The position numbers were made by a program, and so were the translations under genes. Positions 1 through 64,000 of a DNA stretch of 64,000 nucleotides are shown here, in pieces. The stretch covers positions 27,470 through 91,469 of the forward strand of contig JAISJW010000001.1 of assembly GCA_031261175.1 (NCBI GenBank). The letters run 5' to 3'. The stretch is from Lactobacillales bacterium (GTDB lineage: Bacteria > Bacillota > Bacilli > Lactobacillales > Streptococcaceae). Each line of letters opens with the position of its first letter. The first letter of the stretch is position 1. The notes beneath the pieces are model-generated. The model ran no database searches. It was not told where the DNA came from and saw nothing but the letters and a program-made list of their open reading frames with translations.

Positions 1-121
1 CTGAATCCGCTAACGCCTCGGTCGGGTCGAACGCATTGTTCAGGCTAAAAAGCGAGATCGGGAAAAGAAGGACGATCACGAGAATGCTTGTTAATATGGT
101 GTTGATAAGTTTCGAATTCAT
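1..121 (-). CDS. N-terminus of a secreted or membrane-anchored protein, cut by the window edge
   Basis: Only the first 40 codons are present. They start at ATG (119-121), preceded by a GGGGG-type ribosome binding site. The translated start has Lys at position 4 and a hydrophobic stretch at about residues 9-27 (TSILVIVLLFPISLFSL), which is a signal peptide or membrane anchor. The rest lies beyond the left edge, so no function can be given. The reading frame is open to the edge. Confidence 0.6.
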   Translation of the reverse strand, partial: MNSKLINTILTSILVIVLLFPISLFSLNNAFDPTEALADS

Positions 122-614
122 CGCGCGTCCCCCTTTCTCGTGGTCTTTCACTCTATATTATATCACGGAACGTTAGATACTTTAAGTAAAACGGCCGAAA
201 AAATTCACTTGCAATTTAACCTCGACAAATCCCACCCTGTTTTCGCACTTTCGAGCTACTAAAATCCTCTACTGTGTTTTAAGGCCTTTCTTAGTGATTT
301 CGAAGGCTGAAACCCCTAAAAATCGCCTTAAAACACAGTAGGACGTTTTGACCGGCCAATTTGAGTTAGAAAACGGCAAAAGTCCCCTGATTTCCGACTT
401 TGAACTAGTATATATTCTATACTAGCTCAAAGTCGGAAATCAGGGGGACATTTTTGCGGATTTTTCCGGTTTGGAGCGGGTATGTACTCAGAATGCCCGA
501 AAAGTTCACAAAAAGAGGTAAAAATGGACAGTTTGAGTACATATAGAATCTATATGTACTCAAACCGTCCATTTTAGGGTTATATTTTAAAGTTTTCGGT
601 CATTTGGAGTCACA
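122..614. other. Gene-free stretch with three stacked long hairpins
   Basis: No credible gene is seen here. The stretch holds three consecutive inverted repeats. The first has arms 266-285 and 325-342 around a 17-bp perfect core (CTACTGTGTTTTAAGGC). The second has arms 382-412 and 418-449 (about 30 bp, nearly perfect). The third has arms 521-546 and 550-575 with a 3-nt loop. The last lies about 40 bp past the argB stop codon and could end the arginine operon transcript. None has a classic U-tract in the argB direction. Confidence 0.75.
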
Positions 615-1466
615 TTACTTAGTGATCAGCGTTCCGATACCTTTGACCGAGAATAATTCGATGATTAGCGAGTGGTCGATGCGGCCGTCGATGATTGTCA
701 TCGAGTTTAGTCCCCACTTCATGGCTGTAATGCCGGCTTGGATTTTGGGAATCATCCCGCCGTTGATTACGCCGTCTTCTATTAGCTCTTTAGCGCGCTC
801 AATCGTCATTTCGCTGATCATCGATTCTGGATCGTTGACGTCAAGCATCACGCCTGGAATATTGCTAAGCAAAATAAATTTCTCAGCGTTCAAGGCCGCC
901 GCTATTTCAACCGCAGCCGTATCGGCATTGATATTGTAAGTCTGCCCGTCCGCATCCACGCCTAAAGGTGCGATAACTGGAATATAGCCTTTATCAAGAG
1001 CCATCTCGATCGCTTCAGTATTGATATGCGTGATATCGCCGACATAGCCGAGCCGCACATCTTTTTGCGCCGCCACGACCATTTTTCCATCAATCCCTGA
1101 CAAACCGATTGCCTTAGCACCTGTGCGGTCCAAATCGACCACCAAGTCCTTGTTGACTTTACCGGTCAGCATCGCTTTCACAACATCGATTGTTTCGTCG
1201 TTCGTCACGCGCAACCCATCGATAAATTCGTTTTCGATACCCAGTTTTTCAAGCATTCCGCTAATTGCTGGTCCACCGCCGTGAACGAGCACGACTTTGA
1301 CGCCAATTGACTGTAACAAAGCGATATCCTTCATAACTGAAAGCTTCAACTCGTCAGTTTCCATCGCGTTTCCGCCGAATTTGATGACCATCGTTTTTCC
1401 ATTAAATTGCTGCATATATGGCAGCGCTTCGAGTAAAATCGAAGCCATTTTTTTCTTCTGTTCCAT
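615..1466 (-). CDS. argB: Acetylglutamate kinase
   Basis: ArgB phosphorylates N-acetylglutamate with ATP, the second step of arginine synthesis, in the cytoplasm. The family is recognised by the N-terminal KFGGNAM segment and the glycine-rich VLVHGGGPAIS loop that binds acetylglutamate, then the NINADTAA segment and the C-terminal GGMIPK motif of the nucleotide site. About 283 residues is normal. I place the start at ATG 1466, one base after the argF stop, because GAGG near the end of argF is well spaced for it. An ATG nine bases upstream lies too close to that GAGG. It is the last gene of argCJDFB. Being translated right after argF suggests coupling. Confidence 0.95.
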   Translation of the reverse strand: MEQKKKMASILLEALPYMQQFNGKTMVIKFGGNAMETDELKLSVMKDIALLQSIGVKVVLVHGGGPAISGMLEKLGIENEFIDGLRVTNDETIDVVKAMLTGKVNKDLVVDLDRTGAKAIGLSGIDGKMVVAAQKDVRLGYVGDITHINTEAIEMALDKGYIPVIAPLGVDADGQTYNINADTAAVEIAAALNAEKFILLSNIPGVMLDVNDPESMISEMTIERAKELIEDGVINGGMIPKIQAGITAMKWGLNSMTIIDGRIDHSLIIELFSVKGIGTLITK

Positions 1467-1467
1467 T

Positions 1468-2412
1468 TTAGGCATCCTCTAACAACAGTTTCATCAGCAG
1501 CGCGCCCTGTGCGTAAAGGCGGTTGTGCGCTTCGTGGTAAATCAGCGAGTGCTTCGGATCGTCAATAATCTCCGCAGTCACCTCTTCCCCGCGGTGCGCC
1601 GGCAGGCAGTGCATAAAGTAATAATCGTCCTTGGCAAGTTTCACCAGCTCCGAATTCACTTGGTACTTCCCGGCAAAAACTTTCTCGCGCTCGCCAAATT
1701 CTTCCTCGTCACCCATCGACGCCCACACATCCGTAAAGATAAAATCGGCATCTTTGACGGCATCCGCCGGCTCAATCACAATCTCAACTACCGACCCAGA
1801 TTCTTCGGCAATTTTCTTCGCCTGCGCAACGATTTCAGCGTTCGGCGCATATTCCGCCGGTGTCGCAATCGACACGTCCATCCCTAAAATTGTAGCTCCT
1901 AATAAATAAGAGTGCGCCATATTATTTCCATCTCCGATATAAGCGATTTTCACGCCCTCAGTCGTTCCGTGAACTTCTTGAATTGTTTGGAAATCTGCTA
2001 AAATCTGACACGGATGGTGCAAGTCGGTCAACGCATTGATGACTGGAACGCTCGAATAATGAGCCAATTCTGCCACCATATCATCGCTGAAAGTTCTAAT
2101 CATAATCGCATCAACCATTCCCGCCAAAACGTTCGCCGTATCAATCGTCGGCTCACCGCGCGCGATTTGTGTATTTTTCGCATCAAGCACGACTGCATTT
2201 CCGCCTAAACGGTACATTCCGCTCTCAAACGAAACGCGAGTCCGCGTCGAAGATTTTTCGAAAATCATCGCTAAAACTTTCCCTTTTAGGGCCTGCGAAT
2301 ATTTTGCGGGGTTAGCGCGGAAGTCACTTGCCAAATCGAGAATCGACAGGAATTCTGCCTTTGAAAGTTCGGTTAAATCGAGTAAATCTTTGTTGAAAAT
2401 TGGGTTAGCCAT
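1468..2412 (-). CDS. argF: Ornithine carbamoyltransferase
   Basis: The enzyme transfers carbamoyl phosphate to ornithine to give citrulline. Family marks are FEKSSTRTRVSFE (carbamoyl-phosphate site, STRTR), the HPCQILAD motif, DVWASMGDE (ornithine loop SMG type) and HCLPAHRGEEV near the C-terminus. The length of 314 residues is typical. The start is ATG 2412, which follows a strong AAGGAGG. Longer in-frame upstream residues are arginine-rich and overlap argD. The start overlaps the argD stop by 8 bases, so the two are probably translationally coupled. An anabolic role is inferred from the surrounding biosynthetic genes; a catabolic arcB role is unlikely because no arcA or arcC is nearby. Confidence 0.94.
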   Translation of the reverse strand: MANPIFNKDLLDLTELSKAEFLSILDLASDFRANPAKYSQALKGKVLAMIFEKSSTRTRVSFESGMYRLGGNAVVLDAKNTQIARGEPTIDTANVLAGMVDAIMIRTFSDDMVAELAHYSSVPVINALTDLHHPCQILADFQTIQEVHGTTEGVKIAYIGDGNNMAHSYLLGATILGMDVSIATPAEYAPNAEIVAQAKKIAEESGSVVEIVIEPADAVKDADFIFTDVWASMGDEEEFGEREKVFAGKYQVNSELVKLAKDDYYFMHCLPAHRGEEVTAEIIDDPKHSLIYHEAHNRLYAQGALLMKLLLEDA

Positions 2413-3526
2413 TGATAGCCTCCTTAATCGCGTCGACCGCGTGGTCGATCTCATCCTTCGTAATCGTCAGACTCGGCAGGAGTCTAAGCGTCGTCGTCCC
2501 AGCCGTCAGGGCCAGCACTTTTTGTTCTCGCAGTTTCTGGAAAACCTGGGCAAGTCGCTCCGGCGTTTCCATCTCAATCCCGATCATCAGACCTAGACCG
2601 CGAACTGTTAAGCCTAATGCCTCGAGTTTTTTCGTCAGCGTTTCGCCTTTGATTTTTGTCTGGTAGCTAAACGTCGGCAGTTTCACGATGTCGAGCACTT
2701 TCGTCGCAACGCTCAAAGCGAGTTTGTTCCCGCCGAAAGTCGTGCCGTGCGTTCCCGGACTAAGAGCTGGTGCAATCGCAGCTTTTCCGAGCATCGCCCC
2801 AACCGGAACCCCGTTCCCAAGGCCTTTAGCAATTGTGATGATGTCCGGGTCAATGTCGAATTGTTCCCAAGCGTAGAGCGAACCAGTGCGGCCAATTCCC
2901 GTTTGGACTTCGTCGATAATTAAGAGCGCACCGACTGCTTTTGCGTGAACCGCTAAGCTGGTAAGCCAATCGCGATCAGCGACCAACACGCCGCCTTCGC
3001 CTTGGACAACTTCAAGCATCACGGCGGCTGTGTTTTCGTCGATAACTTCTTCAAAACCGGGAGCGTTATATTCTAAATATTCAAAGCCGGTCAACATTTC
3101 GCCGAAACCTTTTTGGATTTTTTCTTGCGCCGTCGCCGCCATCGCCCCGAAAGTGCGTCCGTGGAATCCGTTATAAAACGTTACGATTTTGCTTTTTCCA
3201 CTCGCGATGCGAGCTAGCTTGATCGCAGCCTCGTTGGCTTCCGCTCCGCTGTTACAAAAGAACGCTTTATAGTCGTAATCGCCGATTAGTTTAGCTGCGA
3301 CTTCTTCTTGAATTTCGCTCTCGTAAAGATTTGGAACATGCCAGATTTTATCAACTTGCTCATGCAAAGCCTGCGTTAAAGTCGGATGATTGTAGCCTAA
3401 ATTCGCTACCCCAATCCCGCTCGTTAAATCGAGATAAGCGTTTCCGTCTTTGTCGTAAACTGTATTTTTGTCGCCACGGACTATTTCAAGTTCCGAGCGT
3501 TTATAATTCTCGAATAAATTTGTCAT
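2405..3526 (-). CDS. argD: Acetylornithine aminotransferase
   Basis: A PLP-dependent class-III aminotransferase converting N-acetylglutamate semialdehyde and glutamate to N-acetylornithine and 2-oxoglutarate. The protein has 373 residues. It shows the NSGAEANEAAIK segment (residues 92-103), FHGRTFG at about 121, IIDEVQTGIGRTG with Asp205 that contacts the PLP ring nitrogen, and the Schiff-base lysine Lys234 in TIAKGLGNGVP. The start ATG lies one base after the argJ stop with no clear ribosome binding site, so translation probably depends on termination of argJ. It is the third gene of the arginine operon. Confidence 0.94.
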   Translation of the reverse strand: MTNLFENYKRSELEIVRGDKNTVYDKDGNAYLDLTSGIGVANLGYNHPTLTQALHEQVDKIWHVPNLYESEIQEEVAAKLIGDYDYKAFFCNSGAEANEAAIKLARIASGKSKIVTFYNGFHGRTFGAMAATAQEKIQKGFGEMLTGFEYLEYNAPGFEEVIDENTAAVMLEVVQGEGGVLVADRDWLTSLAVHAKAVGALLIIDEVQTGIGRTGSLYAWEQFDIDPDIITIAKGLGNGVPVGAMLGKAAIAPALSPGTHGTTFGGNKLALSVATKVLDIVKLPTFSYQTKIKGETLTKKLEALGLTVRGLGLMIGIEMETPERLAQVFQKLREQKVLALTAGTTTLRLLPSLTITKDEIDHAVDAIKEAING

Positions 3527-3527
3527 T

Positions 3528-4694
3528 TTATGTCGTGTAGAGCGCGTTGATTTTCACGTAATCATACGTCAAATCACAGCCCCAAGCCTTTCCTTTTTCT
3601 GCGCCCTGTTTAAAATCAATCACGATTTTCACAAAGTCTTTTTTGAGTTCTTTACTCATCGCCTGAACGTCAAACTCGATCGGCGTGCCGTTTTCAAACA
3701 CCTTAATCCCTTGCAAGTCAACGTCGCAGATGTCTGGATCAACCTCAGCTCCCGAATAACCGACCGCACACATGATTCGCCCCCAGTTAGGGTCTTCGCC
3801 GTACATCGCCGCCTTAACGAGAGATGAGCCGACAACCGCTTTCGCCGCCATCCGCGCGTCTGAGAAATCAAGCGCGTTGACAACTTCAACCTCGATTAAT
3901 TTCGTCGCGCCTTCGCCGTCTTTCGCAATCATTCGGGCAAGTTCGCCCATCACAAGTTCAAGCGCCTCTTTAAATTCTGAGCCTGCTTCAACACCTGAGG
4001 CACCGTTTGCTAAAACGACCACCGTGTCATTCGTTGAAGTATCGCCATCAACCGTGATTTGGTTGAACGTCACGTCCGTCACTTCTTTTAATAAATGATG
4101 AAGTTCGGTTGGGTGAATTGATGCATCAGTCGTGATGAATGACAACATCGTCCCCATATTTGGGTGAATCATCCCGCTCCCTTTAGCACAACCCGCAATC
4201 GTATATTTCCCGTCAACGTCGACACAGACTTCCTTCTTGAAGGTATCTGTCGTCAAAATCGCATCAGCAAACAACGAACCTCCATCTTCCGTGATTTCGA
4301 TTTGTTCGATTCCCGCTTCAATCGTTTCAAGCGGGAGTTGAACTCCGATAACACCAGTTGAGGCGACCGCAAAATCGTCAGCATTCAAACTGTATTTGCT
4401 AGCTGCAAACTCGGTCATTTTTACTGCGTTTTCTAAGCCTAATTTTCCAGTCGAAGCATTAGCGTTTCCCGAGTTGACTACCACTCCACGCAAACTAGGA
4501 TTTTCTAAATGCTCACGAGTTATGCGAATCGGCGCTGCCGTTGTTTTATTAGTCGTGTAAACGCCCGCCGCACTTGCCGGTGTGTCACTTAAAAGAATTG
4601 CTAAGTCGGGTTTCCCACTTTGTTTGATGCCACTTGCCAGACCGGTTGCTTTGAAGCCTTTTGGCGTTGTGATGTTTCCGTTAATTATTTTCAT
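3528..4694 (-). CDS. argJ: Bifunctional ornithine acetyltransferase/N-acetylglutamate synthase
   Basis: ArgJ moves the acetyl group from N-acetylornithine to glutamate, which recycles acetyl groups. Bifunctional forms also make acetylglutamate from acetyl-CoA. The precursor cleaves itself before the Thr of the KGSGMIHPNMGTML segment (about residues 171-184). That motif is intact, as is the PNWGRIMCAVGYSGA segment near the C-terminus. Length is 388 residues. It starts at ATG 4694 after AGGAGAG. No argA or argE is visible in the window, which fits the cyclic pathway. It lies nine bases after argC. Confidence 0.95.
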   Translation of the reverse strand: MKIINGNITTPKGFKATGLASGIKQSGKPDLAILLSDTPASAAGVYTTNKTTAAPIRITREHLENPSLRGVVVNSGNANASTGKLGLENAVKMTEFAASKYSLNADDFAVASTGVIGVQLPLETIEAGIEQIEITEDGGSLFADAILTTDTFKKEVCVDVDGKYTIAGCAKGSGMIHPNMGTMLSFITTDASIHPTELHHLLKEVTDVTFNQITVDGDTSTNDTVVVLANGASGVEAGSEFKEALELVMGELARMIAKDGEGATKLIEVEVVNALDFSDARMAAKAVVGSSLVKAAMYGEDPNWGRIMCAVGYSGAEVDPDICDVDLQGIKVFENGTPIEFDVQAMSKELKKDFVKIVIDFKQGAEKGKAWGCDLTYDYVKINALYTT

Positions 4695-4703
4695 TTATCT
4701 CTC

Positions 4704-5723
4704 CTATAAGAAGGTCGGCAGGCCGTTCAGCCCGTCCGCTTCGTTAAAGCCAAACATTTTATTGAAGTTTTGGATCGCCTGACCGGCAGCCCCTTTGACC
4801 AAGTTGTCAATGACACTGACGACCGTAATCGTGTGCGTGTCGGCATTGACACTAAAGCCGATGTCGCAGAAGTTAGAGCCGACGACTTGTTTAATCGAAG
4901 GCATCACACCCGGCGCTTGAACGCGGACGAACTGCGCATCTTTATAGACTTCGTTATAAGCCGCCTCGACTTGTTCCGTCGACGCGTCGCATTTCGCAAA
5001 AGTTGTAACCATAATCCCGCGTGTCACAGGAATCAGTGAAGTTTGGAAATGGATATACGGCACGTCTTTGTTCCAAGTTTGAAGTTTGTTCAGAATCTCC
5101 GGAATATGTTGGTGATTATCGACCCGGTACATCTGCATATTTTCATTGATAAACGAATAATGGCTCGTCTCGCTCAGCTTTTTACCAGCCCCCGAAAGAC
5201 CGCTTTTCGCGTCAACCGTAATCGTATCCGGTTTAATAAGACCTTTTTGAACCAGTGGCGCTAAGCCCAACAAAGTCGCCGTCGCAAAACACCCCGGGTT
5301 CGAAACTGCTTTTCCTGTGACCTCATCGAGGTCAGCTAAAGAATATTGAGCTTTGTCTAAAATGGCTTGAGGTGCTGGATCTTTTCCATACCATTTTTTA
5401 TAGTCTTCTTCATTTAAACGAAGATCACCACTTAAATCAATAACCGGGAAATCCGCTTCGATGAACGGCACCGACTGGTCTTTACTGACCCCGCTCGGAG
5501 TTGCAAAGAAAACAGCATCGCTTTCTTTCATAATTTTATCAGCATCGAAAAGTTCGATTTGGTTTTGATACTTGCCTAGTAGGTGTGGGTAGTGCTCGCT
5601 GAGCTCGTTTCCGGCGCTTGAGAAGGCGTAAAGCCCGTTGATTTCGACGTGCGGATGCGTATCCAGAAGCCTCAACAGCTCGATTCCGCTATATCCTGTG
5701 ATTCCGACAATTGCTATTTTCAT
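4704..5723 (-). CDS. argC: N-acetyl-gamma-glutamyl-phosphate reductase
   Basis: This NADPH enzyme reduces acetylglutamyl phosphate to the semialdehyde. The N-terminal IVGITGYSGIELLRLL is the dinucleotide-binding fold with the family's GxxGxxG pattern. The catalytic cysteine is in the VSNPGCFATATLLGLAPL segment, and SGLSGAGKK follows. The length of 339 residues is normal. The start at 5723 follows GAGGAAA. It is the first gene of argC-J-D-F-B and faces argG across a shared promoter region. The order with argF before argB differs from the argCJDBF order I know from lactobacilli and lactococci. Confidence 0.95.
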   Translation of the reverse strand: MKIAIVGITGYSGIELLRLLDTHPHVEINGLYAFSSAGNELSEHYPHLLGKYQNQIELFDADKIMKESDAVFFATPSGVSKDQSVPFIEADFPVIDLSGDLRLNEEDYKKWYGKDPAPQAILDKAQYSLADLDEVTGKAVSNPGCFATATLLGLAPLVQKGLIKPDTITVDAKSGLSGAGKKLSETSHYSFINENMQMYRVDNHQHIPEILNKLQTWNKDVPYIHFQTSLIPVTRGIMVTTFAKCDASTEQVEAAYNEVYKDAQFVRVQAPGVMPSIKQVVGSNFCDIGFSVNADTHTITVVSVIDNLVKGAAGQAIQNFNKMFGFNEADGLNGLPTFL

Positions 5724-5756
5724 TATGTTTCCTCGCTATTTGTAAATAATATCAAT

Positions 5757-5785
5757 ATTATATACCGTTTTCTTGCATAAAGCAA
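5757..5785 (-). promoter_or_regulatory. Predicted argC promoter with an overlapping ArgR-like box
   Basis: Reading on the minus strand, TTGCTT (5780-5785) and TATAAT (5757-5762) are separated by 17 bases, a good sigma-A promoter. The box TTGCATAAAG (5773-5782, plus-strand reading) overlaps the -35 hexamer and spacer. A binding protein there would block RNA polymerase. Assigning it to ArgR is inference from the arginine context. Confidence 0.6.
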
Positions 5786-5890
5786 TATTTTTTATTCAGA
5801 ACTGTGCATATCGAGCGCTATTTTGCGCTTTCTACTATACTATCGTTCTTTGTATAAAAAGTAAAGAAATTTGCGCTTTTTCTTATAATT

Positions 5891-5908
5891 TTGTATTTTT
5901 ATACATAA
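5891..5908. promoter_or_regulatory. Candidate ARG box between argC and argG
   Basis: TTGTATTTTTATACATAA contains the near-palindrome TGTAT-TTTT-ATACA. It resembles arginine-repressor operators of lactic acid bacteria and sits centrally in the divergent arginine promoter region. A second AT-rich partial palindrome (TTTGTATAAAAAGTAAAG) lies near 5850. ArgR/AhrC hexamers usually bind several such sites. Confidence 0.5.
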
Positions 5909-5930
5909 ATATTAATATTTTTGAAATAAA

Positions 5931-5959
5931 TTGACTTAATATTTATGCAATGTTATAAT
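5931..5959 (+). promoter_or_regulatory. Predicted argGH promoter with an operator in the spacer
   Basis: TTGACT (5931-5936), a 17-base spacer, and TATAAT (5954-5959) preceded by TG at 5951-5952 form a near-consensus promoter. The spacer holds ATTTATGCAA (5941-5950), the reverse complement of the TTGCATAAA box in the argC promoter. Occupation would be expected to repress argGH. About 100 bases of transcribed leader precede argG. Confidence 0.7.
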
Positions 5960-5977
5960 AATTAAAATCAATTAAAA

Positions 5978-6040
5978 GGGATGTGGTTCTTCTTAACGAT
6001 TGAGCGCAAGCGAAGAGTTTAGAAGTATCCCATACGTAAC
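5978..6040 (+). ncRNA. Structured leader element of argG (copy 1 of a three-copy RNA motif)
   Basis: The leader can fold into a stem GGGAT...ATCCC enclosing CTTCTTAA paired with TTTAGAAG around a conserved internal loop (CGATTGAG on one side, CGAAGAG on the other) and a GC-GCAA-GC cap. The same internal loop, the same U-U mismatch and similar flanks recur at 27834-27904 and 54368-54432. The helix pair next to the loop is A-U here and G-C in the other copies. The function is unknown. It lies between the promoter and the ribosome binding site, so a role in argGH expression or mRNA stability is possible. Confidence 0.5.
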
Positions 6041-6059
6041 AAAGTGAAGGAGCATCACA

Positions 6060-7355
6060 ATGAGCGAATCTACAAATAAAAAAGTTATCCTTGCCTACTC
6101 AGGCGGCCTGGATACATCAGTTGCCATCAAATGGTTGAGCGACCAAAACTATGACGTCTACGCAGTCTGCATCGACGTCGGCGAAGGAAAAGACCTGAAC
6201 TTCATCCAAGAAAAAGCCTTGAAAACAGGTGCCGTGGCAAGTTACATCATCGACGCGAAGGAAGAATTCGCCTACGAATACGTCGGTTACGCCCTAAAAG
6301 GGAACTTGATGTATGAACAAAAATATCCATTAGTCTCAGCTTTGAGCCGTCCGCTAATCGTCAAAAAATTAGTTGAGGTTGCTAAAATCGTTGGGGCGGA
6401 CGCAATTGCCCACGGTTGTACCGGCAAAGGTAATGACCAAGTTCGTTTCGACGTTGGGATCAACGCGCTTGCGCCTGAGATGGAAGTGATCGCGCCGGTT
6501 CGTCAGTGGAAATGGAGCCGCGAAGAGGAAATCGAATACGCTGCGAAAAACGGTATTCCGATTCCTGCCGATCTTGATAATCCGTATTCAATCGATATGA
6601 ACCTTTGGGGCCGCGCCATCGAAGCCGGTGTTCTTGAAGATCCGTGGGAAATTTGCCCAGAGGACGCTTTCTTTATGACGAAGTCAATCGAAGAGGCGCC
6701 TGACAAGGCTGAATATATCACAATCGATTTCGAAGGTGGTCTGCCGACTGCTTTGAACGGCGAAGAATTGCGTTTGGATGAGTTAATTCTGAAGTTGAAC
6801 GATATCGCAGGCGCTCACGGCGTTGGTCGCATTGACCACGTGGAAAACCGTTTAGTCGGAATTAAGAGTCGCGAAGTCTACGAATGCCCTGCTGCAGTTG
6901 TGCTTTTGAAGGCTCACAAAGACCTTGAAGATTTGACTTTCGTTCGCGAAGTTTCGCACTTTAAACCGGTGATTGAGAATCAACTTGCCAACTCGATTTA
7001 TGAAGCGCTTTGGTTCAATCCGGCGGTTGACGCGCTGAAAGCTTATGTCGATGCGACCCAAACGGGCGTTAGCGGTACTGTTCGCGTGAAACTTTACAAA
7101 GGGAATGCGATTTGCGAAGGACGCGTTTCGAAAAATTCGTTGTATGACGAAAAACTTGCAACTTACACGTCGGCTGACGAGTTTGATCAAGCGGCCGCGC
7201 TTGGCTTCATTAAGTTATACGGTTTACCAACGAAAGTTAACAACCAAGTGGCGACGAAACTTGCCCTTGAATCTGGCGCTGACGAAAAAACGATTGTCGG
7301 CAAAGCTATTTCTGAGAACGTGCAAAACGCTAAATTACTTACATTAGAGGATTAA
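6060..7355 (+). CDS. argG: Argininosuccinate synthase
   Basis: The enzyme joins citrulline and aspartate with ATP to form argininosuccinate. The ATP pyrophosphatase P-loop is [15 protein letters not shown] (residues about 13-27). [14 protein letters not shown] is the aspartate/citrulline-site segment, and the [16 protein letters not shown] segment follows. The 431 residues are slightly more than the usual 400 or so, mainly at the C-terminus. The start follows AAGGAG at good spacing. It forms a two-gene operon with argH, with a one-base gap between stop and next start. Control is likely through the ATTTATGCAA box in its promoter. Confidence 0.96.
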
Positions 7356-7356
7356 T

Positions 7357-8772
7357 ATGAGCACAAAATTATGGGGCGGGCGCTTTGAAGGCAAGCCCGA
7401 AACCTGGGTCGACGAGTTCGGCGCATCAATCGGTTTTGACCAGGCGTTAGCCGTCGAGGACATTACGGGGTCAATTGCCCACGTGACGATGCTCGGGGCG
7501 ACGGGGATTATTTCTCCTGAGGAAGCGGCTACGATTAAGGCCGGTTTGGAAGATTTGTTAGCGCGCGTTGACGAACTTGAATTCACCGTGGAAAACGAAG
7601 ATATTCATATGAATATCGAGAGTTTGCTGCACGAGTTGATTGGGCCGGTCGCAGGGAAATTGCACACGGCGCGCAGTCGTAACGACCAAGTCGCAACCGA
7701 TATGCACCTTTGGATTAAGAACCAAACTTTGGAACTGATTTCTGAAATTGAGAAGCTGCAAAAAGTGTTTATCGCTAAGGCTGAAGCAAATGTCGAAACG
7801 GTCTTTCCGGGAACGACTCACCTGCAACACGCCCAACCGGTCAGCTTTGCTCACCAGTTATTAGCCTATACGAATATGTTTGAGCGCGACCGCGAACGGT
7901 TTGAATTCAGTTTGAAACACGCCGACATCTCGCCGCTTGGTGCTGCTGCTTTAGCCGGAACGACCTATCCGATTGATCGCCATAAGAGCGCTGAATTGTT
8001 AGGATTTAGTTCGGTTTACGCCAATTCGCTCGACGCTGTTAGCGACCGCGATTACATCATCGAATTTTTGACTAACTGTTCGATGCTGATGATGCACTTG
8101 TCGCGATTTGCCGAAGAAATTATTTTGTGGACGACCCACGAATATAAATATGTGACGTTGAGCGACACCTACTCGACCGGCTCATCGATTATGCCGCAGA
8201 AGAAAAACCCTGATATGGCGGAGTTGATTCGCGGTAAAGTCGGGCGCGTTTACGGCGACTTGATCTGTCTCTTGACCGTGATGAAAGGTCTGCCACTTGC
8301 CTACAATAAGGACTTCCAGGAAGATAAAGAAGGAATGTTCGATGCGTACGAAACCACGGCGGCTTCTGTTAAAGTGATGGCCGGGATGGTTGAGACGATG
8401 ACGGTCAACGCTGATGTGATGAAAAACGCTTGCGTGAGCGACTTCTCGAACGCGACTGAACTTGCCGATTACTTGGCCGCTCGTGGAATTCCCTTCCGCG
8501 AGGCTCACGCGATTGTCGGAAAACTCGTTTTAGACGGAGTTAAGACCGGGCGCAACCTGCAAGATATTCCACTTGATGAATACAAGGCGATTTCGCCTTT
8601 GATCGAAGATGATATCTATCACGTGCTCGACCCTTACACAGCGGTCGAACGTCGCAATTCTTACGGCGGAACTGGTTTCAGCCAAGTCCGCGAACAACCA
8701 GCAATCTGGAACAGTAAACACAAGAACGGGGCGATTTTGACAAATTTTTTAATTTTTAAGCTAAAAAATTAA
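7357..8772 (+). CDS. argH: Argininosuccinate lyase, 3' end overlapped by a hairpin element
   Basis: ArgH splits argininosuccinate into arginine and fumarate, completing the pathway. It belongs to the fumarase/aspartase superfamily. Signature segments are [10 protein letters not shown] at the start, [23 protein letters not shown] and the mobile signature loop [12 protein letters not shown]. The last dozen codons (after about WNSKHKNGA) lie inside a long inverted repeat at 8728-8791. The C-terminal [12 protein letters not shown] is therefore probably encoded by the repeat and not ancestral. At 471 residues the enzyme is a little long, which fits that reading. Catalytic residues are unaffected. 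Confidence 0.95.
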
Positions 8773-8791
8773 AAAATTTGTCAAAATCCCC
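8728..8791. repeat. Long hairpin overlapping the argH stop codon
   Basis: Arms 8728-8757 and 8764-8791 are nearly perfect complements (TTGACAAATTTTTTAA and its complement form the core) with a 6-nt loop. The argH stop TAA lies in the right arm at 8770-8772. A separate classical terminator follows at 8808-8839, so this hairpin is not needed simply to end transcription. Confidence 0.75.
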
Positions 8792-8807
8792 CTATTTTAT
8801 AAAATAC

Positions 8808-8839
8808 AAAAGGACGAGCCTCTATTTCTCGTCCTTTTT
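8808..8839. terminator. Bidirectional terminator between argH and the convergent gene
   Basis: AAAGGACGAG and CTCGTCCTTT form a 10-bp stem with A-runs on the left and T-runs on the right. It can terminate argGH rightwards and the secreted-protein gene ending at 8846 leftwards. Confidence 0.85.
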
Positions 8840-8845
8840 CATATA

Positions 8846-10009
8846 TTAAACTACTTCGTTTACTAAACCGGTGTTGATATCAATTTTAAACTGGGTGCTT
8901 CCTACCATAAAGTAGATTAAATCGCCATTGCGCTGAACGACGGTGTAAGATGAGCCGTAACTTTTCAGACTGTTCGCTGCAGCTTTCAAAACGGCGTCCT
9001 GGGTCATACTTGGATTCCAACTCAAAATTTCGTTACCGATATGAGCGTGATCATAAGTAATAATCGCATTGTGATTGGCATTAAACTGATTTCTAATCTG
9101 ATGCAAATAATTATTGTAAGCTGTCTGCAAAATCGCATCTTCACACTTGTTCGCCACAAATGGCAAAACACCATTCACGTGTATCAAATCTTGGCGGAGC
9201 GCACTAGCATTAAACGCACCAAGCACACCTCGAGCTTTTCCTTCCGCATCAAACTTAGGCGCCGGTATCGCGGCGCTCGCATTCGGAGTTGTCACGGGTT
9301 TCGGAGCCGGAGCTGTCGTCGGCGTTGGAGCCGGTGCCGGAGTTGGCGTTGCAACTTCTTCCCCGCCTGTAACCGGTAAATTCGCAGCAGGGTCAGCCAC
9401 TGGACTTGCCTCGGTCAACTCGCGCGTCCTCACAACGCTCACTAGCTCGATCAACTCAGCCTGAGTCTTCGCCATTTTTTGTTTATCATCCGAGTCGATC
9501 AACGCCTGAATCGATTTTTCGAGCGCCTTGAACGTCTTCGCTTCCGCCTCGTTTAATTTCCCTTTATCCTTGTAATCTAGAAATTCTTCCCAGGCATCTT
9601 TCAAATTCTTGCTGGCAAGTTTAACGTCCTCACTGCGGGCGTTCGTGTTCCCTTCCGTCTTTTCAACCAGCGAAATAAACTTCGTGTTGAACGCCAAAAT
9701 CGATTTATAACTTCCGGTCGCAACAATCCGTTTCGCCTTCTTCACCTGGGCTTTTAGCTCAGTTTTTTCTTTATCCGTAATCGAATCACTGGCAAGTAAC
9801 GCCTCGGCCCTAGCCTCGTAGTTTTCAATTGCCACGCGCGCACTGTCGAGGAGCTGTCGTTCGTTGACGGCGGTCGCTTTATTATCCAATTGCTGCTGGC
9901 TGACGCCGGCGAAGGCAAGTCCCACGATTAGGGCAACTACCGCAAGTCCTAGCGGCATCGTAAACGTAAAAAGTTTGCGTTTACGTCTGGAATTTTTATT
10001 TTCGTTCAT
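8846..10009 (-). CDS. Membrane-anchored extracellular protein with helical and Pro/Thr-rich regions
   Basis: A 387-residue protein of unknown function. A basic start (NSRRKRK) is followed by one hydrophobic segment at about residues 17-36, a signal anchor. Residues about 40-200 are charged and helix-rich, with coiled-coil character and many Lys, Glu and Ala. Residues about 205-250 form a Pro/Thr/Ala linker (TPTPAPAPTPTTAPAPKP). The last 135 residues look like a compact domain with Tyr, Asn and His. An LPVTGG at about residue 213 resembles a sortase signal but is internal with no hydrophobic tail, so it is probably not one. It follows the protease operon in the same direction but behind a terminator, so it is likely transcribed separately. 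Confidence 0.7.
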   Translation of the reverse strand: MNENKNSRRKRKLFTFTMPLGLAVVALIVGLAFAGVSQQQLDNKATAVNERQLLDSARVAIENYEARAEALLASDSITDKEKTELKAQVKKAKRIVATGSYKSILAFNTKFISLVEKTEGNTNARSEDVKLASKNLKDAWEEFLDYKDKGKLNEAEAKTFKALEKSIQALIDSDDKQKMAKTQAELIELVSVVRTRELTEASPVADPAANLPVTGGEEVATPTPAPAPTPTTAPAPKPVTTPNASAAIPAPKFDAEGKARGVLGAFNASALRQDLIHVNGVLPFVANKCEDAILQTAYNNYLHQIRNQFNANHNAIITYDHAHIGNEILSWNPSMTQDAVLKAAANSLKSYGSSYTVVQRNGDLIYFMVGSTQFKIDINTGLVNEVV

Positions 10010-10082
10010 AAGACCGTCTCCAAACTAAATAACTACTTTATTTAATAGTAACTTAATTTCTGAGATTTTTCCAATAATAACG

Positions 10083-10111
10083 CAAAAAAATTGCCACCCG
10101 AAGGTGACAAT
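10083..10111 (-). terminator. Terminator of the ChW-protein operon
   Basis: On the minus strand ATTGTCACC-TTCG-GGTGGCAAT is followed by a run of seven T. This is a stem with a stable TTCG tetraloop and a U-tract, directly downstream of the 2040-residue protease gene. Confidence 0.9.
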
Positions 10112-10119
10112 TAATTTAG

Positions 10120-13100
10120 CTATTTTTTCTCAAATCCTTGATTACCCTGACCAGCGAATTTCGCAGGCGGCGTCGCAGATTTAGTGATTACAACTTTGTA
10201 GGCTTCAAGGCGCAACCCTTGACCGGCAGTACCAGCGTTACTGGCGTCTGACGACTTAGCGTCGCCCCTGCCACCTTCAACCCAGTTCATCCAACCTTTA
10301 TTTTGCGCATGCACGCAGTAATAAATGTGGTAACCAGCTGCGGTTAAACGATCGCTCAATTTAAGATTGATCGCTTCGACGCGAAGGCTTTGGCCCGAAG
10401 TTCCGTTGATACCGTTGGCATAACCTAACCAGCCTTTGTTTTGCACGTGAGCATCGACGATGATGTCAGATGATGCTTTGCCATCCGAGCCAAGAATCTT
10501 GATGCTTTCCATCCGCAGACCTTGACCAGCAGTACCTGCACCGACTGTAGCAACGTCGCTCAAGTTTTGGAAATCTTTGTGGTTGATCGTTCCGTCGAAG
10601 TAACCGATGTCACCTCTGTTTTGAACGTGAGCACCGAACGTAAGTCCAAGCGACTCGACAGTTAACGCTTCATGTACCACGACTTCTTTGTCAGTGATAA
10701 CCGAAGTGTTTCCAGCTTCATCTTTGACGCGAGCTGCCACCGTCGTCGTAGTCGAAACTTCAAACGGCGCAGTGTAGTCAACCCAATTCGAACCGGCATC
10801 TAAGCTGTATTGCAACTTAGCGTTCGCATGTTCAGCTGGCACGAAGCCTGCCAAAGCGAAGTCGAGCGTTACAGTTTGCGCGCCTTCCGCGTTATCAGTC
10901 GCATCGATCAAAGCAGTTGAACCTGCTCCAATTTGAACTTTATCAACCGTTACTTTAACGACGTCTGACGCGTTACCGTATTTGTCGACCGCTTTGACAA
11001 AGTAGTCTCCGCCTAACAATACTGGCATTGTGTTGTCAGTTTCGAAGTCTACCCAGTTCGCTTCGCCGTCGAATGACACGACCAACTTATCAGCCCCAGC
11101 AGGCAAGTCGCCGTGCAATAAAACCGGTTTGTTCGTCCACTTGCCATCATCGACCTTAGTCGAAGTGATCACAGGTTTCGCAATCGCAGCAACCTTGCGG
11201 TGGATTTCAAGCTTCTTGCTCAAACCAGTCGCAGATTGCATATTTTGGATACCGATTTCAAGCGGCGTCACCGTTTCAGCCCCTGGTGCCCCTTTAAGAA
11301 GCGGATATTCAATAAGTTTATTGTAATCGAAGAGATCCTTGTAAGAATCGTTCCAAGTGTAACCGCCATAATTACGCGTATCCGCGATCATACCGTTGAT
11401 GCGAAGAAGCAGATCCTGGTCGTCAAACGCGACAATGTTAACGCCTAAATTGTCTTGGTTCGTGTAAACCGGAATCGTTCCATCCGCCTTCGGCACTCCA
11501 ACCGTGGCAATTGTCTTGCCATCCTTATCCGTCGTTACCGGATTTAATTGAAGCGTTGGATTTTTCTGTAATTCAACAGCTACGTAATATTGAACCGTTC
11601 TCTTTTCGATTGGACCGTCAGGGACACCGTCACCGTCGTTATCCCACTGTTTGGTAAGATCGTAAGCGACCATAACCGCACGTCCCGGTTGGTTAAACAT
11701 CGGCATTTCGTACTCGAACGAGCCGTCCTTCGGATCGATATTAACTGCGTTTTCGGGCAAGTCAAGATCGTTAGCTGTATCACCTTTACCATCGTGATCA
11801 GCAGTATCTAAGTAACCCGCTATGCGCAAGTTAGACACCCCACCGTTTTCAGCACCGTTGACTTTCCCTTGGATCTTGTAAAGATCTTTGGCAGCGTCAT
11901 ATAGATTATGTTTATTGGCATATTCTTCCGTGATGAATGTTTGATCAGCAGAACCGCTACCCATATTATAGAAGCGAACCTTTTGGTCCGGCGATGGATA
12001 GTAAATCACATCGTGACTCGTTGCATTTCCATCCGCATCAGTGACGACAACTTGCGTTGCCCCAAGGATGTTACCCGGCGAAAGTTGCATGCAAAGTTGC
12101 ATTTGCGAGTACTCAAAGTTTCCGTCTTGATCAACGTCACCCATTGCTAATAAGTTACCTGTGATTTCTTCGAACAAGTAAACTTTTTTACCTGTATTTG
12201 TGTGCAATTTGATTTTGACGTCATTAGCACCCATATCACTCAGGTAAGTACGGTTATTGTAAGCTTGGTTAATTTTAACCGGCAAGTCGCTCCAATCAAA
12301 CGATACATCCGGACCAGCCCCGTGTGTGTACTGCGCGTCATTCACCCAGTAACCCGGGTTGCTAGCGTTATCGAAAATCGAGAATTCGATCGTTCCGCCT
12401 AGTTGTTGGCTCGGATCAAGTTCAAGACCTTTGGCAAGTTCTGCCTTCATTTCGGCAACACTGTTGAAGTCATAAGTTTGCATGACCTCAGAACCACCAT
12501 TTGGCGGCATTACTCCGACTTTAATTTCTGGACGACGAGCGTTCAGACCACTTGTTCCGGCCGAATCTTCGCCCGGACCTTCACCGAAGTCATGGACATC
12601 ACCAACGCGAAGCACAGCTTTTTTGTTAGCTGTTCCTGGCATAAATGAAACATTGCTGATGACAGGAGCTTTAGTGTCGACTTTAATCGGAACAGTCTTC
12701 GTTTGCGTTTGATATTTACCTTCGACAAACGTTTGACCTACTGTTTGGGCAAGGTAAGTTCCATCAACGACAGCGCTTGATCCGTCTTCGCGATCGATTT
12801 CCCCTCTCCAAACTGAGACCATACCTTGAATGAAGGCACCGATAGCCAAATCGTAGTCGTCGTTATATTCACCTTTGCGTCCAACATTTTTTTCGCCGAC
12901 TTTTTTAACTAATTTACCGTCAGTATCTAAAATGTTAAATTCAAGGTTTTTGACTGCACGAATAATCGCTGCGTTGTCGGCAAGTTCATCGAACTGACCA
13001 TCGCCATTTGGCGAAATTGCTGCAAAATCAGGGTTCACATCGTAAACAGGGATTTTAGATAGCGTGGCATCTAAAGCGTACCCACCGTTTTTGTCATTGT

Positions 13101-16100
13101 CAGCTTCAAACCCGAATTCAGGATCGTCTTTTTTCGGTTCAGCATATTTGTAGCCGATCAAGACTTGCCCAAGCGGGTTATAAGTAGATGAGTTGATCAA
13201 AGAGTGCGAAGCGTAAATCGTGCCTGGTTGGTCAGCTTCGGGGTCAAAGATGTTCCCTGCTTTCCCAGCGGCAAGATTTTCAGGCGTTTGCTCGATCCCG
13301 GTGAAATCACCATAGAATCCCATAATTGGGAAGTTCAAAGTTTGCGCGTTATCGCTCTTCGGTTGAAGCGTTACGAAACCTTCAACGAAATTTTGAACCG
13401 CCGCAGCGTCATTGACGTCAACTGAGAAAGTCAATACTTTTTCTTCGCCTGGGGCAAGTGTAACTTCGCGGCCTCCCTCTTTAAGGTTGATATTTGAACC
13501 ACCTTGAGCTTGACGATCGACTACCTTACGTTGAACGGGGTCGCCGTTTTCATCAAAGGCATCAGGCGTGTCGTAGCCGCTATAGAACAACGGATTATTA
13601 CTAGCTACTTCATATTTAACTTCTTTAATGTCGTTGTTTTTAACGTGAACGCTAAATGTTTTACCAGTTTCAAATTGTTTCAGCGCTACTTCAGGAGAAT
13701 ATTCTGAAGGGACGATTTTTCCGTCCTCATTAGCATCCCATTTGATTGAAGTGTTGTTCAAGATCGCTTTGTCGACTTGAATCAGACCAGCACCTTGTTG
13801 ACGCGGAGAATTGATTGCAGCGTTTGGCGCTCCAGCAGGAGCTGCTTTGTGCGCTAATCCAGAGTCGGCTTCAGGCGTGTATTCCCAGAATACTTGCGCT
13901 GTAACTTCAGTCGTGTTTTTAATTTCTTCGATTTCGGCTTGTGAATTGCCGCTCGCGTTGTTTTTCGCATCAACGTCAAGATCTGAATAAAGACCTTTGG
14001 CAATTTTTGCGCGCAACGCTTGTAAAATCAAAGCTTCTGATCCGGCAACTTGTGGAGAAGACATTGAAGTCCCACCCATCGAGATGTAGTGGTCATCGTT
14101 TTGAAGAGAGTAAATCCCTTCGCCGACACCCATGATATTCGGTTTGAAGTTAAGGTCAGGGTCTGCTCCCCAAGAAGAGAATCCGCCGACTTCACCGACG
14201 TTGTTAGCAACGACTTCTTGGTAATAAGGTTTGCTCAAAGTGTAGTCAGTTGAACCCTTGTGAGCGTCATCTAGTTTCGCTTCATCTTCTTTAATTTGAT
14301 CGAAGATAGCTTTACCGTCATCGTAAGTCATACAAAGAACAGGAATCGTAATTTTCAGGCCTTTTTCGCCACTTTGTAAATCTGTCCCCGTCGTATCAAG
14401 AGTGAACGCTGGAGCTTCGCCGCGTTGGTCATCGATTAGAAGGACCGCTTTCGCACCAGCTTTTTGCAACGTGACAACTTTATCAACAAACGGCACACCA
14501 GCCCCGCGCGCAGCTAAGACAACTTTGCCGGCAAATGCGTCCGAGTGTTGGTTGTTGAATTTATCAATGGCGTCAGGTGTCATTTCATCAGGACAAAGCG
14601 TTCCGGGCAATTCATCAACTGCAATCGGTTCGCCTAGTTTGTTTTTCGTTGCCGTTCTACGGGTAACATAAGCAAACTTGAATTTTTGATCAAATTTCCA
14701 ACCTTCTTTGTTAAGGATGTCGTTTTCCATAAACTGCAAGTTTGCATCGTCACCCAAAATTGGATTTCCAGTAGCGTCGCCAAGTTTAGTGAATTGGTTA
14801 AACGCATAGGCGTTGTTTGACGCTGCAACTGTAAGAGCTTCCGAAGCAACTCCGGGCGTTCCGACAGTGTTTTCTTCATAAGTAGGGAATCTAGCCATGG
14901 TACCGCCACCACCGGGGGCTCCATAACTGTAAACTCCACCATTACCAGCTGACAAGACGTATAATACGCCTGTTTTAGTTAGTTCATCTAAAAGGAATGT
15001 TTCTAAGTCGTAATCGACGTTACCTTGCGGTGAACCCATCGACATATTGACGATATCAGCACCTAGTTTAGTAGCATCTTCCATCGCTTTACCAACACAA
15101 GAAGACTTAGCCCCTCTAGTATCATCAGCGAAGATTCGCATACCTAAAAGTTGAGCATCAGGTGCAACCCCAATCATTGAATTGCCGCTACCGCCGTTTT
15201 CCCAGTCGGGATTACCATTGGCACCGACAATCCCTGCAACGTGTTCGCCGTGTTGCTCTTCCATCACTTCGTCCTTGATGTTTTGAGTCGAATTCGAAGC
15301 GTAGTTGAAACCAAACGGCATTTTCTCAGAAAGATAAGTTCCGTAACCAAGCTCTTTAATTTTCGCTTGGATATCCTCTTTCGATAGTTTCGGATCTGGA
15401 ACCGGGTTCAAGTCGCGGTGAACGTGGCTGAATTGGTTATCGAGAACGGCTACAACCATTCCTTTACCAGTGAAGCCCATACCCCAAGCGCTTGACGAGT
15501 CGCCTTCAAGACCAGTTGAAACACCGATCAAAGGAAGAGCCGATGCTGGTCCTAAGTGACGAGCGATTTCATTACGCTGTGAATCAGCTGAAATTGTTCC
15601 AAGGTCTGGATTCAGTTGAACATTGCTGTTTGAATTGCCCGTAGTTGGCGTTGTTGCGTCAGGCACGATGTAGTTATCGACATAAACCTTCTCAACCGAA
15701 GAGTCCTTCTCGATTTTCTTCATTTCATTATACGAAGCCGTTGTCGCAAAACCGTTGACTAGATAGGCAAGTGAACCTTGCGAATCGTTGACCGACGTGC
15801 TATCATTCGTAATCTTTTGAACGCGTTTTTTTACAGCCACTTGGTCTTTAAAAATTGCGCGTTCTTGTTTGACTACTTTACGTAATTGTTTAGCAGTTTT
15901 CGGGCGTTGTTTAATAATTTCAGATGCCGAAGAATCTTTTAAAACAACGAAAACCGGAACTTCAGTATTGGAGATATCTTCGCTATCCCCTTTGCTGTTA
16001 GTTTTGAAGCCGCCAGATTCGGCGATATATTTTTTGATTGCCGCAACCCGAGCATCATCCTGAGCTTTAAATTCATTGGCGAAGTCAGCTGCTAAAGCTT

Positions 16101-16242
16101 CTTTTCCTGCTAATTTATTAACTGCGCTAGCGGGGTTTGTTAAATCGCTAGCCGTTGCAACAATCGCAGTAGTGCTTGTTGCAAGCATATTTGCTGCTAA
16201 AATACCTAGCAGCACTATGCTTTTCATATTTTTTAATGACAT
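10120..16242 (-). CDS. Giant secreted subtilisin-family (S8) protease with PA insert and three ChW repeats (protease 1)
   Basis: A 2040-residue cell-envelope protease of the lactocepin/C5a-peptidase style, presumably degrading external protein. A signal peptide (about 1-32) precedes an I9-like propeptide region (about 95-195). The catalytic domain has Asp268 (VVAVLDNQ), His331 (HGEHVAGI), oxyanion Asn434 (SAGNGG) and Ser726 (GGTSMSSPQVAG). A protease-associated insert lies at about 560-660, and Fn3-like and Ig-like repeats follow. Three ChW repeats start at about residue 1867; the first has lost its Trp (HVQNRGDIGY). There is no LPXTG, so surface attachment would be non-covalent. It is the third gene of the operon, 29 bases after protease 2. 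Domain identities come from motifs only. Confidence 0.9.
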   Translation of the reverse strand: MSLKNMKSIVLLGILAANMLATSTTAIVATASDLTNPASAVNKLAGKEALAADFANEFKAQDDARVAAIKKYIAESGGFKTNSKGDSEDISNTEVPVFVVLKDSSASEIIKQRPKTAKQLRKVVKQERAIFKDQVAVKKRVQKITNDSTSVNDSQGSLAYLVNGFATTASYNEMKKIEKDSSVEKVYVDNYIVPDATTPTTGNSNSNVQLNPDLGTISADSQRNEIARHLGPASALPLIGVSTGLEGDSSSAWGMGFTGKGMVVAVLDNQFSHVHRDLNPVPDPKLSKEDIQAKIKELGYGTYLSEKMPFGFNYASNSTQNIKDEVMEEQHGEHVAGIVGANGNPDWENGGSGNSMIGVAPDAQLLGMRIFADDTRGAKSSCVGKAMEDATKLGADIVNMSMGSPQGNVDYDLETFLLDELTKTGVLYVLSAGNGGVYSYGAPGGGGTMARFPTYEENTVGTPGVASEALTVAASNNAYAFNQFTKLGDATGNPILGDDANLQFMENDILNKEGWKFDQKFKFAYVTRRTATKNKLGEPIAVDELPGTLCPDEMTPDAIDKFNNQHSDAFAGKVVLAARGAGVPFVDKVVTLQKAGAKAVLLIDDQRGEAPAFTLDTTGTDLQSGEKGLKITIPVLCMTYDDGKAIFDQIKEDEAKLDDAHKGSTDYTLSKPYYQEVVANNVGEVGGFSSWGADPDLNFKPNIMGVGEGIYSLQNDDHYISMGGTSMSSPQVAGSEALILQALRAKIAKGLYSDLDVDAKNNASGNSQAEIEEIKNTTEVTAQVFWEYTPEADSGLAHKAAPAGAPNAAINSPRQQGAGLIQVDKAILNNTSIKWDANEDGKIVPSEYSPEVALKQFETGKTFSVHVKNNDIKEVKYEVASNNPLFYSGYDTPDAFDENGDPVQRKVVDRQAQGGSNINLKEGGREVTLAPGEEKVLTFSVDVNDAAAVQNFVEGFVTLQPKSDNAQTLNFPIMGFYGDFTGIEQTPENLAAGKAGNIFDPEADQPGTIYASHSLINSSTYNPLGQVLIGYKYAEPKKDDPEFGFEADNDKNGGYALDATLSKIPVYDVNPDFAAISPNGDGQFDELADNAAIIRAVKNLEFNILDTDGKLVKKVGEKNVGRKGEYNDDYDLAIGAFIQGMVSVWRGEIDREDGSSAVVDGTYLAQTVGQTFVEGKYQTQTKTVPIKVDTKAPVISNVSFMPGTANKKAVLRVGDVHDFGEGPGEDSAGTSGLNARRPEIKVGVMPPNGGSEVMQTYDFNSVAEMKAELAKGLELDPSQQLGGTIEFSIFDNASNPGYWVNDAQYTHGAGPDVSFDWSDLPVKINQAYNNRTYLSDMGANDVKIKLHTNTGKKVYLFEEITGNLLAMGDVDQDGNFEYSQMQLCMQLSPGNILGATQVVVTDADGNATSHDVIYYPSPDQKVRFYNMGSGSADQTFITEEYANKHNLYDAAKDLYKIQGKVNGAENGGVSNLRIAGYLDTADHDGKGDTANDLDLPENAVNIDPKDGSFEYEMPMFNQPGRAVMVAYDLTKQWDNDGDGVPDGPIEKRTVQYYVAVELQKNPTLQLNPVTTDKDGKTIATVGVPKADGTIPVYTNQDNLGVNIVAFDDQDLLLRINGMIADTRNYGGYTWNDSYKDLFDYNKLIEYPLLKGAPGAETVTPLEIGIQNMQSATGLSKKLEIHRKVAAIAKPVITSTKVDDGKWTNKPVLLHGDLPAGADKLVVSFDGEANWVDFETDNTMPVLLGGDYFVKAVDKYGNASDVVKVTVDKVQIGAGSTALIDATDNAEGAQTVTLDFALAGFVPAEHANAKLQYSLDAGSNWVDYTAPFEVSTTTTVAARVKDEAGNTSVITDKEVVVHEALTVESLGLTFGAHVQNRGDIGYFDGTINHKDFQNLSDVATVGAGTAGQGLRMESIKILGSDGKASSDIIVDAHVQNKGWLGYANGINGTSGQSLRVEAINLKLSDRLTAAGYHIYYCVHAQNKGWMNWVEGGRGDAKSSDASNAGTAGQGLRLEAYKVVITKSATPPAKFAGQGNQGFEKK

Positions 16243-16271
16243 ATGATTTTTCCTTTCGAATTCGCGCAGGA

Positions 16272-19200
16272 TTATTTCAATTTAGCGGGCGCTGGCGCAC
16301 CCTTAGGTAGAATTTGAACTTCATAGGCTTCGACGCGTAGTCCTTTACCAGAAGTTCCGGCAATTGCCCCATCCTTAACCCAATCTTGCCATCCGACATT
16401 TTGCACGTGAGCACAATAGTAGATGTCATAGTTTTGAGTTAGCGATTGATCTAAATCAAGAGTGAAAGCTTCAAGGCGAAGGCCTTTACCTTCAGTTCCG
16501 TTCTCACCTGATTTAGCTGCTTGCCAACCGAGATTTTGCACGTGCGTTTTAATGCTGACATGCTTATCTAATTGCCCGTTTTGGAAGATGCGAACCGCTT
16601 CGAGACGAAGCGCTTGACCAGTTGTTCCGGCGATGTCTCCGTGATTTTGAGCGTTAATCCAACCTTTGTTTTGAACGTGAGCTGAATAAGTAATAACGTT
16701 TTGCACGTTGAAATCTTGCTCAGTGATCAAGTATTGAATTCCATCATAACGAGTTTTACTTTGAACTTCAATTTGTTCGTTAGCTAAAATCGTAACCGGT
16801 TTGAATGTTCCGTCAGTGTTAGCTTCAAACGTTTGGCTAGTCAACCAGTTATCAGTTGAATATTCAAAAGTTGTATTAGCTTTAACGATATCAGACGTTC
16901 CTTCAGGGAAGTTCACCGCTACTGATTTGTAAAGCGGATTAATTTGGTTCACGATGCTTACAACCGGTGAAGGTGCAGCGTGTGGTTTAAGGTTTTTGCT
17001 TTCAAATTTAACGGGTTCAGATTCGTTTCCGTAAATATCGAACGCTTTGAAGTAAACCGGACTAGTCGTTGAAACTGCAAGCGGATTAGCTGGATCGAAA
17101 TCAACCCAATTTGCGCGGCCGTCAGTCGAAACTTGATAACGCGTAATTTCTGAGTTTGGCTCAACGCTAACGTGTTCCGTGCTGACCAATTTTCCTTCAG
17201 GTGCATCAGTCGTGATGACTGGTTTAACCGCCGCTGCAGCTGGTTTGTAGTGAACGTTCAATAATTCATGTTTCGCTTCAGCACCCATACCACTGTTGAA
17301 CGTAACCAAATGGTGCGTTGTGCTGCCTTTTCCGTCTTCATCCGGCAAATTAACCGTTGTCGCGAAATTATAGCGGAAAGCATTTTCGAGATTGGCAAGT
17401 TCTGCGCTATCAAACGCGTAATCGTTGTATATGCCAGGCGCTGCGTGCGTTTGTGAGGCTAAAATGATATCGTTGTTGACGTAAACTTTCGTTCCGCCAG
17501 CTGGCTCATAAACGTCACCTTGAATCTTGAATTCAGGATTGTTAGTATAGACGTCATATCCTTCATCGTTTTTAACCCAAGTTGCACCAGTTGTATCAAG
17601 GTTGTATTCAGTCGATTTAATCGCTGTTACGATTTGAAGAGACGTAACGAAAGGTTCCGTTTTCTCGTCTTTCATCGTTGTCTTAAAGCGCAAGACTGAA
17701 ATATCGAAGTTTTTAACGTTTGGAATCGTAAGAGAGAAGTTTCCGTCGGCATCAGGATTAACATCGGTATATTCTTGATTGTCGCCATAAGCATACTCAA
17801 GCGTCTTAACACCATCAGTATCAACGCGTCCAGTTATAACAAGATCTCCTGTTTTGGTTTCTTCGTTATAGTTTTTGTAAATAGGATTATTTTTAAGCGT
17901 TTCTTCGGTAACTAAATTGTTAGACCAAATGCTAACATTGTTCAGTGTAACGTAGTCGCTAAAGTGAGGAAGCGAGTTATACCAATCAGACTCGTCACCT
18001 GTCAGCCCCATATTGTACTGAATACCATTCGTTTCTGACAAGTCAAAGCCCCATTCAGTTGGAATAGTATGTTTACCCATATCAGAGATTCCGTAGTTGG
18101 TAATCGTTCCAATATTTGGTAATGAAATCGGCACTGGGAAATTCCACAATTTCGTACTTTCGAACCAACCATCGTGATTTCCGTGCGTGTACTTGCCATC
18201 CTCGTTTTTCGCAATCAACTCAAATTGCGGATTGATTTGATAAGTTTCCGGGCGGACGGCAAGTTCAACGATTGTATCTAGGCAGTAAGGTTGACTTGTC
18301 GATCCATCAGCATTTTTATTGATTTTATCGATTTGGAAGTACTTAGCATAACCAACAGTTCCGTCAGCTCCATGACCACTTGTGTCACCTTGAAGCGTCG
18401 TCGCGAAATCACCTTTGGCCGAATTTGTTCCGCCGAAGAAGAACAATCGCCCTTCGTTGATCAACTGTTGCATTGGTTCATCATTCGAGTAATCGATATG
18501 GATATGGGTTTTAATTGTATTTTCAATCGTTTCTTCAGGATCTAGATAACGAGGGAAATTGTCGAAAATAATTGAATCAAGTGGGTTAAACGGGATATAT
18601 GCTTCTGACACGCCCGGGATTGTATTTGCTGCGATTGTTTCATCTTTCAACAAGTACGCAGTATTCCGTTCAGGATTTGTAAACTCGATTTGGTTATTTC
18701 GCGTGTAAACGAATTTGAAGCTGAATAGCGTTTTGCCAGTCGTCGTTTGAAGCGTACACTCATCCGGGCGTTTCGCCTCAGTTGTGAAGTCGAACGTGTA
18801 AGACCAGTAACCGGTTTCCGGATCAACTTGAATCGGATGCTCTACTTTACCATCCCAGATATAGAAGTCGTTATCGTAAGTTCCGGCAATTGTCCAAGAT
18901 TTGTCGGCTACGGGATCTATTTCAATAGACGGATCTGTGAAGAAATCAGGGTAGCTCAACAAGTTGATGAAGTTAACTTCCAGTAAGTAGTCGCCCCCAT
19001 CAGCAGCTCCTGCAAACGGCTGGAACTTCATTTTATCTTCAAAGTTTTTACTCGTTTTACCAGCATTTGAAGTGTCACCTAAAGTTTGCGTATAACTTTC
19101 AACCGTTGTGTTATCGATTGCGTCAGTACCTAAAACTCTGAAGTTGTTAACTCCATTTTTAGCTGATTGCCCAAGAAGGAAGTCGCTCAAATGAATGTTG

Positions 19201-22200
19201 AAGTGGACAGTTTTAGCATCAAGACGAGCTTCGTCTTTCGCATCGCTATCGAGATCAAGTCCGTAGGCAGTTCCATCATCAAAGGCTAAACCGATTTGTT
19301 TGTCAGGACTGATACCAACACCAGCTCCATCGCTTAAAGTTCCGGTTAAGTAGTATTTGCCGTCTTTTTTAACGATTTCAGCAGTTACGCTAGGTCCGGT
19401 ATTGTCGATTTTAATCGGAAGTTTTGTAACTTGCTTATGTTCTTTAGCTGAGTCATAAGTCGTGTAGTTAGTAATTTGGTAGTAATATTGACCTTCTGGA
19501 AGAGGGTCGTCATTGCGCGTTGAAGGATTGTATTTCGTACCATTCCAAGCGCTATGCTCAGTCGAGATGAACTTGCCTTTTTCAAGGTGATTCCATTTGT
19601 TGATATCAGCTACCACGTTACCTTTGTCGTCAACTACTGACAAGGCGGCGTCTTCAGCGTTACGAACCGTGAAGAAATTAATTGTACTAAGGCTATTTGA
19701 GTAACGTTCTAAATCTTTATTCGTAATCCCAACTTTACTCGGGTCAATTGAATAGAATTGCGATTTAGTGCTTCTGAACATTGTTTCGTAGAAGTATTCA
19801 TCTTTGACCGACTGCATACCCGAAGGGATCGGATCGTTACCGAAGCAAGTTCCGATGTAAGTGTTCCCTGTTTTTTCAGCTGAATCCCAAAGCGGTTGAT
19901 CGATTGAGTTTTCCTCGTTGTAATCACCGTAGAAACCGGCGTAAGGAATAACCAAATCAACATCTTGTTTCGTCGATGCATCATTTTTAGCCGCAAATCC
20001 GGCAAAGCCTTCAACCCATGATTGGCTTTCGAACGAAGCAGGCAAAGTGATTGTAATAGTAACTAATTTCGTTTTATTATACGAATCAGTTCCAAGCGTA
20101 AATTGGTTATCAGATAAATCAGTCGTAATAGTCGCCCCTTCGATAGGAACATCGTTAAGAGACGCGAAGTAGTCACCAAAACCAGGTTTGCTTAGCGGAT
20201 TTCCTTCGCTTGGCAAGCTATTTTTGTATTGACGAAGGTGAGACGTCGTTCTCTCTTGGGTATAGACACCGCCGTGATCATCAAAGTTGTAAGTAACAGG
20301 GTCGCTACCATTGTTTGTCAGTTTGACTTTAAAAGTTCTCGTTTTTTCAGTGAAAGCTTTAAGCGCAAAATTTCCGCCTAACTCTTTATTCGAATCATCG
20401 TCGGCCACAACGACAGCTTTTGTTTTGTTATTAACAGCCGCTTGAACATTCATCGCACCCGAACCTTGTTTACGCGGCGAGTAGACAGTTGTGCTATCAC
20501 CGACTTTGTAAGTCTTAGGTTGAGCAGTTGTTGTCAAGGCAAGTTTAGCATCTTTAGTCAGATTAAAACTATCCACTTCGTAAGCGCTATCTCTGTGTTC
20601 AGTCGCTAATTTTTTAAGATTGCTGACGATTAGAGCTACAGCCCCGGCAACTTGAGGCGTCGCCATCGATGTACCACCATCTACTTTGTGGTTGTTGTTT
20701 TCTGCGTTATCTTCTTGGTTCCAAGTCGAGTAAATGTTATTACCTGGCGTTGAAATATCTGGGTTGAAATCAAGTTCAGGATTTAGCCCCCAACCTGAGA
20801 AACCAGTCATGCGGCCGCCGTTATCAGCTTTCGCCGAAGGGTTTATTTTCCAACTTGCCGGATCGATTTCAAGCGTATTGTCGCCATCCTTGCTAAGAGC
20901 TGCCATCAGTTTTTGACCGTCTTCACGGCTGATAACTGCATAAGGAAGCGCCACGTCTTTCACCGCGTCAAAGGCAGGATATTTATCTAATTCATCATCA
21001 CTCAAATCTGAAATAATGATCAGACCCTTGATGTTTTCTTCGTTAACCATGGCAAGTTGCAAATCTGGATTCAACGGATTCATCGTTGTAACCATAACTT
21101 TTCCGGCAATTGAAGTTTTTTCTTTTGTTTTTGCGATGTCGTCCATAAACATATAGCCTGGAAGGCCCGCTGTTGGAGCGTCGATTTCAACACCTTTGAT
21201 TGTTTTTTCAAACGAATCCGCCGTATCGATGACTTGCCCCCAACCCGGTGAAACGATTTTCGCTTTCGGATCAGATCCGACGAAATTCGCACAGGCTACG
21301 ATTGAAGTTTCGTGCGCAAACAACGCTTTGAACGAGTCAGAAGCCACGATGTTGTCGAACGTTACGCGTTTAGTATCGTTGACCGAACCCGTCGCGTTGA
21401 CTTGCATTACGTTTGTATTGTTGTAACTCGCAACCGTGATGGCATCAAGCGCAGTCCCGGGCGATTGAGTCGTGTTTTCTTCAACTGTGTTAAACAATGA
21501 AAAGTCGTTCATCGCTGAACCAGATGAGAATAAACCATCGTTACCTGCGGCAATTACCGGTACAACCCCAGCTGCCGCTGCTTTTTGGATAGCGATCAAC
21601 TCAGGTGAAGAGTGACTTTGCGTGCTGTTTTCGCCCATTGTCATCGAGATGTTAATCGCGTCAGCACCAAGCGTTACCGCATCTTCAACCGCGCGGACTA
21701 AGTCAGTTGCAACTGCAAGTTGTGAAGCGTTGGCATTGATTTTAAGATCCAACAATTGAGCTTGAGGTGCGGCACCTTTAATCCCGCCGTTTGCAGTATC
21801 GCCATTGGCAGCTGCAATTCCGGCTACGTGGGTTCCGTGACCTTCAGTGTAGTCAGAACTATCAGTCGTTTTATTCGAGTAGTCATAAGAGAACGGAATT
21901 TTGTCCGATCGCCAAACGCCGTAACCAAGTCCTTCTTCTTTACTGATGAATTTAGCCGCTTGATCAGCGTCGATTTTTTCACCTTTGATATGTCCAGGAG
22001 TGTCGCCTTCTGCCGAATCCAATTTGAAGTCAACGTGCTCGGCGTCAATCCCGGCATCGATAATCGCGATGACAGTTCCTTTACCTCCAGCAAGACCAGC
22101 TTGGTTTTGCACGCTATCAGTTAGGTAGCTTAGGCTATTCGAAGAGTTATCAGCTAATTTATAAGTGTTGACACGAGTGACCGCTTTGACACCTTTAATT

Positions 22201-22730
22201 TTTTTGATTTTTTTCACTTCGGCGCTGCTAGCCGTAACCGAGAAACCGTTGATCAGGTAACCATTAGAAGTCCCGATAGCGACGTTGCTATCAAGCTGAT
22301 CTTTGATTGTTTTTTGATTGAGGATTTTTTTATTTGCAGCTCTGTGCGCTTTTTTTACATATTTAGCCGAACCATCAGATAGACCAACTTCTTTTTGAGC
22401 AGCAGGTTCATCTAATTCGACGTAGTATTTAGCGACAGCTGAGTCACTTGTCCCTTTTACTTTTGGAGTTGCTTTTTGCCCAGTTGCCGTGCCGACTTTA
22501 GATTGAAAATCTTTAGCCATATTCGCAGCTTTTTCAGTATTGCTTTTGACAAGGGCATCTTTGAATTCACTATCTGTTTTTACGTTAGTTCCGACAACGA
22601 TATCAGCACTATCAGATAGATTTGTTGTCGGAGCGTCTTCGGCAATTGCCGGAACCGCTTGGATCAATGTCGTTATTGGACTTGCCAGAATGATTGCTAG
22701 CAAGACAAACGGTGAGATCTTCTTGAACAT
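16272..22730 (-). CDS. Giant secreted subtilisin-family (S8) protease with three ChW repeats (protease 2)
   Basis: A 2152-residue secreted protease, paralogous in layout to its downstream neighbour. The signal peptide is at about 1-31 and the propeptide-like region at about 95-195. The catalytic residues are Asp225 (IAIIDAGIDA), His298 (GHGTHVAGIAA), Asn397 (IAAGNDG) and Ser688 (GGTSMATPQVAG), all intact. A PA-like insert lies between Asn and Ser. Long beta-rich modules follow. The C-terminus has ChW repeats at about 2013-2049, 2063-2091 and 2108-2140, then the tail LPKGAPAPAKLK, almost the same as the LRR protein's tail. ChW repeats (clostridial hydrophobic with conserved Trp) are thought to bind surfaces or partners. 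It is the second gene of the operon, 28 bases after the LRR gene. Confidence 0.9.
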   Translation of the reverse strand: MFKKISPFVLLAIILASPITTLIQAVPAIAEDAPTTNLSDSADIVVGTNVKTDSEFKDALVKSNTEKAANMAKDFQSKVGTATGQKATPKVKGTSDSAVAKYYVELDEPAAQKEVGLSDGSAKYVKKAHRAANKKILNQKTIKDQLDSNVAIGTSNGYLINGFSVTASSAEVKKIKKIKGVKAVTRVNTYKLADNSSNSLSYLTDSVQNQAGLAGGKGTVIAIIDAGIDAEHVDFKLDSAEGDTPGHIKGEKIDADQAAKFISKEEGLGYGVWRSDKIPFSYDYSNKTTDSSDYTEGHGTHVAGIAAANGDTANGGIKGAAPQAQLLDLKINANASQLAVATDLVRAVEDAVTLGADAINISMTMGENSTQSHSSPELIAIQKAAAAGVVPVIAAGNDGLFSSGSAMNDFSLFNTVEENTTQSPGTALDAITVASYNNTNVMQVNATGSVNDTKRVTFDNIVASDSFKALFAHETSIVACANFVGSDPKAKIVSPGWGQVIDTADSFEKTIKGVEIDAPTAGLPGYMFMDDIAKTKEKTSIAGKVMVTTMNPLNPDLQLAMVNEENIKGLIIISDLSDDELDKYPAFDAVKDVALPYAVISREDGQKLMAALSKDGDNTLEIDPASWKINPSAKADNGGRMTGFSGWGLNPELDFNPDISTPGNNIYSTWNQEDNAENNNHKVDGGTSMATPQVAGAVALIVSNLKKLATEHRDSAYEVDSFNLTKDAKLALTTTAQPKTYKVGDSTTVYSPRKQGSGAMNVQAAVNNKTKAVVVADDDSNKELGGNFALKAFTEKTRTFKVKLTNNGSDPVTYNFDDHGGVYTQERTTSHLRQYKNSLPSEGNPLSKPGFGDYFASLNDVPIEGATITTDLSDNQFTLGTDSYNKTKLVTITITLPASFESQSWVEGFAGFAAKNDASTKQDVDLVIPYAGFYGDYNEENSIDQPLWDSAEKTGNTYIGTCFGNDPIPSGMQSVKDEYFYETMFRSTKSQFYSIDPSKVGITNKDLERYSNSLSTINFFTVRNAEDAALSVVDDKGNVVADINKWNHLEKGKFISTEHSAWNGTKYNPSTRNDDPLPEGQYYYQITNYTTYDSAKEHKQVTKLPIKIDNTGPSVTAEIVKKDGKYYLTGTLSDGAGVGISPDKQIGLAFDDGTAYGLDLDSDAKDEARLDAKTVHFNIHLSDFLLGQSAKNGVNNFRVLGTDAIDNTTVESYTQTLGDTSNAGKTSKNFEDKMKFQPFAGAADGGDYLLEVNFINLLSYPDFFTDPSIEIDPVADKSWTIAGTYDNDFYIWDGKVEHPIQVDPETGYWSYTFDFTTEAKRPDECTLQTTTGKTLFSFKFVYTRNNQIEFTNPERNTAYLLKDETIAANTIPGVSEAYIPFNPLDSIIFDNFPRYLDPEETIENTIKTHIHIDYSNDEPMQQLINEGRLFFFGGTNSAKGDFATTLQGDTSGHGADGTVGYAKYFQIDKINKNADGSTSQPYCLDTIVELAVRPETYQINPQFELIAKNEDGKYTHGNHDGWFESTKLWNFPVPISLPNIGTITNYGISDMGKHTIPTEWGFDLSETNGIQYNMGLTGDESDWYNSLPHFSDYVTLNNVSIWSNNLVTEETLKNNPIYKNYNEETKTGDLVITGRVDTDGVKTLEYAYGDNQEYTDVNPDADGNFSLTIPNVKNFDISVLRFKTTMKDEKTEPFVTSLQIVTAIKSTEYNLDTTGATWVKNDEGYDVYTNNPEFKIQGDVYEPAGGTKVYVNNDIILASQTHAAPGIYNDYAFDSAELANLENAFRYNFATTVNLPDEDGKGSTTHHLVTFNSGMGAEAKHELLNVHYKPAAAAVKPVITTDAPEGKLVSTEHVSVEPNSEITRYQVSTDGRANWVDFDPANPLAVSTTSPVYFKAFDIYGNESEPVKFESKNLKPHAAPSPVVSIVNQINPLYKSVAVNFPEGTSDIVKANTTFEYSTDNWLTSQTFEANTDGTFKPVTILANEQIEVQSKTRYDGIQYLITEQDFNVQNVITYSAHVQNKGWINAQNHGDIAGTTGQALRLEAVRIFQNGQLDKHVSIKTHVQNLGWQAAKSGENGTEGKGLRLEAFTLDLDQSLTQNYDIYYCAHVQNVGWQDWVKDGAIAGTSGKGLRVEAYEVQILPKGAPAPAKLK

Positions 22731-22758
22731 GTATATTCCTCCTAAGACTAGGGACGTT

Positions 22759-25700
22759 TTATTTTAATTTTGCGGGCGCAGGTGCACCCTTAGGAACGAT
22801 CTTGATAGCGTAAGCTTCAAGGCGAAGGCCTTTACCAGTGGTACCCGCATCTGCTCCGTTTTTAACCCAATCTTGCCACCCGATGCTCTGAACATGAGTA
22901 CAATAGTAGATATCGAAATCATTTGCGTATTTTTCAGTTAATGTCAGGCGTAGAGCCTCGACACGAAGTCCTTGACCAGCCGTTCCACCTTGGCCTAAGC
23001 CATCTAATTTACGAGCATCTGTTGTTTCCCAGCCAATGCTTTGAACGTGGGTTTGAACGTTGATGAAGTCAGCTAGATTTCCGTCGATTTCGTGAATGCG
23101 GAACGCTTCAAGGCGTAAACTTTGACCCGAAGTTCCCGAAATTTGACCGGCTTGGACGTCATCCATCCACCCTTTACTTTGAACATGTCCTTGATAAGTG
23201 ATTTTGGGAACAACTGTTACGTAGCCGACAGCTTTAACAGTTTTCTTAAATTTGTTTTTTAAATAGTAGGTAACTTTGTGTTTACCAACTTCGTTAGTGT
23301 TGAAATTCATTCCCGTAACTGCAGCCGAGGCGTCTTCACCTTCGCTAGTTGCGCTAACAACCGCTGCTTTAGGATCAAATTTATCACCTTGGTTGATAAC
23401 AATATCTTTGACCGCAAGCGTTGGAATGTCTTCTTTTTCATTGAAGTGAACTTCAAAGTAAGTTTTGCCAGTTCCGCTGATTGAGAACTGTTTGATATCG
23501 TATTTCAGTTTATTAACCGTTGAAATTGTATCGTTTTCGTCTTTTGACCCAACGTATGTAAACGTTCCTTCAGTTTGATCAAGCACCCAATCCTCAGCTG
23601 GTTCAACACCTGCGCGAAGCTCTTTAGGAATCCCTAAATCGTCGAGCGAGATTGAGTAATTGCCGAATTTTGTCGGGTCTTGGTTTTCGGTGTAGTGCAA
23701 ATCATCATTATGCACCGAATCGTTGATGAACGGATTTTCAGGATCAACGCCCATACCGTTATTTTTGCTGTTACCAATGTTGGTGTTGTATTTTATCGAA
23801 GTAAGCGGACAACCGTACAAGCCCACAGAATTGAGTTTTGCAAGAGTGCTAATGTCAAGCGACTCAAATTGGTTCATCCCCAACTCAAGCTTGAACAAAT
23901 TCTCAGGCAATTGCGTGCCATCGATGTGAGTTATCCCATTTCTACCCGCACTAAGTTCGTTCAATTGGCTTAAACCTTTAAGGGCATCCAATTCAGTAAT
24001 TTTGTTACCTGAGATATCGAGCAAGAAGACCGATGAAGACTTAATGCCGTCGATTGATTTCAAGTTGTTATTAGCTAGATTTACTTTTAGACCTACTGGA
24101 TCCATTTGATTGCTAATATCAGCGAGCAATTTAGGGTTATCTTCTGATTTGCCATCATTTGGGAAATGGATTTTATCCAACGATTCAATTAGATTACCAT
24201 CTACCTCGATAAACATTCCGTAACCCCTTGGTTGCGTGAAAGTTCCATCGTGATTCTCGGTACCCACTGTTGAACGATAAGTTTCAAAGGCATCTAAATC
24301 GATTTCTTTTAAGTTGTTTCTTGAAAACTTGTAATTGGCATTAGCCGTAAATCTATTGGCATCTTCCTCGGTATATTTCGAAATGTTGAGTTCGCCATCT
24401 TGCAATTGCCCAGTTTTCTCAACTGATATTTTTGACAGATTATCGTCTGTGAAAATCATATCAGAAAAGTGAAAATCAGAAATATCAGCGTGGATTAAAT
24501 TAGTAAAAGAGACAGTTATTTTATTAATACATTTATGCAAATAACCGATACCCGTTAAGTCGTGAATGTAATTAAGATAATTTTCTGAGTTCCCATTTTT
24601 AGCAACCACCGTGCTGTCGTTACCTGTATTTTCTCTCCAGTTCACCATGTTTGCGATATAAATATTAAAAGCTTTAGCCGGTGCTGGCTCATACTGTTCA
24701 TCAAGCTCATTTTTTTCAGCCTGAGTTACTTGCGCTAGGGCAATTGGGAAACGCCCTTTTACCGCAGATGCGTTTATATATAGTTGACTAATTTGTTTTC
24801 GGGTTTTACTCTCTCCAGGATCTTTCGTGGTGTCATAAGTGAAAACTTTAAATGTTCGTGCCGGGGTACCCTCCGGAGTAACTGTATCTACAATTTCATC
24901 GTATCCCTCTTTTGGATTGATATGAATTGCCGAATCAGGAGTAACATATTTTTCAGTTTCCGTCGCTTTCATTTTTTCCAATAATTTCTTAGGAATAACT
25001 TTTACTTTGTAGTCGTTAGCCGGAGCATATTTTGTTGTGATGCTAGCTGTTTGCTGAGACCACAATTCGTTTTCTATCACATCATTCGATGGCTGATAAT
25101 TGGAAGTGAGTTTCACCGCTAAGTTTTGGACAACATTTAGATTCGCGCTTCCCCATTCATCTTCGTTAAACAGCTTAGTTGATAGGAATTTACGGAAATT
25201 ACGATCCGGGAAGTTTTCTTTATTGATAACGACATTATCAGAGCTTTGCGCTAATTCTTTTTCCGAAAATTGATTCCATGTATTCACCGTATCGATGTTT
25301 GGGTGATTTTCAAAGAAGGCTTTCGAATAAGAGTCATTTGCCGTGTCTTTGCTCAATTTATGAATTGGCAATCCACGAACATTAAACACTCCGCCCGCTA
25401 CGCTCCAATCTCCAACTGTACTTGTATCGTTCTTAGGTTTTATCTGGCTTCCTGTGTCGTCGACAGTCGGAAAATCATCGGGGTCCGTAAAGTAATCATA
25501 CACCCACATACTAATGCTTCCAGCATCTTGGCCGTTGAACGCCTTTTCCGCGCTCATATCCGCTAATTGGAAATCATAATCATCAGAATCTGCCGGGTCG
25601 TAGTCGCTCCAAACGGCAGGATCGACATTTGCGATCGTCGAGTCCGTTTGCGCCGGTGATTCTACCGCAGCCTCTTCGGCAATTGCCGTCAGTGGCAAAG

Positions 25701-25773
25701 CCGCTATAATTGCGTTGGCAAGTAACAACCCTGTAGCCGCTGCTGCAAACAACGTTTTTGTATATTTTTTCAT
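22759..25773 (-). CDS. Secreted leucine-rich-repeat protein with three ChW repeats
   Basis: A 1004-residue secreted protein and the first gene of the ChW operon. It has a signal peptide (about 1-32, ending AIAEEA). An internalin-like leucine-rich region at about 590-690 shows NNLKSIDGI, GNKITELDAL and LFKLELGMNQFESL. An Ig-like segment at about 770-855 (DIVINQGDKFDP to VGYVTVVP) follows. ChW repeats lie at 858-893, 909-943 and 960-992 (the last is HVQSIGWQDW ... GTTGKGLRLEAYAI), then VPKGAPAPAKLK. It probably binds protein or carbohydrate ligands and may work with the two proteases that share its C-terminal modules. There is no catalytic motif and no sortase signal. Function is inferred only. 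Confidence 0.85.
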   Translation of the reverse strand: MKKYTKTLFAAAATGLLLANAIIAALPLTAIAEEAAVESPAQTDSTIANVDPAVWSDYDPADSDDYDFQLADMSAEKAFNGQDAGSISMWVYDYFTDPDDFPTVDDTGSQIKPKNDTSTVGDWSVAGGVFNVRGLPIHKLSKDTANDSYSKAFFENHPNIDTVNTWNQFSEKELAQSSDNVVINKENFPDRNFRKFLSTKLFNEDEWGSANLNVVQNLAVKLTSNYQPSNDVIENELWSQQTASITTKYAPANDYKVKVIPKKLLEKMKATETEKYVTPDSAIHINPKEGYDEIVDTVTPEGTPARTFKVFTYDTTKDPGESKTRKQISQLYINASAVKGRFPIALAQVTQAEKNELDEQYEPAPAKAFNIYIANMVNWRENTGNDSTVVAKNGNSENYLNYIHDLTGIGYLHKCINKITVSFTNLIHADISDFHFSDMIFTDDNLSKISVEKTGQLQDGELNISKYTEEDANRFTANANYKFSRNNLKEIDLDAFETYRSTVGTENHDGTFTQPRGYGMFIEVDGNLIESLDKIHFPNDGKSEDNPKLLADISNQMDPVGLKVNLANNNLKSIDGIKSSSVFLLDISGNKITELDALKGLSQLNELSAGRNGITHIDGTQLPENLFKLELGMNQFESLDISTLAKLNSVGLYGCPLTSIKYNTNIGNSKNNGMGVDPENPFINDSVHNDDLHYTENQDPTKFGNYSISLDDLGIPKELRAGVEPAEDWVLDQTEGTFTYVGSKDENDTISTVNKLKYDIKQFSISGTGKTYFEVHFNEKEDIPTLAVKDIVINQGDKFDPKAAVVSATSEGEDASAAVTGMNFNTNEVGKHKVTYYLKNKFKKTVKAVGYVTVVPKITYQGHVQSKGWMDDVQAGQISGTSGQSLRLEAFRIHEIDGNLADFINVQTHVQSIGWETTDARKLDGLGQGGTAGQGLRVEALRLTLTEKYANDFDIYYCTHVQSIGWQDWVKNGADAGTTGKGLRLEAYAIKIVPKGAPAPAKLK

Positions 25774-26177
25774 GAATGAATCCTCCTCTAATGTGAGCGT
25801 TAGATTTTTTTTAATAACGTTCTAAATAATACATTAATTATTAAGTTTTGTCTAAGTTTTGATTAATATTTAACCAAATATTAACGATAAAATACCGCTT
25901 TCATTGCATAAAATCACATCGTTTTTGCATAAAACTTGAATTTTCTAACCTTCCGTGTTACTTATCGCAAAACGAACTCTTTTGAACCCTTATAAACACT
26001 AGCTTCTCGAATTCACACTGCATTTTTACAACTTTTTTCCTAATCTTAATATTTAAATATACAAGAAAATATTGCGCGGATAGTTTATTTGCAAGTTCTT
26101 TCGGAACCCGCTCAAACTCGGAAATCAGGGTGCAAATTCGCGAATTTTTTCGATTCTGAGCTAGTTTTGACCAACGC
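25774..26177. promoter_or_regulatory. Gene-free control region upstream of the ChW operon
   Basis: On the minus strand a promoter TAGACA (25849-25854), 17 bases, TATTAT (25826-25831) precedes the LRR gene. A perfect inverted repeat TTAATATTT-AACC-AAATATTAA lies at 25863-25884, just upstream of the -35. Two direct repeats of TTGCATAAAA at 25904-25913 and 25925-25934 are 21 bases apart, about two helical turns. The LRR gene has a strong AGAGGAGG site. The rest (about 25940-26177) shows no gene. A weak inverted repeat ATTTGCA...TGCAAAT is at about 26087-26140. Confidence 0.6.
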
Positions 26178-26210
26178 AAAAAAAATTGCCACCCGATCGG
26201 GCAGCAATCT
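26178..26210 (-). terminator. Terminator of the DEAD-box helicase gene
   Basis: On the minus strand ATTGCTGCCCGATCGGGTGGCAAT is followed by a run of eight T. The stem and U-tract lie just after the helicase stop codon. Confidence 0.85.
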
Positions 26211-26213
26211 CTC

Positions 26214-27734
26214 TTATTTAATTTGGAATTTTTTCTTAGGCGCTTTGTCCTTAGGCTTGAAGTCCTTTGGTTTGCGGTCTTTCGAATTGTGGTCTTCTTT
26301 GCGGTGACGCGAAGGTTTCCCACCAGACGGTTTAGACACGTGTCCACCACTGAACTTGCCTTTTGGTTTGTTTTGATTGCGCTTGCCGTCGCGGCTCGAT
26401 TTGTTCGAACGGCGATGTTTGTCAGGAAGTGAGCGCTCAGGGGTGATTTTCACCTCAACAGTGCTCGGGGCAAGTTGCTTGATCAATAAAGCAGCCATTT
26501 CAAGGTCGCTATATTCACTTGCCAATGCTTCGGCAGCTTTATAGTATTTCTTCAAGTCAGACTTCTCGAAGACACCTTGGATTTCGTTGATGACACCCTC
26601 AATTTGGGCATCGAAAGCTTCTTCATCCGTTGGCGGACGCAGACCTTTCATGCGAGTTTTTGTCAACTCTTCGATTTGAGTAAGGTAGCTCATCTCGTTA
26701 GGTGACACGAAAGTGATTGAATTGCCTTCAGTTCCGGCGCGCCCAGTTCGACCGATACGGTGAACGTAGCTTTCCGGATCCTGCGGGATATCGTAGTTGT
26801 AGACGTGACTCACGCCACTAACGTCGATTCCGCGGGCCGCAACATCGGTTGCGATCAAGAGCTCAATTTTACCTTCTTTAAATTGACGAAGCACACGCGA
26901 ACGTTGTTGTTGGTTCATGTCGCCATGCAGACCATCAGCCTCGTAACCGCGCATTTGCAGACCTTTAATCAGCTCGTCAACGCGACGTTTAGTGCGCCCG
27001 AAGACAATTGCCAATTCCGGTTTTTGCACGTCGATCAACTTAGTCAGGTGATCGAATTTTTCGTTTTCGCGAACGCGCACGTAATATTGATCGATTAAAT
27101 CAGCCGTTAATTGCTTAGATTTCACCGCCACGTGGGTCGGATTCTTCATAAACGTAACGCCGATTTTTTTGATTTCATCAGGCATCGTTGCTGAGAACAA
27201 GAGCGTTTGGCGTTCAGCAGGAACGCTGCTCAAGATGGCTTTGATATCAGGTAGGAATCCCATATTCAGCATTTCGTCTGCTTCATCGAGAATCATAATC
27301 TTCAAATCATCTAGTTTCAAAGTTTTGCGGCGCAGGTGATCGAGCAAACGACCAGGTGTTCCGACTACAATCTGTGGACCATCCTTTATAGCCTTGATTT
27401 GACGTTCCATTGAAGAACCGCCATAGACCGCTTGGATTTTCAGTTTCTTGCTGCGACCTAGGCTCCACAATTCTTCCTGGATTTGAATAGCCAATTCGCG
27501 AGTAGGCGCTACGATTAACGCCTGGATTTTTCTTAGGTTGGAATCGATTCTGTCGATAGTTGGCAAGCCAAATGCTGCCGTTTTCCCAGTTCCCGTTTGC
27601 GCTTGCCCGATAACATCGTTACCTGCCAAAACTAACGGAATTGTCTGTTCCTGGATTGCGGTTGCTTCTTCGTAACCGACTTCTTCGATTGATTTTAATA
27701 GCTGTTCACTCAGCCCTAGTTCAATAAATTTCAT
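26214..27734 (-). CDS. cshA: DEAD-box ATP-dependent RNA helicase, CshA-like
   Basis: It unwinds RNA in ribosome assembly, mRNA decay and cold adaptation. All core motifs are visible in the 506 residues: Q motif (TAIQEQTIP), motif I AQTGTGKT, Ia PTRELAIQ, II DEAD at about 152, III SAT, and in domain 2 VFGRTKRRVDEL, ATDVAARGIDVSGV and HRIGRTGRAG. The C-terminus (about 425-506) is a Lys/Arg-rich RNA-binding tail. The ATG has no visible ribosome binding site, and a -10-like TACAAT lies only a few bases upstream, so the mRNA may be nearly leaderless. The start is supported because MKFIELGLSEQLL matches the family N-terminus. Confidence 0.93.
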   Translation of the reverse strand: MKFIELGLSEQLLKSIEEVGYEEATAIQEQTIPLVLAGNDVIGQAQTGTGKTAAFGLPTIDRIDSNLRKIQALIVAPTRELAIQIQEELWSLGRSKKLKIQAVYGGSSMERQIKAIKDGPQIVVGTPGRLLDHLRRKTLKLDDLKIMILDEADEMLNMGFLPDIKAILSSVPAERQTLLFSATMPDEIKKIGVTFMKNPTHVAVKSKQLTADLIDQYYVRVRENEKFDHLTKLIDVQKPELAIVFGRTKRRVDELIKGLQMRGYEADGLHGDMNQQQRSRVLRQFKEGKIELLIATDVAARGIDVSGVSHVYNYDIPQDPESYVHRIGRTGRAGTEGNSITFVSPNEMSYLTQIEELTKTRMKGLRPPTDEEAFDAQIEGVINEIQGVFEKSDLKKYYKAAEALASEYSDLEMAALLIKQLAPSTVEVKITPERSLPDKHRRSNKSSRDGKRNQNKPKGKFSGGHVSKPSGGKPSRHRKEDHNSKDRKPKDFKPKDKAPKKKFQIK

Positions 27735-27753
27735 AACAATCTATTGTAACACA

Positions 27754-27786
27754 AAAAGGGGAAATCCATAAGCGATAACCCCTTTT
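27754..27786 (-). terminator. Hairpin ending the small-peptide operon
   Basis: On the minus strand AAAAGGGG and CCCCTTTTT enclose a 19-nt loop. The stem has a T-run at its 3' side. It lies upstream of the helicase and downstream of the two small peptide genes. Confidence 0.65.
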
Positions 27787-27833
27787 CCTTAATTAATTAA
27801 TTGCAAACGCTTTCGCGTCTTAAACCCTTGGGC

Positions 27834-27904
27834 AATGTGGTTGACCTTAGCGACTGAGTTTTGCGTCGCAAAACGAAGAGCTTAGGGAAACCTATGCGTA
27901 GCGT
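27834..27904 (+). ncRNA. Copy 2 of the three-copy RNA motif
   Basis: The plus-strand sequence GCAATGTGGTTGACCTTAGC begins an element that closely matches the argG leader element. CCTTAG pairs with CTTAGG through a central U-U mismatch. The internal loop is CGACTGAG opposite CGAAGAG, and the cap is a perfect TTTTGCG-T-CGCAAAA hairpin. GGTT and AACC close the outer stem. The conserved loop reads on the plus strand while the adjacent genes are on the minus strand, so the transcribed direction is unresolved. Confidence 0.5.
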
Positions 27905-27922
27905 AGCGAAGCGTCGTGGCGG

Positions 27923-28093
27923 CTACAGGATTTCTCCATCATTGTCAAAATAGACCGGAGCCATCGAAGGATCGTGCCACATCATTATTGGCAGGCCTGC
28001 TTCATCTAAGATTAGCGATTGATGGGTTGTGCCGAGCGCCGCAAAGGCGCGTAGACTTGCCCGGATGATTTTTTTTAGGATTTTCATACCCAT
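27923..28093 (-). CDS. Small peptide gene (56 aa), second of a coupled pair
   Basis: The ATG at 28091-28093 directly follows the stop codon of the upstream small gene (TTTTAAATG). A second in-frame ATG lies six bases on. The product begins with a basic amphipathic stretch (KILKKIIRASLRAFAALG) and ends acidic (VYFDNDGEIL). I recognise no family. A signal-peptide or peptide-pheromone precursor, or a small membrane-active protein, is possible. Tight coupling to the hydrophobic 43-residue gene, its own terminator and the nearby Rgg-type regulator support a real gene. Confidence 0.45.
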   Translation of the reverse strand: MGMKILKKIIRASLRAFAALGTTHQSLILDEAGLPIMMWHDPSMAPVYFDNDGEIL

Positions 28094-28225
28094 TTAAAAG
28101 TTGATTGGCGCAAGTGCGATAATTTGTGTGGCAGCGTCTTGATTTGCGGCTGTTACCACGATTATCCCCACTGCTACTACGACTGCTGCGACAAAAGTTG
28201 CGATTTCTAGTTTAGTTGTTTTCAT
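28094..28225 (-). CDS. Small hydrophobic peptide gene (43 aa), first of a coupled pair
   Basis: Starts with ATG at 28223-28225 after AAAGGGAAG. The product has a basic N-terminus, a hydrophobic core (FVAAVVVAVGIIVVTAA, residues 11-27) and a short tail ending IIALAPINF. This layout matches exported signalling-peptide precursors, in which the C-terminal residues are the mature pheromone, but it also fits a single-span membrane peptide. An extended -10 promoter (TGCTATAAT, 28279-28287 region) and a perfect palindrome TTGTAATATTACAA at 28260-28273 lie just upstream. An Rgg-family regulator is encoded about 700 bases away. Confidence 0.5.
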   Translation of the reverse strand: MKTTKLEIATFVAAVVVAVGIIVVTAANQDAATQIIALAPINF

Positions 28226-28259
28226 TTTTACTTCCCTTTCCCTATAAAACAATAATAAG

Positions 28260-28284
28260 TTGTAATATTACAATTATAATTATA
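28260..28284 (-). promoter_or_regulatory. Promoter and palindromic operator of the small-peptide operon
   Basis: TATAAT at 28279-28284 (minus strand) has an upstream TG extension. The perfect 14-bp palindrome TTGTAATATTACAA (28260-28273) begins about five bases downstream, at the expected transcription start. That is a typical position for repressor binding. The regulator is unknown. Confidence 0.55.
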
Positions 28285-28307
28285 GCAAAAATAGAAATAA
28301 ATAACAA

Positions 28308-28350
28308 AAAGAGTCTTAATAATTGCAAATTTGCAACCTTAAGACTCTTT
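28308..28350 (-). terminator. Terminator of the 75-aa membrane-protein gene
   Basis: AAAGAGTCTTAA and TTAAGACTCTTT are perfect 12-bp arms, followed on the minus strand by TTGTTATTT. The loop itself contains the palindrome TTGCAAATTTGCAA (28323-28336). Confidence 0.7.
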
Positions 28351-28391
28351 GGTCGATGTTTTACTGGTAACAAGAATCTGGGGAGATTATT

Positions 28392-28439
28392 ATGAACGGT
28401 CCCAGCAAAAGATCATTTATTTATAATTTTAAATCATAA
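28392..28439 (+). CDS. Possible 15-aa peptide gene
   Basis: A GGGGAG ribosome binding site seven bases before an ATG opens a 15-codon frame (MNGPSKRSFIYNFKS) ending in TAA. It lies between the terminator and the small membrane-protein gene, on the same strand as the Rgg-type gene. The quality of the binding site is the only support. A chance occurrence is quite possible. Confidence 0.2.
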   Translation: MNGPSKRSFIYNFKS

Positions 28440-28452
28440 ATACTTAATTAAA

Positions 28453-28680
28453 TTAGCAATCACGGATGACAAGAACGATTATTCCGATTAGCAAAATCGC
28501 GATAATAACGAATATCGGGATTACCGAGGAGAATGAGTAAATCCAGCTAATAATGGAATAAACAATAGATGCCGCGATAATCAGAACCCACGGCGCAACG
28601 CAAAAGATCAAGAACGGGAGAATAAATGGCGGCGGCGTATCACCGTAATTGTATTTTTTATATCTGACTTTACTCTTCAT
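28453..28680 (-). CDS. Small membrane protein with two predicted spans
   Basis: 75 residues. A basic N-terminus (KSKVRYKKYNYGD) is followed by hydrophobic segments at about 18-46 and 51-72, the latter ending VIRDC. The start follows AAGGGGC. No family is recognised. It lies head-to-head with the Rgg-type regulator and upstream of the small-peptide operon. A role as immunity or transport partner of the peptides is only a guess. Confidence 0.6.
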   Translation of the reverse strand: MKSKVRYKKYNYGDTPPPFILPFLIFCVAPWVLIIAASIVYSIISWIYSFSSVIPIFVIIAILLIGIIVLVIRDC

Positions 28681-28908
28681 TTCGAGCCCCTTTGTTGAAT
28701 CAATAACATAATTATATCAATTTCAAAAGGATATTGTTTTAAGATGAGCTTAACTAATCGGCCTATTTTTTCACAAAAATTTCAACAGTTGCCTGTGGAG
28801 CAAGTTTTGCCGATTGGAGTGGTTTTAATTGCCCGATTTTTCTTTTGAATTTTCCTGTGGAGCAAGAAATAAAGTTGCAAAACTCTTAAAAAACGTCTTA
28901 ATTTTTGT

Positions 28909-28914
28909 TATAAT
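28909..28914 (+). promoter_or_regulatory. -10 element of the Rgg-type gene
   Basis: TATAAT preceded by TTGT lies 22 bases before the chosen start codon. No good -35 hexamer is visible at 17 bases, so the promoter may need an activator, as is common for autoregulated Rgg genes. Confidence 0.45.
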
Positions 28915-28936
28915 TAGGGAAACGGAGGTGGCTGGA

Positions 28937-29860
28937 ATGGCACTGGACAATTTTAAATACTCGACGGGCGTTGGTTTCAAGCGGTTGCGCACGGCCTACA
29001 AGCTTTCGCAGGAGGACGCGGGCGCAGACGTGCTGGGGCCGACGACCATGTCGAAATTCGAGAACGGGAAAGTCGACATCAAGCTGTCGCAATTTTTCCA
29101 ACTGATGGACAACATCGGCAGTAGCCCGCGCGAATTTTTCGGGCAAACCAGCGCTTCGCGGGCCAATGCTTTCTTTACGGAAATCAAACGAATTATTGAC
29201 GAGGCCGATTTAGTTGGAGTTGACGCTTTGCGCTCTGAAATTGCTGAAGTTTTTGTTCATAACGAACACTTGCTGTCGCTTTATTTGGCAGTTGCGGATG
29301 TCGTTTTGACGGACTATAAGATTATCGAAAGTTCGAGCTATGACGATTCGGTTGGCGTGATTAATTCCCACTTGGCTGATTTAGGGCTTGGGACGACACT
29401 CGATTTCGCGATTATCGTGAACTGTTCTTATGTAATCGACGAGCAAATTTTGCGTGATATTTTCGCTGATTTTAAGGCTAATTTTTTCGGCAAGAAAAAC
29501 TATGTCATCTATGACAGGTTGACGCTTGGCGTTTGTTTTAGCATTTTATGTCGGATGATTGATGATGGTCATTACACTGATGCACTGCGGTTGATCGATG
29601 AATTCTCGGATGAGTTTGGCATCGACCACGTCAATTTCAAAGTCGACTTTCTTTCGTCTAAGGCACTGATTTTACTGATGCAAGGCCGGATGGCCGAAGC
29701 CAACCAACTCATCGCCTCAATCAATATGGGGATCGTTATCCTCTTGCCCCTTGACGCCCAACGAGCAATCTCGGAAATGTTCTTCCAAGCTCGCGAAAAG
29801 ATCAAAAATGACGAACTTATCATTTTAAAAGAATGGCGCAACCTATTTATTCCTGAATAA
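28937..29860 (+). CDS. Rgg/MutR-type transcriptional regulator
   Basis: 307 residues from the ATG at 28937, chosen because GGAGGTGG lies just upstream and the -10 element lies within the longer frame. An N-terminal XRE helix-turn-helix at about 9-65 (GFKRLRTAYKLSQEDAGAD ... KFENGKVDIKL) is followed by a helical C-terminal region of about 240 residues typical of Rgg proteins, which bind short peptides. Such regulators usually control neighbouring genes in response to small exported peptides. The coupled peptide genes at 27923-28225 are candidates. A terminator (29866-29890) follows. The cognate peptide is not proven. Confidence 0.85.
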   Translation: MALDNFKYSTGVGFKRLRTAYKLSQEDAGADVLGPTTMSKFENGKVDIKLSQFFQLMDNIGSSPREFFGQTSASRANAFFTEIKRIIDEADLVGVDALRSEIAEVFVHNEHLLSLYLAVADVVLTDYKIIESSSYDDSVGVINSHLADLGLGTTLDFAIIVNCSYVIDEQILRDIFADFKANFFGKKNYVIYDRLTLGVCFSILCRMIDDGHYTDALRLIDEFSDEFGIDHVNFKVDFLSSKALILLMQGRMAEANQLIASINMGIVILLPLDAQRAISEMFFQAREKIKNDELIILKEWRNLFIPE

Positions 29861-29865
29861 ACGCA

Positions 29866-29890
29866 AAAAGAGACCGATTTGGTCTCTTTT
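29866..29890 (+). terminator. Terminator of the Rgg-type gene
   Basis: AAAGAGACC-GATTT-GGTCTCTTTT is a 9-bp stem with a T-run a few bases after the stop codon. Confidence 0.85.
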
Positions 29891-29957
29891 ATATTGGCCT
29901 AATCACTTTTAAGCCGTTTTTGGGACAATTCAGCCCTCGAATTGCAAAAAAAACGCG

Positions 29958-30539
29958 TTAAAAGTTAATTCGCGATTTTAACCACTCATCGCGGTATAGA
30001 ATTGACCAGTATAAATCGACAAATTCTTCGTTGTTATACTTGTCGCCATCTTTGATGATGCAGTGATGCTTCATTCCGACGTTTTTCGCAATCTTGGCAC
30101 TTGCCTCGTTTCCCTTTATGTACCCAATTCGCATGTGTTTAAAGCCTAGTTTTTCGAAGCCTAAGTCGACAATTGCCTGAGCTGCCTCGGTCATGATGCC
30201 CCGCCCCCAAAATTCTTCTTGCAAAGCGTACATTAAATCAGCTTTTTTCACGTCGTTATTCATGCCGATTATTTCGATTAGCCCGATTGCTTCCCCGGTT
30301 TCTTTTAGTTCGATAACGTATCTGCCGAGTGGGTCGCCGACGTAATCCGTCGCGAGCAATTCTTGCATTTCGATGATGTCAGTTCTCACGCGGAACCCGA
30401 TGAGCGAGATAACTTTTGGGTTGCTCCACATTTTCAGCAAATCCTGCGCGTCATCGAGTCTGAACGTCCGCAATGTCAATCTAGGCGTTTCGACTATCTG
30501 ATTTTCAGCTAATAACAGTTTTAGTGATTTCTCTTTCAC
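29958..30539 (-). CDS. GNAT-family N-acetyltransferase, RimJ/RimL-like
   Basis: 193 residues. The segment VETPRLTLRTFRLDDAQDLL near residue 17 is characteristic of the RimJ/RimL (Acetyltransf_3) subgroup. EEFWGRGIMTEAAQAIVDLGF is the acetyl-CoA-binding motif A, and GNEASAKIAKNVGMK is motif B. It acetylates an amino group from acetyl-CoA; the substrate cannot be read from sequence. It lies 12 bases downstream of the phosphatase gene and is probably co-transcribed with it. Confidence 0.85.
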   Translation of the reverse strand: MKEKSLKLLLAENQIVETPRLTLRTFRLDDAQDLLKMWSNPKVISLIGFRVRTDIIEMQELLATDYVGDPLGRYVIELKETGEAIGLIEIIGMNNDVKKADLMYALQEEFWGRGIMTEAAQAIVDLGFEKLGFKHMRIGYIKGNEASAKIAKNVGMKHHCIIKDGDKYNNEEFVDLYWSILYRDEWLKSRINF

Positions 30540-30551
30540 TGGGTGGACTCC

Positions 30552-31277
30552 TTAAAGGATCATTTTGATATTTAGTTTTTCTTTTTCAATTTCGTTTGGC
30601 GGAAGTTCTAAGCCGCGGTCGATGTATGAAGTGTCGCCGTGGCGATCGACGCTTAACTTGCCCGCTTTAAAGTCGACGATAGAGACGCTCGCGTTGAGAA
30701 TCTGGTTGTTGCGGCTCTCGTTGTCGACGAGCCAGAGGAAGAGGCCAATCGTCATGCCGTGGCTGACCACGATGATGTTCTCATGGCCGGCAGCCTCGGC
30801 CTGCTTCAAGATATCCATAAATCCACCGTGGACGCGGTTAGCTAGGTCCTCGTAATTTTCCGACCAACCCGCTGTGTCGACTTCGTAAATCGCGTTCGCC
30901 AAATCTTTGTATGTCGCCTGTTCGGGATCACCGAGATGGTCGAACGCACTCGTTCTCGGGAGAACGCCGAATGCTTCGGAGTCGAACGCGCCGTCCATCG
31001 ATCCAAAGCACCACTCGCGGATGCGCTCGTCGCGGCGATACTCGATTTCGTTTTCCGGTTGGAACTCCATCATAATATCAGTCATCGTTTCAATCGTGCG
31101 CCCCATGTCGCTCGAATAGGCAGCGTCGAATTTCAGCCCAGCTGCTTTAAGGCCCCTTCCAAGCGCTCTAACGCGTTCTTTCCCGGCTGCCGTCAGCGGC
31201 GAATCGCACCAACCTTGCGCGCGCCCAATTGTGTTGAAGCGCGTTTTCCCGTGACGAATCAAATACATTCTTACCAT
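30552..31277 (-). CDS. Histidine phosphatase family protein (phosphoglycerate-mutase-like)
   Basis: 241 residues. The catalytic motif YLIRHGKTRFN (His at about residue 9) is followed by GRAQGWCDSPLTAAG and the second catalytic histidine in IVVSHGMTIG at about 173. Family members hydrolyse phosphate esters. This size and the RHGKT variant fit a broad-specificity phosphatase and not the glycolytic mutase. The ATG nine bases on (MYLIRHGK) is an alternative start. It forms a pair with the acetyltransferase. Confidence 0.85.
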   Translation of the reverse strand: MVRMYLIRHGKTRFNTIGRAQGWCDSPLTAAGKERVRALGRGLKAAGLKFDAAYSSDMGRTIETMTDIMMEFQPENEIEYRRDERIREWCFGSMDGAFDSEAFGVLPRTSAFDHLGDPEQATYKDLANAIYEVDTAGWSENYEDLANRVHGGFMDILKQAEAAGHENIIVVSHGMTIGLFLWLVDNESRNNQILNASVSIVDFKAGKLSVDRHGDTSYIDRGLELPPNEIEKEKLNIKMIL

Positions 31278-31346
31278 ATCAAATTTCCTCCTGTGTCGTT
31301 AGTTTAAGTATACCAACTTGGTCGGGATTTTTCAATGATTTTTGAA

Positions 31347-31481
31347 AAACCGCCCTGGATGACAGGATTTTTCGGAAAAAGGTCGATTTTTGGCAGTTGA
31401 GGGCGGGTATAAATTTTATACCCGCCCTCAACTGCCAAAATAAGGCCAAAAATCAGAAAATCTTGTCATCAGGGGCGGTTT
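31347..31481. repeat. Nested hairpins at the end of the aminotransferase gene
   Basis: An outer inverted repeat (31347-31371 with about 31457-31481) encloses a perfect odd palindrome at 31388-31440: 26-bp arms (TTTTGGCAGTTGAGGGCGGG and on) around one central T. The outer right arm reaches into the stop codon of the aminotransferase gene (31480-31482). Confidence 0.85.
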
Positions 31482-32364
31482 ATGGATTGCTCAGTAAATA
31501 TTCGTTTAGACGTTCGTTTAATTTTTTGTCGACGTAGATATTTTGACCGTCGAGTTCTTTGATGGCGGCGGCTTGACGTCCGCTCGACAAAAGCCATAGT
31601 CCGTCCGCCTCATATAGGGCGTCCTTCGGAACTAATTCATAAGCCGTCGTGTAACCTGACTTCTCTAAAAAGTCGAAAGCGCGTTTTTGCGTCGTTCCTT
31701 CAAGAACTCCACTATCCAGGCGAGTCGTGACAAACTTCGAGCCGAAGCGGGCAAGTAAATTCGACGTCGGCCCTTCTAAAGCGAACCCGTCACTGCTGAT
31801 AAACAAGACGTCATCGGCTCCGCGGCGTTTCGCCTCGCGGCCAACTGCTTTATTTACTGCATAACTCAAAGTCTTAGCTCCTTGCAGCAACCAAGGCGAA
31901 GTCTTCGGCACGCTTGTCGAATAACCGCGATCAAGCGTCACTACTTTGATCCCATCAATCCGCACTGTGCGTGGCGTCGTGAATTCCATAAAGTGCAACC
32001 ACACCGTTGGCAGGCAGATCCCGGCATCCAAACATTCTTCCGGCCCGCGCGTTACAACGAGCTTGATTACGTATTCTTGGCTTCCATTAAATTCATCCAA
32101 TTTTTCAAACGCCTCAGCCGCTTCCACAACTGCGCTCTTCAAAACATCGAAATCCAATTCATCCGCCAAATCCAAAATCACAGCCGACTTCTCAAGCCTC
32201 GCGATATGCGCATCCAAAGATTGCACTGCCCCACGAGCCAAGCTGAAACTCTCAAAAATCCCGTCCCCACGCGTGATTCCAAGATCGCTCACAACGACTT
32301 CTGGCACATCTTTTGTCGTCATTTTCAACTCGCCCGTGCGAGCGTTCACCATAAATACTCTCAT
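31480..32364 (-). CDS. Class-IV PLP aminotransferase, aminodeoxychorismate-lyase-like
   Basis: 294 residues, of the fold shared by PabC, D-amino-acid and branched-chain aminotransferases. GITRGDGIFESF near residue 31 is the typical N-terminal motif. The PLP lysine is in LLQGAKTLSYAVNK (about 165), and DVLFISSDGFALEGPTSNLLA precedes the phosphate-binding turn. 4-amino-4-deoxychorismate lyase (folate synthesis) is likeliest, but no pabAB is visible, so an aminotransferase role is possible. It starts four bases after queH and is probably in the accDA-queH transcript. The start follows TAGGGA. Confidence 0.8.
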   Translation of the reverse strand: MRVFMVNARTGELKMTTKDVPEVVVSDLGITRGDGIFESFSLARGAVQSLDAHIARLEKSAVILDLADELDFDVLKSAVVEAAEAFEKLDEFNGSQEYVIKLVVTRGPEECLDAGICLPTVWLHFMEFTTPRTVRIDGIKVVTLDRGYSTSVPKTSPWLLQGAKTLSYAVNKAVGREAKRRGADDVLFISSDGFALEGPTSNLLARFGSKFVTTRLDSGVLEGTTQKRAFDFLEKSGYTTAYELVPKDALYEADGLWLLSSGRQAAAIKELDGQNIYVDKKLNERLNEYLLSNP

Positions 32365-32368
32365 TTCC

Positions 32369-33019
32369 CTACTCCTCGATAAAAATTTCCGGGTCGACGC
32401 CCTGCTTCAACGCGCCGAACACGCACCCGCAGTACCCCTGCCGGTAGATCCCGAATTCTTCCGACAACTCCACGCTCCGGTTGTAACCTCCGCGCTTTTT
32501 AAAATCGCTAGGCAAGTAATTCGCATACCGCAAACCGAGCTCATTGATATTCGCCGTATTTTTCATCGGCGAAAGCGTCAGCGACGTCGCGAAATAATCG
32601 AACCCTAATTCGCTAGCCAATCGCGATGCCTCAGCCAACCGTAAATCAAAACAGAAATCACACCGAGCACCTCGTTCAGGTTCATCCTGCAAACCACGCG
32701 CCACAACCTCTGCCTTAAACTCTTCAGGCTTATACTCGCCAACAATAATTTTAATATCGCGCGAATACTTAGTATTAAATTCTTCAATAAAACGAATCTG
32801 TTCCGCCAACCTCAACTCATACTCCGAGCGAGGGTGAATATTTCCATTATAAAAATAAACCGTGACGTCGCACCCCTCACTTGCCCGCTCTAAGGACGCG
32901 GTTGAGCACGGTGCGCAACAAGTGTGAACAAGCAGCCGAGGCCGCCCGTCCACACTTGCGATTGTGTCTTGGAATTTTCTGTCGTAGTTGATTTTAGTTG
33001 AATTTCCTAAATCTTTCAT
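32369..33019 (-). CDS. queH: Epoxyqueuosine reductase QueH
   Basis: QueH reduces epoxyqueuosine to queuosine in tRNA wobble positions and is the non-homologous replacement for QueG. In 216 residues the paired cysteines are all present: HTCCAPCS (about 33-40), [11 protein letters not shown] (about 117) and YCGCVFG near the C-terminus. These bind the iron-sulfur cluster and a metal. The start overlaps the end of accA by 26 bases, which suggests co-translation in the acc operon. It has no metabolic link to fatty acids that I can see. Confidence 0.9.
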
Positions 33020-33767
33020 AGCGTTGCGCCACCAAATCTTCGACTTTCCACTTCGTGAAGTCGTTTAATTTTTCGATCAAAGCCGCTTTCAGATCAGCGT
33101 TGATGTCCTCTTGCGTGCGGTCAGATTCCGTAATCACGCGCTCGATAATCCCCATTTCAAGGAGCTCGCTCGCTGTAATCTTCATCACCTCAGCCGCCTC
33201 TTGAACGCGCGAATCGTCCTTCCACAGAATCGACGCGAACCCTTCCGGCGAAAGCACCGCATAAATCGAGTTCTCAAGCATCCAAACTTCGTTTGTCACG
33301 GCAAGTGCCAGCGCCCCACCAGAGCCACCTTCGCCTAAAATGATCGAAATCGACGGAACTTTAAGGTCGGCCATTTCCATCAAGTTGCGGGCAATTGCCT
33401 CGCCCTGTCCGCGCTCTTCAGCGTCCAGACCTGGGTAAGCCCCTGCCGTATTGACAAAAGTAATCACGGGACGGTTGAACTTCTCAGCCTGCTTCATCAA
33501 ACGAAGCGCCTTGCGATAACCTTCGGGCTTAACCCCGCCGAAATTACGTTTCAAATTTTCTGCTAAATCACGACCTTTTTGAATCCCGATGACCGTTACC
33601 GGTTTTCCATCGAGCAAAGCGATCCCTCCGACACAAGCTGCGTCGTCGGCAAATTGACGATCCCCGTGGAATTCGTGGAAATCATCGAAAATTGCCTCAA
33701 AATATTCTAAAGCAGTAAAACGGTCTTGCGCCCGCGCATTCTGCACTACTTCCCAAATATTACTCAT
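32994..33767 (-). CDS. accA: Acetyl-CoA carboxylase carboxyltransferase subunit alpha
   Basis: With AccD it transfers carboxyl from biotin to acetyl-CoA, giving malonyl-CoA for fatty-acid synthesis. 257 residues of the crotonase-like fold. [38 protein letters not shown] and [14 protein letters not shown] are diagnostic. The start at 33767 shares one base with the accD stop (TAATG), a coupling arrangement, and follows AAGGGGTGG. The length is short relative to proteobacterial AccA (about 319) but normal for lactic acid bacteria. No fab genes are in the window, so accDA seems separated from a fab cluster here. Confidence 0.94.
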
Positions 33768-34642
33768 TAATTCCACCCCTTACTATGAATTGCAAGGATA
33801 TTCCCTAATTCATCTCTTAATTTCGCGCGTTCGACGATAGCGTCAACGAAGCCGACGTCTTGCAGGAATTCCGCTTTTTGGAATTCATCCGGCAATTTTT
33901 GGCGGATTGTGCTTTCGATTACGCGGCGTCCTGCGAAGCCAATCAAGGCTTTCGGTTCGGCTAAAATGATGTCGCCTTCCATCGCGAAACTTGCCGTAAC
34001 GCCCCCGGTTGTTGGGTCCGTCAAGACGGTCACGTATAAAAGTCCGGCGTTCGAGTGTTTTTTCACGGCTGCTGACGTTTTCGCCATTTGCATCAGCGAG
34101 AAGATTCCCTCCTGCATGCGTGCGCCGCCTGAGGCAGTAAAGACCACAACGGGCAAGTGAAGCTCCGTCGCGCGCTCGAATGCCCGCGTGATTTTTTCGC
34201 CGACGATGGTGTTCAGGCTTCCCATTAGGAAGTTCGGATTCATCACCGCGATAACTAGCGGGTGGCCGTCGATCGTGGCACGTCCTGTTAAGACCGCTTC
34301 TGAGTCGCCGGTTTTTTCTTTATTTTGGGCAACTTTTTCAGCGTAGCCTGGGAAGTTCAACGGGTCACGAGTTGTTAAATCTGTGTCCCACTCTTCGAAC
34401 GAGCCAGTGTCGACCGTGTATTTCAGACGACGACGAGCCGTGATGCGGAACGAGTAGCCACAGTGCGGACAAACGCGTAGACTGCCGATTTCCTTCATAT
34501 ATAAAGTGCGTTTACAACCCGGACATTTCGTCCAAAGGTGCGAAGGCACTTCAACTTTTTGTTCTGGTGCTTCGGTTGTATCCGATGCGTGATTTGGATT
34601 CAAGCGCAGCGTGCGCCCTTTTTTGTTTTCAAACAAAGCCAT
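33767..34642 (-). CDS. accD: Acetyl-CoA carboxylase carboxyltransferase subunit beta
   Basis: 291 residues. The N-terminal zinc ribbon is complete with [10 protein letters not shown] and [10 protein letters not shown] (four cysteines at about residues 38-60). The carboxyltransferase core shows [19 protein letters not shown] and [18 protein letters not shown] place the start at the ATG of MALFENKK (34642), which has AAGGAG seven bases upstream. It is the first gene of accD-accA-queH-aminotransferase and faces away from the decarboxylase gene. Confidence 0.94.
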
Positions 34643-34798
34643 TTTCAATCTCCTTTGATTAAAGATTTTGCACTAATAATTATACCAAAATTTCCTTTTC
34701 ATTTCATTTCATAACATTTTCACTTAATATTTAGGATGGGCAGCGCCATAAAAGGGGCAAAAATGTTATAATTTGTTGACTAATAAAAGGGGTAAATC

Positions 34799-36376
34799 AT
34801 GATTACTATTTCTGAATATTTAATAAAACGGTTGGCGGAAGTCGGCTGTACTGACATCTTCGGCGTGCCCGGAGATTATAACCTTCCGTTCTTCGACGTT
34901 TTGAGCGCGTCAGACTCGAAATGGATCGGCTGTGCCAACGAACTGAACGCCGGCTACGCTGCTGATGGCTACGCTCGCAAACGCGGCTTCGGGGCAATTC
35001 TAACGACCTACGGCGTCGGTGAACTTTCGGCAATTAACGCCATCGCCGGCTCGTTTACGGAAAACGTTCCCGTCTTAAAAATCGTCGGAGCACCCGCTAC
35101 GGCTTTGGTTGCACGCGGCGCAATCGTCCATCATTCTTTGGCTCAAGGTCAATTCGATACTTTTGAAAACTGCTTTAAGAATGTTACGGTTTACGCCGCA
35201 ACAGTGACGCGCGAAAACGCTGCATTCCACATCGATGCCGCTATCGAGAAAGCTTTCGCTGAAAAACGTCCAGCTTATATTTCAATTCCAGTTGATTTAT
35301 TTAGCGCTGAAATTGCTGAGCCGGAATGTCCGTTAGTTCTTGATTGGACACCTGGTTCAACTGATGTTAGCTCTATCGTGGAGCTACTTGCCAAGGCGGA
35401 ACGCCCTGTGATTTTCCCCGGTTTTGCGCTTAAACGCTACGCCGGTTTAGTTGCTAAAGTTGAGGCTTTGGTTGACAAGTTGAACTTGCCGTTCGCGAGC
35501 TTTTTGATGAGTAAAGGCGTTTTGAACGAGGCGCACCCGAACAATTTGGGGATTTACTTCCACAACGCCGGCTCAGATACGGCGCAACAATACATTGAAA
35601 ATAGCGATTGCGTGATCTTTTTAGGCGAAAAAATCAGCGACGGTCCATCTAATAAATTCCAAGCAAAAATTCCTTATGATAAAACGGTAGTTGTGACGAG
35701 TGAGGACTTTAACTTGCCCGCAGTTGTCGATGCTTTGCTCGAGTTGGATTTACACTTCGACGCCGAGTTTACACACGTCGAAGCTGCTCCGATTAAGACT
35801 GAATTTTCTGATGCGCCTTTGACGGTCGAAGGATTCCAAAAAATGGTCTACGACTTCACACGTGCAGGCGACAACTTATCTCTCGAAACCGGCACGACGT
35901 CGTTCGGCTTGAGCGTCGACCCCCAACGCGCTGGCGTGAACTACTCGATGCAAATCATCTGGGGCGCAATCGGCTACTCGCTGCCCGCAACGCTTGGCGG
36001 AGCAATTGCCGCACCTGACGAACGCCACTTGCTTATAATCGGCGACGGCTCGTTCCAATTGACGTTCAACGACTTAGGCCTAATCACGCGCCAAGGCTTG
36101 AAACCGATCATCTTCGTCGTCGACAACGACGGCTACACGATCGAACGCGCCATCCACGGCCCCGAAGAAGAGTTCAACGACATCGCTCGCTGGAACTACG
36201 CAGCGATTCCCGCTGCACTCGGCGTCGCAGCTGACGTCCACGAAGCCACTAGCGAAGCTGAATTGGCCAAGGTATTGGTTGATGTTTCGGCCGCCGCTGA
36301 CCGTGCCCACTTCGTCGTCGTCAAAACCGACAAATTCGACTACCCCAACACATTGAAACGCTTTACAGGTAAATAG
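34799..36376 (+). CDS. Thiamine-diphosphate-dependent 2-oxo-acid decarboxylase (indolepyruvate/branched-chain keto-acid type)
   Basis: 525 residues. The catalytic glutamate is in GCANELNAGYAADGYAR (about residue 48), the His pair is in IVHHSLAQG, and the ThDP/Mg motif runs from GDGSFQLTFNDLG to DNDGYT. It most resembles the lactococcal indolepyruvate/branched-chain 2-oxo-acid decarboxylases that make aldehydes from transaminated amino acids. Pyruvate decarboxylase cannot be excluded by eye. The promoter has TTATAAT near 34763 and AAAGGGG before ATG. A terminator follows at 36384. A decayed copy of its last 27 codons plus the terminator lies 660 bases downstream. Confidence 0.9.
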   Translation: MITISEYLIKRLAEVGCTDIFGVPGDYNLPFFDVLSASDSKWIGCANELNAGYAADGYARKRGFGAILTTYGVGELSAINAIAGSFTENVPVLKIVGAPATALVARGAIVHHSLAQGQFDTFENCFKNVTVYAATVTRENAAFHIDAAIEKAFAEKRPAYISIPVDLFSAEIAEPECPLVLDWTPGSTDVSSIVELLAKAERPVIFPGFALKRYAGLVAKVEALVDKLNLPFASFLMSKGVLNEAHPNNLGIYFHNAGSDTAQQYIENSDCVIFLGEKISDGPSNKFQAKIPYDKTVVVTSEDFNLPAVVDALLELDLHFDAEFTHVEAAPIKTEFSDAPLTVEGFQKMVYDFTRAGDNLSLETGTTSFGLSVDPQRAGVNYSMQIIWGAIGYSLPATLGGAIAAPDERHLLIIGDGSFQLTFNDLGLITRQGLKPIIFVVDNDGYTIERAIHGPEEEFNDIARWNYAAIPAALGVAADVHEATSEAELAKVLVDVSAAADRAHFVVVKTDKFDYPNTLKRFTGK

Positions 36377-36383
36377 CATAAAC

Positions 36384-36418
36384 GAAAAGCCAAGTCACCT
36401 GCGACTTGGCTTTCGTTT
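36384..36418. terminator. Bidirectional terminator between the decarboxylase and the ArsC-like gene
   Basis: AAAGCCAAGTC-ACCTGC-GACTTGGCTTT forms a strong stem flanked by A- and T-rich sequence. The same hairpin recurs at 37053-37082. Confidence 0.9.
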
Positions 36419-36427
36419 TACTTTTGA

Positions 36428-36838
36428 TTAGATGATTTTTATGTTGCCGTTCCGTAATTTGTTTACAAGCAAATCAATTTTTAATTCTATGATTTTTGCT
36501 GTCAACTTAAAAATCTCATCACTCTTATTAGTCGGGTCATCAATCCCGAAATCTTCTCGATATTTCGCTGTGACGTAAGGGCAATTAACATTACACCCCA
36601 TTGTTATAACAATATCCAATTCTGGTAAAACAGAAACCAATTTGGACTCGAAGTTATCAACGATTTTATATTCCTCTTCAAGCAGTTTTATAGCCTGCGA
36701 ATTTACCATATCATTCTTTTCGGTTCCTCCGCTATAAACCTCAAATATATCGGAATACTTTAATCTTGCAATTCCTTCTGCCATTATTGAACGGCACGAA
36801 TTATGAACGCAAATAAATCCGATTTTTAATTTTCTCAT
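36428..36838 (-). CDS. Low-molecular-weight phosphatase-fold protein, ArsC-like
   Basis: 136 residues. The CX5R phosphate loop is CVHNSCRS (residues 10-17), followed by MAEG. VITMGCNVNCPY and EDFGIDDPTNKSDE are segments typical of thioredoxin-coupled arsenate reductases, so arsenate reduction is plausible. No arsR, arsB or arsD genes are nearby. The C-terminus is rich in Lys, Ile and Asn, and the gene is clearly more AT-rich than the adjacent decarboxylase. It lies between two copies of the decarboxylase 3' end, so it was probably acquired. It starts after GAGGTG. Confidence 0.75.
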   Translation of the reverse strand: MRKLKIGFICVHNSCRSIMAEGIARLKYSDIFEVYSGGTEKNDMVNSQAIKLLEEEYKIVDNFESKLVSVLPELDIVITMGCNVNCPYVTAKYREDFGIDDPTNKSDEIFKLTAKIIELKIDLLVNKLRNGNIKII

Positions 36839-36955
36839 GGCACACCTCGCTAATAGTAGTAGTCTAATCTATTATATCAAAAATAGCGAGTATGTCAAAA
36901 TCAGGATTAAGTGATTTTGATGTAGTTGTCCATTTCTTCCTCGCCGGTATTTTTG

Positions 36956-37082
36956 TCGCTGACGACCGCGCCCACTTCGTCGTCGTCAAAACCGACAAAT
37001 TCTACTACCCAAACACTCTGAAACGTTTCATCGGTAAATAGTATAAACGAAAAGCCAAGTCATCTGCGACTTGGCTTTTTTA
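36956..37082 (+). pseudogene. Relic copy of the decarboxylase 3' end and its terminator
   Basis: From about 36960 the sequence matches 36297-36417 with about a dozen differences in 120 bases. It encodes RAHFVVVKTDKFYYPNTLKR then FIGK and stop, against KFDYPNTLKRFTGK in the intact gene, and keeps the hairpin terminator. The match starts abruptly. The sequence to its left is unrelated to the decarboxylase. Confidence 0.85.
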
Positions 37083-37083
37083 T

Positions 37084-37139
37084 TACGTAAATTTCTGCAA
37101 TTCTCGTATGAAATCGCCCTTTTCCTACCAGATTTACGC
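37084..37139. repeat. Copy of a 53-56 bp intergenic repeat (R1)
   Basis: Terminal inverted repeats (ACGTAAAT / ATTTACGC) bound the core GTATGAAATCGCCCTTTT. Related copies lie at 48899-48953, 55839-55891 and, inverted, 55911-55963. From here to 37262 no gene is seen. Confidence 0.6.
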
Positions 37140-37262
37140 AAAGCGGAAACACATCGCCTTCCTCTCCCGAAGAGGTGTGAACATTTATACCGGTGGTATT
37201 ATTATGACCCTCGTCTTTTTGATTGCACTTATATGATTATTAAAGCTAATCGCGAGCTCTAT

Positions 37263-37300
37263 AAAAAACAGCTAACCCCTTGTGGAATTAGCTGTTTTTT
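37263..37300. terminator. Terminator after the DUF4143-type ATPase gene
   Basis: AACAGCTAA...TTAGCTGTT with A-run and T-run on opposite sides. On the minus strand it follows the ATPase stop codon directly. Confidence 0.8.
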
Positions 37301-38502
37301 TAGTAAGTAGGCAATCCATTTTCTAGGAAGTCGACAATATGGACGATTGGGATGCCATCTGTCATGCCGATATCTTCGAGTTTACCGGTGATGACTATCT
37401 TTTGGAATGAGTCCTTGATGGCGATTAAGTTATCCGTTTCGTGCGTGTTCTTGGGCAATTCCAGCGCTACTTGGACATACTTGGTCACGCCGTCTTTGAC
37501 CACAACGAAGTCCACTTCCTTGTTATCAAGCTTGCCGACGAATATTTCATAGCCCAGTCGTCTCAGTTGGAGGTAGACTAGATTTTCGATTTGACCACCC
37601 AGATTCCCAGCAAAACGTCCAAGCACTTTATTGCGCAAACCAACATCGGTGACGAAGTATTTTGCGCCACTGCGCAAGCGTTCTTTGCCACGAATATCGT
37701 AGCGACTCACCTTGTAGAACAAGAACGCCTCTTCAAGTAGTTCTAAGTAGCGTGAAACACTTTTAGTTGTCGTCTTCATATTGGCAGATGTTAGCGTGTC
37801 GGCGATGGTTTTCACCGATATCAACTGTCCGATATTATCTAACAAAAATTTAATAACACGTTTTAGGACATCGATCTCTCTGATTTTGCCGCGTTCAGCT
37901 ATATCATTCAACACAATTGTATCAAAAACGCTATGCAAGGCATTCGTTTTCAGTGCCGCTGTTTTTTGCAGGACAACGGCGGGAAACCCGCCGAATTCAG
38001 CGTATTCATCATAAAGTTGATTGGTTGTCACTTCATCTGCCGTTTTGTTAAATGTGGTAAACTCAGTGAATGATAGCGGCAACATCTCAATCGTAATTGT
38101 TCTACCTGATAATAATGTTGCTAACTCTCCTGATAACATCTTACTGTTAGAGCCTGTAACATAGATATCGCTAGAAAATGATACTCGCAGGCTATTAACA
38201 ACGCGTTCCCAATCTTCAACGAGCTGAATCTCATCGAACAGGAAATACGTTGTTTTGCCGTCTATAACTGTTTCCTTCAAATAGGCAAACAACGCTTTAG
38301 CCGTTAGCAGGTGGTCATAATTCATATCCTCAAAATTTATATAAATTATATTTTCTTCTGCCACTCCGTTTTCTAGCAGGTGGTCTAAGAACATTTTTAA
38401 TAGGAACGACTTGCCTGCTCGGCGAACACCGGTGATTACTTTGATAAACTCCGAATCCTTTGCTTCAACAATCCAATCTAAATATATTGGTCTAACTATC
38501 AT
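37300..38502 (-). CDS. AAA-family ATPase with DUF4143-type C-terminal domain
   Basis: 400 residues. The Walker A motif GVRRAGKS lies at 25-32, the Walker B-like YFLFDEIQLVEDWE at about 95, and the sensor-like VTGSNSKML near 125. The C-terminal half ends with the DUF4143-type segment ENLVYLQLRRLGYEIFVG and KEVDFVV, which resembles a nuclease-like core. Such proteins are common in accessory regions. Their role is unsettled; defence or stress functions have been suggested. The gene is single and starts after AAGGGAAG. A perfect 15-base palindrome covers its -10 region, suggesting repression. Confidence 0.85.
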   Translation of the reverse strand: MIVRPIYLDWIVEAKDSEFIKVITGVRRAGKSFLLKMFLDHLLENGVAEENIIYINFEDMNYDHLLTAKALFAYLKETVIDGKTTYFLFDEIQLVEDWERVVNSLRVSFSSDIYVTGSNSKMLSGELATLLSGRTITIEMLPLSFTEFTTFNKTADEVTTNQLYDEYAEFGGFPAVVLQKTAALKTNALHSVFDTIVLNDIAERGKIREIDVLKRVIKFLLDNIGQLISVKTIADTLTSANMKTTTKSVSRYLELLEEAFLFYKVSRYDIRGKERLRSGAKYFVTDVGLRNKVLGRFAGNLGGQIENLVYLQLRRLGYEIFVGKLDNKEVDFVVVKDGVTKYVQVALELPKNTHETDNLIAIKDSFQKIVITGKLEDIGMTDGIPIVHIVDFLENGLPTY

Positions 38503-38521
38503 ATCTACACTTCCCTTCTTC

Positions 38522-38536
38522 TGGTATATTATACCA
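38522..38536 (-). promoter_or_regulatory. Palindromic operator over the ATPase promoter
   Basis: TGGTATATTATACCA is a perfect odd palindrome. On the minus strand it contains TATAAT, the likely -10 hexamer of the ATPase gene, 20-odd bases before its start. A protein binding it would block transcription. Confidence 0.5.
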
Positions 38537-39006
38537 CGAAGAGAAGTATACTTCCACTATTTTATATAATTCCTCGATTGAGTAAGTATAACCTTAGATT
38601 GCCGAGAAAACGACACCCTTTCCTTGCTGCCGCACCCAATATTTTAACCGTTGCACCTGATGTCGGCACATTAGTCGCTTGCGCAAAACTAAAAAGGCCT
38701 TCGATCACTCGAAGCCTGCTAGCCCACACTGGTAGGCGGCTCGTGCGGTTGTTAATTGTATTAAGGTGTGATAGTTATGTCCCTCGGCACGGTTGGTTCA
38801 ATACCTTAGGAAGTTGGGTAAACCCTGAGCAGTTGTTTTTTTTGCGAGGACTTATGTTTAGGAGGGAGTAGCGTTTGAGTTTTGATTGCGGTTGTGAATT
38901 TGAAAATGTTAGGTAAAGTAAAGGCATCGACCTCAGTATGTCGATGCCTTGTTTGATATAATATCGTTCACCACAAGTCTGTCCGGCAAGATCAAAATTG
39001 CACTGT
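38537..39006. other. Gene-free stretch in the accessory island
   Basis: I find no credible gene. It contains an inverted repeat near 38695-38722 (AGGCCTTCGA-TCAC-TCGAAGCCT) and a strong hairpin AAGGCATCGAC...GTCGATGCCTT at 38921-38950 that could terminate rightward transcription. Possible frames lack homology cues. The base pattern is mixed, consistent with remnants of earlier insertions. Confidence 0.5.
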
Positions 39007-39156
39007 TTATTTTTTGCCGCGATTCCCCAACGTGCTCATAACGCCAATTGCTACCACGTTTGCGATTGTGCTAAGCGCTATCACGCCGCCAACTGCCAGC
39101 TCCGCAAACCATGCTACACGCTTGGCTTCAGGTGCCATCGGATTCTTTTTGCTCAT
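39007..39156 (-). CDS. Small single-span membrane peptide (49 aa)
   Basis: A frame of 49 codons with GGGTGA before its ATG. The product has a charged start (SKKNPMAPEAKR), one hydrophobic span (FAELAVGGVIALSTIANVV) and a basic end (GNRGKK). The start overlaps the stop of the 31-residue frame upstream in an ATGA arrangement, which supports translation of both. No family recognised. A bacteriocin-like or phage-derived membrane peptide is conceivable. Confidence 0.45.
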   Translation of the reverse strand: MSKKNPMAPEAKRVAWFAELAVGGVIALSTIANVVAIGVMSTLGNRGKK

Positions 39157-39248
39157 AACATCACCCTACTTTCTAGCAACTTCTCCAGACACTCAGCCCG
39201 CTCCTTAGCTGACGACTCGCGCGATTCTTCTTTATTAATTTTCAACAT
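39153..39248 (-). CDS. Small charged peptide (31 aa) upstream of the membrane peptide
   Basis: The ATG at 39246-39248 follows a strong TTGGAGGA site. The 31 residues are highly charged (KINKEESRESSAKERAECLE) and likely helical. It is translationally coupled to the 49-residue membrane peptide by ATGA overlap. It lies just after the point where the AbiEii-like frame breaks off, so the pair may belong to whatever truncated that gene. Confidence 0.4.
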   Translation of the reverse strand: MLKINKEESRESSAKERAECLEKLLESRVML

Positions 39249-39278
39249 AATAATCCTCCAATTTTCACGTCAGCAAGG

Positions 39279-39464
39279 TCAAGAGCCGACCATTGAGGCA
39301 ATTAAGAAACCACCTTTTAAGATGAAATTATTCTTGTATTTAGATAGATATATTCGCTCTAACAGACGTTCGAGCATATAATTTTGCAGTACTAGTTGAG
39401 CCGAGATTTTCTTTTCTTTGGAGATGTTTTTGATAATCGATTTTAGCTGCATTGCATTTTTCAA
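39279..39464 (-). pseudogene. Truncated AbiEii-type nucleotidyltransferase toxin
   Basis: 61 residues remain: an N-terminal helix region and FILKGGFLIASMVGS, which corresponds to the LKGGTSL-type motif that begins the nucleotidyltransferase site in AbiEii toxins. The family is normally near 280-310 residues and the intact relative at 48984-49925 has 313. The catalytic aspartates that follow this motif are missing, so the toxin is dead. It overlaps the end of the antitoxin gene by four bases. Confidence 0.75.
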
Positions 39465-40054
39465 AGTAGTACCTCCAAGTATGACCTGACTTTTTCTTCA
39501 ACTTTTAGCATCTTTGCATATTCCGATAATAACGGAATGTTTTTATTCGACTTAGTTACATATCTTTTAAACGCTTCGGCGATTACGCCAACTTCAACGT
39601 TGCTTCTAGGTCTCAAAATATCGCAGAGCGTTTTCTCGCAATTGTAGGCCATAAGCTTATTACCTGATGGCGAATCTACTTTTTCTACGCCCAAACTATA
39701 TAGTGATTCAACCGCTCGGTTTGCGATAACGCCTTCGCTCTTAACTTTTTTTAAATTATAATCATTGGGAAACGTCATTGAATATGATAGTGGCGTCCTA
39801 TCCGTAAGGTCATGCAAAAACAGTGCGGTTTCTTTCGAGAAGATACCTTTCTTAAATCTAGCTTGTAGATTGATAAATTCATCTTCCCATATTCCTGGTA
39901 AAGTATAGATGCCGCGCTCAACTCTTTCAAGGAGCCCCTTTTTCACTAAATCAATTAGATACTGGCGAGGTATTTTAGCAGCTTGCACCATCGCCGTTGT
40001 CACAATACCGTTATTCTGTTTAGCCATATCGATTACTAAATCTGCATTTGACAT
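39461..40054 (-). CDS. AbiEi-type antitoxin/transcription regulator
   Basis: 197 residues. The N-terminal winged helix (about 1-55: NNGIVTTAMVQAAKIPRQYL ... GLLERVERGIYTLPG) and the following FSKETALFLHDLTDRTPLSYSMTFP region fit the AbiEi family (type IV toxin-antitoxin). These proteins repress their own operon and counter the AbiEii toxin. Its toxin partner here is truncated, so the antitoxin may be an orphan. It starts after GAGGTGAG. It is a different subtype from the antitoxin at 49906. Confidence 0.8.
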   Translation of the reverse strand: MSNADLVIDMAKQNNGIVTTAMVQAAKIPRQYLIDLVKKGLLERVERGIYTLPGIWEDEFINLQARFKKGIFSKETALFLHDLTDRTPLSYSMTFPNDYNLKKVKSEGVIANRAVESLYSLGVEKVDSPSGNKLMAYNCEKTLCDILRPRSNVEVGVIAEAFKRYVTKSNKNIPLLSEYAKMLKVEEKVRSYLEVLL

Positions 40055-40130
40055 TTATCTCACCTCGCTTACTTTTTACTTATACGCCCTTTATTATATC
40101 ATATAAGGGTTTAAAAGTAAAGATATGCAT

Positions 40131-40685
40131 CTAACCCTCAACCTTAGTTCCGGCTTTAAAATCGAAGATTAGTTCGTCTTTGCCGATTACTTCAACGAAA
40201 TCAACAAGAGCAGCCCAAACTTCCTCATCAAACTCAGTTATAAGCTCAAGTTTTGACAGGTCATCAAGGAATAACTCGATTTTCTCTCGCCGTCCTTTTC
40301 GCAACGTTATCTCAGCATCAACTTCCGTCAGTTGTTTCTCTGCTGCTTCTAACCTTAAAATAAGATTGTTGTATTTCACTTCGTATTCACTTTGGTTAAT
40401 CGGTCGCCGAGCATTATCATTAATGCACTCATTGATGAGCGAGTCGAGAATGTCGACTTCGTTGCTCACTTCAATTACCTGCTTCCTCAATTTTTCAGTT
40501 GAGAATAACAACTCTTTAACTTCGTTGAAGTTGTCAATCATCTTTTTCTTATCACCGATTATCTGGTTAACAGCCTTGATAAATTTCTCTTTAACAAAGC
40601 CATCATCAAGGCGAGGCGTCGAACACTTTTTGCCCCGCGAATACCTTTTGTTGCATTGCCAAATGCGACGTTTGTATTTACTGTT
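40131..40685 (-). pseudogene. C-terminal remnant of a large serine recombinase
   Basis: The open frame upstream of the first ATG (40541) also encodes recombinase sequence: RRIWQCNKRYSRGKKCSTPR is the zinc-ribbon end and DDGFVKEKFIKAVNQII the following segment. The coiled-coil part and a typical C-terminus (FDEEVWAALVDFVEV ... FDFKAGTKVEG) follow. A TAG stops the frame at 40686-40688 and the catalytic N-terminal domain is absent. This marks a decayed integrative element. Confidence 0.85.
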
Positions 40686-41017
40686 CTAGTACCCGATGTT
40701 TTCGTCGAAGTTCGAAATTATTGCCGGCGCGTTTACAAATTATTTTCATAACGAAAAGCCACTATTCTCTTGGGCTATTTGTAAAATTTTTTCTTTATTT
40801 GTCTTAATCTTAATCCACCAACTTTCGTGCTAAAACCGCAACTACATCTTAGCACAAAAGTTACGCAATTCAATATTTTTATTTTTTTATAAACCTAAAT
40901 CTCAATCATAATTTCGCCTTTTATCTAAAAACAGGTTGGTTCTTCACTGTGTAGGTGAAGAACCAGCCTGTTTTGGCCTAGGCCAAATTGCGATTTTGCA
41001 TTTCCTATAAAGCTTTA
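40686..41017. other. Gene-free AT-rich stretch with hairpins
   Basis: Sequence upstream of the recombinase remnant is AT-rich with no gene. An imperfect repeat GTGCTAA...TTAGCAC lies near 40829-40860. A strong hairpin with arms 40928-40947 and 40955-40974 (AAAACAGGTTGGTTCTTCAC and complement with one offset) lies beyond the RhuM stop and may be its terminator. Confidence 0.6.
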
Positions 41018-42088
41018 TTATAAATCTAATAACGCATTTTCGTTTTCATCGAAAAAGCGATCGAAGTCACTTGCAAACAATTTGTCTTGGACAATACGGA
41101 ATTTTTCAAATTCGGTTTCAGCGTAAAGTTTAGCTTCTTCGTGCGATATTTTTCCGGCATCACATAGAATTTGGTTTCCGTTGAATTCCAAGAAACCATC
41201 GAGGCGACTTGCCCAATCTTCCATCGACATGGGGATTTTGCGCTCGGCTTGGTATTCGGCGAAATCCAAATAGAGCGATACTATTCTCTCTAGGAACCGC
41301 ATTTCTTCTTCATTTAGATAATTTTTGGCAATTGAAACATCTGCTTTAATTATTTTCCCGTCAGGTGCTGCTCCCCACGACGTTAGTCCCATATTGTTTG
41401 ATTCCGCATCGGCACGCTCGACAATCAATTCAGCCGCAGTGTGTCTATGTACGGCATAGTGAAGTTTGTTTTGCACTAATTTAAAGAACTCACGCGTTTT
41501 AGCGGCATCCCTATCATAGTCAAACGAGGTTGCATAAATATCTGTCACTTTTTGATAAAATTTGCGTTCTGAAAGTCTGATTTCTCGGATAAATTGAAGT
41601 TGGCGTTCAAAGTAATCATCCGTGAACATGTGGCCTTTCTTCTGACGCTCAACGTCCATAACCCAACCTTGAATAGTATAATCTTTTACAATTTGCCCTG
41701 CCCACTTGCGGAATCGAACGGCACGCTCATTGTTTATTTTGAAACCTACTGCAATTATTGCTTGCAGATTGTAGTGTTTCGTATTATAATTTTTGCCATC
41801 TGCGGCAGTTATCCGGAAATTCCGGACAACTGAATCTTCATTTAATTCATTGTCATTGAAGATGTTTTTTAGATGCTCGTTGACAGTTCTAATATTAACC
41901 CCATACAACTCAGCCATCATCTTTTGCGTCAACCAAACATTCTCATTCTCATAACGCATTTCAACACTTGTTTCGCTATCGCCAGTTGCTGCAATATACG
42001 TCAAATATTCTGTGACACCGCTCGTTAATTTTGCATTTTCGCGTTCGCTCGCTTTCAAATAATTCACCTTCTTGTACTTTTCTAACAC
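41018..42088 (-). CDS. RhuM-family protein
   Basis: 356 residues. The family pattern is clear: YENENVWLTQKMMAELYGV, NIRTVNEHLKNIF, VVRNFRITAADGKNYNTKHYNLQAIIAVGFKIN and RFRKWAGQIVKDYTIQGW. The C-terminal part (about 165-340) is also typical. RhuM is named from a Salmonella pathogenicity island. Its molecular activity is not established, and it is frequent on mobile elements and near restriction systems. It lies in the island beside the recombinase remnant. No partner gene is visible. Confidence 0.88.
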   Translation of the reverse strand: MLEKYKKVNYLKASERENAKLTSGVTEYLTYIAATGDSETSVEMRYENENVWLTQKMMAELYGVNIRTVNEHLKNIFNDNELNEDSVVRNFRITAADGKNYNTKHYNLQAIIAVGFKINNERAVRFRKWAGQIVKDYTIQGWVMDVERQKKGHMFTDDYFERQLQFIREIRLSERKFYQKVTDIYATSFDYDRDAAKTREFFKLVQNKLHYAVHRHTAAELIVERADAESNNMGLTSWGAAPDGKIIKADVSIAKNYLNEEEMRFLERIVSLYLDFAEYQAERKIPMSMEDWASRLDGFLEFNGNQILCDAGKISHEEAKLYAETEFEKFRIVQDKLFASDFDRFFDENENALLDL

Positions 42089-42188
42089 TAATTATATCAT
42101 ACTTCTATTGCCGCAAAATATTTCCTTTCGGATATTATCTGGGTTTAATTGCCCAAGGTTTTGCTTTCACTCATTTGCTGTTACCTCT

Positions 42189-42629
42189 TTAAAACCGTTT
42201 CGTAAAGGCCGTTTTATCACCATCTGTGAAGCCAGCGTTCTTATAAAAGCGCAACGTTGATGGGCGCTTGGATCCAGTAGTAATTGTCAATTTATAGCAA
42301 CCAGCTCGTTCAGCTTCGGCGGTCGCGTGGTTGAGCAACTCCGTTCCGATATACTGTCCTTGAAACCGAGGAAAGGTCACTACGTTTTCGATGAACGCAT
42401 AGGGTCTCATCGAATGAGTCAAATTAGGCACGATAACCAATGTTACCGAGGCTGCAAATTCGCCATCGACTTCCGCCACATAAATATTATAATTATCATC
42501 CTCAGCAAAGATCTCGATATTATCAGCCCAATCTTCGACATCTTGCGCTTGCAATTCGTAATCGCCGCAAACGCTATACAACTCAATCAACTTCACAGCG
42601 TCATCCGCCCGCGCTAATCTTATTTCCAT
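42189..42629 (-). CDS. GNAT-family N-acetyltransferase
   Basis: 146 residues. RLARADDAVKLIELYSVCG at the start, VVTFPRFQGQYIGTELLNHATAEAERAGCYKLTI (acetyl-CoA motif A) and FYKNAGF (motif B) make it a small GNAT enzyme. The substrate is unknown. It follows polC in the same direction, but the long hairpin at 42651-42723 lies between them, so it may be expressed separately. Confidence 0.85.
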   Translation of the reverse strand: MEIRLARADDAVKLIELYSVCGDYELQAQDVEDWADNIEIFAEDDNYNIYVAEVDGEFAASVTLVIVPNLTHSMRPYAFIENVVTFPRFQGQYIGTELLNHATAEAERAGCYKLTITTGSKRPSTLRFYKNAGFTDGDKTAFTKRF

Positions 42630-42650
42630 TCTTCACTCCTAAATTACGCC

Positions 42651-42723
42651 CTAGTCGCATCCAAGCCGTTTTTTAACTAATTCGAACCTCGAATCAGTTA
42701 AAAAACGGCTTGGATGCGACTAG
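42651..42723. repeat. Long hairpin just after polC (element A1)
   Basis: Arms of 35 bp (42651-42685 and 42689-42723) match with one mismatch. The right arm ends two bases from the polC stop codon. The central part (TTAACTAATTCGA ... TCGAATCAGTTAAAAAACGG) is the same as in the hairpin at 63555-63627. Confidence 0.85.
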
Positions 42724-42724
42724 C

Positions 42725-45700
42725 CTAAAAATCAAACAGACTAATTTGGTCTTTTTCGCTCATTCCTTGCAGAATTCCGTTGTCATTCATGTATTCAAGG
42801 TGGGCCTTCGTCAATTTCGTACGATTTTTCAGGTCTTCCTGCGAAATGAACTCGCCATTCGCCCGAGCTTCAACGACCGTTACCGCCACGTTGTCACCCA
42901 ACCCTGGAATCGCGATAAACGGCGCTAACAAAGCCTTTTCTTCCTCGATAATCGTGAAATTCGTCGCATCACTCTTATACAAATCGACGTTCATAAAGCC
43001 ATATCCACGCTCAATCATCTCATTCGCAAGCTCAAGCGACGTCAAAATCTGTTCTTCCTTGTTCGACGCTTCCTTGCCCTTGTCGACAATCTCCTTCATC
43101 GCCTGTTTGACCGCATCGCGGCCCTTAACCATCGCGTTCAGGTCGTAGTCACTTGCCCGAATCGAGAAGTAGGCGCTGTAGTAATACAGCGGCATGTGGA
43201 CTTTGAAGAAGGCGATCCGCAGCGCCATCAGGACGTAGGCGGCGGCGTGGGCTTTCGGGAACATGTATTTGATTTTCGCGCAACTTTCCATGTACCACTC
43301 CGGCACGTTGTTCTCACGCATCGCACCCTCATACTTCTCGCGCTCGTCGTCGCTCAGCTTCGCCCATTGGCCCTTACGCACTTTTTCCATAATCGTGAAC
43401 GCAGTCCCCTCATCGAGCCCGGCGTGAATCAGGTAGACCATAATGTCGTCCCGACACCCAATAACTTCGGCAAGTGTGCACTTCCCAGCGGAGATCAGAT
43501 CGGCGGCGTTACCCAGCCAAACGTCGGTTCCGTGGGACAGCCCCGAAATCTGAAGGAGCTCGGCAAATGTCGTCGGACCCGTTTGTTCAAGCATTCCGCG
43601 CACGAAATTCGTTCCGAATTCCGGCACGCCAAAGGTTCCGCTCTTCGAGCCGATTTGCTCTTCAGTGACACCGAGAATTTCCGGTGAAGCAAAGATTTTC
43701 ATCACATCGGGATCGTCGGCAGGGATCGTTTGCGGATCCGAATATTTCATATATTCATGATACGCTTTTACGGTATCATTTTTCAAAAGATCGCTCAGGT
43801 AGCGAATCATCGTCGGGTCATCATGCCCGAGAATATCGAGTTTCAGCACGTTATCGTGAATCGAGTGGAAGTCGAAATGGGTCGTTTTCCAAACCGATTT
43901 TTGATCATCCGCCGGGAACTGATAAGGCGTGAAATCGAAGATATCCATATAGTCGGGAATTACGATAATCCCGCCCGGGTGTTGGCCGGTCGTGCGTTTG
44001 ACACCGGTCATACCCGCAACTAAGCGGTCAACTTCGGCTCCGCGGAACACCTGGTTGTGGTCGCGTTCCCAAGCCCGGGTGTAGCCGTAGGCCGTTTTCT
44101 CCGCGACCGTTCCGATTGTTCCCGCGCGGTAGACGTACTCTTCCCCGAACAGCACCTTCGTGTAGTCGTGGGCATTCGCCTGGTATTCGCCCGAGAAGTT
44201 CAAGTCGATATCGGGTACTTTGTCGCCGTGGAAGCCGAGGAACGTCTCGAACGGGATGTCGTGCCCGTCTTTTTTCATCGTGGCCGAGCATTTCGGGCAG
44301 TCCTTGATCGGCAAGTCAAACCCCGAACCGCAAGAGCCGTCGGTGATAAATTCACTGTGTTGACATTCCGGACAATAATAGTGCGGCGGCAGCGGATTGA
44401 CTTCGGTAATCCCAGTCATCGTCGCAACGAATGATGAGCCGACCGATCCCCGCGAACCAACTAGATAGCCGTCCGCAACCGATTTATGCACCAATTTTTG
44501 AGCGATTAAATACATGACCGCAAACCCGTTTCCGATGATCGAATTCAGCTCTTTTTTTATCCGGGCTTCAACGATTTCGGGCAAGTCTTCGCCGTACATT
44601 TCGCGAGCCGTTTCATAGGTTAAGTTTGTGATGTCATCGTTGGCTGTTGGCATATATGGTGGGAATAAACCTTTTTCCCAGCTCGAAGAAAGTTTTTCTT
44701 TGATCGTGTCATCGACTCTTGACATGTCTTCTTCGACTGATCCATCGTGGATTGGCACAACTTTTTCAAAGCGTTCCGCCATTTCGCGCGTATTTTTCAC
44801 GACGATTTCATAGGCTTTTTCTTCACCTAAAAAGGCGAAATCTTCAAGCATTTCATTGGTCGTTTTAAAGTGCACTTGCGGCAATTTCTTGTTCTTCAAC
44901 ATCGACATTCCCGTGATTGAATCAACGAGAATTTGGCGATAAATGCTATCGCTTTCGTTGATATAGTGCACGTCACCAGTCGCAAGCACAGGGATATTTA
45001 ATTCTTCACCGATTTGAACGATGTTTTTGATAATGGTTTCAAGGTCATCTTCGCTATGCAGGATGTCCTGCGTTAGAAGCATCTCGTAAGCTCCTTTAGG
45101 CATTACTTCAAGGAAATCATAGAATTTCGCTTTGTTCAGTGCGACATCATAGCCCTTATCCATCGCATTTTTGAACACTTCCCCGTTTTGGCAAGCACTC
45201 CCGATAATCAAACCTTCACGGTGTTCTTGGAAGACCGAACGCGGAATTCGGGCTTCGCGGAAGAAGGTTTGCGTCGCTCCGTGACTGACTAATTTAAACA
45301 GATTTTTTAATCCGATATGGTTCGTTGCATAGATCGTCACGTGGAACGGACGAGCATTTTTATAGACGTTCGGACGGATGGCATATTTTTCGAAATCTTC
45401 GATATTTAATACAGCAGCACGTTCGACAACATCAGTCTTCACGCCGTTTTCATCAATCTCATAAACGGTCTCTTTAAGTTGATTTAGCATCTTCATAAAG
45501 ACTTCAGCCGTCGCTTGAGCATCGTAAATTGCCCGGTGAGCATTCGTCAAAGTGACTTCGTATTTTTTCGCGAGGAAGCCGAGGTTGTGACGACCATAAG
45601 CCGGGTTGACAAAGCGGCTCAATTCCAAAGTGTCGATAACGGGATTATCGATTTTAGCGATATTATTTTTCGTGAATCCGGCATTGATAAAGCCAACGTC

Positions 45701-47320
45701 AAATTGCGCATTGTGGGCAACTAAGACGGTGTCTTTGATGAATTCTTTGAACGCTGCAAAGACAACATCTGCCTCTTTACCACTTGCGATATCAGCATCG
45801 CTGATGTGGGTAAGTTCAGAAATTTGGCGGCTCAAAGGCTTGTGGATATTGATGAATTCCGAGAAATTATCGATTTCCCCGCCCTTTTGATATTTCGTCG
45901 CTCCAATTTCGATTACGCTGTCATACACGCTCGAAAACCCAGTCGTTTCCACGTCGAAAACGACATAAGTCGCATCACTCAAGGCAAGTTTCAAATCAGC
46001 TGTCACGTTTTCGGTGATTGGCACGCTATCTTCGATCATATTAGCTTCTAGGCCATAGATTATTTTAACGTTATTTTTTTTGCCGGCGGTGTGGGCTTCT
46101 GGATAGCCTTGAACGCAGCTGTGGTCGGTGATTGCGATCGCGTTCATCCCCCACTTGCCCGCTTGAGCTACGAGGTCGGAGACCGAGTTGACGGCGTCCA
46201 TCATGCTCATGTTCGAGTGAGCGTGGAACTCGACGCGCTTCTCGTCCTCCTTCGCCGTATCCTCGCGGACGATCGGCGTAATTTCGAGCAAGTCGCGGAA
46301 GTCGAGCACAAGGTCGCGGGCGTACTGATTGTAGTTGACCGCACCACGGACGCGGACCCACGAACCCTTACCGATTTTCTCGATGATCGCCTCGTCGACA
46401 TCGCCCTTGATGAATTTTTGCACGGTGAAAGCGCTCGTGTAATCCGTAATTTTCAGAGTCACAAGCTTCGAGCCACTATTGAATTCGCGGAGCTCCTTGA
46501 AGAAGACGTAACCCTCGATGGTCACACGCTTTTCTTCCTCGGTAATCTCCTTCATCGGTGTAATATTTTCGCGGCTGATGTCGCCACCCATCTTGACTGA
46601 GCCATCCCAGTCGTTGATGTTTTGTTTCTTCGATTTATAGTTTCCGCCGTTCCAACCACCACCGTTGGATTGTTGCGACGGTTTCGGAGCAGCTTCTTTT
46701 TTGATTTGATATTCTTTGACCGCTTCGACGGCATTTTGGACTAATTTTTCCTGAATTTCCTCGCGCTCATGCTGAACTTTTTCCTCGAACTCTTGAGCCG
46801 CTTCAACGTTGACTTCGGCTGTTATCGGAAAGTCGTGGAAACCACACTTCGCGTAGATTTCTTTGAGCGCCGGAATGTAGCGCTCTTTGATCGGAACAAG
46901 CGCAACTTCGGTTTCGACTAGCAGGTGGAGCGCTGACTTGCCCAGCTCGTCCTGGCGCACCAGCGGCGCGTAGTTTTTCAGCGCGTTCGCCGCAAATGGC
47001 ATTTCGGCGTCGAGCCAGCCCTTCGCGAAGTAAAAATAGTTCGTGATATGTTCGTCAGAATGTGGAGTCGGGCAAGTGATGACCAGCTCGAGATTCTGGC
47101 AGCGATCCTTGTAAGCTAGACGCAATTTATCGTAGAAAAAATTGTAGGTCGTGAACGGCAAAACCGAAGTGAAATTGACGAAAAAGCGCACAAAACCGCG
47201 GGCGTTCGACACCTCGACGTGGTCAATCTCGCCGTCGCGCAGACTCGGGTAGCTCTCGATCTCGCTCGCTATGCCCAAATCCTCCAAAAGAATGCCGTAA
47301 AGCTCTTTTTTGTCCGCCAT
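42725..47320 (-). CDS. polC: DNA polymerase III alpha subunit, Gram-positive PolC type
   Basis: The main replicative polymerase. 1531 residues, slightly above the usual 1430-1470. An OB-fold region lies at about 265-350, and the PHP segment begins at about 365 (VEFHAHSNMSMMDAV). The inserted DEDDh proofreading exonuclease starts with VVFDVETTGFSS at about 455 and includes VAHNAQFDVGF and HRAIYDAQATAEVF. The zinc finger is CPECQHSEF ... CPKCSA. The polymerase palm has PDIDLNFSGEYQ. The start follows AGGAGGA. It lies alone between the hairpin and the WxL gene terminator. Extra length may lie in the Gln/Asn/Gly-rich linker near 215-245. Confidence 0.96.
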   Translation of the reverse strand: MADKKELYGILLEDLGIASEIESYPSLRDGEIDHVEVSNARGFVRFFVNFTSVLPFTTYNFFYDKLRLAYKDRCQNLELVITCPTPHSDEHITNYFYFAKGWLDAEMPFAANALKNYAPLVRQDELGKSALHLLVETEVALVPIKERYIPALKEIYAKCGFHDFPITAEVNVEAAQEFEEKVQHEREEIQEKLVQNAVEAVKEYQIKKEAAPKPSQQSNGGGWNGGNYKSKKQNINDWDGSVKMGGDISRENITPMKEITEEEKRVTIEGYVFFKELREFNSGSKLVTLKITDYTSAFTVQKFIKGDVDEAIIEKIGKGSWVRVRGAVNYNQYARDLVLDFRDLLEITPIVREDTAKEDEKRVEFHAHSNMSMMDAVNSVSDLVAQAGKWGMNAIAITDHSCVQGYPEAHTAGKKNNVKIIYGLEANMIEDSVPITENVTADLKLALSDATYVVFDVETTGFSSVYDSVIEIGATKYQKGGEIDNFSEFINIHKPLSRQISELTHISDADIASGKEADVVFAAFKEFIKDTVLVAHNAQFDVGFINAGFTKNNIAKIDNPVIDTLELSRFVNPAYGRHNLGFLAKKYEVTLTNAHRAIYDAQATAEVFMKMLNQLKETVYEIDENGVKTDVVERAAVLNIEDFEKYAIRPNVYKNARPFHVTIYATNHIGLKNLFKLVSHGATQTFFREARIPRSVFQEHREGLIIGSACQNGEVFKNAMDKGYDVALNKAKFYDFLEVMPKGAYEMLLTQDILHSEDDLETIIKNIVQIGEELNIPVLATGDVHYINESDSIYRQILVDSITGMSMLKNKKLPQVHFKTTNEMLEDFAFLGEEKAYEIVVKNTREMAERFEKVVPIHDGSVEEDMSRVDDTIKEKLSSSWEKGLFPPYMPTANDDITNLTYETAREMYGEDLPEIVEARIKKELNSIIGNGFAVMYLIAQKLVHKSVADGYLVGSRGSVGSSFVATMTGITEVNPLPPHYYCPECQHSEFITDGSCGSGFDLPIKDCPKCSATMKKDGHDIPFETFLGFHGDKVPDIDLNFSGEYQANAHDYTKVLFGEEYVYRAGTIGTVAEKTAYGYTRAWERDHNQVFRGAEVDRLVAGMTGVKRTTGQHPGGIIVIPDYMDIFDFTPYQFPADDQKSVWKTTHFDFHSIHDNVLKLDILGHDDPTMIRYLSDLLKNDTVKAYHEYMKYSDPQTIPADDPDVMKIFASPEILGVTEEQIGSKSGTFGVPEFGTNFVRGMLEQTGPTTFAELLQISGLSHGTDVWLGNAADLISAGKCTLAEVIGCRDDIMVYLIHAGLDEGTAFTIMEKVRKGQWAKLSDDEREKYEGAMRENNVPEWYMESCAKIKYMFPKAHAAAYVLMALRIAFFKVHMPLYYYSAYFSIRASDYDLNAMVKGRDAVKQAMKEIVDKGKEASNKEEQILTSLELANEMIERGYGFMNVDLYKSDATNFTIIEEEKALLAPFIAIPGLGDNVAVTVVEARANGEFISQEDLKNRTKLTKAHLEYMNDNGILQGMSEKDQISLFDF

Positions 47321-47398
47321 TTTCTTCCTCCTGCACTTCGTTACGTATGGATTTCACTTGTAAATATAGAAGACAATTATACCATATTTCGGGGCAAA

Positions 47399-47421
47399 TA
47401 AAAAGCCCCGAAGGGCTTTGA
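47399..47421 (-). terminator. Terminator of the WxL-protein gene
   Basis: On the minus strand AAAGCCC-TTCG-GGGCTTTTTA, a stem with TTCG loop and U-tract, eight bases beyond the stop codon. Confidence 0.9.
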
Positions 47422-47428
47422 TTGAAGA

Positions 47429-48763
47429 TTATAAATGCCAATGAGCATCCGAATATATTAGGTGAAATTTGTAAATTCGGTGAGTAGGATCATTTTTAAA
47501 CTCTATACTCAAAATGTGATCCTCAGGTTCGCGCAGTGCCTCATACAAGTCTATATCAAGGTCACCACCATTTCCATTTTTATCCTCTTTAATACTAACA
47601 TCTATTTCGAGTTTTCCATTCGACGAAATATACAGACCAGAATAAATGTTGTTAAACACCAATTCTTCCCCATCCAATTCCATGATTGCAGGTTGATCGT
47701 AATATGAATATTCCAGACCATCACCTCCAATATCTCCACTAGCACTAGCTTTGAGTTCTTTACCTAAAGAATCATTATCGAAGAATCCAGGTGACTGATC
47801 TTCTCCGAGAAAATACTCCAAAACCCAATCTGAATGATCTATAGATGCTTGATATAAATTTCCTTCCCAATCATAGGTTTCGACCTCAGTTGGAGTGTTT
47901 GTTAGCGTCCACAATAAATCAGCTACATATTGCTTGCCAACGCTTGGTTTTGCTGTGGAAGGAACGAACAATTTAACCGCATCAGATTTCACGGATGAAT
48001 CAGCGAAAATTCGATCGATATAAGTATTGATAGCCGGACCATCAAAGTCATTAACCACGGTATCGGTAGTCGGGCCAAACACATAGCTCCATTTAGCACC
48101 GTAAATCGGCCCATTGGCACTCGAGTGCGCCATAATTGTCGTTGAACCTGTTGGTTCAGTTCCGTTGTGCCCTAATTCTGCCGAAACAAGCGAACGATCT
48201 TCTGTCAGCCATTCGAAACCAGAAATATCATTTAAAATATTCCCTTGCGTAAAAATTAGCTTGGCGCCGTTGATCACATCGCTTGAATTATTAACGTTTA
48301 CAAACTGAGAATTCAAAGTCAAACTCAAATCCCAATTATAATCACCATTAGTAAAGTCGGCTACTTGCGCAAACGGATTCAAATAGCCCGCAGTTCTAGC
48401 TGCCCCACCCTCCTTTGAGTCGGCTTGGGCATATATTTTTTGCACGCTATATGTCGAATCATTTTTATAATTCGCTTTAACCTTGCCGAAATCGAAGTTA
48501 GGTGCAAACAAAAGCTTCACAAAACCCTCGCCATCGTCCTGTTCAACTTTGAGTCCGGATTTGCCGACCTTCCCATCGGTCGTGGTATCTACTAACAAAT
48601 GCGTATTCGTTCCCGGTTGCACTATCTCTAAATCGCTCGAATCAAGCTCGAAAGTTACTTTTCCGTCGGTGTTCGTCGATTCCGCTGCCAAAACATTTGC
48701 AGGAACCAGCAGACTAAGCGTTGCCACTGTACACAGTGGCAATTTTAAGTACTTAAAATCCAT
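47429..48763 (-). CDS. Secreted WxL-domain protein with a C-terminal extension
   Basis: 444 residues with a signal peptide (about 1-27, ending NVLA-AE). The WxL surface domain spans about 70-292. Its two marks are WDL at 144-146 (NWDLSLTLNSQF) and WTL at 285-287 (ADLLWTLTNTPTE). WxL domains bind peptidoglycan non-covalently and are normally the very C-terminus. Here about 150 further residues follow, acidic and beta-rich, with SIEFKNDPTHRIYKFHLIY near the end. The expected companion WxL-cluster genes (DUF916 anchor protein, small LPXTG protein) are absent. It starts after AAGGAGAG. Its base composition has no GGCAAGT words, unlike its neighbours. Confidence 0.8.
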   Translation of the reverse strand: MDFKYLKLPLCTVATLSLLVPANVLAAESTNTDGKVTFELDSSDLEIVQPGTNTHLLVDTTTDGKVGKSGLKVEQDDGEGFVKLLFAPNFDFGKVKANYKNDSTYSVQKIYAQADSKEGGAARTAGYLNPFAQVADFTNGDYNWDLSLTLNSQFVNVNNSSDVINGAKLIFTQGNILNDISGFEWLTEDRSLVSAELGHNGTEPTGSTTIMAHSSANGPIYGAKWSYVFGPTTDTVVNDFDGPAINTYIDRIFADSSVKSDAVKLFVPSTAKPSVGKQYVADLLWTLTNTPTEVETYDWEGNLYQASIDHSDWVLEYFLGEDQSPGFFDNDSLGKELKASASGDIGGDGLEYSYYDQPAIMELDGEELVFNNIYSGLYISSNGKLEIDVSIKEDKNGNGGDLDIDLYEALREPEDHILSIEFKNDPTHRIYKFHLIYSDAHWHL

Positions 48764-48837
48764 AAATCCATCTCTCCTTGAAATTTATCGTTAATTTAAT
48801 TTTATTCCAGAAAATTAAATTATGCAAAAAAATACGC

Positions 48838-48864
48838 AAAAAAACTCCCCGCCGGGAGTTTTTT
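48838..48864. terminator. Terminator of the intact AbiE operon
   Basis: AAAAAACTCCC-CGCC-GGGAGTTTTTT is symmetric and can act both ways. It follows the AbiEii gene on the minus strand and separates it from the WxL promoter. Confidence 0.85.
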
Positions 48865-48898
48865 AGAACAGATATAACAGATTGAAGGAAAAAATTCT

Positions 48899-48953
48899 GC
48901 GTAAATATATGAACATTAGGTATGAAAACGCCACTTTTTAGTTAAATTTACGC
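48899..48953. repeat. Copy of the 53-56 bp intergenic repeat (R2)
   Basis: GCGTAAAT and ATTTACGC ends enclose GGTATGAAAACGCCACTTTT, a variant of the R1/R3 core. It lies between the AbiEii stop and its terminator. Confidence 0.55.
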
Positions 48954-48983
48954 GAAAAGCTCAACCACATAGAGCGCACAAAC

Positions 48984-49925
48984 TCAGCGATATTCTTTTA
49001 TATTCTCAGGCATGATTTTTAAGTTGATAATTTCTTGGAGCGATTCTATACATTGCGAATAAGTCGCTTCATCAAAAATGAAACGGCTCGTTAAATTTTC
49101 ATAGTCTGATTCGAACACTTTTTCATCGATAATTTCTTGCAATGTTGCGTTAATATCGAATCCTGGTTGAGCCGACAAAGTGTCTTTGCCGTACAGTTGC
49201 CTATCGCGCGCTACCTCGTCAATTAGTCCAAGTAATTCATCAGGCTTAACCAACCCGTTAATCCAAATTTTATGAACATCGTAAATATGCCGCGAATAGC
49301 GGTGATACTTGCCCGCTTTATGGTAGTCGCACAGAGCGAACAACTTGTCGATGAACGTCCGCGCTACGCTTTGGACATTCATTTCGAAAGGCTCTAAATC
49401 AAAGCGCTCGATAATTTCGAGCTCGTCGTTTTCGCGTAGAAATTTAGTGATGTAATTATTGACGAACCTTTTCTCAATCGGATAAGGACGAAACACGGCA
49501 ATCGTTTCAATTATAATATCCGGGACCATATGGTTATCGGTTTCGAATTCGTTAGGAAACTTAACGTGATATCGATTGAAATCGCGGTCGGATTGAACGT
49601 GTTCTGGATTGATGAACTCCAGCCCCGCTTTTTCAATTGCCGTGATGATTCCATATTTGACTCGCTTGCGCAGCCCTTCACCCGCCTTGTTTCCCGGAAA
49701 TTCCATCGCGAGATCAATATCTTCCGAAAAGCGATTGATTGCGTCATAACACTTCGACAGTGACGTTCCACCTTTAAAGACCAGCGGAACTTCTAGTTGC
49801 GCTAACTCCTTCAACAAGACCGAAACGTAATAGTCTTTTTCAATTTGAAAATCTGTTAAGTCTACATCTTTGATAACCGCATCCACTATCTCTAGAAAGG
49901 CCTCTTTATTTTCGTGTAAGTTCAT
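48984..49925 (-). CDS. AbiEii-type nucleotidyltransferase toxin
   Basis: 313 residues. The motif VFKGGTSLSKCYDAINRFSEDIDLAMEF (about 58-85) is the nucleotidyltransferase active site with GGTSL and the metal-binding SEDIDLA aspartates. In this family the toxin transfers nucleotides to tRNA or other targets and can cause abortive infection of phage-infected cells. The start overlaps the end of the antitoxin gene by 20 bases. It looks complete. This is the likely functional AbiE system in the window. Confidence 0.88.
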   Translation of the reverse strand: MNLHENKEAFLEIVDAVIKDVDLTDFQIEKDYYVSVLLKELAQLEVPLVFKGGTSLSKCYDAINRFSEDIDLAMEFPGNKAGEGLRKRVKYGIITAIEKAGLEFINPEHVQSDRDFNRYHVKFPNEFETDNHMVPDIIIETIAVFRPYPIEKRFVNNYITKFLRENDELEIIERFDLEPFEMNVQSVARTFIDKLFALCDYHKAGKYHRYSRHIYDVHKIWINGLVKPDELLGLIDEVARDRQLYGKDTLSAQPGFDINATLQEIIDEKVFESDYENLTSRFIFDEATYSQCIESLQEIINLKIMPENIKEYR

Positions 49926-50550
49926 TGAATACCCCCGATTTGTAAAACAACACTTGCGTTTTTAGCGGATAAGCATCCACTATCTCTTCCATTTTTTCCT
50001 TATCCAGCTCAACGTCTTTTAAGTAATTATTTATATTTCCTGCGGCCCTCTCCAACTCGAATTCACTCAATTCATCAAAACGGCCAAATAAATCTAGCAC
50101 TTGCATTAGCTTATAATTTTCCTGAGTTACCATTCTTCTCGGCGCCTGAAGTTCTATTTTGACATTAACAACTTTCTTCTCTCTTTTTGCTCCCTTGATT
50201 TCATTTGACACAATAGTTTCGATACTCGCAGTCTGCGTAGTTAGCCCTATTTGATTGGAAAAATTAATTCCGGTAATGTAGCCGATCGTTTTTTCGCCCT
50301 TCTTCAAATACATAGCATCTATAATTTTTCTCGTCGATAAAAAAGGTTTTTTCAAAATATAATTTTTCTTCGGTTTGAAATACACCCCCCGCTCGGCGCG
50401 GACGATCATTCCACTATCGCACATGCGCTTCAACTGCTGGCGGATCGTTCCTGCGGGCAAGTTGTGAAACCTCGCGACCACGTCTTCTGTCAAAATCGGC
50501 TCGCCTTCTTCGTATTCTTCCATGATTTTATAAACTATTTTCGAACTCAT
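49906..50550 (-). CDS. AbiEi-like antitoxin (DUF6088-type)
   Basis: 214 residues from the ATG at 50550, chosen for AGAGGTG upstream. Residues 1-70 form a winged helix (EPILTEDVVARFHNLPAGTI ... RAERGVYFKPK). The middle contains KKGEKTIGYITGINFSNQIG, and the rest is charged. Partner of the AbiEii toxin. It is probably autoregulatory: two direct repeats TGTAACGT (50565-50572 and 50633-50640) flank the promoter region, which also holds TATAAT sequences. Confidence 0.82.
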   Translation of the reverse strand: MSSKIVYKIMEEYEEGEPILTEDVVARFHNLPAGTIRQQLKRMCDSGMIVRAERGVYFKPKKNYILKKPFLSTRKIIDAMYLKKGEKTIGYITGINFSNQIGLTTQTASIETIVSNEIKGAKREKKVVNVKIELQAPRRMVTQENYKLMQVLDLFGRFDELSEFELERAAGNINNYLKDVELDKEKMEEIVDAYPLKTQVLFYKSGVFNELTRK

Positions 50551-50674
50551 ATTAGCACCTCTTTTGTAACGTTTTTTATACAACCATATATATTATAGTT
50601 ACATTATACATCCAAGACTTCTCGAAATCAACTGTAACGTATTTATGTTAAGATATTATTTTTTAGTTACAAAC

Positions 50675-50706
50675 AAAAAAAAGCCCACGCACTAGCGTGG
50701 ACTTAA
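50675..50706 (-). terminator. Terminator of the small secreted-protein gene
   Basis: On the minus strand AGTCCACGCTAGTGCGTGGGCT is followed by eight T, a stem with U-tract three bases after the stop region of the gene ending at 50711. Confidence 0.88.
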
Positions 50707-50710
50707 GGGT

Positions 50711-51049
50711 TTAGCCTTGCGAAGCTTCAGTTGAATCAGTTTTTAGCGAATCAGCAGAGTCTTTCGTGCGTTCGCCGTGCGAGCCGCGTTTAGAACCTTC
50801 CGAGCGAGTTGAACCTTCTGATCCTTCGCCACGTGTAGTTCCTTCAGAACCTTCTGTGCCTTCGTCAGATCCAGAACGGAAATCGCGTGCGCCTTCGGCC
50901 GAGCGTTGCGTTACACTTGCCCTGTTTTCACTGTGGTGTCCGCTCTTCGTCTCGCCTGCGTTAAAGGCGATTACACCCACTAAAGCGACCGCTAAGACGG
51001 CGCTCGTGATCCAGCCTGCGAATGGTTTCAGTTTCTTTAAGTTGTTCAT
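50711..51049 (-). CDS. Small secreted Ser/Gly/Glu-rich protein
   Basis: 112 residues. A basic start and hydrophobic span at about 12-31 (WITSAVLAVALVGVIAFNAG) form a signal peptide or anchor. The rest is low-complexity and hydrophilic, built on repeats such as EGSEGSTRSEGSKRGS, so it is probably disordered. No family is recognised. It starts after AAGGAGGA and ends at a strong terminator, so it is a single-gene unit. Confidence 0.7.
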   Translation of the reverse strand: MNNLKKLKPFAGWITSAVLAVALVGVIAFNAGETKSGHHSENRASVTQRSAEGARDFRSGSDEGTEGSEGTTRGEGSEGSTRSEGSKRGSHGERTKDSADSLKTDSTEASQG

Positions 51050-51116
51050 TAATTTTCCTCCTTTTTGAACTTGAGGAAATTATAACACGGCGAACCTTAA
51101 AGAAAGCTTAATGAAG

Positions 51117-51185
51117 TTTTGCGAGTATAAACTCGACAAAAACAGCTGAAAACCAGCCGAAAAATGAAAGTTTATACTCGCAAAA
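51117..51185. repeat. Inverted repeat next to the acetyltransferase stop codon
   Basis: Perfect 17-bp arms TTTTGCGAGTATAAACT (51117-51133) and its complement (51169-51185) enclose a 35-base loop. The right arm ends two bases from the stop codon of the gene at 51188, which is the end of the suf operon. Confidence 0.8.
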
Positions 51186-51187
51186 AA

Positions 51188-53440
<2,253 letters not shown>

Positions 53441-53441
<1 letters not shown>

Positions 53442-54211
53442 CAGTCTTTGTCCTTGTAATCGATTCCGAGTTCTTGGGCAATTGCTTGGTAGCCTGTCGA
53501 CTCAAGTTCAGCGACTAGCTCCATGCCGCCGCTTTTCACGATGCGTCCGTCCATCATAATGTGGATGACGTCCGGCGTGATGTGGTCAAGCAGGCGTTGG
53601 TAGTGCGTGATCAACAACGCGCTAAACTGACCGTCGCGCATTTTGTTGACCCCTTTGCCGACAACTTTCAACGCATCGATATCAAGTCCTGAATCGATTT
53701 CGTCGAGGATCGCAAAGCTCGGTTTCAACATCAACATTTGCAGAATTTCGTTACGTTTCTTTTCGCCGCCCGAATAGCCGACATTCAAATAACGTTCCGC
53801 CATTTCTTCCGGGATGTTCAGGAAGTCTAGGTTTTTGTCGAGTTCCTTGATGAATTTCATCACACTCACGCTCTCACCTTCCGGCAGGCGCGCGTTCATC
53901 GCGCTGCGGATGAAGTTCGCCGTCGTGATCCCCGGAATTTCCGCCGGATATTGTTGGCTCAAGAAAAGCCCCGCGCGAGCGCGCTCGTCGATTGGCAAGT
54001 CTAAAATCGACGCGCCATTGAACAGGATTTCACCTTCGGTAATCGTCCATTTCGGGTTACCGACGATAACGCCAGCGAGCGTTGACTTGCCCGTTCCGTT
54101 CGGTCCCATGATGGCGTGAACTTCGCCGTCTTTTATGTGCAGATTGAAGCCTTTGAGGATTTCGTCCCCCTCGATTTCAACGTGTAAATTTTTAATCTCT
54201 AAAGTAGCCAT
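53441..54211 (-). CDS. sufC: Fe-S assembly ATPase SufC
   Basis: 256 residues. An ABC-type ATPase with Walker A GPNGTGKSTL (about 35-44), the Q-loop FLSQQYP, the SufC signature YSGGEKKRNEIL, Walker B SFAILDEIDSGLDIDAL and the switch histidine in LLITHYQRLL. It drives conformational change of the SufBD scaffold. The start at 54211 is chosen because GGGGGC precedes it and MATLEIKNL is the family N-terminus. It is the first gene of sufC-D-S-acetyltransferase. Confidence 0.94.
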
Positions 54212-54310
54212 GACAGCCCCCATTTATTATATTTTAATGCCTAAAATTATACCATAAATCGCCAGTTTTAACAAAGGCACGGTTTATTTTAATGTTTGCT
54301 TTAACAACGA

Positions 54311-54339
54311 AAAAGCGGAACCTTTTGAGGGGTTCCACT
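54311..54339 (-). terminator. Terminator of the infC-rpmI-rplT operon
   Basis: On the minus strand GTGGAACC-CCTCAAAA-GGTTCCGCTTTTT is a stem with U-tract about 100 bases beyond rplT. Another hairpin (GTAGAATTGC-TATC-GCAATTCTGC, 54349-54373) and the structured motif lie between. Confidence 0.85.
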
Positions 54340-54367
54340 TGTGGGTACGTAGAATTGCTATCGCAAT

Positions 54368-54432
54368 TCTGCGGATTATTTTTCTAAGCTCTTCGCCACG
54401 CTGCGCGCGCCTCAATCGCTAAGAAAAATATA
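54368..54432 (-). ncRNA. Copy 3 of the three-copy RNA motif, in the rplT 3' region
   Basis: On the minus strand TTTTTCTTAG pairs with CTTAGAAAAA through the same U-U mismatch as the other copies. The internal loop is CGATTGAG opposite CGAAGAG, and the cap is GC-rich and different. It lies three bases after the rplT stop and before the terminator, so it is transcribed as 3' untranslated RNA of the ribosomal-protein operon. Confidence 0.5.
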
Positions 54433-54434
54433 TC

Positions 54435-54794
54435 TTATTTAGCCAATGCTTTTTTCGCAGCGTCTGCTAATGCAGTGAATGCAGAAGCGTCGTTGACAGC
54501 CAAATCAGCTAACATTTTGCGGTTAACTTCGATTTCAGCTTTGTTCAAACCGTTGATCAATTTAGAGTAGCTCAATCCGTTCAAACGTGCAGCCGCGTTG
54601 ATACGTGCGATCCAAAGACGACGGAAATCACGTTTCTTTTGACGACGATCGCGGTATGCGTAGTAGTATGAGTTCATTACTTGCTCTTTAGCAGTTTTGA
54701 ACAATGTGTGTTTGCTACCGTAGTAACCTTTAGCTAATTTTAGAATGCGTTTGTGGCGACGACGTGTAACCACTCCACCTTTAACTCTTGCCAT
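54435..54794 (-). CDS. rplT: 50S ribosomal protein L20
   Basis: 119 residues, full length. [30 protein letters not shown]-type start and [21 protein letters not shown] are classic. L20 binds 23S rRNA early in large-subunit assembly and in Bacillota represses its own operon by binding the infC leader. Third gene of infC-rpmI-rplT. Confidence 0.97.
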
Positions 54795-54814
54795 TTTATT
54801 CTCTCCTTAAATTC

Positions 54815-55015
54815 TTATTTTAATCCAGCAACCATTTGACGGATGCGACGGAAATCACCTTTTGAAACCATCGTAGCTTTACGCAAGTGACGACGTTGTT
54901 TTTTAGTTTTCCCGTGGAAACGGTGAGATGTGAAGGCACGGAAACGTTTTAGTCCGCCTGAACCAGTACGTTTAAAACGTTTAGCTGATGCGCGGTGTGT
55001 TTTTTGTTTAGGCAT
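54815..55015 (-). CDS. rpmI: 50S ribosomal protein L35
   Basis: 66 residues, full length: [20 protein letters not shown] is the family start. A very basic small ribosomal protein of the large subunit, it lies 20 bases before rplT and 54 bases after infC, each with its own AAGGAG-type site. Confidence 0.97.
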
Positions 55016-55069
55016 TGTATTTCTCCTTGTTATTAGTTATATAATTTCGCACTTACGGCGTAAATTAAC

Positions 55070-55594
55070 TTAGTTTTTCTTCTTGTCGGCAAGTGGTGCA
55101 ACGACCAAGAACATACTGCGTCCATCCATTTTCGCTTTTTGTTCAACATTTGCGATGTCTTTAACTTCATCAGCAAAGTGATCAAGTACGCGTTGACCGA
55201 TTTCCTTGTGGGTAATCGCACGTCCTTTAAAACGAATAGATGCTTTAACTTTATTTCCTTTTTCGATGAACTTGCGAGCGTTACGCAATTTCGTCTGGAA
55301 ATCATTTTCGTCGATTGTTGGCGAGAAACGAATTTCTTTAAGCTCAACAGTCGCTTGTTTCTTACGGTTATCTTTCTCTTTACGCTGTTGGTCGTAACGA
55401 TACTTGCCGTAATCCATGATTTTCGCAACTGGCGGTTTCGCTGTCGGGCTGATTAGCACCAAGTCCATGTCAGCGGCCTCTGCCATTTTCAGAGCCTCGT
55501 CGCGCTTGATAATCCCCAGCTGCTCGCCGGCGATCGAGATCAAACGAACCTCGGTAGCTCTAATGTTGTCGTTTAAGTTAAAATCTTTAGCTAT
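55070..55594 (-). CDS. infC: Translation initiation factor IF-3, probably starting at ATA
   Basis: IF-3 binds the 30S subunit and checks start-codon pairing. The two domains are intact: [14 protein letters not shown] ... [19 protein letters not shown] and [24 protein letters not shown] ... [18 protein letters not shown]. The frame is open further upstream, but those codons lie in the leader hairpins and are Arg/Cys-rich, unlike IF-3. The best start is the ATA at 55592-55594, eight bases after GGGAG, giving a normal 174 residues. Rare start codons (ATT, ATC, ATA) are a known trait of infC, used for self-control. First gene of infC-rpmI-rplT. Confidence 0.9.
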
Positions 55595-55800
55595 TGTCTT
55601 ATCTCCCTTTCTAGTTCTGTGACAAACAAAAAGCCTGTCACAAGATGACAAGCTCACACATAAACCAACCCGCCTTCTGGCAAGTCTTCGCGGTATATGT
55701 TGCCAAGAATTTTTCACGCTTGGCGAGAAGTGAACTTCTACTTGTTAAATAATACTCTTGCTATTATACACTAGTAGAAGCCGCTTTTCAAAGAAAACGC
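55595..55800 (-). promoter_or_regulatory. infC leader with promoter and attenuator (L20-leader type)
   Basis: On the minus strand TTGAAA, 17 bases, TATAAT (about 55772) form a strong promoter. The transcribed leader of about 160 bases contains helices such as AGAAGTTCACTTCT and a terminator-like hairpin TTGTCATCTTGTGACAGGCT followed by TTTTG (55628-55652), shortly before the infC binding site. This layout matches the L20-responsive leader of Bacillota, where L20 binding favours termination. The exact alternative pairing was not worked out. Confidence 0.75.
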
Positions 55801-55838
55801 TAATTTTCTTAATTTTTAACCATCATCTCCCAGTTTTG

Positions 55839-55963
55839 CATGAATCTACATAAATTACGTATGAAATCGCCCTTTTTCTACCAAATTCATGTCGTATACT
55901 TTTTATACTGCATGAATCCGGTAGAAAAGCACCTTTTTTGAACGTAATTTATGAAAATTCATG
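55839..55963. repeat. Two inverted copies (R3, R4) of the 53-56 bp intergenic repeat
   Basis: R3 (55839-55891) and R4 (55911-55963) each begin CATGAAT and end ATTCATG. R4 is the reverse complement of R3 with substitutions. Both share CATAAATTACGT and a TTTTTCTACC-like core. They flank 19 bases (TCGTATACTTTTTATACTG). The pair lies downstream of the glycosyltransferase stop codon. Confidence 0.7.
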
Positions 55964-55972
55964 TCAAACCTA

Positions 55973-57739
55973 TCAATTTTTGACGGCGACGATGACTTTT
56001 TCTTCGCCGATTTCACCTTTTTCGTAAAGAATGGTGAATTGCAGGTCGTATTGCTGCGTATAGAAGTCCTGCGTTGGGATAAACGCGACATCACCCTTTT
56101 GGATGTCTTTTTTGCGGAGCTTCCAGTCGCGGTAATTGCTGAATTTATCGACGGTCATAATCTTCCCCTTCTCGTCCGAGTAAGGATTATTTTTCGTCTT
56201 CTGCCATTCATAAGGGCTGATCTCGTCGTGGAGCAGGACGTACGGCACGTTCGACGTATATTCGTTCAGGAAATTGAAATAAATATGTTTCGGGTGCACC
56301 TTGTGCGCCGCATCAAGCGACTTGTCGAGCTTCTCCATATTGTTCATATAACCCGTATGCCGGTCGATATTCAAATGACCGACGTAAGCGACACAAAAGA
56401 CAGTCGTTGAAACAACATAGGCAAGTGCCACGAGCGTAGTCGTGAACACTTTGCTAATTGCTTTGCTATCTAGAACAATCGCGATGCCTAGTCCAATCGA
56501 AACGAGCACGGGCCCGTGGAGCAAATTCCAGTGGTTCGCGTTAGGTTTGACGAAAAGCATCACCGGAAGCAAGCTTAGGAAAATTATCGCAAATAATTTA
56601 TACAGGTCAGCCACGCCCACACGGTAACGGCTCTCAGCATATTTCTTATCGACTAAAAGTCGCGTTTTGTCTTTAATAACGAAACTGATGAAGAAAATCC
56701 ACAAGAAAACGAAACCTACTATATAGTAGTAACCAAATTGACTTGTCGTGTTCCAATAAAGTTTATCGCCACCGACAAACATCATATAAACGCCAGACAG
56801 ATAGTTTTTCAGAACAGTAACTACCGGATTTCCATCACTCAAATCAACCATCGAAGCTTGCGCCCGGTTGAAAATCATTTTCGGAATTGTCATCAGCCAA
56901 AAATGGTTCGTGTGATTCAGACTCGGTATAAACGACTTCAGCGCATAAATAAATTGCGGCAGCAGAATCACCGCGCTCGAAACCGCCAGCACAATATACT
57001 GCTTAACGTTCACCAGTTTGCGGTGAATTGCCCAGATCGTGAGAAGACTTGCCAGGGCAAGTAGCCACATCCAGCTGACGTTGTAGCCCCACGCGGTCAG
57101 GGCAAAGAGCAAACAACCGATGAGTTTGAAGCGGAACTTGCCCGTGCGGACGCCGAGGAAGAAGGCGATCACGGCGAGGTTCGAGATTTGGACGACGATG
57201 TTGCAGTCGAGGACCCAGCGCGTGTTTTGGATGTAGTAGGGTGCTGTGACCATCGAGAGCATCAGGCCGAGGCGCATATTTTCGGCGAAGCCTTCGGACA
57301 TGTAATCGCCGATTTTTTCGAGGTAGAAGATGCCGAAATAGTAGGCGTAGATGGTGAAGAGGGTCAGGATGATGAACGGCAGGCGGAAGACGAATACGCT
57401 CGTTCCGAAAAGTTTGACGAACGGGATCAACAGGTACATGTAGAGCGTCGATTGGCCGAACCCGAAATACGATTGCAAGTAGGTCGGCATCGTGAACAGG
57501 TGCGAGTCAACGCCGAAGCGCGCCATGTTGTGCGTCTCATACATCAGGCTCGCCTCGTCGATAAAGATCGACGGAATCTTATAAAAATTAAACGTCACGA
57601 AAAATGCAAATCCTAAAATCAGGGCAATTGAAAGACAATTTTTGAAGTTGAATTTTTTGTGGTATTTTTTGATCGGGATTATGCAAAGTCCCAGCATCAT
57701 CAACGTAATTAAAGTTGATGTGAAAATTGATAATAACAT
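55973..57739 (-). CDS. Polytopic GT-C glycosyltransferase (family 39/PMT-like)
   Basis: 588 residues with about 11-12 hydrophobic spans in the first 470 and an outward C-terminal part. The first extracellular loop carries an acidic pair (IFIDEASLMYETHNMARFGVDSH, about 58-80) as expected for the catalytic Asp/Glu of lipid-linked sugar transferases, followed by MPTYLQSYFGFGQSTLYMYL. Such enzymes move sugars from polyprenyl-phosphate donors to envelope polymers or proteins. The substrate is unknown. It starts after TAGGAG. It is not in an obvious operon. Confidence 0.82.
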   Translation of the reverse strand: MLLSIFTSTLITLMMLGLCIIPIKKYHKKFNFKNCLSIALILGFAFFVTFNFYKIPSIFIDEASLMYETHNMARFGVDSHLFTMPTYLQSYFGFGQSTLYMYLLIPFVKLFGTSVFVFRLPFIILTLFTIYAYYFGIFYLEKIGDYMSEGFAENMRLGLMLSMVTAPYYIQNTRWVLDCNIVVQISNLAVIAFFLGVRTGKFRFKLIGCLLFALTAWGYNVSWMWLLALASLLTIWAIHRKLVNVKQYIVLAVSSAVILLPQFIYALKSFIPSLNHTNHFWLMTIPKMIFNRAQASMVDLSDGNPVVTVLKNYLSGVYMMFVGGDKLYWNTTSQFGYYYIVGFVFLWIFFISFVIKDKTRLLVDKKYAESRYRVGVADLYKLFAIIFLSLLPVMLFVKPNANHWNLLHGPVLVSIGLGIAIVLDSKAISKVFTTTLVALAYVVSTTVFCVAYVGHLNIDRHTGYMNNMEKLDKSLDAAHKVHPKHIYFNFLNEYTSNVPYVLLHDEISPYEWQKTKNNPYSDEKGKIMTVDKFSNYRDWKLRKKDIQKGDVAFIPTQDFYTQQYDLQFTILYEKGEIGEEKVIVAVKN

Positions 57740-57753
57740 ATAGCTCCTAGTGT

Positions 57754-57828
57754 TCTTCTTTATGAAATAAAGAAGAATCCACCCCCACGCAGTGGGGTGA
57801 ATTCCGGCTAGCCGCTTACGCGACCTAG
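57754..57828. repeat. Cluster of three short hairpins, possible IS200/IS605-type end relic
   Basis: Consecutive hairpins: TTCTTCTTTAT-GAA-ATAAAGAAGAA (57754-57778), GAATCCACCCC...GGGGTGAATTC (57775-57804) and CTAGCCGCTTACGCGACCTAG (57807-57828). The second and third look like the subterminal hairpins at the right end of IS200/IS605-family elements. No transposase or TnpB is present. The resemblance is by eye only. Confidence 0.3.
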
Positions 57829-57928
57829 ATTTGATTTACATATAATACTATATAAATAGGCACTTTGCAAGCGTTTTTTAAGAATTTCACGAAGACATTA
57901 AAGTCGTAAAAAGTAAAGAGTTTTTTGA

Positions 57929-58126
57929 TTATTTATTACCGAAAATATTATATATTGTCACTATAAATATCGCATAAATAAATTGCGCAATCAGAGTAAG
58001 CAGTTCTAATAAACTCCATCCAAAAAGTGTACATATTATCGCAAGCATCCCGATAACAGCTATAACTATCATTAACAATAATAACGATACTATTTTAAAT
58101 ATTTTCACGATAATTTTCCTTTTCAT
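57929..58126 (-). CDS. Small hydrophobic membrane protein
   Basis: 65 residues: a Lys/Arg-rich start (MKRKIIVKIFK) followed by two spans (about 12-35 and 40-60). No recognised family. The start is preceded by TAGGTA, a weak site. It lies 37 bases after the exported-protein gene and may be co-transcribed with it. Confidence 0.5.
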   Translation of the reverse strand: MKRKIIVKIFKIVSLLLLMIVIAVIGMLAIICTLFGWSLLELLTLIAQFIYAIFIVTIYNIFGNK

Positions 58127-58163
58127 TACCTAGCAAAAACCGAAATGCGAAAAGTTCGATATT

Positions 58164-58676
58164 TTAACCATGTTGTACAATGACAATTGCGGTCGTTCCA
58201 TCAGTCATGTAGAAGGTGATTTTATACTTGCCCGCAGTTTCATCAAGCTTCATTTTCTCTCTCGGGGAAGGATGTTTTTCGGGATGTTCGTTTTTTACTA
58301 CAACAGTGTTGGTGTCTTCTTTAACATTAGTAAATTCATGTTCAACTGTTATTTTGTCGTATATGGTATCGTCATAATAAGCAAGAAGTGTTCCTTTCCA
58401 ATTATAGGAATTTTTGGCATACTCGATTTTTTCCGCATCTGAATATTTAACGAAAATAGCCCACGGTCCCATCGTATCGGGATGGACAGTTACCGTGTCA
58501 CCTACTTGTTCCCATTCATATTCAGGCTCGGCCAAGGTAGCTGGCGACGTAGCATCGTATGTTTTTTCCCTTTCACAACTGTTAAAGGCCCACAAACAAA
58601 GGCAAGTAATGGCTATCATCGCGACAACGACAAGCACGCAGCCCATTCCCATAATATATTTAGCAATAAATTTCAT
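58164..58676 (-). CDS. Exported or anchored protein of unknown function
   Basis: 170 residues. One hydrophobic segment at about 9-31 (GMGCVLVVVAMIAITCLCLW) with several Cys lies near a possible lipobox-like region, followed by NSCEREK. The remaining 130 residues are acidic and beta-rich with many Thr/Asp/Tyr. A lipoprotein is possible but the Cys context is not canonical. The start follows AAAGGAAA. Confidence 0.6.
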   Translation of the reverse strand: MKFIAKYIMGMGCVLVVVAMIAITCLCLWAFNSCEREKTYDATSPATLAEPEYEWEQVGDTVTVHPDTMGPWAIFVKYSDAEKIEYAKNSYNWKGTLLAYYDDTIYDKITVEHEFTNVKEDTNTVVVKNEHPEKHPSPREKMKLDETAGKYKITFYMTDGTTAIVIVQHG

Positions 58677-58701
58677 AATTATTTCCTTTTTTATAAAAAT
58701 T

Positions 58702-58915
58702 AAAACTTACTCCGAATTGACCTTGCTTCGTAGAAATGCCCTGTTTTTGTCACAAAAAGGTAAGTCGACTTACCTTTCCATGACAAAAAATAGGCAAAAA
58801 TCGTTACAAACGTCTTTTTGGAGTAAGTTTTCTGCTTGTATATTTGAAAATATCGGACTTTTCGCGTTTTTTTCATATTTTCACCTGAAAATACGGAAAA
58901 AATGCGAAAAGTCCG
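58702..58915. repeat. Two long hairpin structures downstream of purD
   Basis: Outer arms AAAACTTACTCC (58702-58713) and GGAGTAAGTTTT (58820-58831) enclose a structure with TTTTTGTCA/TGACAAAAA arms and the perfect palindrome AAAGGTAAGTCGACTTACCT (from 58756). A second inverted repeat CGGACTTTTCGC (58854-58865) / GCGAAAAGTCCG (58904-58915) lies 12 bases after the purD stop and may end the pur transcript. Confidence 0.75.
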
Positions 58916-58927
58916 CAAATTTTATTT

Positions 58928-60190
58928 TTAGAACGCTTTTGCGCCGATATCTGTGCGGTAGAACATACCGTCATTTTTCAAATCGTTTAATTCGTTGTAA
59001 ACTTTTTCTTGGGCTTCTTTCAAAGTGTCACCTTCAGCGAAAACTAAGTAAACGCGGCCGCCATTTGCGACTAATTTACCTTCGGCGTCATTGGCAACAC
59101 CAGCAAAAATCGCAGTAGAGTCAACAAGCTTCGTAGTATCGGGAATTTTAGCACCCTTATCATACGACCCAGGATAACCGTCCGCCGCAACCACTACACC
59201 AAGCGTGTAACCGTCCTCTTTAAACGTCACGACCGGTTTGCGATCGTTCAACAAATCATCGATAATCAAAGCAAAATCGCTAGTCAGACGAGGCAAAACA
59301 ACCTGCGTTTCAGGATCGCCGAAACGAGCGTTAAACTCGATAACTTTCGCGCCGTCCTTCGTCGCAATCAGCCCAGCATACAAGATTCCGCGGAAGTAAT
59401 TGCCATCCGCTTTCATCCCTGCCGCAGCTGGCTTCACGATCTCTTCGACAGCCTTGTCGACCATCTCCTGCGGAATTTGAGGAACCGGAGCGTACGCGCC
59501 CATCCCACCAGTATTCGGCCCGCGGTCGCCGTCATACGCGCGCTTGTGGTCCTGCGCGATAACCATCGGATAAACCTCTTCGCCGTTGACGAAGGCAAGT
59601 AGCGAAAATTCCTGACCGTCGAGGAAGTCCTCAACGACAACGCTCGCACCGCTGCCACCAAAAGCGTGGTCAAGCAGCATATCTTTCAGCGCTTCAACAG
59701 CCTGATCAAGCGTCTCAGCAACCACTACACCTTTACCAGCGGCAAGTCCATCCGCCTTGATGACGATTGGCGCACCCTTAGCTTCAACGTAAGCGCGGGC
59801 AGCTTTGTAGTCAGTGAACGTTTGGTGGTTAGCCGTTGGAATATTGTAGCGATTCATCAAGTTTTTTGCAAAGTCTTTTGAGCCTTCGATCATCGCCGCA
59901 TTTTTGTGCGGACCGAACGCCTTAAGGCCAGCAGCCTCGAAGTCGTCGACGATTCCAGCCATCAAAGGAATTTCCGGACCTATGAACGCCCAGTCGATAT
60001 TATTTTCTTTGGCGAACGCAATCAACGCTTCGTGATCATCTTCGGCGATATCAACTAATTTGATGCCGTCACTTGCCATGCCGGGGTTCCCCTTAGCACA
60101 GTAAACTTCGCCCACTTTATCAGATTCTTTAAATTTCTTTCCGATGGAATGCTCGCGCCCACCAGAACCGATTACTAAAATATTTAGCAT
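58928..60190 (-). CDS. purD: Phosphoribosylamine-glycine ligase
   Basis: It joins phosphoribosylamine and glycine with ATP, the second step of purine synthesis. 420 residues of the ATP-grasp fold. VIGSGGREHSIGKKF at the start, PIVIKADGLAAGKGVVVA (ATP loop), GDRGPNTGGMGAYAPVP and ARFGDPETQVVLPRL are diagnostic. It follows purH after a 124-base structured gap. Start after TAGGAG. Confidence 0.96.
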   Translation of the reverse strand: MLNILVIGSGGREHSIGKKFKESDKVGEVYCAKGNPGMASDGIKLVDIAEDDHEALIAFAKENNIDWAFIGPEIPLMAGIVDDFEAAGLKAFGPHKNAAMIEGSKDFAKNLMNRYNIPTANHQTFTDYKAARAYVEAKGAPIVIKADGLAAGKGVVVAETLDQAVEALKDMLLDHAFGGSGASVVVEDFLDGQEFSLLAFVNGEEVYPMVIAQDHKRAYDGDRGPNTGGMGAYAPVPQIPQEMVDKAVEEIVKPAAAGMKADGNYFRGILYAGLIATKDGAKVIEFNARFGDPETQVVLPRLTSDFALIIDDLLNDRKPVVTFKEDGYTLGVVVAADGYPGSYDKGAKIPDTTKLVDSTAIFAGVANDAEGKLVANGGRVYLVFAEGDTLKEAQEKVYNELNDLKNDGMFYRTDIGAKAF

Positions 60191-60206
60191 TGTAAACTCC
60201 TAATTT

Positions 60207-60321
60207 TAATGTAATCCACTAGAGATAAGATTTGCGCGAGGACAAGGAGAGTTAGGCGACGTTGCTTGACAGCAACGAGCCGAAGCTCGACGATGTAATC
60301 GCGCAAAGATTATCCTAGTGG
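60207..60321 (-). ncRNA. Cloverleaf-like structured element in the purH-purD gap
   Basis: Arms 60216-60239 and 60299-60321 pair over about 23 bases with few mismatches (CCACTAG...CTAGTGG, TTTGCGCGA...TCGCGCAAA). They enclose at least two inner hairpins: CGTTGCTTGACAGCAACG (60260-60277) and CGAGC-CGAA-GCTCG (about 60276-60290). The outer stem takes in the purH stop codon. The fold sits within the pur transcript just before the purD binding site, so it could affect purD expression or mRNA processing. Not a tRNA: no anticodon loop or T-loop sequence is seen. Confidence 0.55.
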
Positions 60322-61856
60322 CGGAAATGACGAACCCCAGTGAAGATCATCGTCATTCCATATTTGTCGGCAGCCTCGATCGACTCCTCGTCACGAACGC
60401 TTCCGCCCGGCTGAATGATCGCTTTGATCCCCGCTTTGGCAATTTCTTCAACGTTATCCGCAAACGGGAAGAACGCATCTGAGGCAAGTACTGCCCCATC
60501 CAAGCGGTCTTTGACTTGCTCGATGGCAATTTTAACCGAACCGACGCGGTTAGTTTGACCCGGACCAACGCCTAATGTTTGGTTGGCGTTCGAGATTAAA
60601 ATACCATTTGATTTAACATATTTAATTGATTTCCAAGCGAATTCCAAAGCTTTTTGTTCTTCAGCTGAAGGGTTGCGTTTTGTCACAACAGTCCAGTCGC
60701 TAGGTTTTTCTTCGATGACGTCTTGGTTTTGAACCAGCAAACCACCGACAACGCCAGTGTATTCAGGTTCGCTTTCGCTCGCCTTAGCTCCTGCGAAATC
60801 AAGTTCTAAAATGCGTAGGTTTTTCTTTTTATTAGTCAACACTTCAAGCGCTTCGGCAGAATAACTTGGCGCGATGATGATTTCTAAAAAGATAGGGTGC
60901 ATTTTTTCAGCAGTCGCCTTATCCACTTCGCGGTTTAACACGACGATTCCGCCGAAAATCGAAACCGGGTCTGCCGCATACGCGTAGTCCCACGCCGCTT
61001 CAATTGTGTCAGCTTGGCCGATTCCGCAAGGGTTCATATGTTTCAAAGCAACCACGGTTGGCGCAGTGAAATCGCGAGCGATACGAATTGCCGCATCGGC
61101 GTCGCGAATATTGTTGAATGACAATTCTTTCCCGTTCAATTGTTTTGCTTGGGCAATCGAGTAATCAGTCGGAAGTGCCGATTGATAGAAATCCGCGTCT
61201 TGTTGCGGGTTTTCGCCGTAACGTAAAGGTTGCAACAAATCGTAAGTGATCGTTAGTTTTTCAGGTTTAGCTTCACCGACCTGAGCCGTGAAGTATTCAG
61301 CGATCAACGCGTCATAAGCGGCTGTATGACGGAAAACTTTCGCCGCTAAGCGTTTGCGCGTGTCCAGTGATGTCGCCCCACTTGCCGATAGCTCGTCTAA
61401 AACGACCGAGTAGTCAGCCGGGTCAACAACCACAGTAACCGAAGCGTGGTTTTTCGCCGCTGAGCGAAGCATTGACGGGCCGCCGATGTCGATGTTTTCG
61501 ACCGCGTCAGCATAAGTCACGTCGGGTTTCAAGATCGTTTCTTTGAACGGATACAAATTCACGCAGACGAAGTCGATCGTTTCGATTCCGTGCTCTTTCA
61601 TCGTGTCGACGTGCGACTGCAAATCGCGTCGTCCTAACAATCCGCCGTGGATCATTGGGTGCAAAGTTTTCACGCGCCCGTCTAGCATTTCAGGGAAGTT
61701 AGTCACGTCGTCGATTGCGATTGTCGCAACACCGTTATCGTCCAAATATTTTTTTGTGCCGCCGGTCGAGATGATTTCGACCCCCGCTGCTACTAAGCCT
61801 TGCGCGAATTCTAGCACGCCCGCTTTGTCGCTTACACTGATTAAAGCTCTAGTCAT
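60315..61856 (-). CDS. purH: Bifunctional AICAR transformylase/IMP cyclohydrolase
   Basis: The last two steps to IMP. 513 residues. The N-terminal cyclohydrolase has [28 protein letters not shown] and [16 protein letters not shown]. The transformylase shows [15 protein letters not shown] (with the catalytic Lys-His) and [12 protein letters not shown] near the C-terminus, ending VRHFRH. The start overlaps the end of purN by eight bases. Confidence 0.96.
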
Positions 61857-62406
61857 TTTTGCTCACTCCTAATTCTTTTAGTACCCTCGGGTAAATTTCG
61901 TATTCTTTCTCGTGGATCCGCGCCTCGAACGTCTCAATCGTGTCGTCCGCGAGAATCGGAACCCTCTCTTGGGCAATTATCGGCCCGGTATCGACACCAC
62001 TGTCGACATAGTGCACCGTGACCCCGCTTTGCGTAACGCCGGCTTCCCAGGCATCTTCGATGCCGTGCGCCCCAGGAAATTCGGGAAGATACGCTGGATG
62101 AATATTGACGATTTTGCCTTCGTAGGCGTTTAATAAAGTCTCGCTGATAATTTTCATATAACCGGCTAAGATTACGTAATCTATTTCGTATTGATCCAAA
62201 AGATCAACGATCGCTTGTTCAAACTCAGCTTTCGAGCCTTTATCCTTGATTGTCCAAGCGTAGCTGGGCACTCCAAGTTTTTCGGCGCGCTCTATTACAT
62301 ATGCGCCCGGTTTGTCGCAGAAGAGGAATTCAACTTTGAATTGCTCTGCGATAACTTGGAAGTTGGTGCCGCCCCCACTTGCCAAAACGGCTATTTTTTT
62401 TGTCAT
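61849..62406 (-). CDS. purN: Phosphoribosylglycinamide formyltransferase
   Basis: It transfers formyl from 10-formyl-THF to GAR. 185 residues from the ATG at 62406, one base after the purM stop. Longer upstream codons are Arg-rich and belong to purM's end. [13 protein letters not shown] at the start, the catalytic segment [21 protein letters not shown] with Asn-His, and [19 protein letters not shown] are family marks. Confidence 0.95.
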
Positions 62407-62407
62407 T

Positions 62408-63448
62408 TTATGCCTCGTAAACGACCGGCGAGTCAGTCTTCTCGATGACTTCACCCATCACAAAGTATTTTTCGCCGCGAGCGTCAAGGTCGGCCTTCAG
62501 AGCATCGAGCTTCGCAGGCGAAACCGCAAGCAACATACCGATACCCATGTTGTAGATCTCGAACATTTCAGCATTCGGAATCTCACCGTATTTTTCAAGA
62601 GCTGCGAAAATCGGCGGAATTTCCCAAGAACCAAGCTTGATTTTAGCTGCCAAGTTGTCCGCGAACATACGCGGAATATTTTCAAGGAAGCCACCACCTG
62701 TGATGTGGGCAACCCCGTTAAGCAATTCTTTTTGAACCAAAGGCAGAAGAGCCTCAACGTAAAGACGAGTTGGAGTCAACAAGACCTCGCCAAGTGGCGC
62801 ATTCAGCTCAGGAAGAACCTCTTTACCTGTGAAGCCGTTCTTGTCGTAGAAGACCTTGCGGACAAGCGAGAATCCGTTCGAGTGAACGCCGCTTGAAGGC
62901 AGACCGACCAAGACGTCGCCCGGTTTAACGTTTTCGTGACCGTTGATCATCTTCGATTTCTCAACAACACCGACCGCAAAACCAGCCAAATCGTAATCGT
63001 CATCGCCATACATACCAGGCATTTCGGCAGTTTCCCCGCCGATCAAGGCGCAGTTCGATTGCACGCAACCTTCCGCAACGCCAGCGACCACTTGCTCAAG
63101 TTTTTCAGGAATGTTTTTCCCAGTCGCGATATAATCAAGGAAATATAAAGGCTCAGCGCCGACCGCGATGATATCGTTGACGCACATCGCCACGCAGTCG
63201 ATCCCGATCGTGTCGTGCTTGTCCTCTTTCAGCGCCACCAAAAGCTTCGTCCCAACACCGTCAGTTCCCGAAACCAAAACCGGCTCCTTCACGTTAAGCG
63301 CGCTCAAATCAAAAGCACCGCCAAAACCACCGATAGCCCCCATTACACCTAGGCGTTCAGTCCGTTTGACGTGTTTTTTAATCCGTTCAACTACTTCGTA
63401 ACCTGCTTCAACATCAACACCAGCATTTGCATAAGCGTTTTTAGTCAT
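62408..63448 (-). CDS. purM: Phosphoribosylformylglycinamidine cyclo-ligase
   Basis: It forms the imidazole ring (AIR) with ATP. 346 residues. [65 protein letters not shown] and [16 protein letters not shown] are typical. First pur gene in the window; upstream pur genes, if any, are not adjacent, because a long hairpin-rich gap precedes it. The start follows GGAGGAAATG. Confidence 0.96.
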
Positions 63449-64000
63449 TACATTTCCTCCATTTGGTTGTTTATTCCCTATAATTATACCAAATTCTCAG
63501 GCCGTTAAGTAGCGCAGACTTAAAAAGTGGGCAAGTCTTAACGCTCCCGGCACCCTAATCGCATCAGAGCCGATTTTTAACTAATTCGAGGCTCGAATCA
63601 GTTAAAAAACGGCCTGAAAGCGATTAGTATATTTCTAACTCGCTCCTTTTTAACAAAAAACGCGAGAAATTGATGTTTTTGGTTAAAAAAGAGCGAGTTT
63701 AAATTTTACAGGATGATAAAGTGGTCGCTCATCAGTTTGGATGCCACTATTAAAACTTTGTACTTTTAGGAAGTTTTAATAGTTATAACACACTTAACTA
63801 TTAAAACTTTCATTTTTTAACCAGTTTTAATAGTTAGCCTTCGATATTTTGCTCTATATGCAAATAAAAAAAGCAGGCATTAAGGGTTGTATACTTTCTA
63901 ATGGGGTTTGTTCGAAAACTCAAAAGACATATTGATTCCAATTTCTGATAAAATGATTTTACACTACTAAAATCAACCACAAGAAAGAGGAGAATCAATA
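63449..64000. other. Gene-free stretch with repeats up to the right edge
   Basis: No gene is seen. Element A2, a hairpin at 63555-63627, is homologous to A1 after polC. A further hairpin has arms 63637-63654 and 63682-63700 (AACTCGCTC...GAGCGAGTT). Four alternating copies of ACTATTAAAACT/AGTTTTAATAGT lie at 63746-63836, forming two hairpins. At the right edge AGAGGAG at about 63985 on the plus strand looks like a ribosome binding site for a gene starting just outside the window. Confidence 0.65.
63555..63627. repeat. Long hairpin (element A2), homologous to the one after polC
   Basis: Arms 63555-63590 and 63592-63627. The centre (TTAACTAATTCGA ... TCGAATCAGTTAAAAAACGG) is shared with 42651-42723. 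The outer stem differs with compensation: CTAATCGC/GCGATTAG here and CTAGTCGC/GCGACTAG there. Confidence 0.8.

Follow-up and report, generated by a model that had tools for sequence, protein, structure and literature searches.

The 7-mer GGCAAGT, together with its variant GGCAATT and the bases flanking both, probably serves a naturally transformable member of the Streptococcaceae as a DNA-uptake sequence spread over the whole genome. This reading of our computational analysis is favored because the word is strand neutral and codon independent, has a precise core and an asymmetric footprint, and occurs in a genome in which competence genes were found and Chi enzymes were not. The analogy to uptake sequences, already drawn in a first-pass annotation of this DNA, was the best of the readings that we tested, but two of its parts, the avoidance of the word by acquired DNA and the minor role assigned to GGCAATT, need correcting.

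Excess of the word in the window and the genome

In the window (the whole stretch of 64,000 nt that was analyzed), GGCAAGT occurs 86 times, with 41 copies on the plus strand and 45 on the minus strand, against a mean of 5.7 and a maximum of 12 in 100 dinucleotide-preserving shuffles; an order-3 Markov model gives an expectation of 13.0, and the word is the top over-represented 7-mer there. The over-representation is real and bigger than first stated, when about 82 copies (41 plus 41) had been set against about 8 by chance. The first-pass annotation was also right that GGCAATT is raised (57 versus 16.6 expected) and that GGCAAAT is not (13 versus 18.9); it placed the copies at 1633 and 33300 exactly, but those that it gave as 9910, 57060, and 59745 really start at 9914, 57056, and 59741 (Table 1).

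Throughout the 1.70-Mb draft genome, 1,993 copies of GGCAAGT were counted (1,015 and 978 on the two strands of arbitrarily oriented contigs) versus 248 of the reversed word, and GGCAAGT and GGCAATT combined (GGCAAKT) reach 3,393 copies. These totals cover the whole genome; the composition, codon, and flank tests cover 464 kb (7-mer ranking and codon-position-corrected flank test) or 697 kb (synonymous-shuffle, strand, masking, and phase tests) of 1,699 kb, the window included, with genes taken as the longest nonoverlapping open reading frames (ORFs), without a gene finder. Against a Markov model the excess holds, with GGCAAGT being the strongest 7-mer in the 464 kb (565 versus 76.5 expected).

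Table 1. Copies of GGCAAGT and other mapped features of the window
Feature	Position	Strand	Remark
GGCAAGT	1633..1639	+	Exact match; cited by the first-pass annotation
GGCAAGT	9914..9920	+	Exact match
GGCAAGT	33300..33306	+	Exact match; cited by the first-pass annotation
Accessory stretch	36428..42088	.	Copy-poor; ORF GC 0.40
AAA_14/DUF4143 ORF	37300-38502		In accessory stretch
GGCAAGT	38409..38415	-	Exact match; one of two copies in accessory stretch (36.4-42.1 kb)
AbiEi_4 ORF	39461-40054		In accessory stretch
RhuM-family ORF	41018-42088		In accessory stretch
GGCAAGT	41207..41213	-	Other accessory-stretch copy, inside RhuM-family ORF
GGCAAGT	57047..57053	-	Exact match; left member of diverging pair
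GGCAAGT	57056..57062	+	Exact match; right member of diverging pair
GGCAAGT	59741..59747	+	Exact match
purH	60315..61856	-	513 aa; basis for placing the organism: 81-83% identity to best 80 relatives, 79/80 Streptococcus
GGCAAGT	63530..63536	+	Exact match; final copy in window

Codon choice fails to explain the word, as had been argued earlier: synonymous shuffles of the 697 kb yielded 93 copies of GGCAAGT versus 744 observed and 115 copies of GGCAATT versus 565, while GGCAAAT was found 131 times versus 125. The use of all codon phases was likewise borne out, with GGCAAGT raised in six out of six (3.7- to 17.6-fold), the Leu-Ala and Ala-Ser phases being the commonest, and its density is comparable outside and inside ORFs (1.43 versus 1.20 per kb). 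Taking the G-rich strand to be the leading strand, a GC-skew test in 697 kb gave a ratio of 410:447, in agreement with the strand neutrality claimed at first pass. Spacing is near random, the share of GGCAAGT neighbors less than 100 bp apart being 0.108 versus 0.116 expected. Among GGCAAKT pairs in 697 kb, 44 converge within less than 10 bp, including 41 fused palindromes (GGCAATTGCC), and a slight excess is seen among pairs 30-39 bp apart, of which 15 converge, 6 diverge, and 18 point the same way; inverted pairs of the terminator type, a habit of Neisseria that is not essential, show no clear excess in the 697 kb.

The excess is confined to one lineage among the genomes searched, in which the source organism, a relative of Streptococcus, is the sole member of its genus within the Streptococcaceae. 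None of 335 other Streptococcaceae genomes came near its word load, and none of 245 further genomes drawn from the Lactobacillales approached its number of GGCAAKT copies. Seventeen samples were compared: 12 genomes representing ten other genera, Pilibacter, two pools of Streptococcus, and, as positive controls, two samples of the genome under study. GGCAAGT was raised in the two positive controls only; counts elsewhere were small (maximum, 14 versus 8.6).

The rarity noted at first pass for GGCAAGT in accessory DNA was reexamined by base composition, for both words. A recount found, as before, two copies of GGCAAGT in the accessory stretch (Table 1) and none in the regulator region at 28.1-30 kb (positions 28062 to 30098). 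Four word-poor islands, two of them from the first-pass annotation, were dropped as evidence of avoidance, since islands picked for want of words make such a test circular, and a GC criterion was used instead. In genes with less than 38% GC (n = 48), GGCAAGT occurs 18 times versus 22.9 expected (p 0.18) and GGCAATT 21 times versus 45.4 (p 4e-5). The scarcity in acquired DNA appears to be largely a matter of base composition as far as GGCAAGT is concerned, although GGCAATT is clearly scarcer in low-GC genes. The prophage test sought tyrosine recombinases alone, of which two were found, and it identified no prophage.

Core precision and extended footprint

With the words masked from the background (697 kb), GGCAAGT was observed 857 times versus 59 expected and GGCAATT 628 times versus 82. 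Among the 21 one-base variants of GGCAAGT, only GGCAATT is strongly raised against this masked background; the next is AGCAAGT (121/83), and last-base variants fall under expectation. Overall, one-base variants other than the two words lie at 0.44 to 1.8 times expectation. A depletion of near misses, considered as a mark of drive, turned up under an ordinary Markov model and in synonymous shuffles; as it was mostly lost on masking, we discarded it and claim only precision.

After correction for codon position, GGCAAGT and GGCAATT share an A at -8 and -6, a G at -1, and a C at +9, +12, and +14. The C at +12 is raised intergenically (0.40 versus 0.19) as well as in each of the six coding classes, with an effect (chi2/n, 0.27) above the maximum of 0.114 among 60 control words; the C at +9 and that at +14 are raised in some coding classes, not all. 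The flanking consensus is asymmetric, A-rich upstream and C-rich downstream, and common to both words, on account of which they look like one element, putatively recognized by a protein. GGCAATT, correctly called raised at first pass, is not minor and looks like a second form of that element.

Alternative readings of the word

The main surviving rival to uptake is a nucleoid protein: the word could be the binding site of a chromosome-organizing or nucleoid-associated protein of this lineage, which we consider unlikely. An extended, asymmetric, strand-neutral footprint at near-random spacing would suit any abundant sequence-specific binder, and copies are spread evenly over 20 chunks of 20 kb (33-48 in each). 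Known sequence-specific organizers, however, have fewer sites, or strand-polar, ori/ter-graded ones, and we have no candidate protein to name.

A Chi site, i.e., a word that halts and switches a helicase-nuclease of the RecBCD/AddAB/RexAB type in double-strand-break repair, is disfavored, because the search turned up no RexAB and the Chi known from this family shows no excess here, and we hold it to be quite improbable. Chi sites are typically short, frequent, over-represented, precise words, and GCGCGTG, the Chi that RexAB reads in Lactococcus and Streptococcus, is, like GGCAAGT, an over-represented 7-mer in the same family. Strand neutrality by itself cannot exclude Chi, since strand skew is not universal, being insignificant in B. 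subtilis, S. aureus, and H. influenzae according to PMC5959072. Even so, no match to AddA/RexA over the cutoff was obtained in this genome (a draft 96.45% complete, so that the absence is not absolute), whereas AddA/RexA was present in 20 of 20 compared genomes, two of them just 78-82% complete; PDDEXK_1 had zero matches in the draft, and the UvrD-type matches were a PcrA-size ORF (742 aa) and two others (751 and 469 aa). In 79 Streptococcus loci, from genera with RexA, GCGCGTG is raised 8-fold (345 versus 42 expected) and strongly skewed (336:9, a ratio inflated by shared ancestry, all loci being from the purH neighborhood); here it is neither (108 versus 90 expected in 697 kb; strand, 60:48). 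GGCAAGT, for its part, lacks the leading-strand skew that is frequent, though not universal, among Chi sites and, at about 1 per 0.85 kb of genome, is denser than Chi in E. coli (1 per 4.5 kb; PMC5959072).

We give similarly little credence to a self-mark of defense or modification, by which a methyltransferase or a discriminating nuclease would spare word-rich DNA. The genome does hold defense-type genes (GmrSD and AbiEi_4) and adjoining Dam-like and possible endonuclease ORFs, recognized by eye (C26:60747-62988), and an ORF of ~295 aa between comGF and a comGG-like ORF weakly matches a restriction endonuclease (E 0.005, below the cutoff); yet restriction sites are usually avoided rather than piled up, and no system is known to us that depends on a short word being present in many-fold excess. 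Finally, that codon or amino acid bias or a dispersed repeat family makes the word frequent can practically be dismissed, for although the Leu-Ala and Ala-Ser phases are the richest in copies, the synonymous-shuffle and phase results and the equally high density outside ORFs reject the former, and the weakly biased flanking bases, without a conserved repeat body, reject the latter.

A candidate uptake sequence and its known counterparts

Competence genes found in this genome comprise comGA, comGB, the comGC/GD pilins, comEA, and comEC, with a weak ComGF-like match. A PDB sequence search with the ~295-aa ORF of the comG locus returned four matches (E 0.33-0.59), none of them meaningful, and structures predicted without alignments for this ORF and for ComGD (pLDDT, 35 and 39) were uninformative. 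We infer that the word is read at DNA uptake by a reader protein and has built up by molecular drive or selection for self-DNA. A DNA-binding component of the competence-pilus tip (a ComG minor pilin) or ComEA may bind the 7-bp core and make further contacts that reach roughly one helical turn to each side of it; such binding would favor the uptake of own-kind DNA, and transformation would copy word-bearing DNA into the chromosome more often than word-free DNA. Through this biased copying, the word would accumulate regardless of strand and reading frame, in intergenic DNA too, and would remain precise.

The uptake sequence of the Neisseriaceae (DUS) is read by the minor pilin ComP, and that of the Pasteurellaceae (USS) consists of a core plus weaker flanks that extend more than one helical turn to one side. 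Like USS (e.g., AAGTGCGGT), GGCAAKT occurs in very many copies on both strands, in coding and intergenic DNA, with a precise core, rare near misses, and weaker flanks beyond the core; unlike USS, it is an unrelated word with a 7-bp core, two accepted letters at position 6, and flanks that are A-rich upstream and C-rich downstream, in a Gram-positive host. With DUS, it shares high copy number, precision, lineage specificity, and competence-pilus genes in the host, but it shows no clear surplus of pairs, is only weakly depleted in low-GC genes, and came with no identified counterpart of ComP. HIP1 of cyanobacteria is also a very frequent short word within genes; HIP1, however, is a palindrome, and GGCAAGT is not, the fused GGCAATTGCC sites notwithstanding. 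The 7-bp core of GGCAAKT, which accepts either of two letters at one position, is also less strict than known tags, which span 9-12 nt. DUS and USS occur hundreds to thousands of times per genome, with single deviations being rare, and DUS is 12 nt long (PMC5031613). In terminators, DUS copies lie close together as inverted pairs, and genes of recent acquisition lack them (PMC2397512).

In the literature examined, sequence-tagged DNA uptake is described for Neisseriaceae and Pasteurellaceae only (PMC5031613); a search of open-license papers for GGCAAGT itself found nothing, and among the matches listed from that literature no title or abstract opening reports a Gram-positive uptake sequence. 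On balance, we lean slightly toward a third independent origin of uptake sequences, the first in a Gram-positive bacterium, in a genome that would have lost RexAB and Chi and would carry ~3,400 7-bp cores with a footprint of ~30 bp, read by the competence pilus or ComEA. If true, this would be, as far as our search of open-license literature shows, the first uptake tag found in a Gram-positive organism, and self-recognition could then evolve without an outer membrane, i.e., in a monoderm. It would also add a third independent case for deciding between molecular drive and selection for self-DNA, and it would provide a sequence-specific reader to set beside the well-studied pneumococcal ComG pilus, while this genome, which seems to have lost both RexAB and Chi, offers a testable link between two recombination systems.

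A frequent, strand-neutral word in a single lineage

In the window, GGCAAGT occurs 86 times (41 on the plus and 45 on the minus strand), compared with a mean of 5.7 and a maximum of 12 in 100 dinucleotide-preserving shuffles, bearing out the roughly tenfold excess (about 82 copies versus about 8) claimed in the first-pass annotation. Under an order-3 Markov model, it is the top 7-mer of the window (86 versus 13.0 expected), followed by GGCAATT (57 versus 16.6), which had likewise been thought to be raised. In the source genome, a draft of 1,699,190 bases in 33 contigs (96.45% complete) and the single genome of its genus in the comparison, GGCAAGT was found 1,015 times forward and 978 times in reverse (reversed-word control, 122 and 126); for both words together (GGCAAKT), the counts were 1,708 and 1,685 (control, 205 and 256), leaving about 1,400 copies of GGCAATT. 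The extended word CGGGCAAGTS occurred 191 times, versus 3 for its reversed control.

The first-pass annotation had also described the word as strand neutral, present in all codon phases and not explained by codon choice, and on all three points it was right. With strand assigned by GC skew in 20-kb chunks, the G-rich and opposite strands carried 272 and 293 copies, respectively, in 464 kb, and 410 and 447 (two-sided binomial p 0.22) in the 697 kb of sampled DNA (20 + 14 stretches plus the window). Codon use was ruled out by 60 rounds of gene-by-gene permutation of synonymous codons (574 ORFs, 618 kb): GGCAAGT was observed 744 times versus a mean of 93.3 (maximum, 108) and GGCAATT 565 times versus 114.6, whereas CGCAAGT stood at 125 versus 97.6 and GGCAAAT, as claimed, showed no excess (131 versus 124.6). 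All six phases were raised for GGCAAGT (observed/expected, 129/24.7, 65/17.1 and 163/9.2 in sense; 15/4.1, 88/22.1 and 284/17.6 in antisense), and its density was 1.43 per kb outside ORFs versus 1.20 inside. Copies were spaced approximately at random (coefficients of variation, 1.06 and 0.97 for GGCAAGT and GGCAAKT, respectively), and 20 of the 287 ORFs of at least 900 nt lacked GGCAAKT (Poisson expectation, 19.4).

Since the best 80 of 580 relatives of the window's PurH (81 to 83% identity) comprised 79 from Streptococcus and 1 from Pilibacter, the family was read as Streptococcaceae. The proposed check on related genomes showed that the GGCAAGT density of the source genome (~1,170 per Mb) is unmatched among the 335 others in the family set (336 genomes, 11 genera), the highest read being 742 copies in ~2.8 Mb (G039). 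For GGCAAKT, the source genome stands at ~2,000 per Mb, versus ~570 per Mb for the densest reading (G370) among 245 others sampled across the order, 33 of which belong to the same family. In the 1.69 Mb surrounding purH in 80 named loci, GGCAAGT occurred 251 times (0.15 per kb). In one genome of the order (G519), the reversed control TKAACGG was commoner than the query word (2,109 versus 1,166).

Other words recurred elsewhere in the family. ACTGACAG was strongly raised in G012 (31 versus 1.9 in 40 kb); in loci L136 to L138 (G012 and G013), 26 of 38 copies lay outside ORFs and many formed hairpins, ACTGACAG...CTGTCAGT. In G031 (L139 to L141), the palindrome TGTCAAATTTGACA had 12 clustered copies in 57 kb, and 40 of 41 copies of TGTCAAAT were inside ORFs.

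GGCAAGT start positions (with strand) and two ORFs in window coordinates, and other features of the source genome in contig coordinates
Feature	Position	Details
GGCAAGT, 1-10 kb	1633+ 2326- 2549+ 3936+ 4572- 4632- 5570- 6236+ 6983- 7259- 8295- 8460- 9404- 9614+ 9791+ 9914+	
GGCAAGT, 11-20 kb	11102+ 11139- 11756+ 12281+ 12433+ 12979+ 13163- 13453+ 15766+ 17394+ 18191- 18258+ 19571-	
GGCAAGT, 20-31 kb	20538+ 20853- 21051+ 21232- 22680- 25717+ 26354- 26469+ 26517- 28055- 30099- 30656-	
GGCAAGT, 31-42 kb	31750+ 32511+ 32879- 33300+ 33989- 34152+ 35386- 35484- 35712- 38409- 41207-	
GGCAAGT, 43-51 kb	43151- 43469+ 44310+ 44580+ 45983+ 46153- 46936- 47071+ 49307- 50456+ 50915- 51486- 51685+ 51742-	
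GGCAAGT, 52-64 kb	52672- 53414- 53994+ 54085- 55088+ 55402- 55679+ 56420+ 57047- 57056+ 57136- 58226- 58601+ 59594+ 59741+ 60071- 60483+ 61380- 62377- 63530+	
Window ORFs	8846-10009 (387 aa); 28829-29860 (343 aa)	no NCBIfam/Pfam match at E 0.001
Longest GGCAAGT gap	C11 11.8-22.7 kb	zero copies in 10.9 kb; GC 0.38; two GmrSD ORFs; AbiE-like ORFs by eye
GGCAAGT-poor stretch	C3 10.9-22.7 kb	one copy inside
comG locus	C4 ~38.3-42.7 kb	comGA, comGB, comGC/comGD-place pilins, comGE-like, ComGF match, comGG-like
~295-aa ORF	C4:38503-39406 (L030:18504-19406)	between comGF and comGG-like ORF
ComEA + ComEC	C18 4.3-7.5 kb	ComEA with SLBB + HHH domains
Second ComEC-like match	C8:13248-13484 (L025)	E 1.4e-4, below cut-off; three internal stop codons
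Secretion-ATPase locus	C26:66384-68504	Flp-like pilin; prepilin-peptidase-like ORF
Secretion-ATPase locus	C4:17554-20575	

Apparently one element in two forms

When both words were masked in the background, the counts were 857 versus 59 expected for GGCAAGT and 628 versus 82 for GGCAATT; the other one-base variants ran from GGCAATC (30/67.5) and GGCAATA (25/52.3) at the low end to AGCAAGT (121/83.1) and GGCACTT (99/55.2) at the high end. The flanking consensus, another check proposed earlier, was shared by both words: relative to codon-position-specific base frequencies (464 kb), each has A-rich positions upstream (A at -8 and -6), G at -1, and C at +9, +12 and +14 downstream, the last weak for GGCAATT, with extras upstream of GGCAAGT (A at -9, T at -2) and GGCAATT (A at -5). 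At 1,401 sites outside fused palindromes, of which there are 41 (GGCAATTGCC, one core per strand), C at +12 reached 0.42 versus 0.22 (column chi2 378, 3 d.f.); it was raised at 162 intergenic sites (0.40/0.19) and in all six coding classes (smallest rise 0.47/0.36, in a class of 19 sites). C at +9 did not rise in two antisense coding classes, nor C at +14 in one sense class. The largest chi2/n across +8 to +24 was 0.27; 60 control words reached at most 0.114 (median, 0.051). Without codon correction, C at +12 and +14 stood at 0.29 and 0.27 for GGCAAAT (150 sites) and at 0.28 and 0.18 for CGCAAGT (136 sites), below the degree seen for the two words. GGCAAGT and GGCAATT thus look like one element in two forms.

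Uptake sequence, Chi site or other mark

The statistical case for the word is firm, and a protein that reads the sequence is needed to explain it. We consider it fairly probable, on sequence grounds, that GGCAAKT is a DNA-uptake sequence, a reading that would account for the word's strand neutrality and precision, its occurrence both in genes and between them, its one-sided footprint, its confinement to a single lineage and the competence genes in the same genome. It is possible that the word is instead the binding site of a nucleoid protein, or a self-mark of a defense system.

A Chi site, read by an enzyme of the RecBCD/AddAB/RexAB type, lacks a visible enzyme. In this 96.45%-complete draft, no match to AddA/RexA (TIGR02785) exceeded the cut-off, versus 20 of 20 comparison genomes (18 genera), and the best match was a helicase of PcrA size; the three PF00580 helicase-type ORFs (742, 751 and 469 aa) are not AddA sized. 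PF12705, a nuclease-domain family of such enzymes, likewise gave zero matches, whereas 12 of the 14 control genomes, including Lactococcus lactis and Bacillus subtilis, had at least one. GGCAAKT is also unlike GCGCGTG, reported as Chi of L. lactis, S. pneumoniae, S. agalactiae and S. thermophilus (PMC5959072), which is strongly strand skewed in 79 Streptococcus loci (345 versus 41.7 expected, 336:9 by GC-skew strand, counts that are not independent since all loci represent the same purH neighborhood). In the source genome sample, GCGCGTG was barely above expectation (108 versus 90.0; 60:48); the enzyme and its site thus appear to have been lost together.

In 48 genes under 38% GC, a proxy for acquired DNA, with expectations taken from the ratio of the remaining genes, GGCAAGT occurred 18 times versus 22.9 (p 0.18) and GGCAATT 21 times versus 45.4 (p 4e-5). 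Base composition accounts for much of the scarcity in the C11 and C3 gaps, because the synonymous-shuffle expectation in their ORFs is only 0.28 and 0.74. A PF00589 search of the source genome found two tyrosine recombinases only and identified no prophage.

Competence genes and candidate readers

Within the comG locus, comGA and comGB were recognized by their T2SSE and T2SSF domains, and the two small pilins at the comGC and comGD places by N_methyl (the second at E 0.008, below cut-off); ComGF matched at E 2.3e-5 (25.0 bits versus a cut-off of 27). The GC, GD, GE and GG names are our reading of gene order and pilin-like N termini. The ~295-aa ORF in this locus weakly resembles a restriction endonuclease (MTES_1575, E 0.005, below cut-off). 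Beyond comGA, the genome has two more secretion-ATPase loci; the one on C26 looks like a Tad pilus, which seems unusual for the family.

DNA binding by the pneumococcal pilus is attributed mainly to ComGF and less to ComGD (PMC12040237); by analogy, these two would be the obvious candidate readers of the word. Within the literature searched (PMC5031613), uptake tags are known solely in the Neisseriaceae and Pasteurellaceae; if GGCAAKT is indeed an uptake sequence, it would be a tag outside these two groups.
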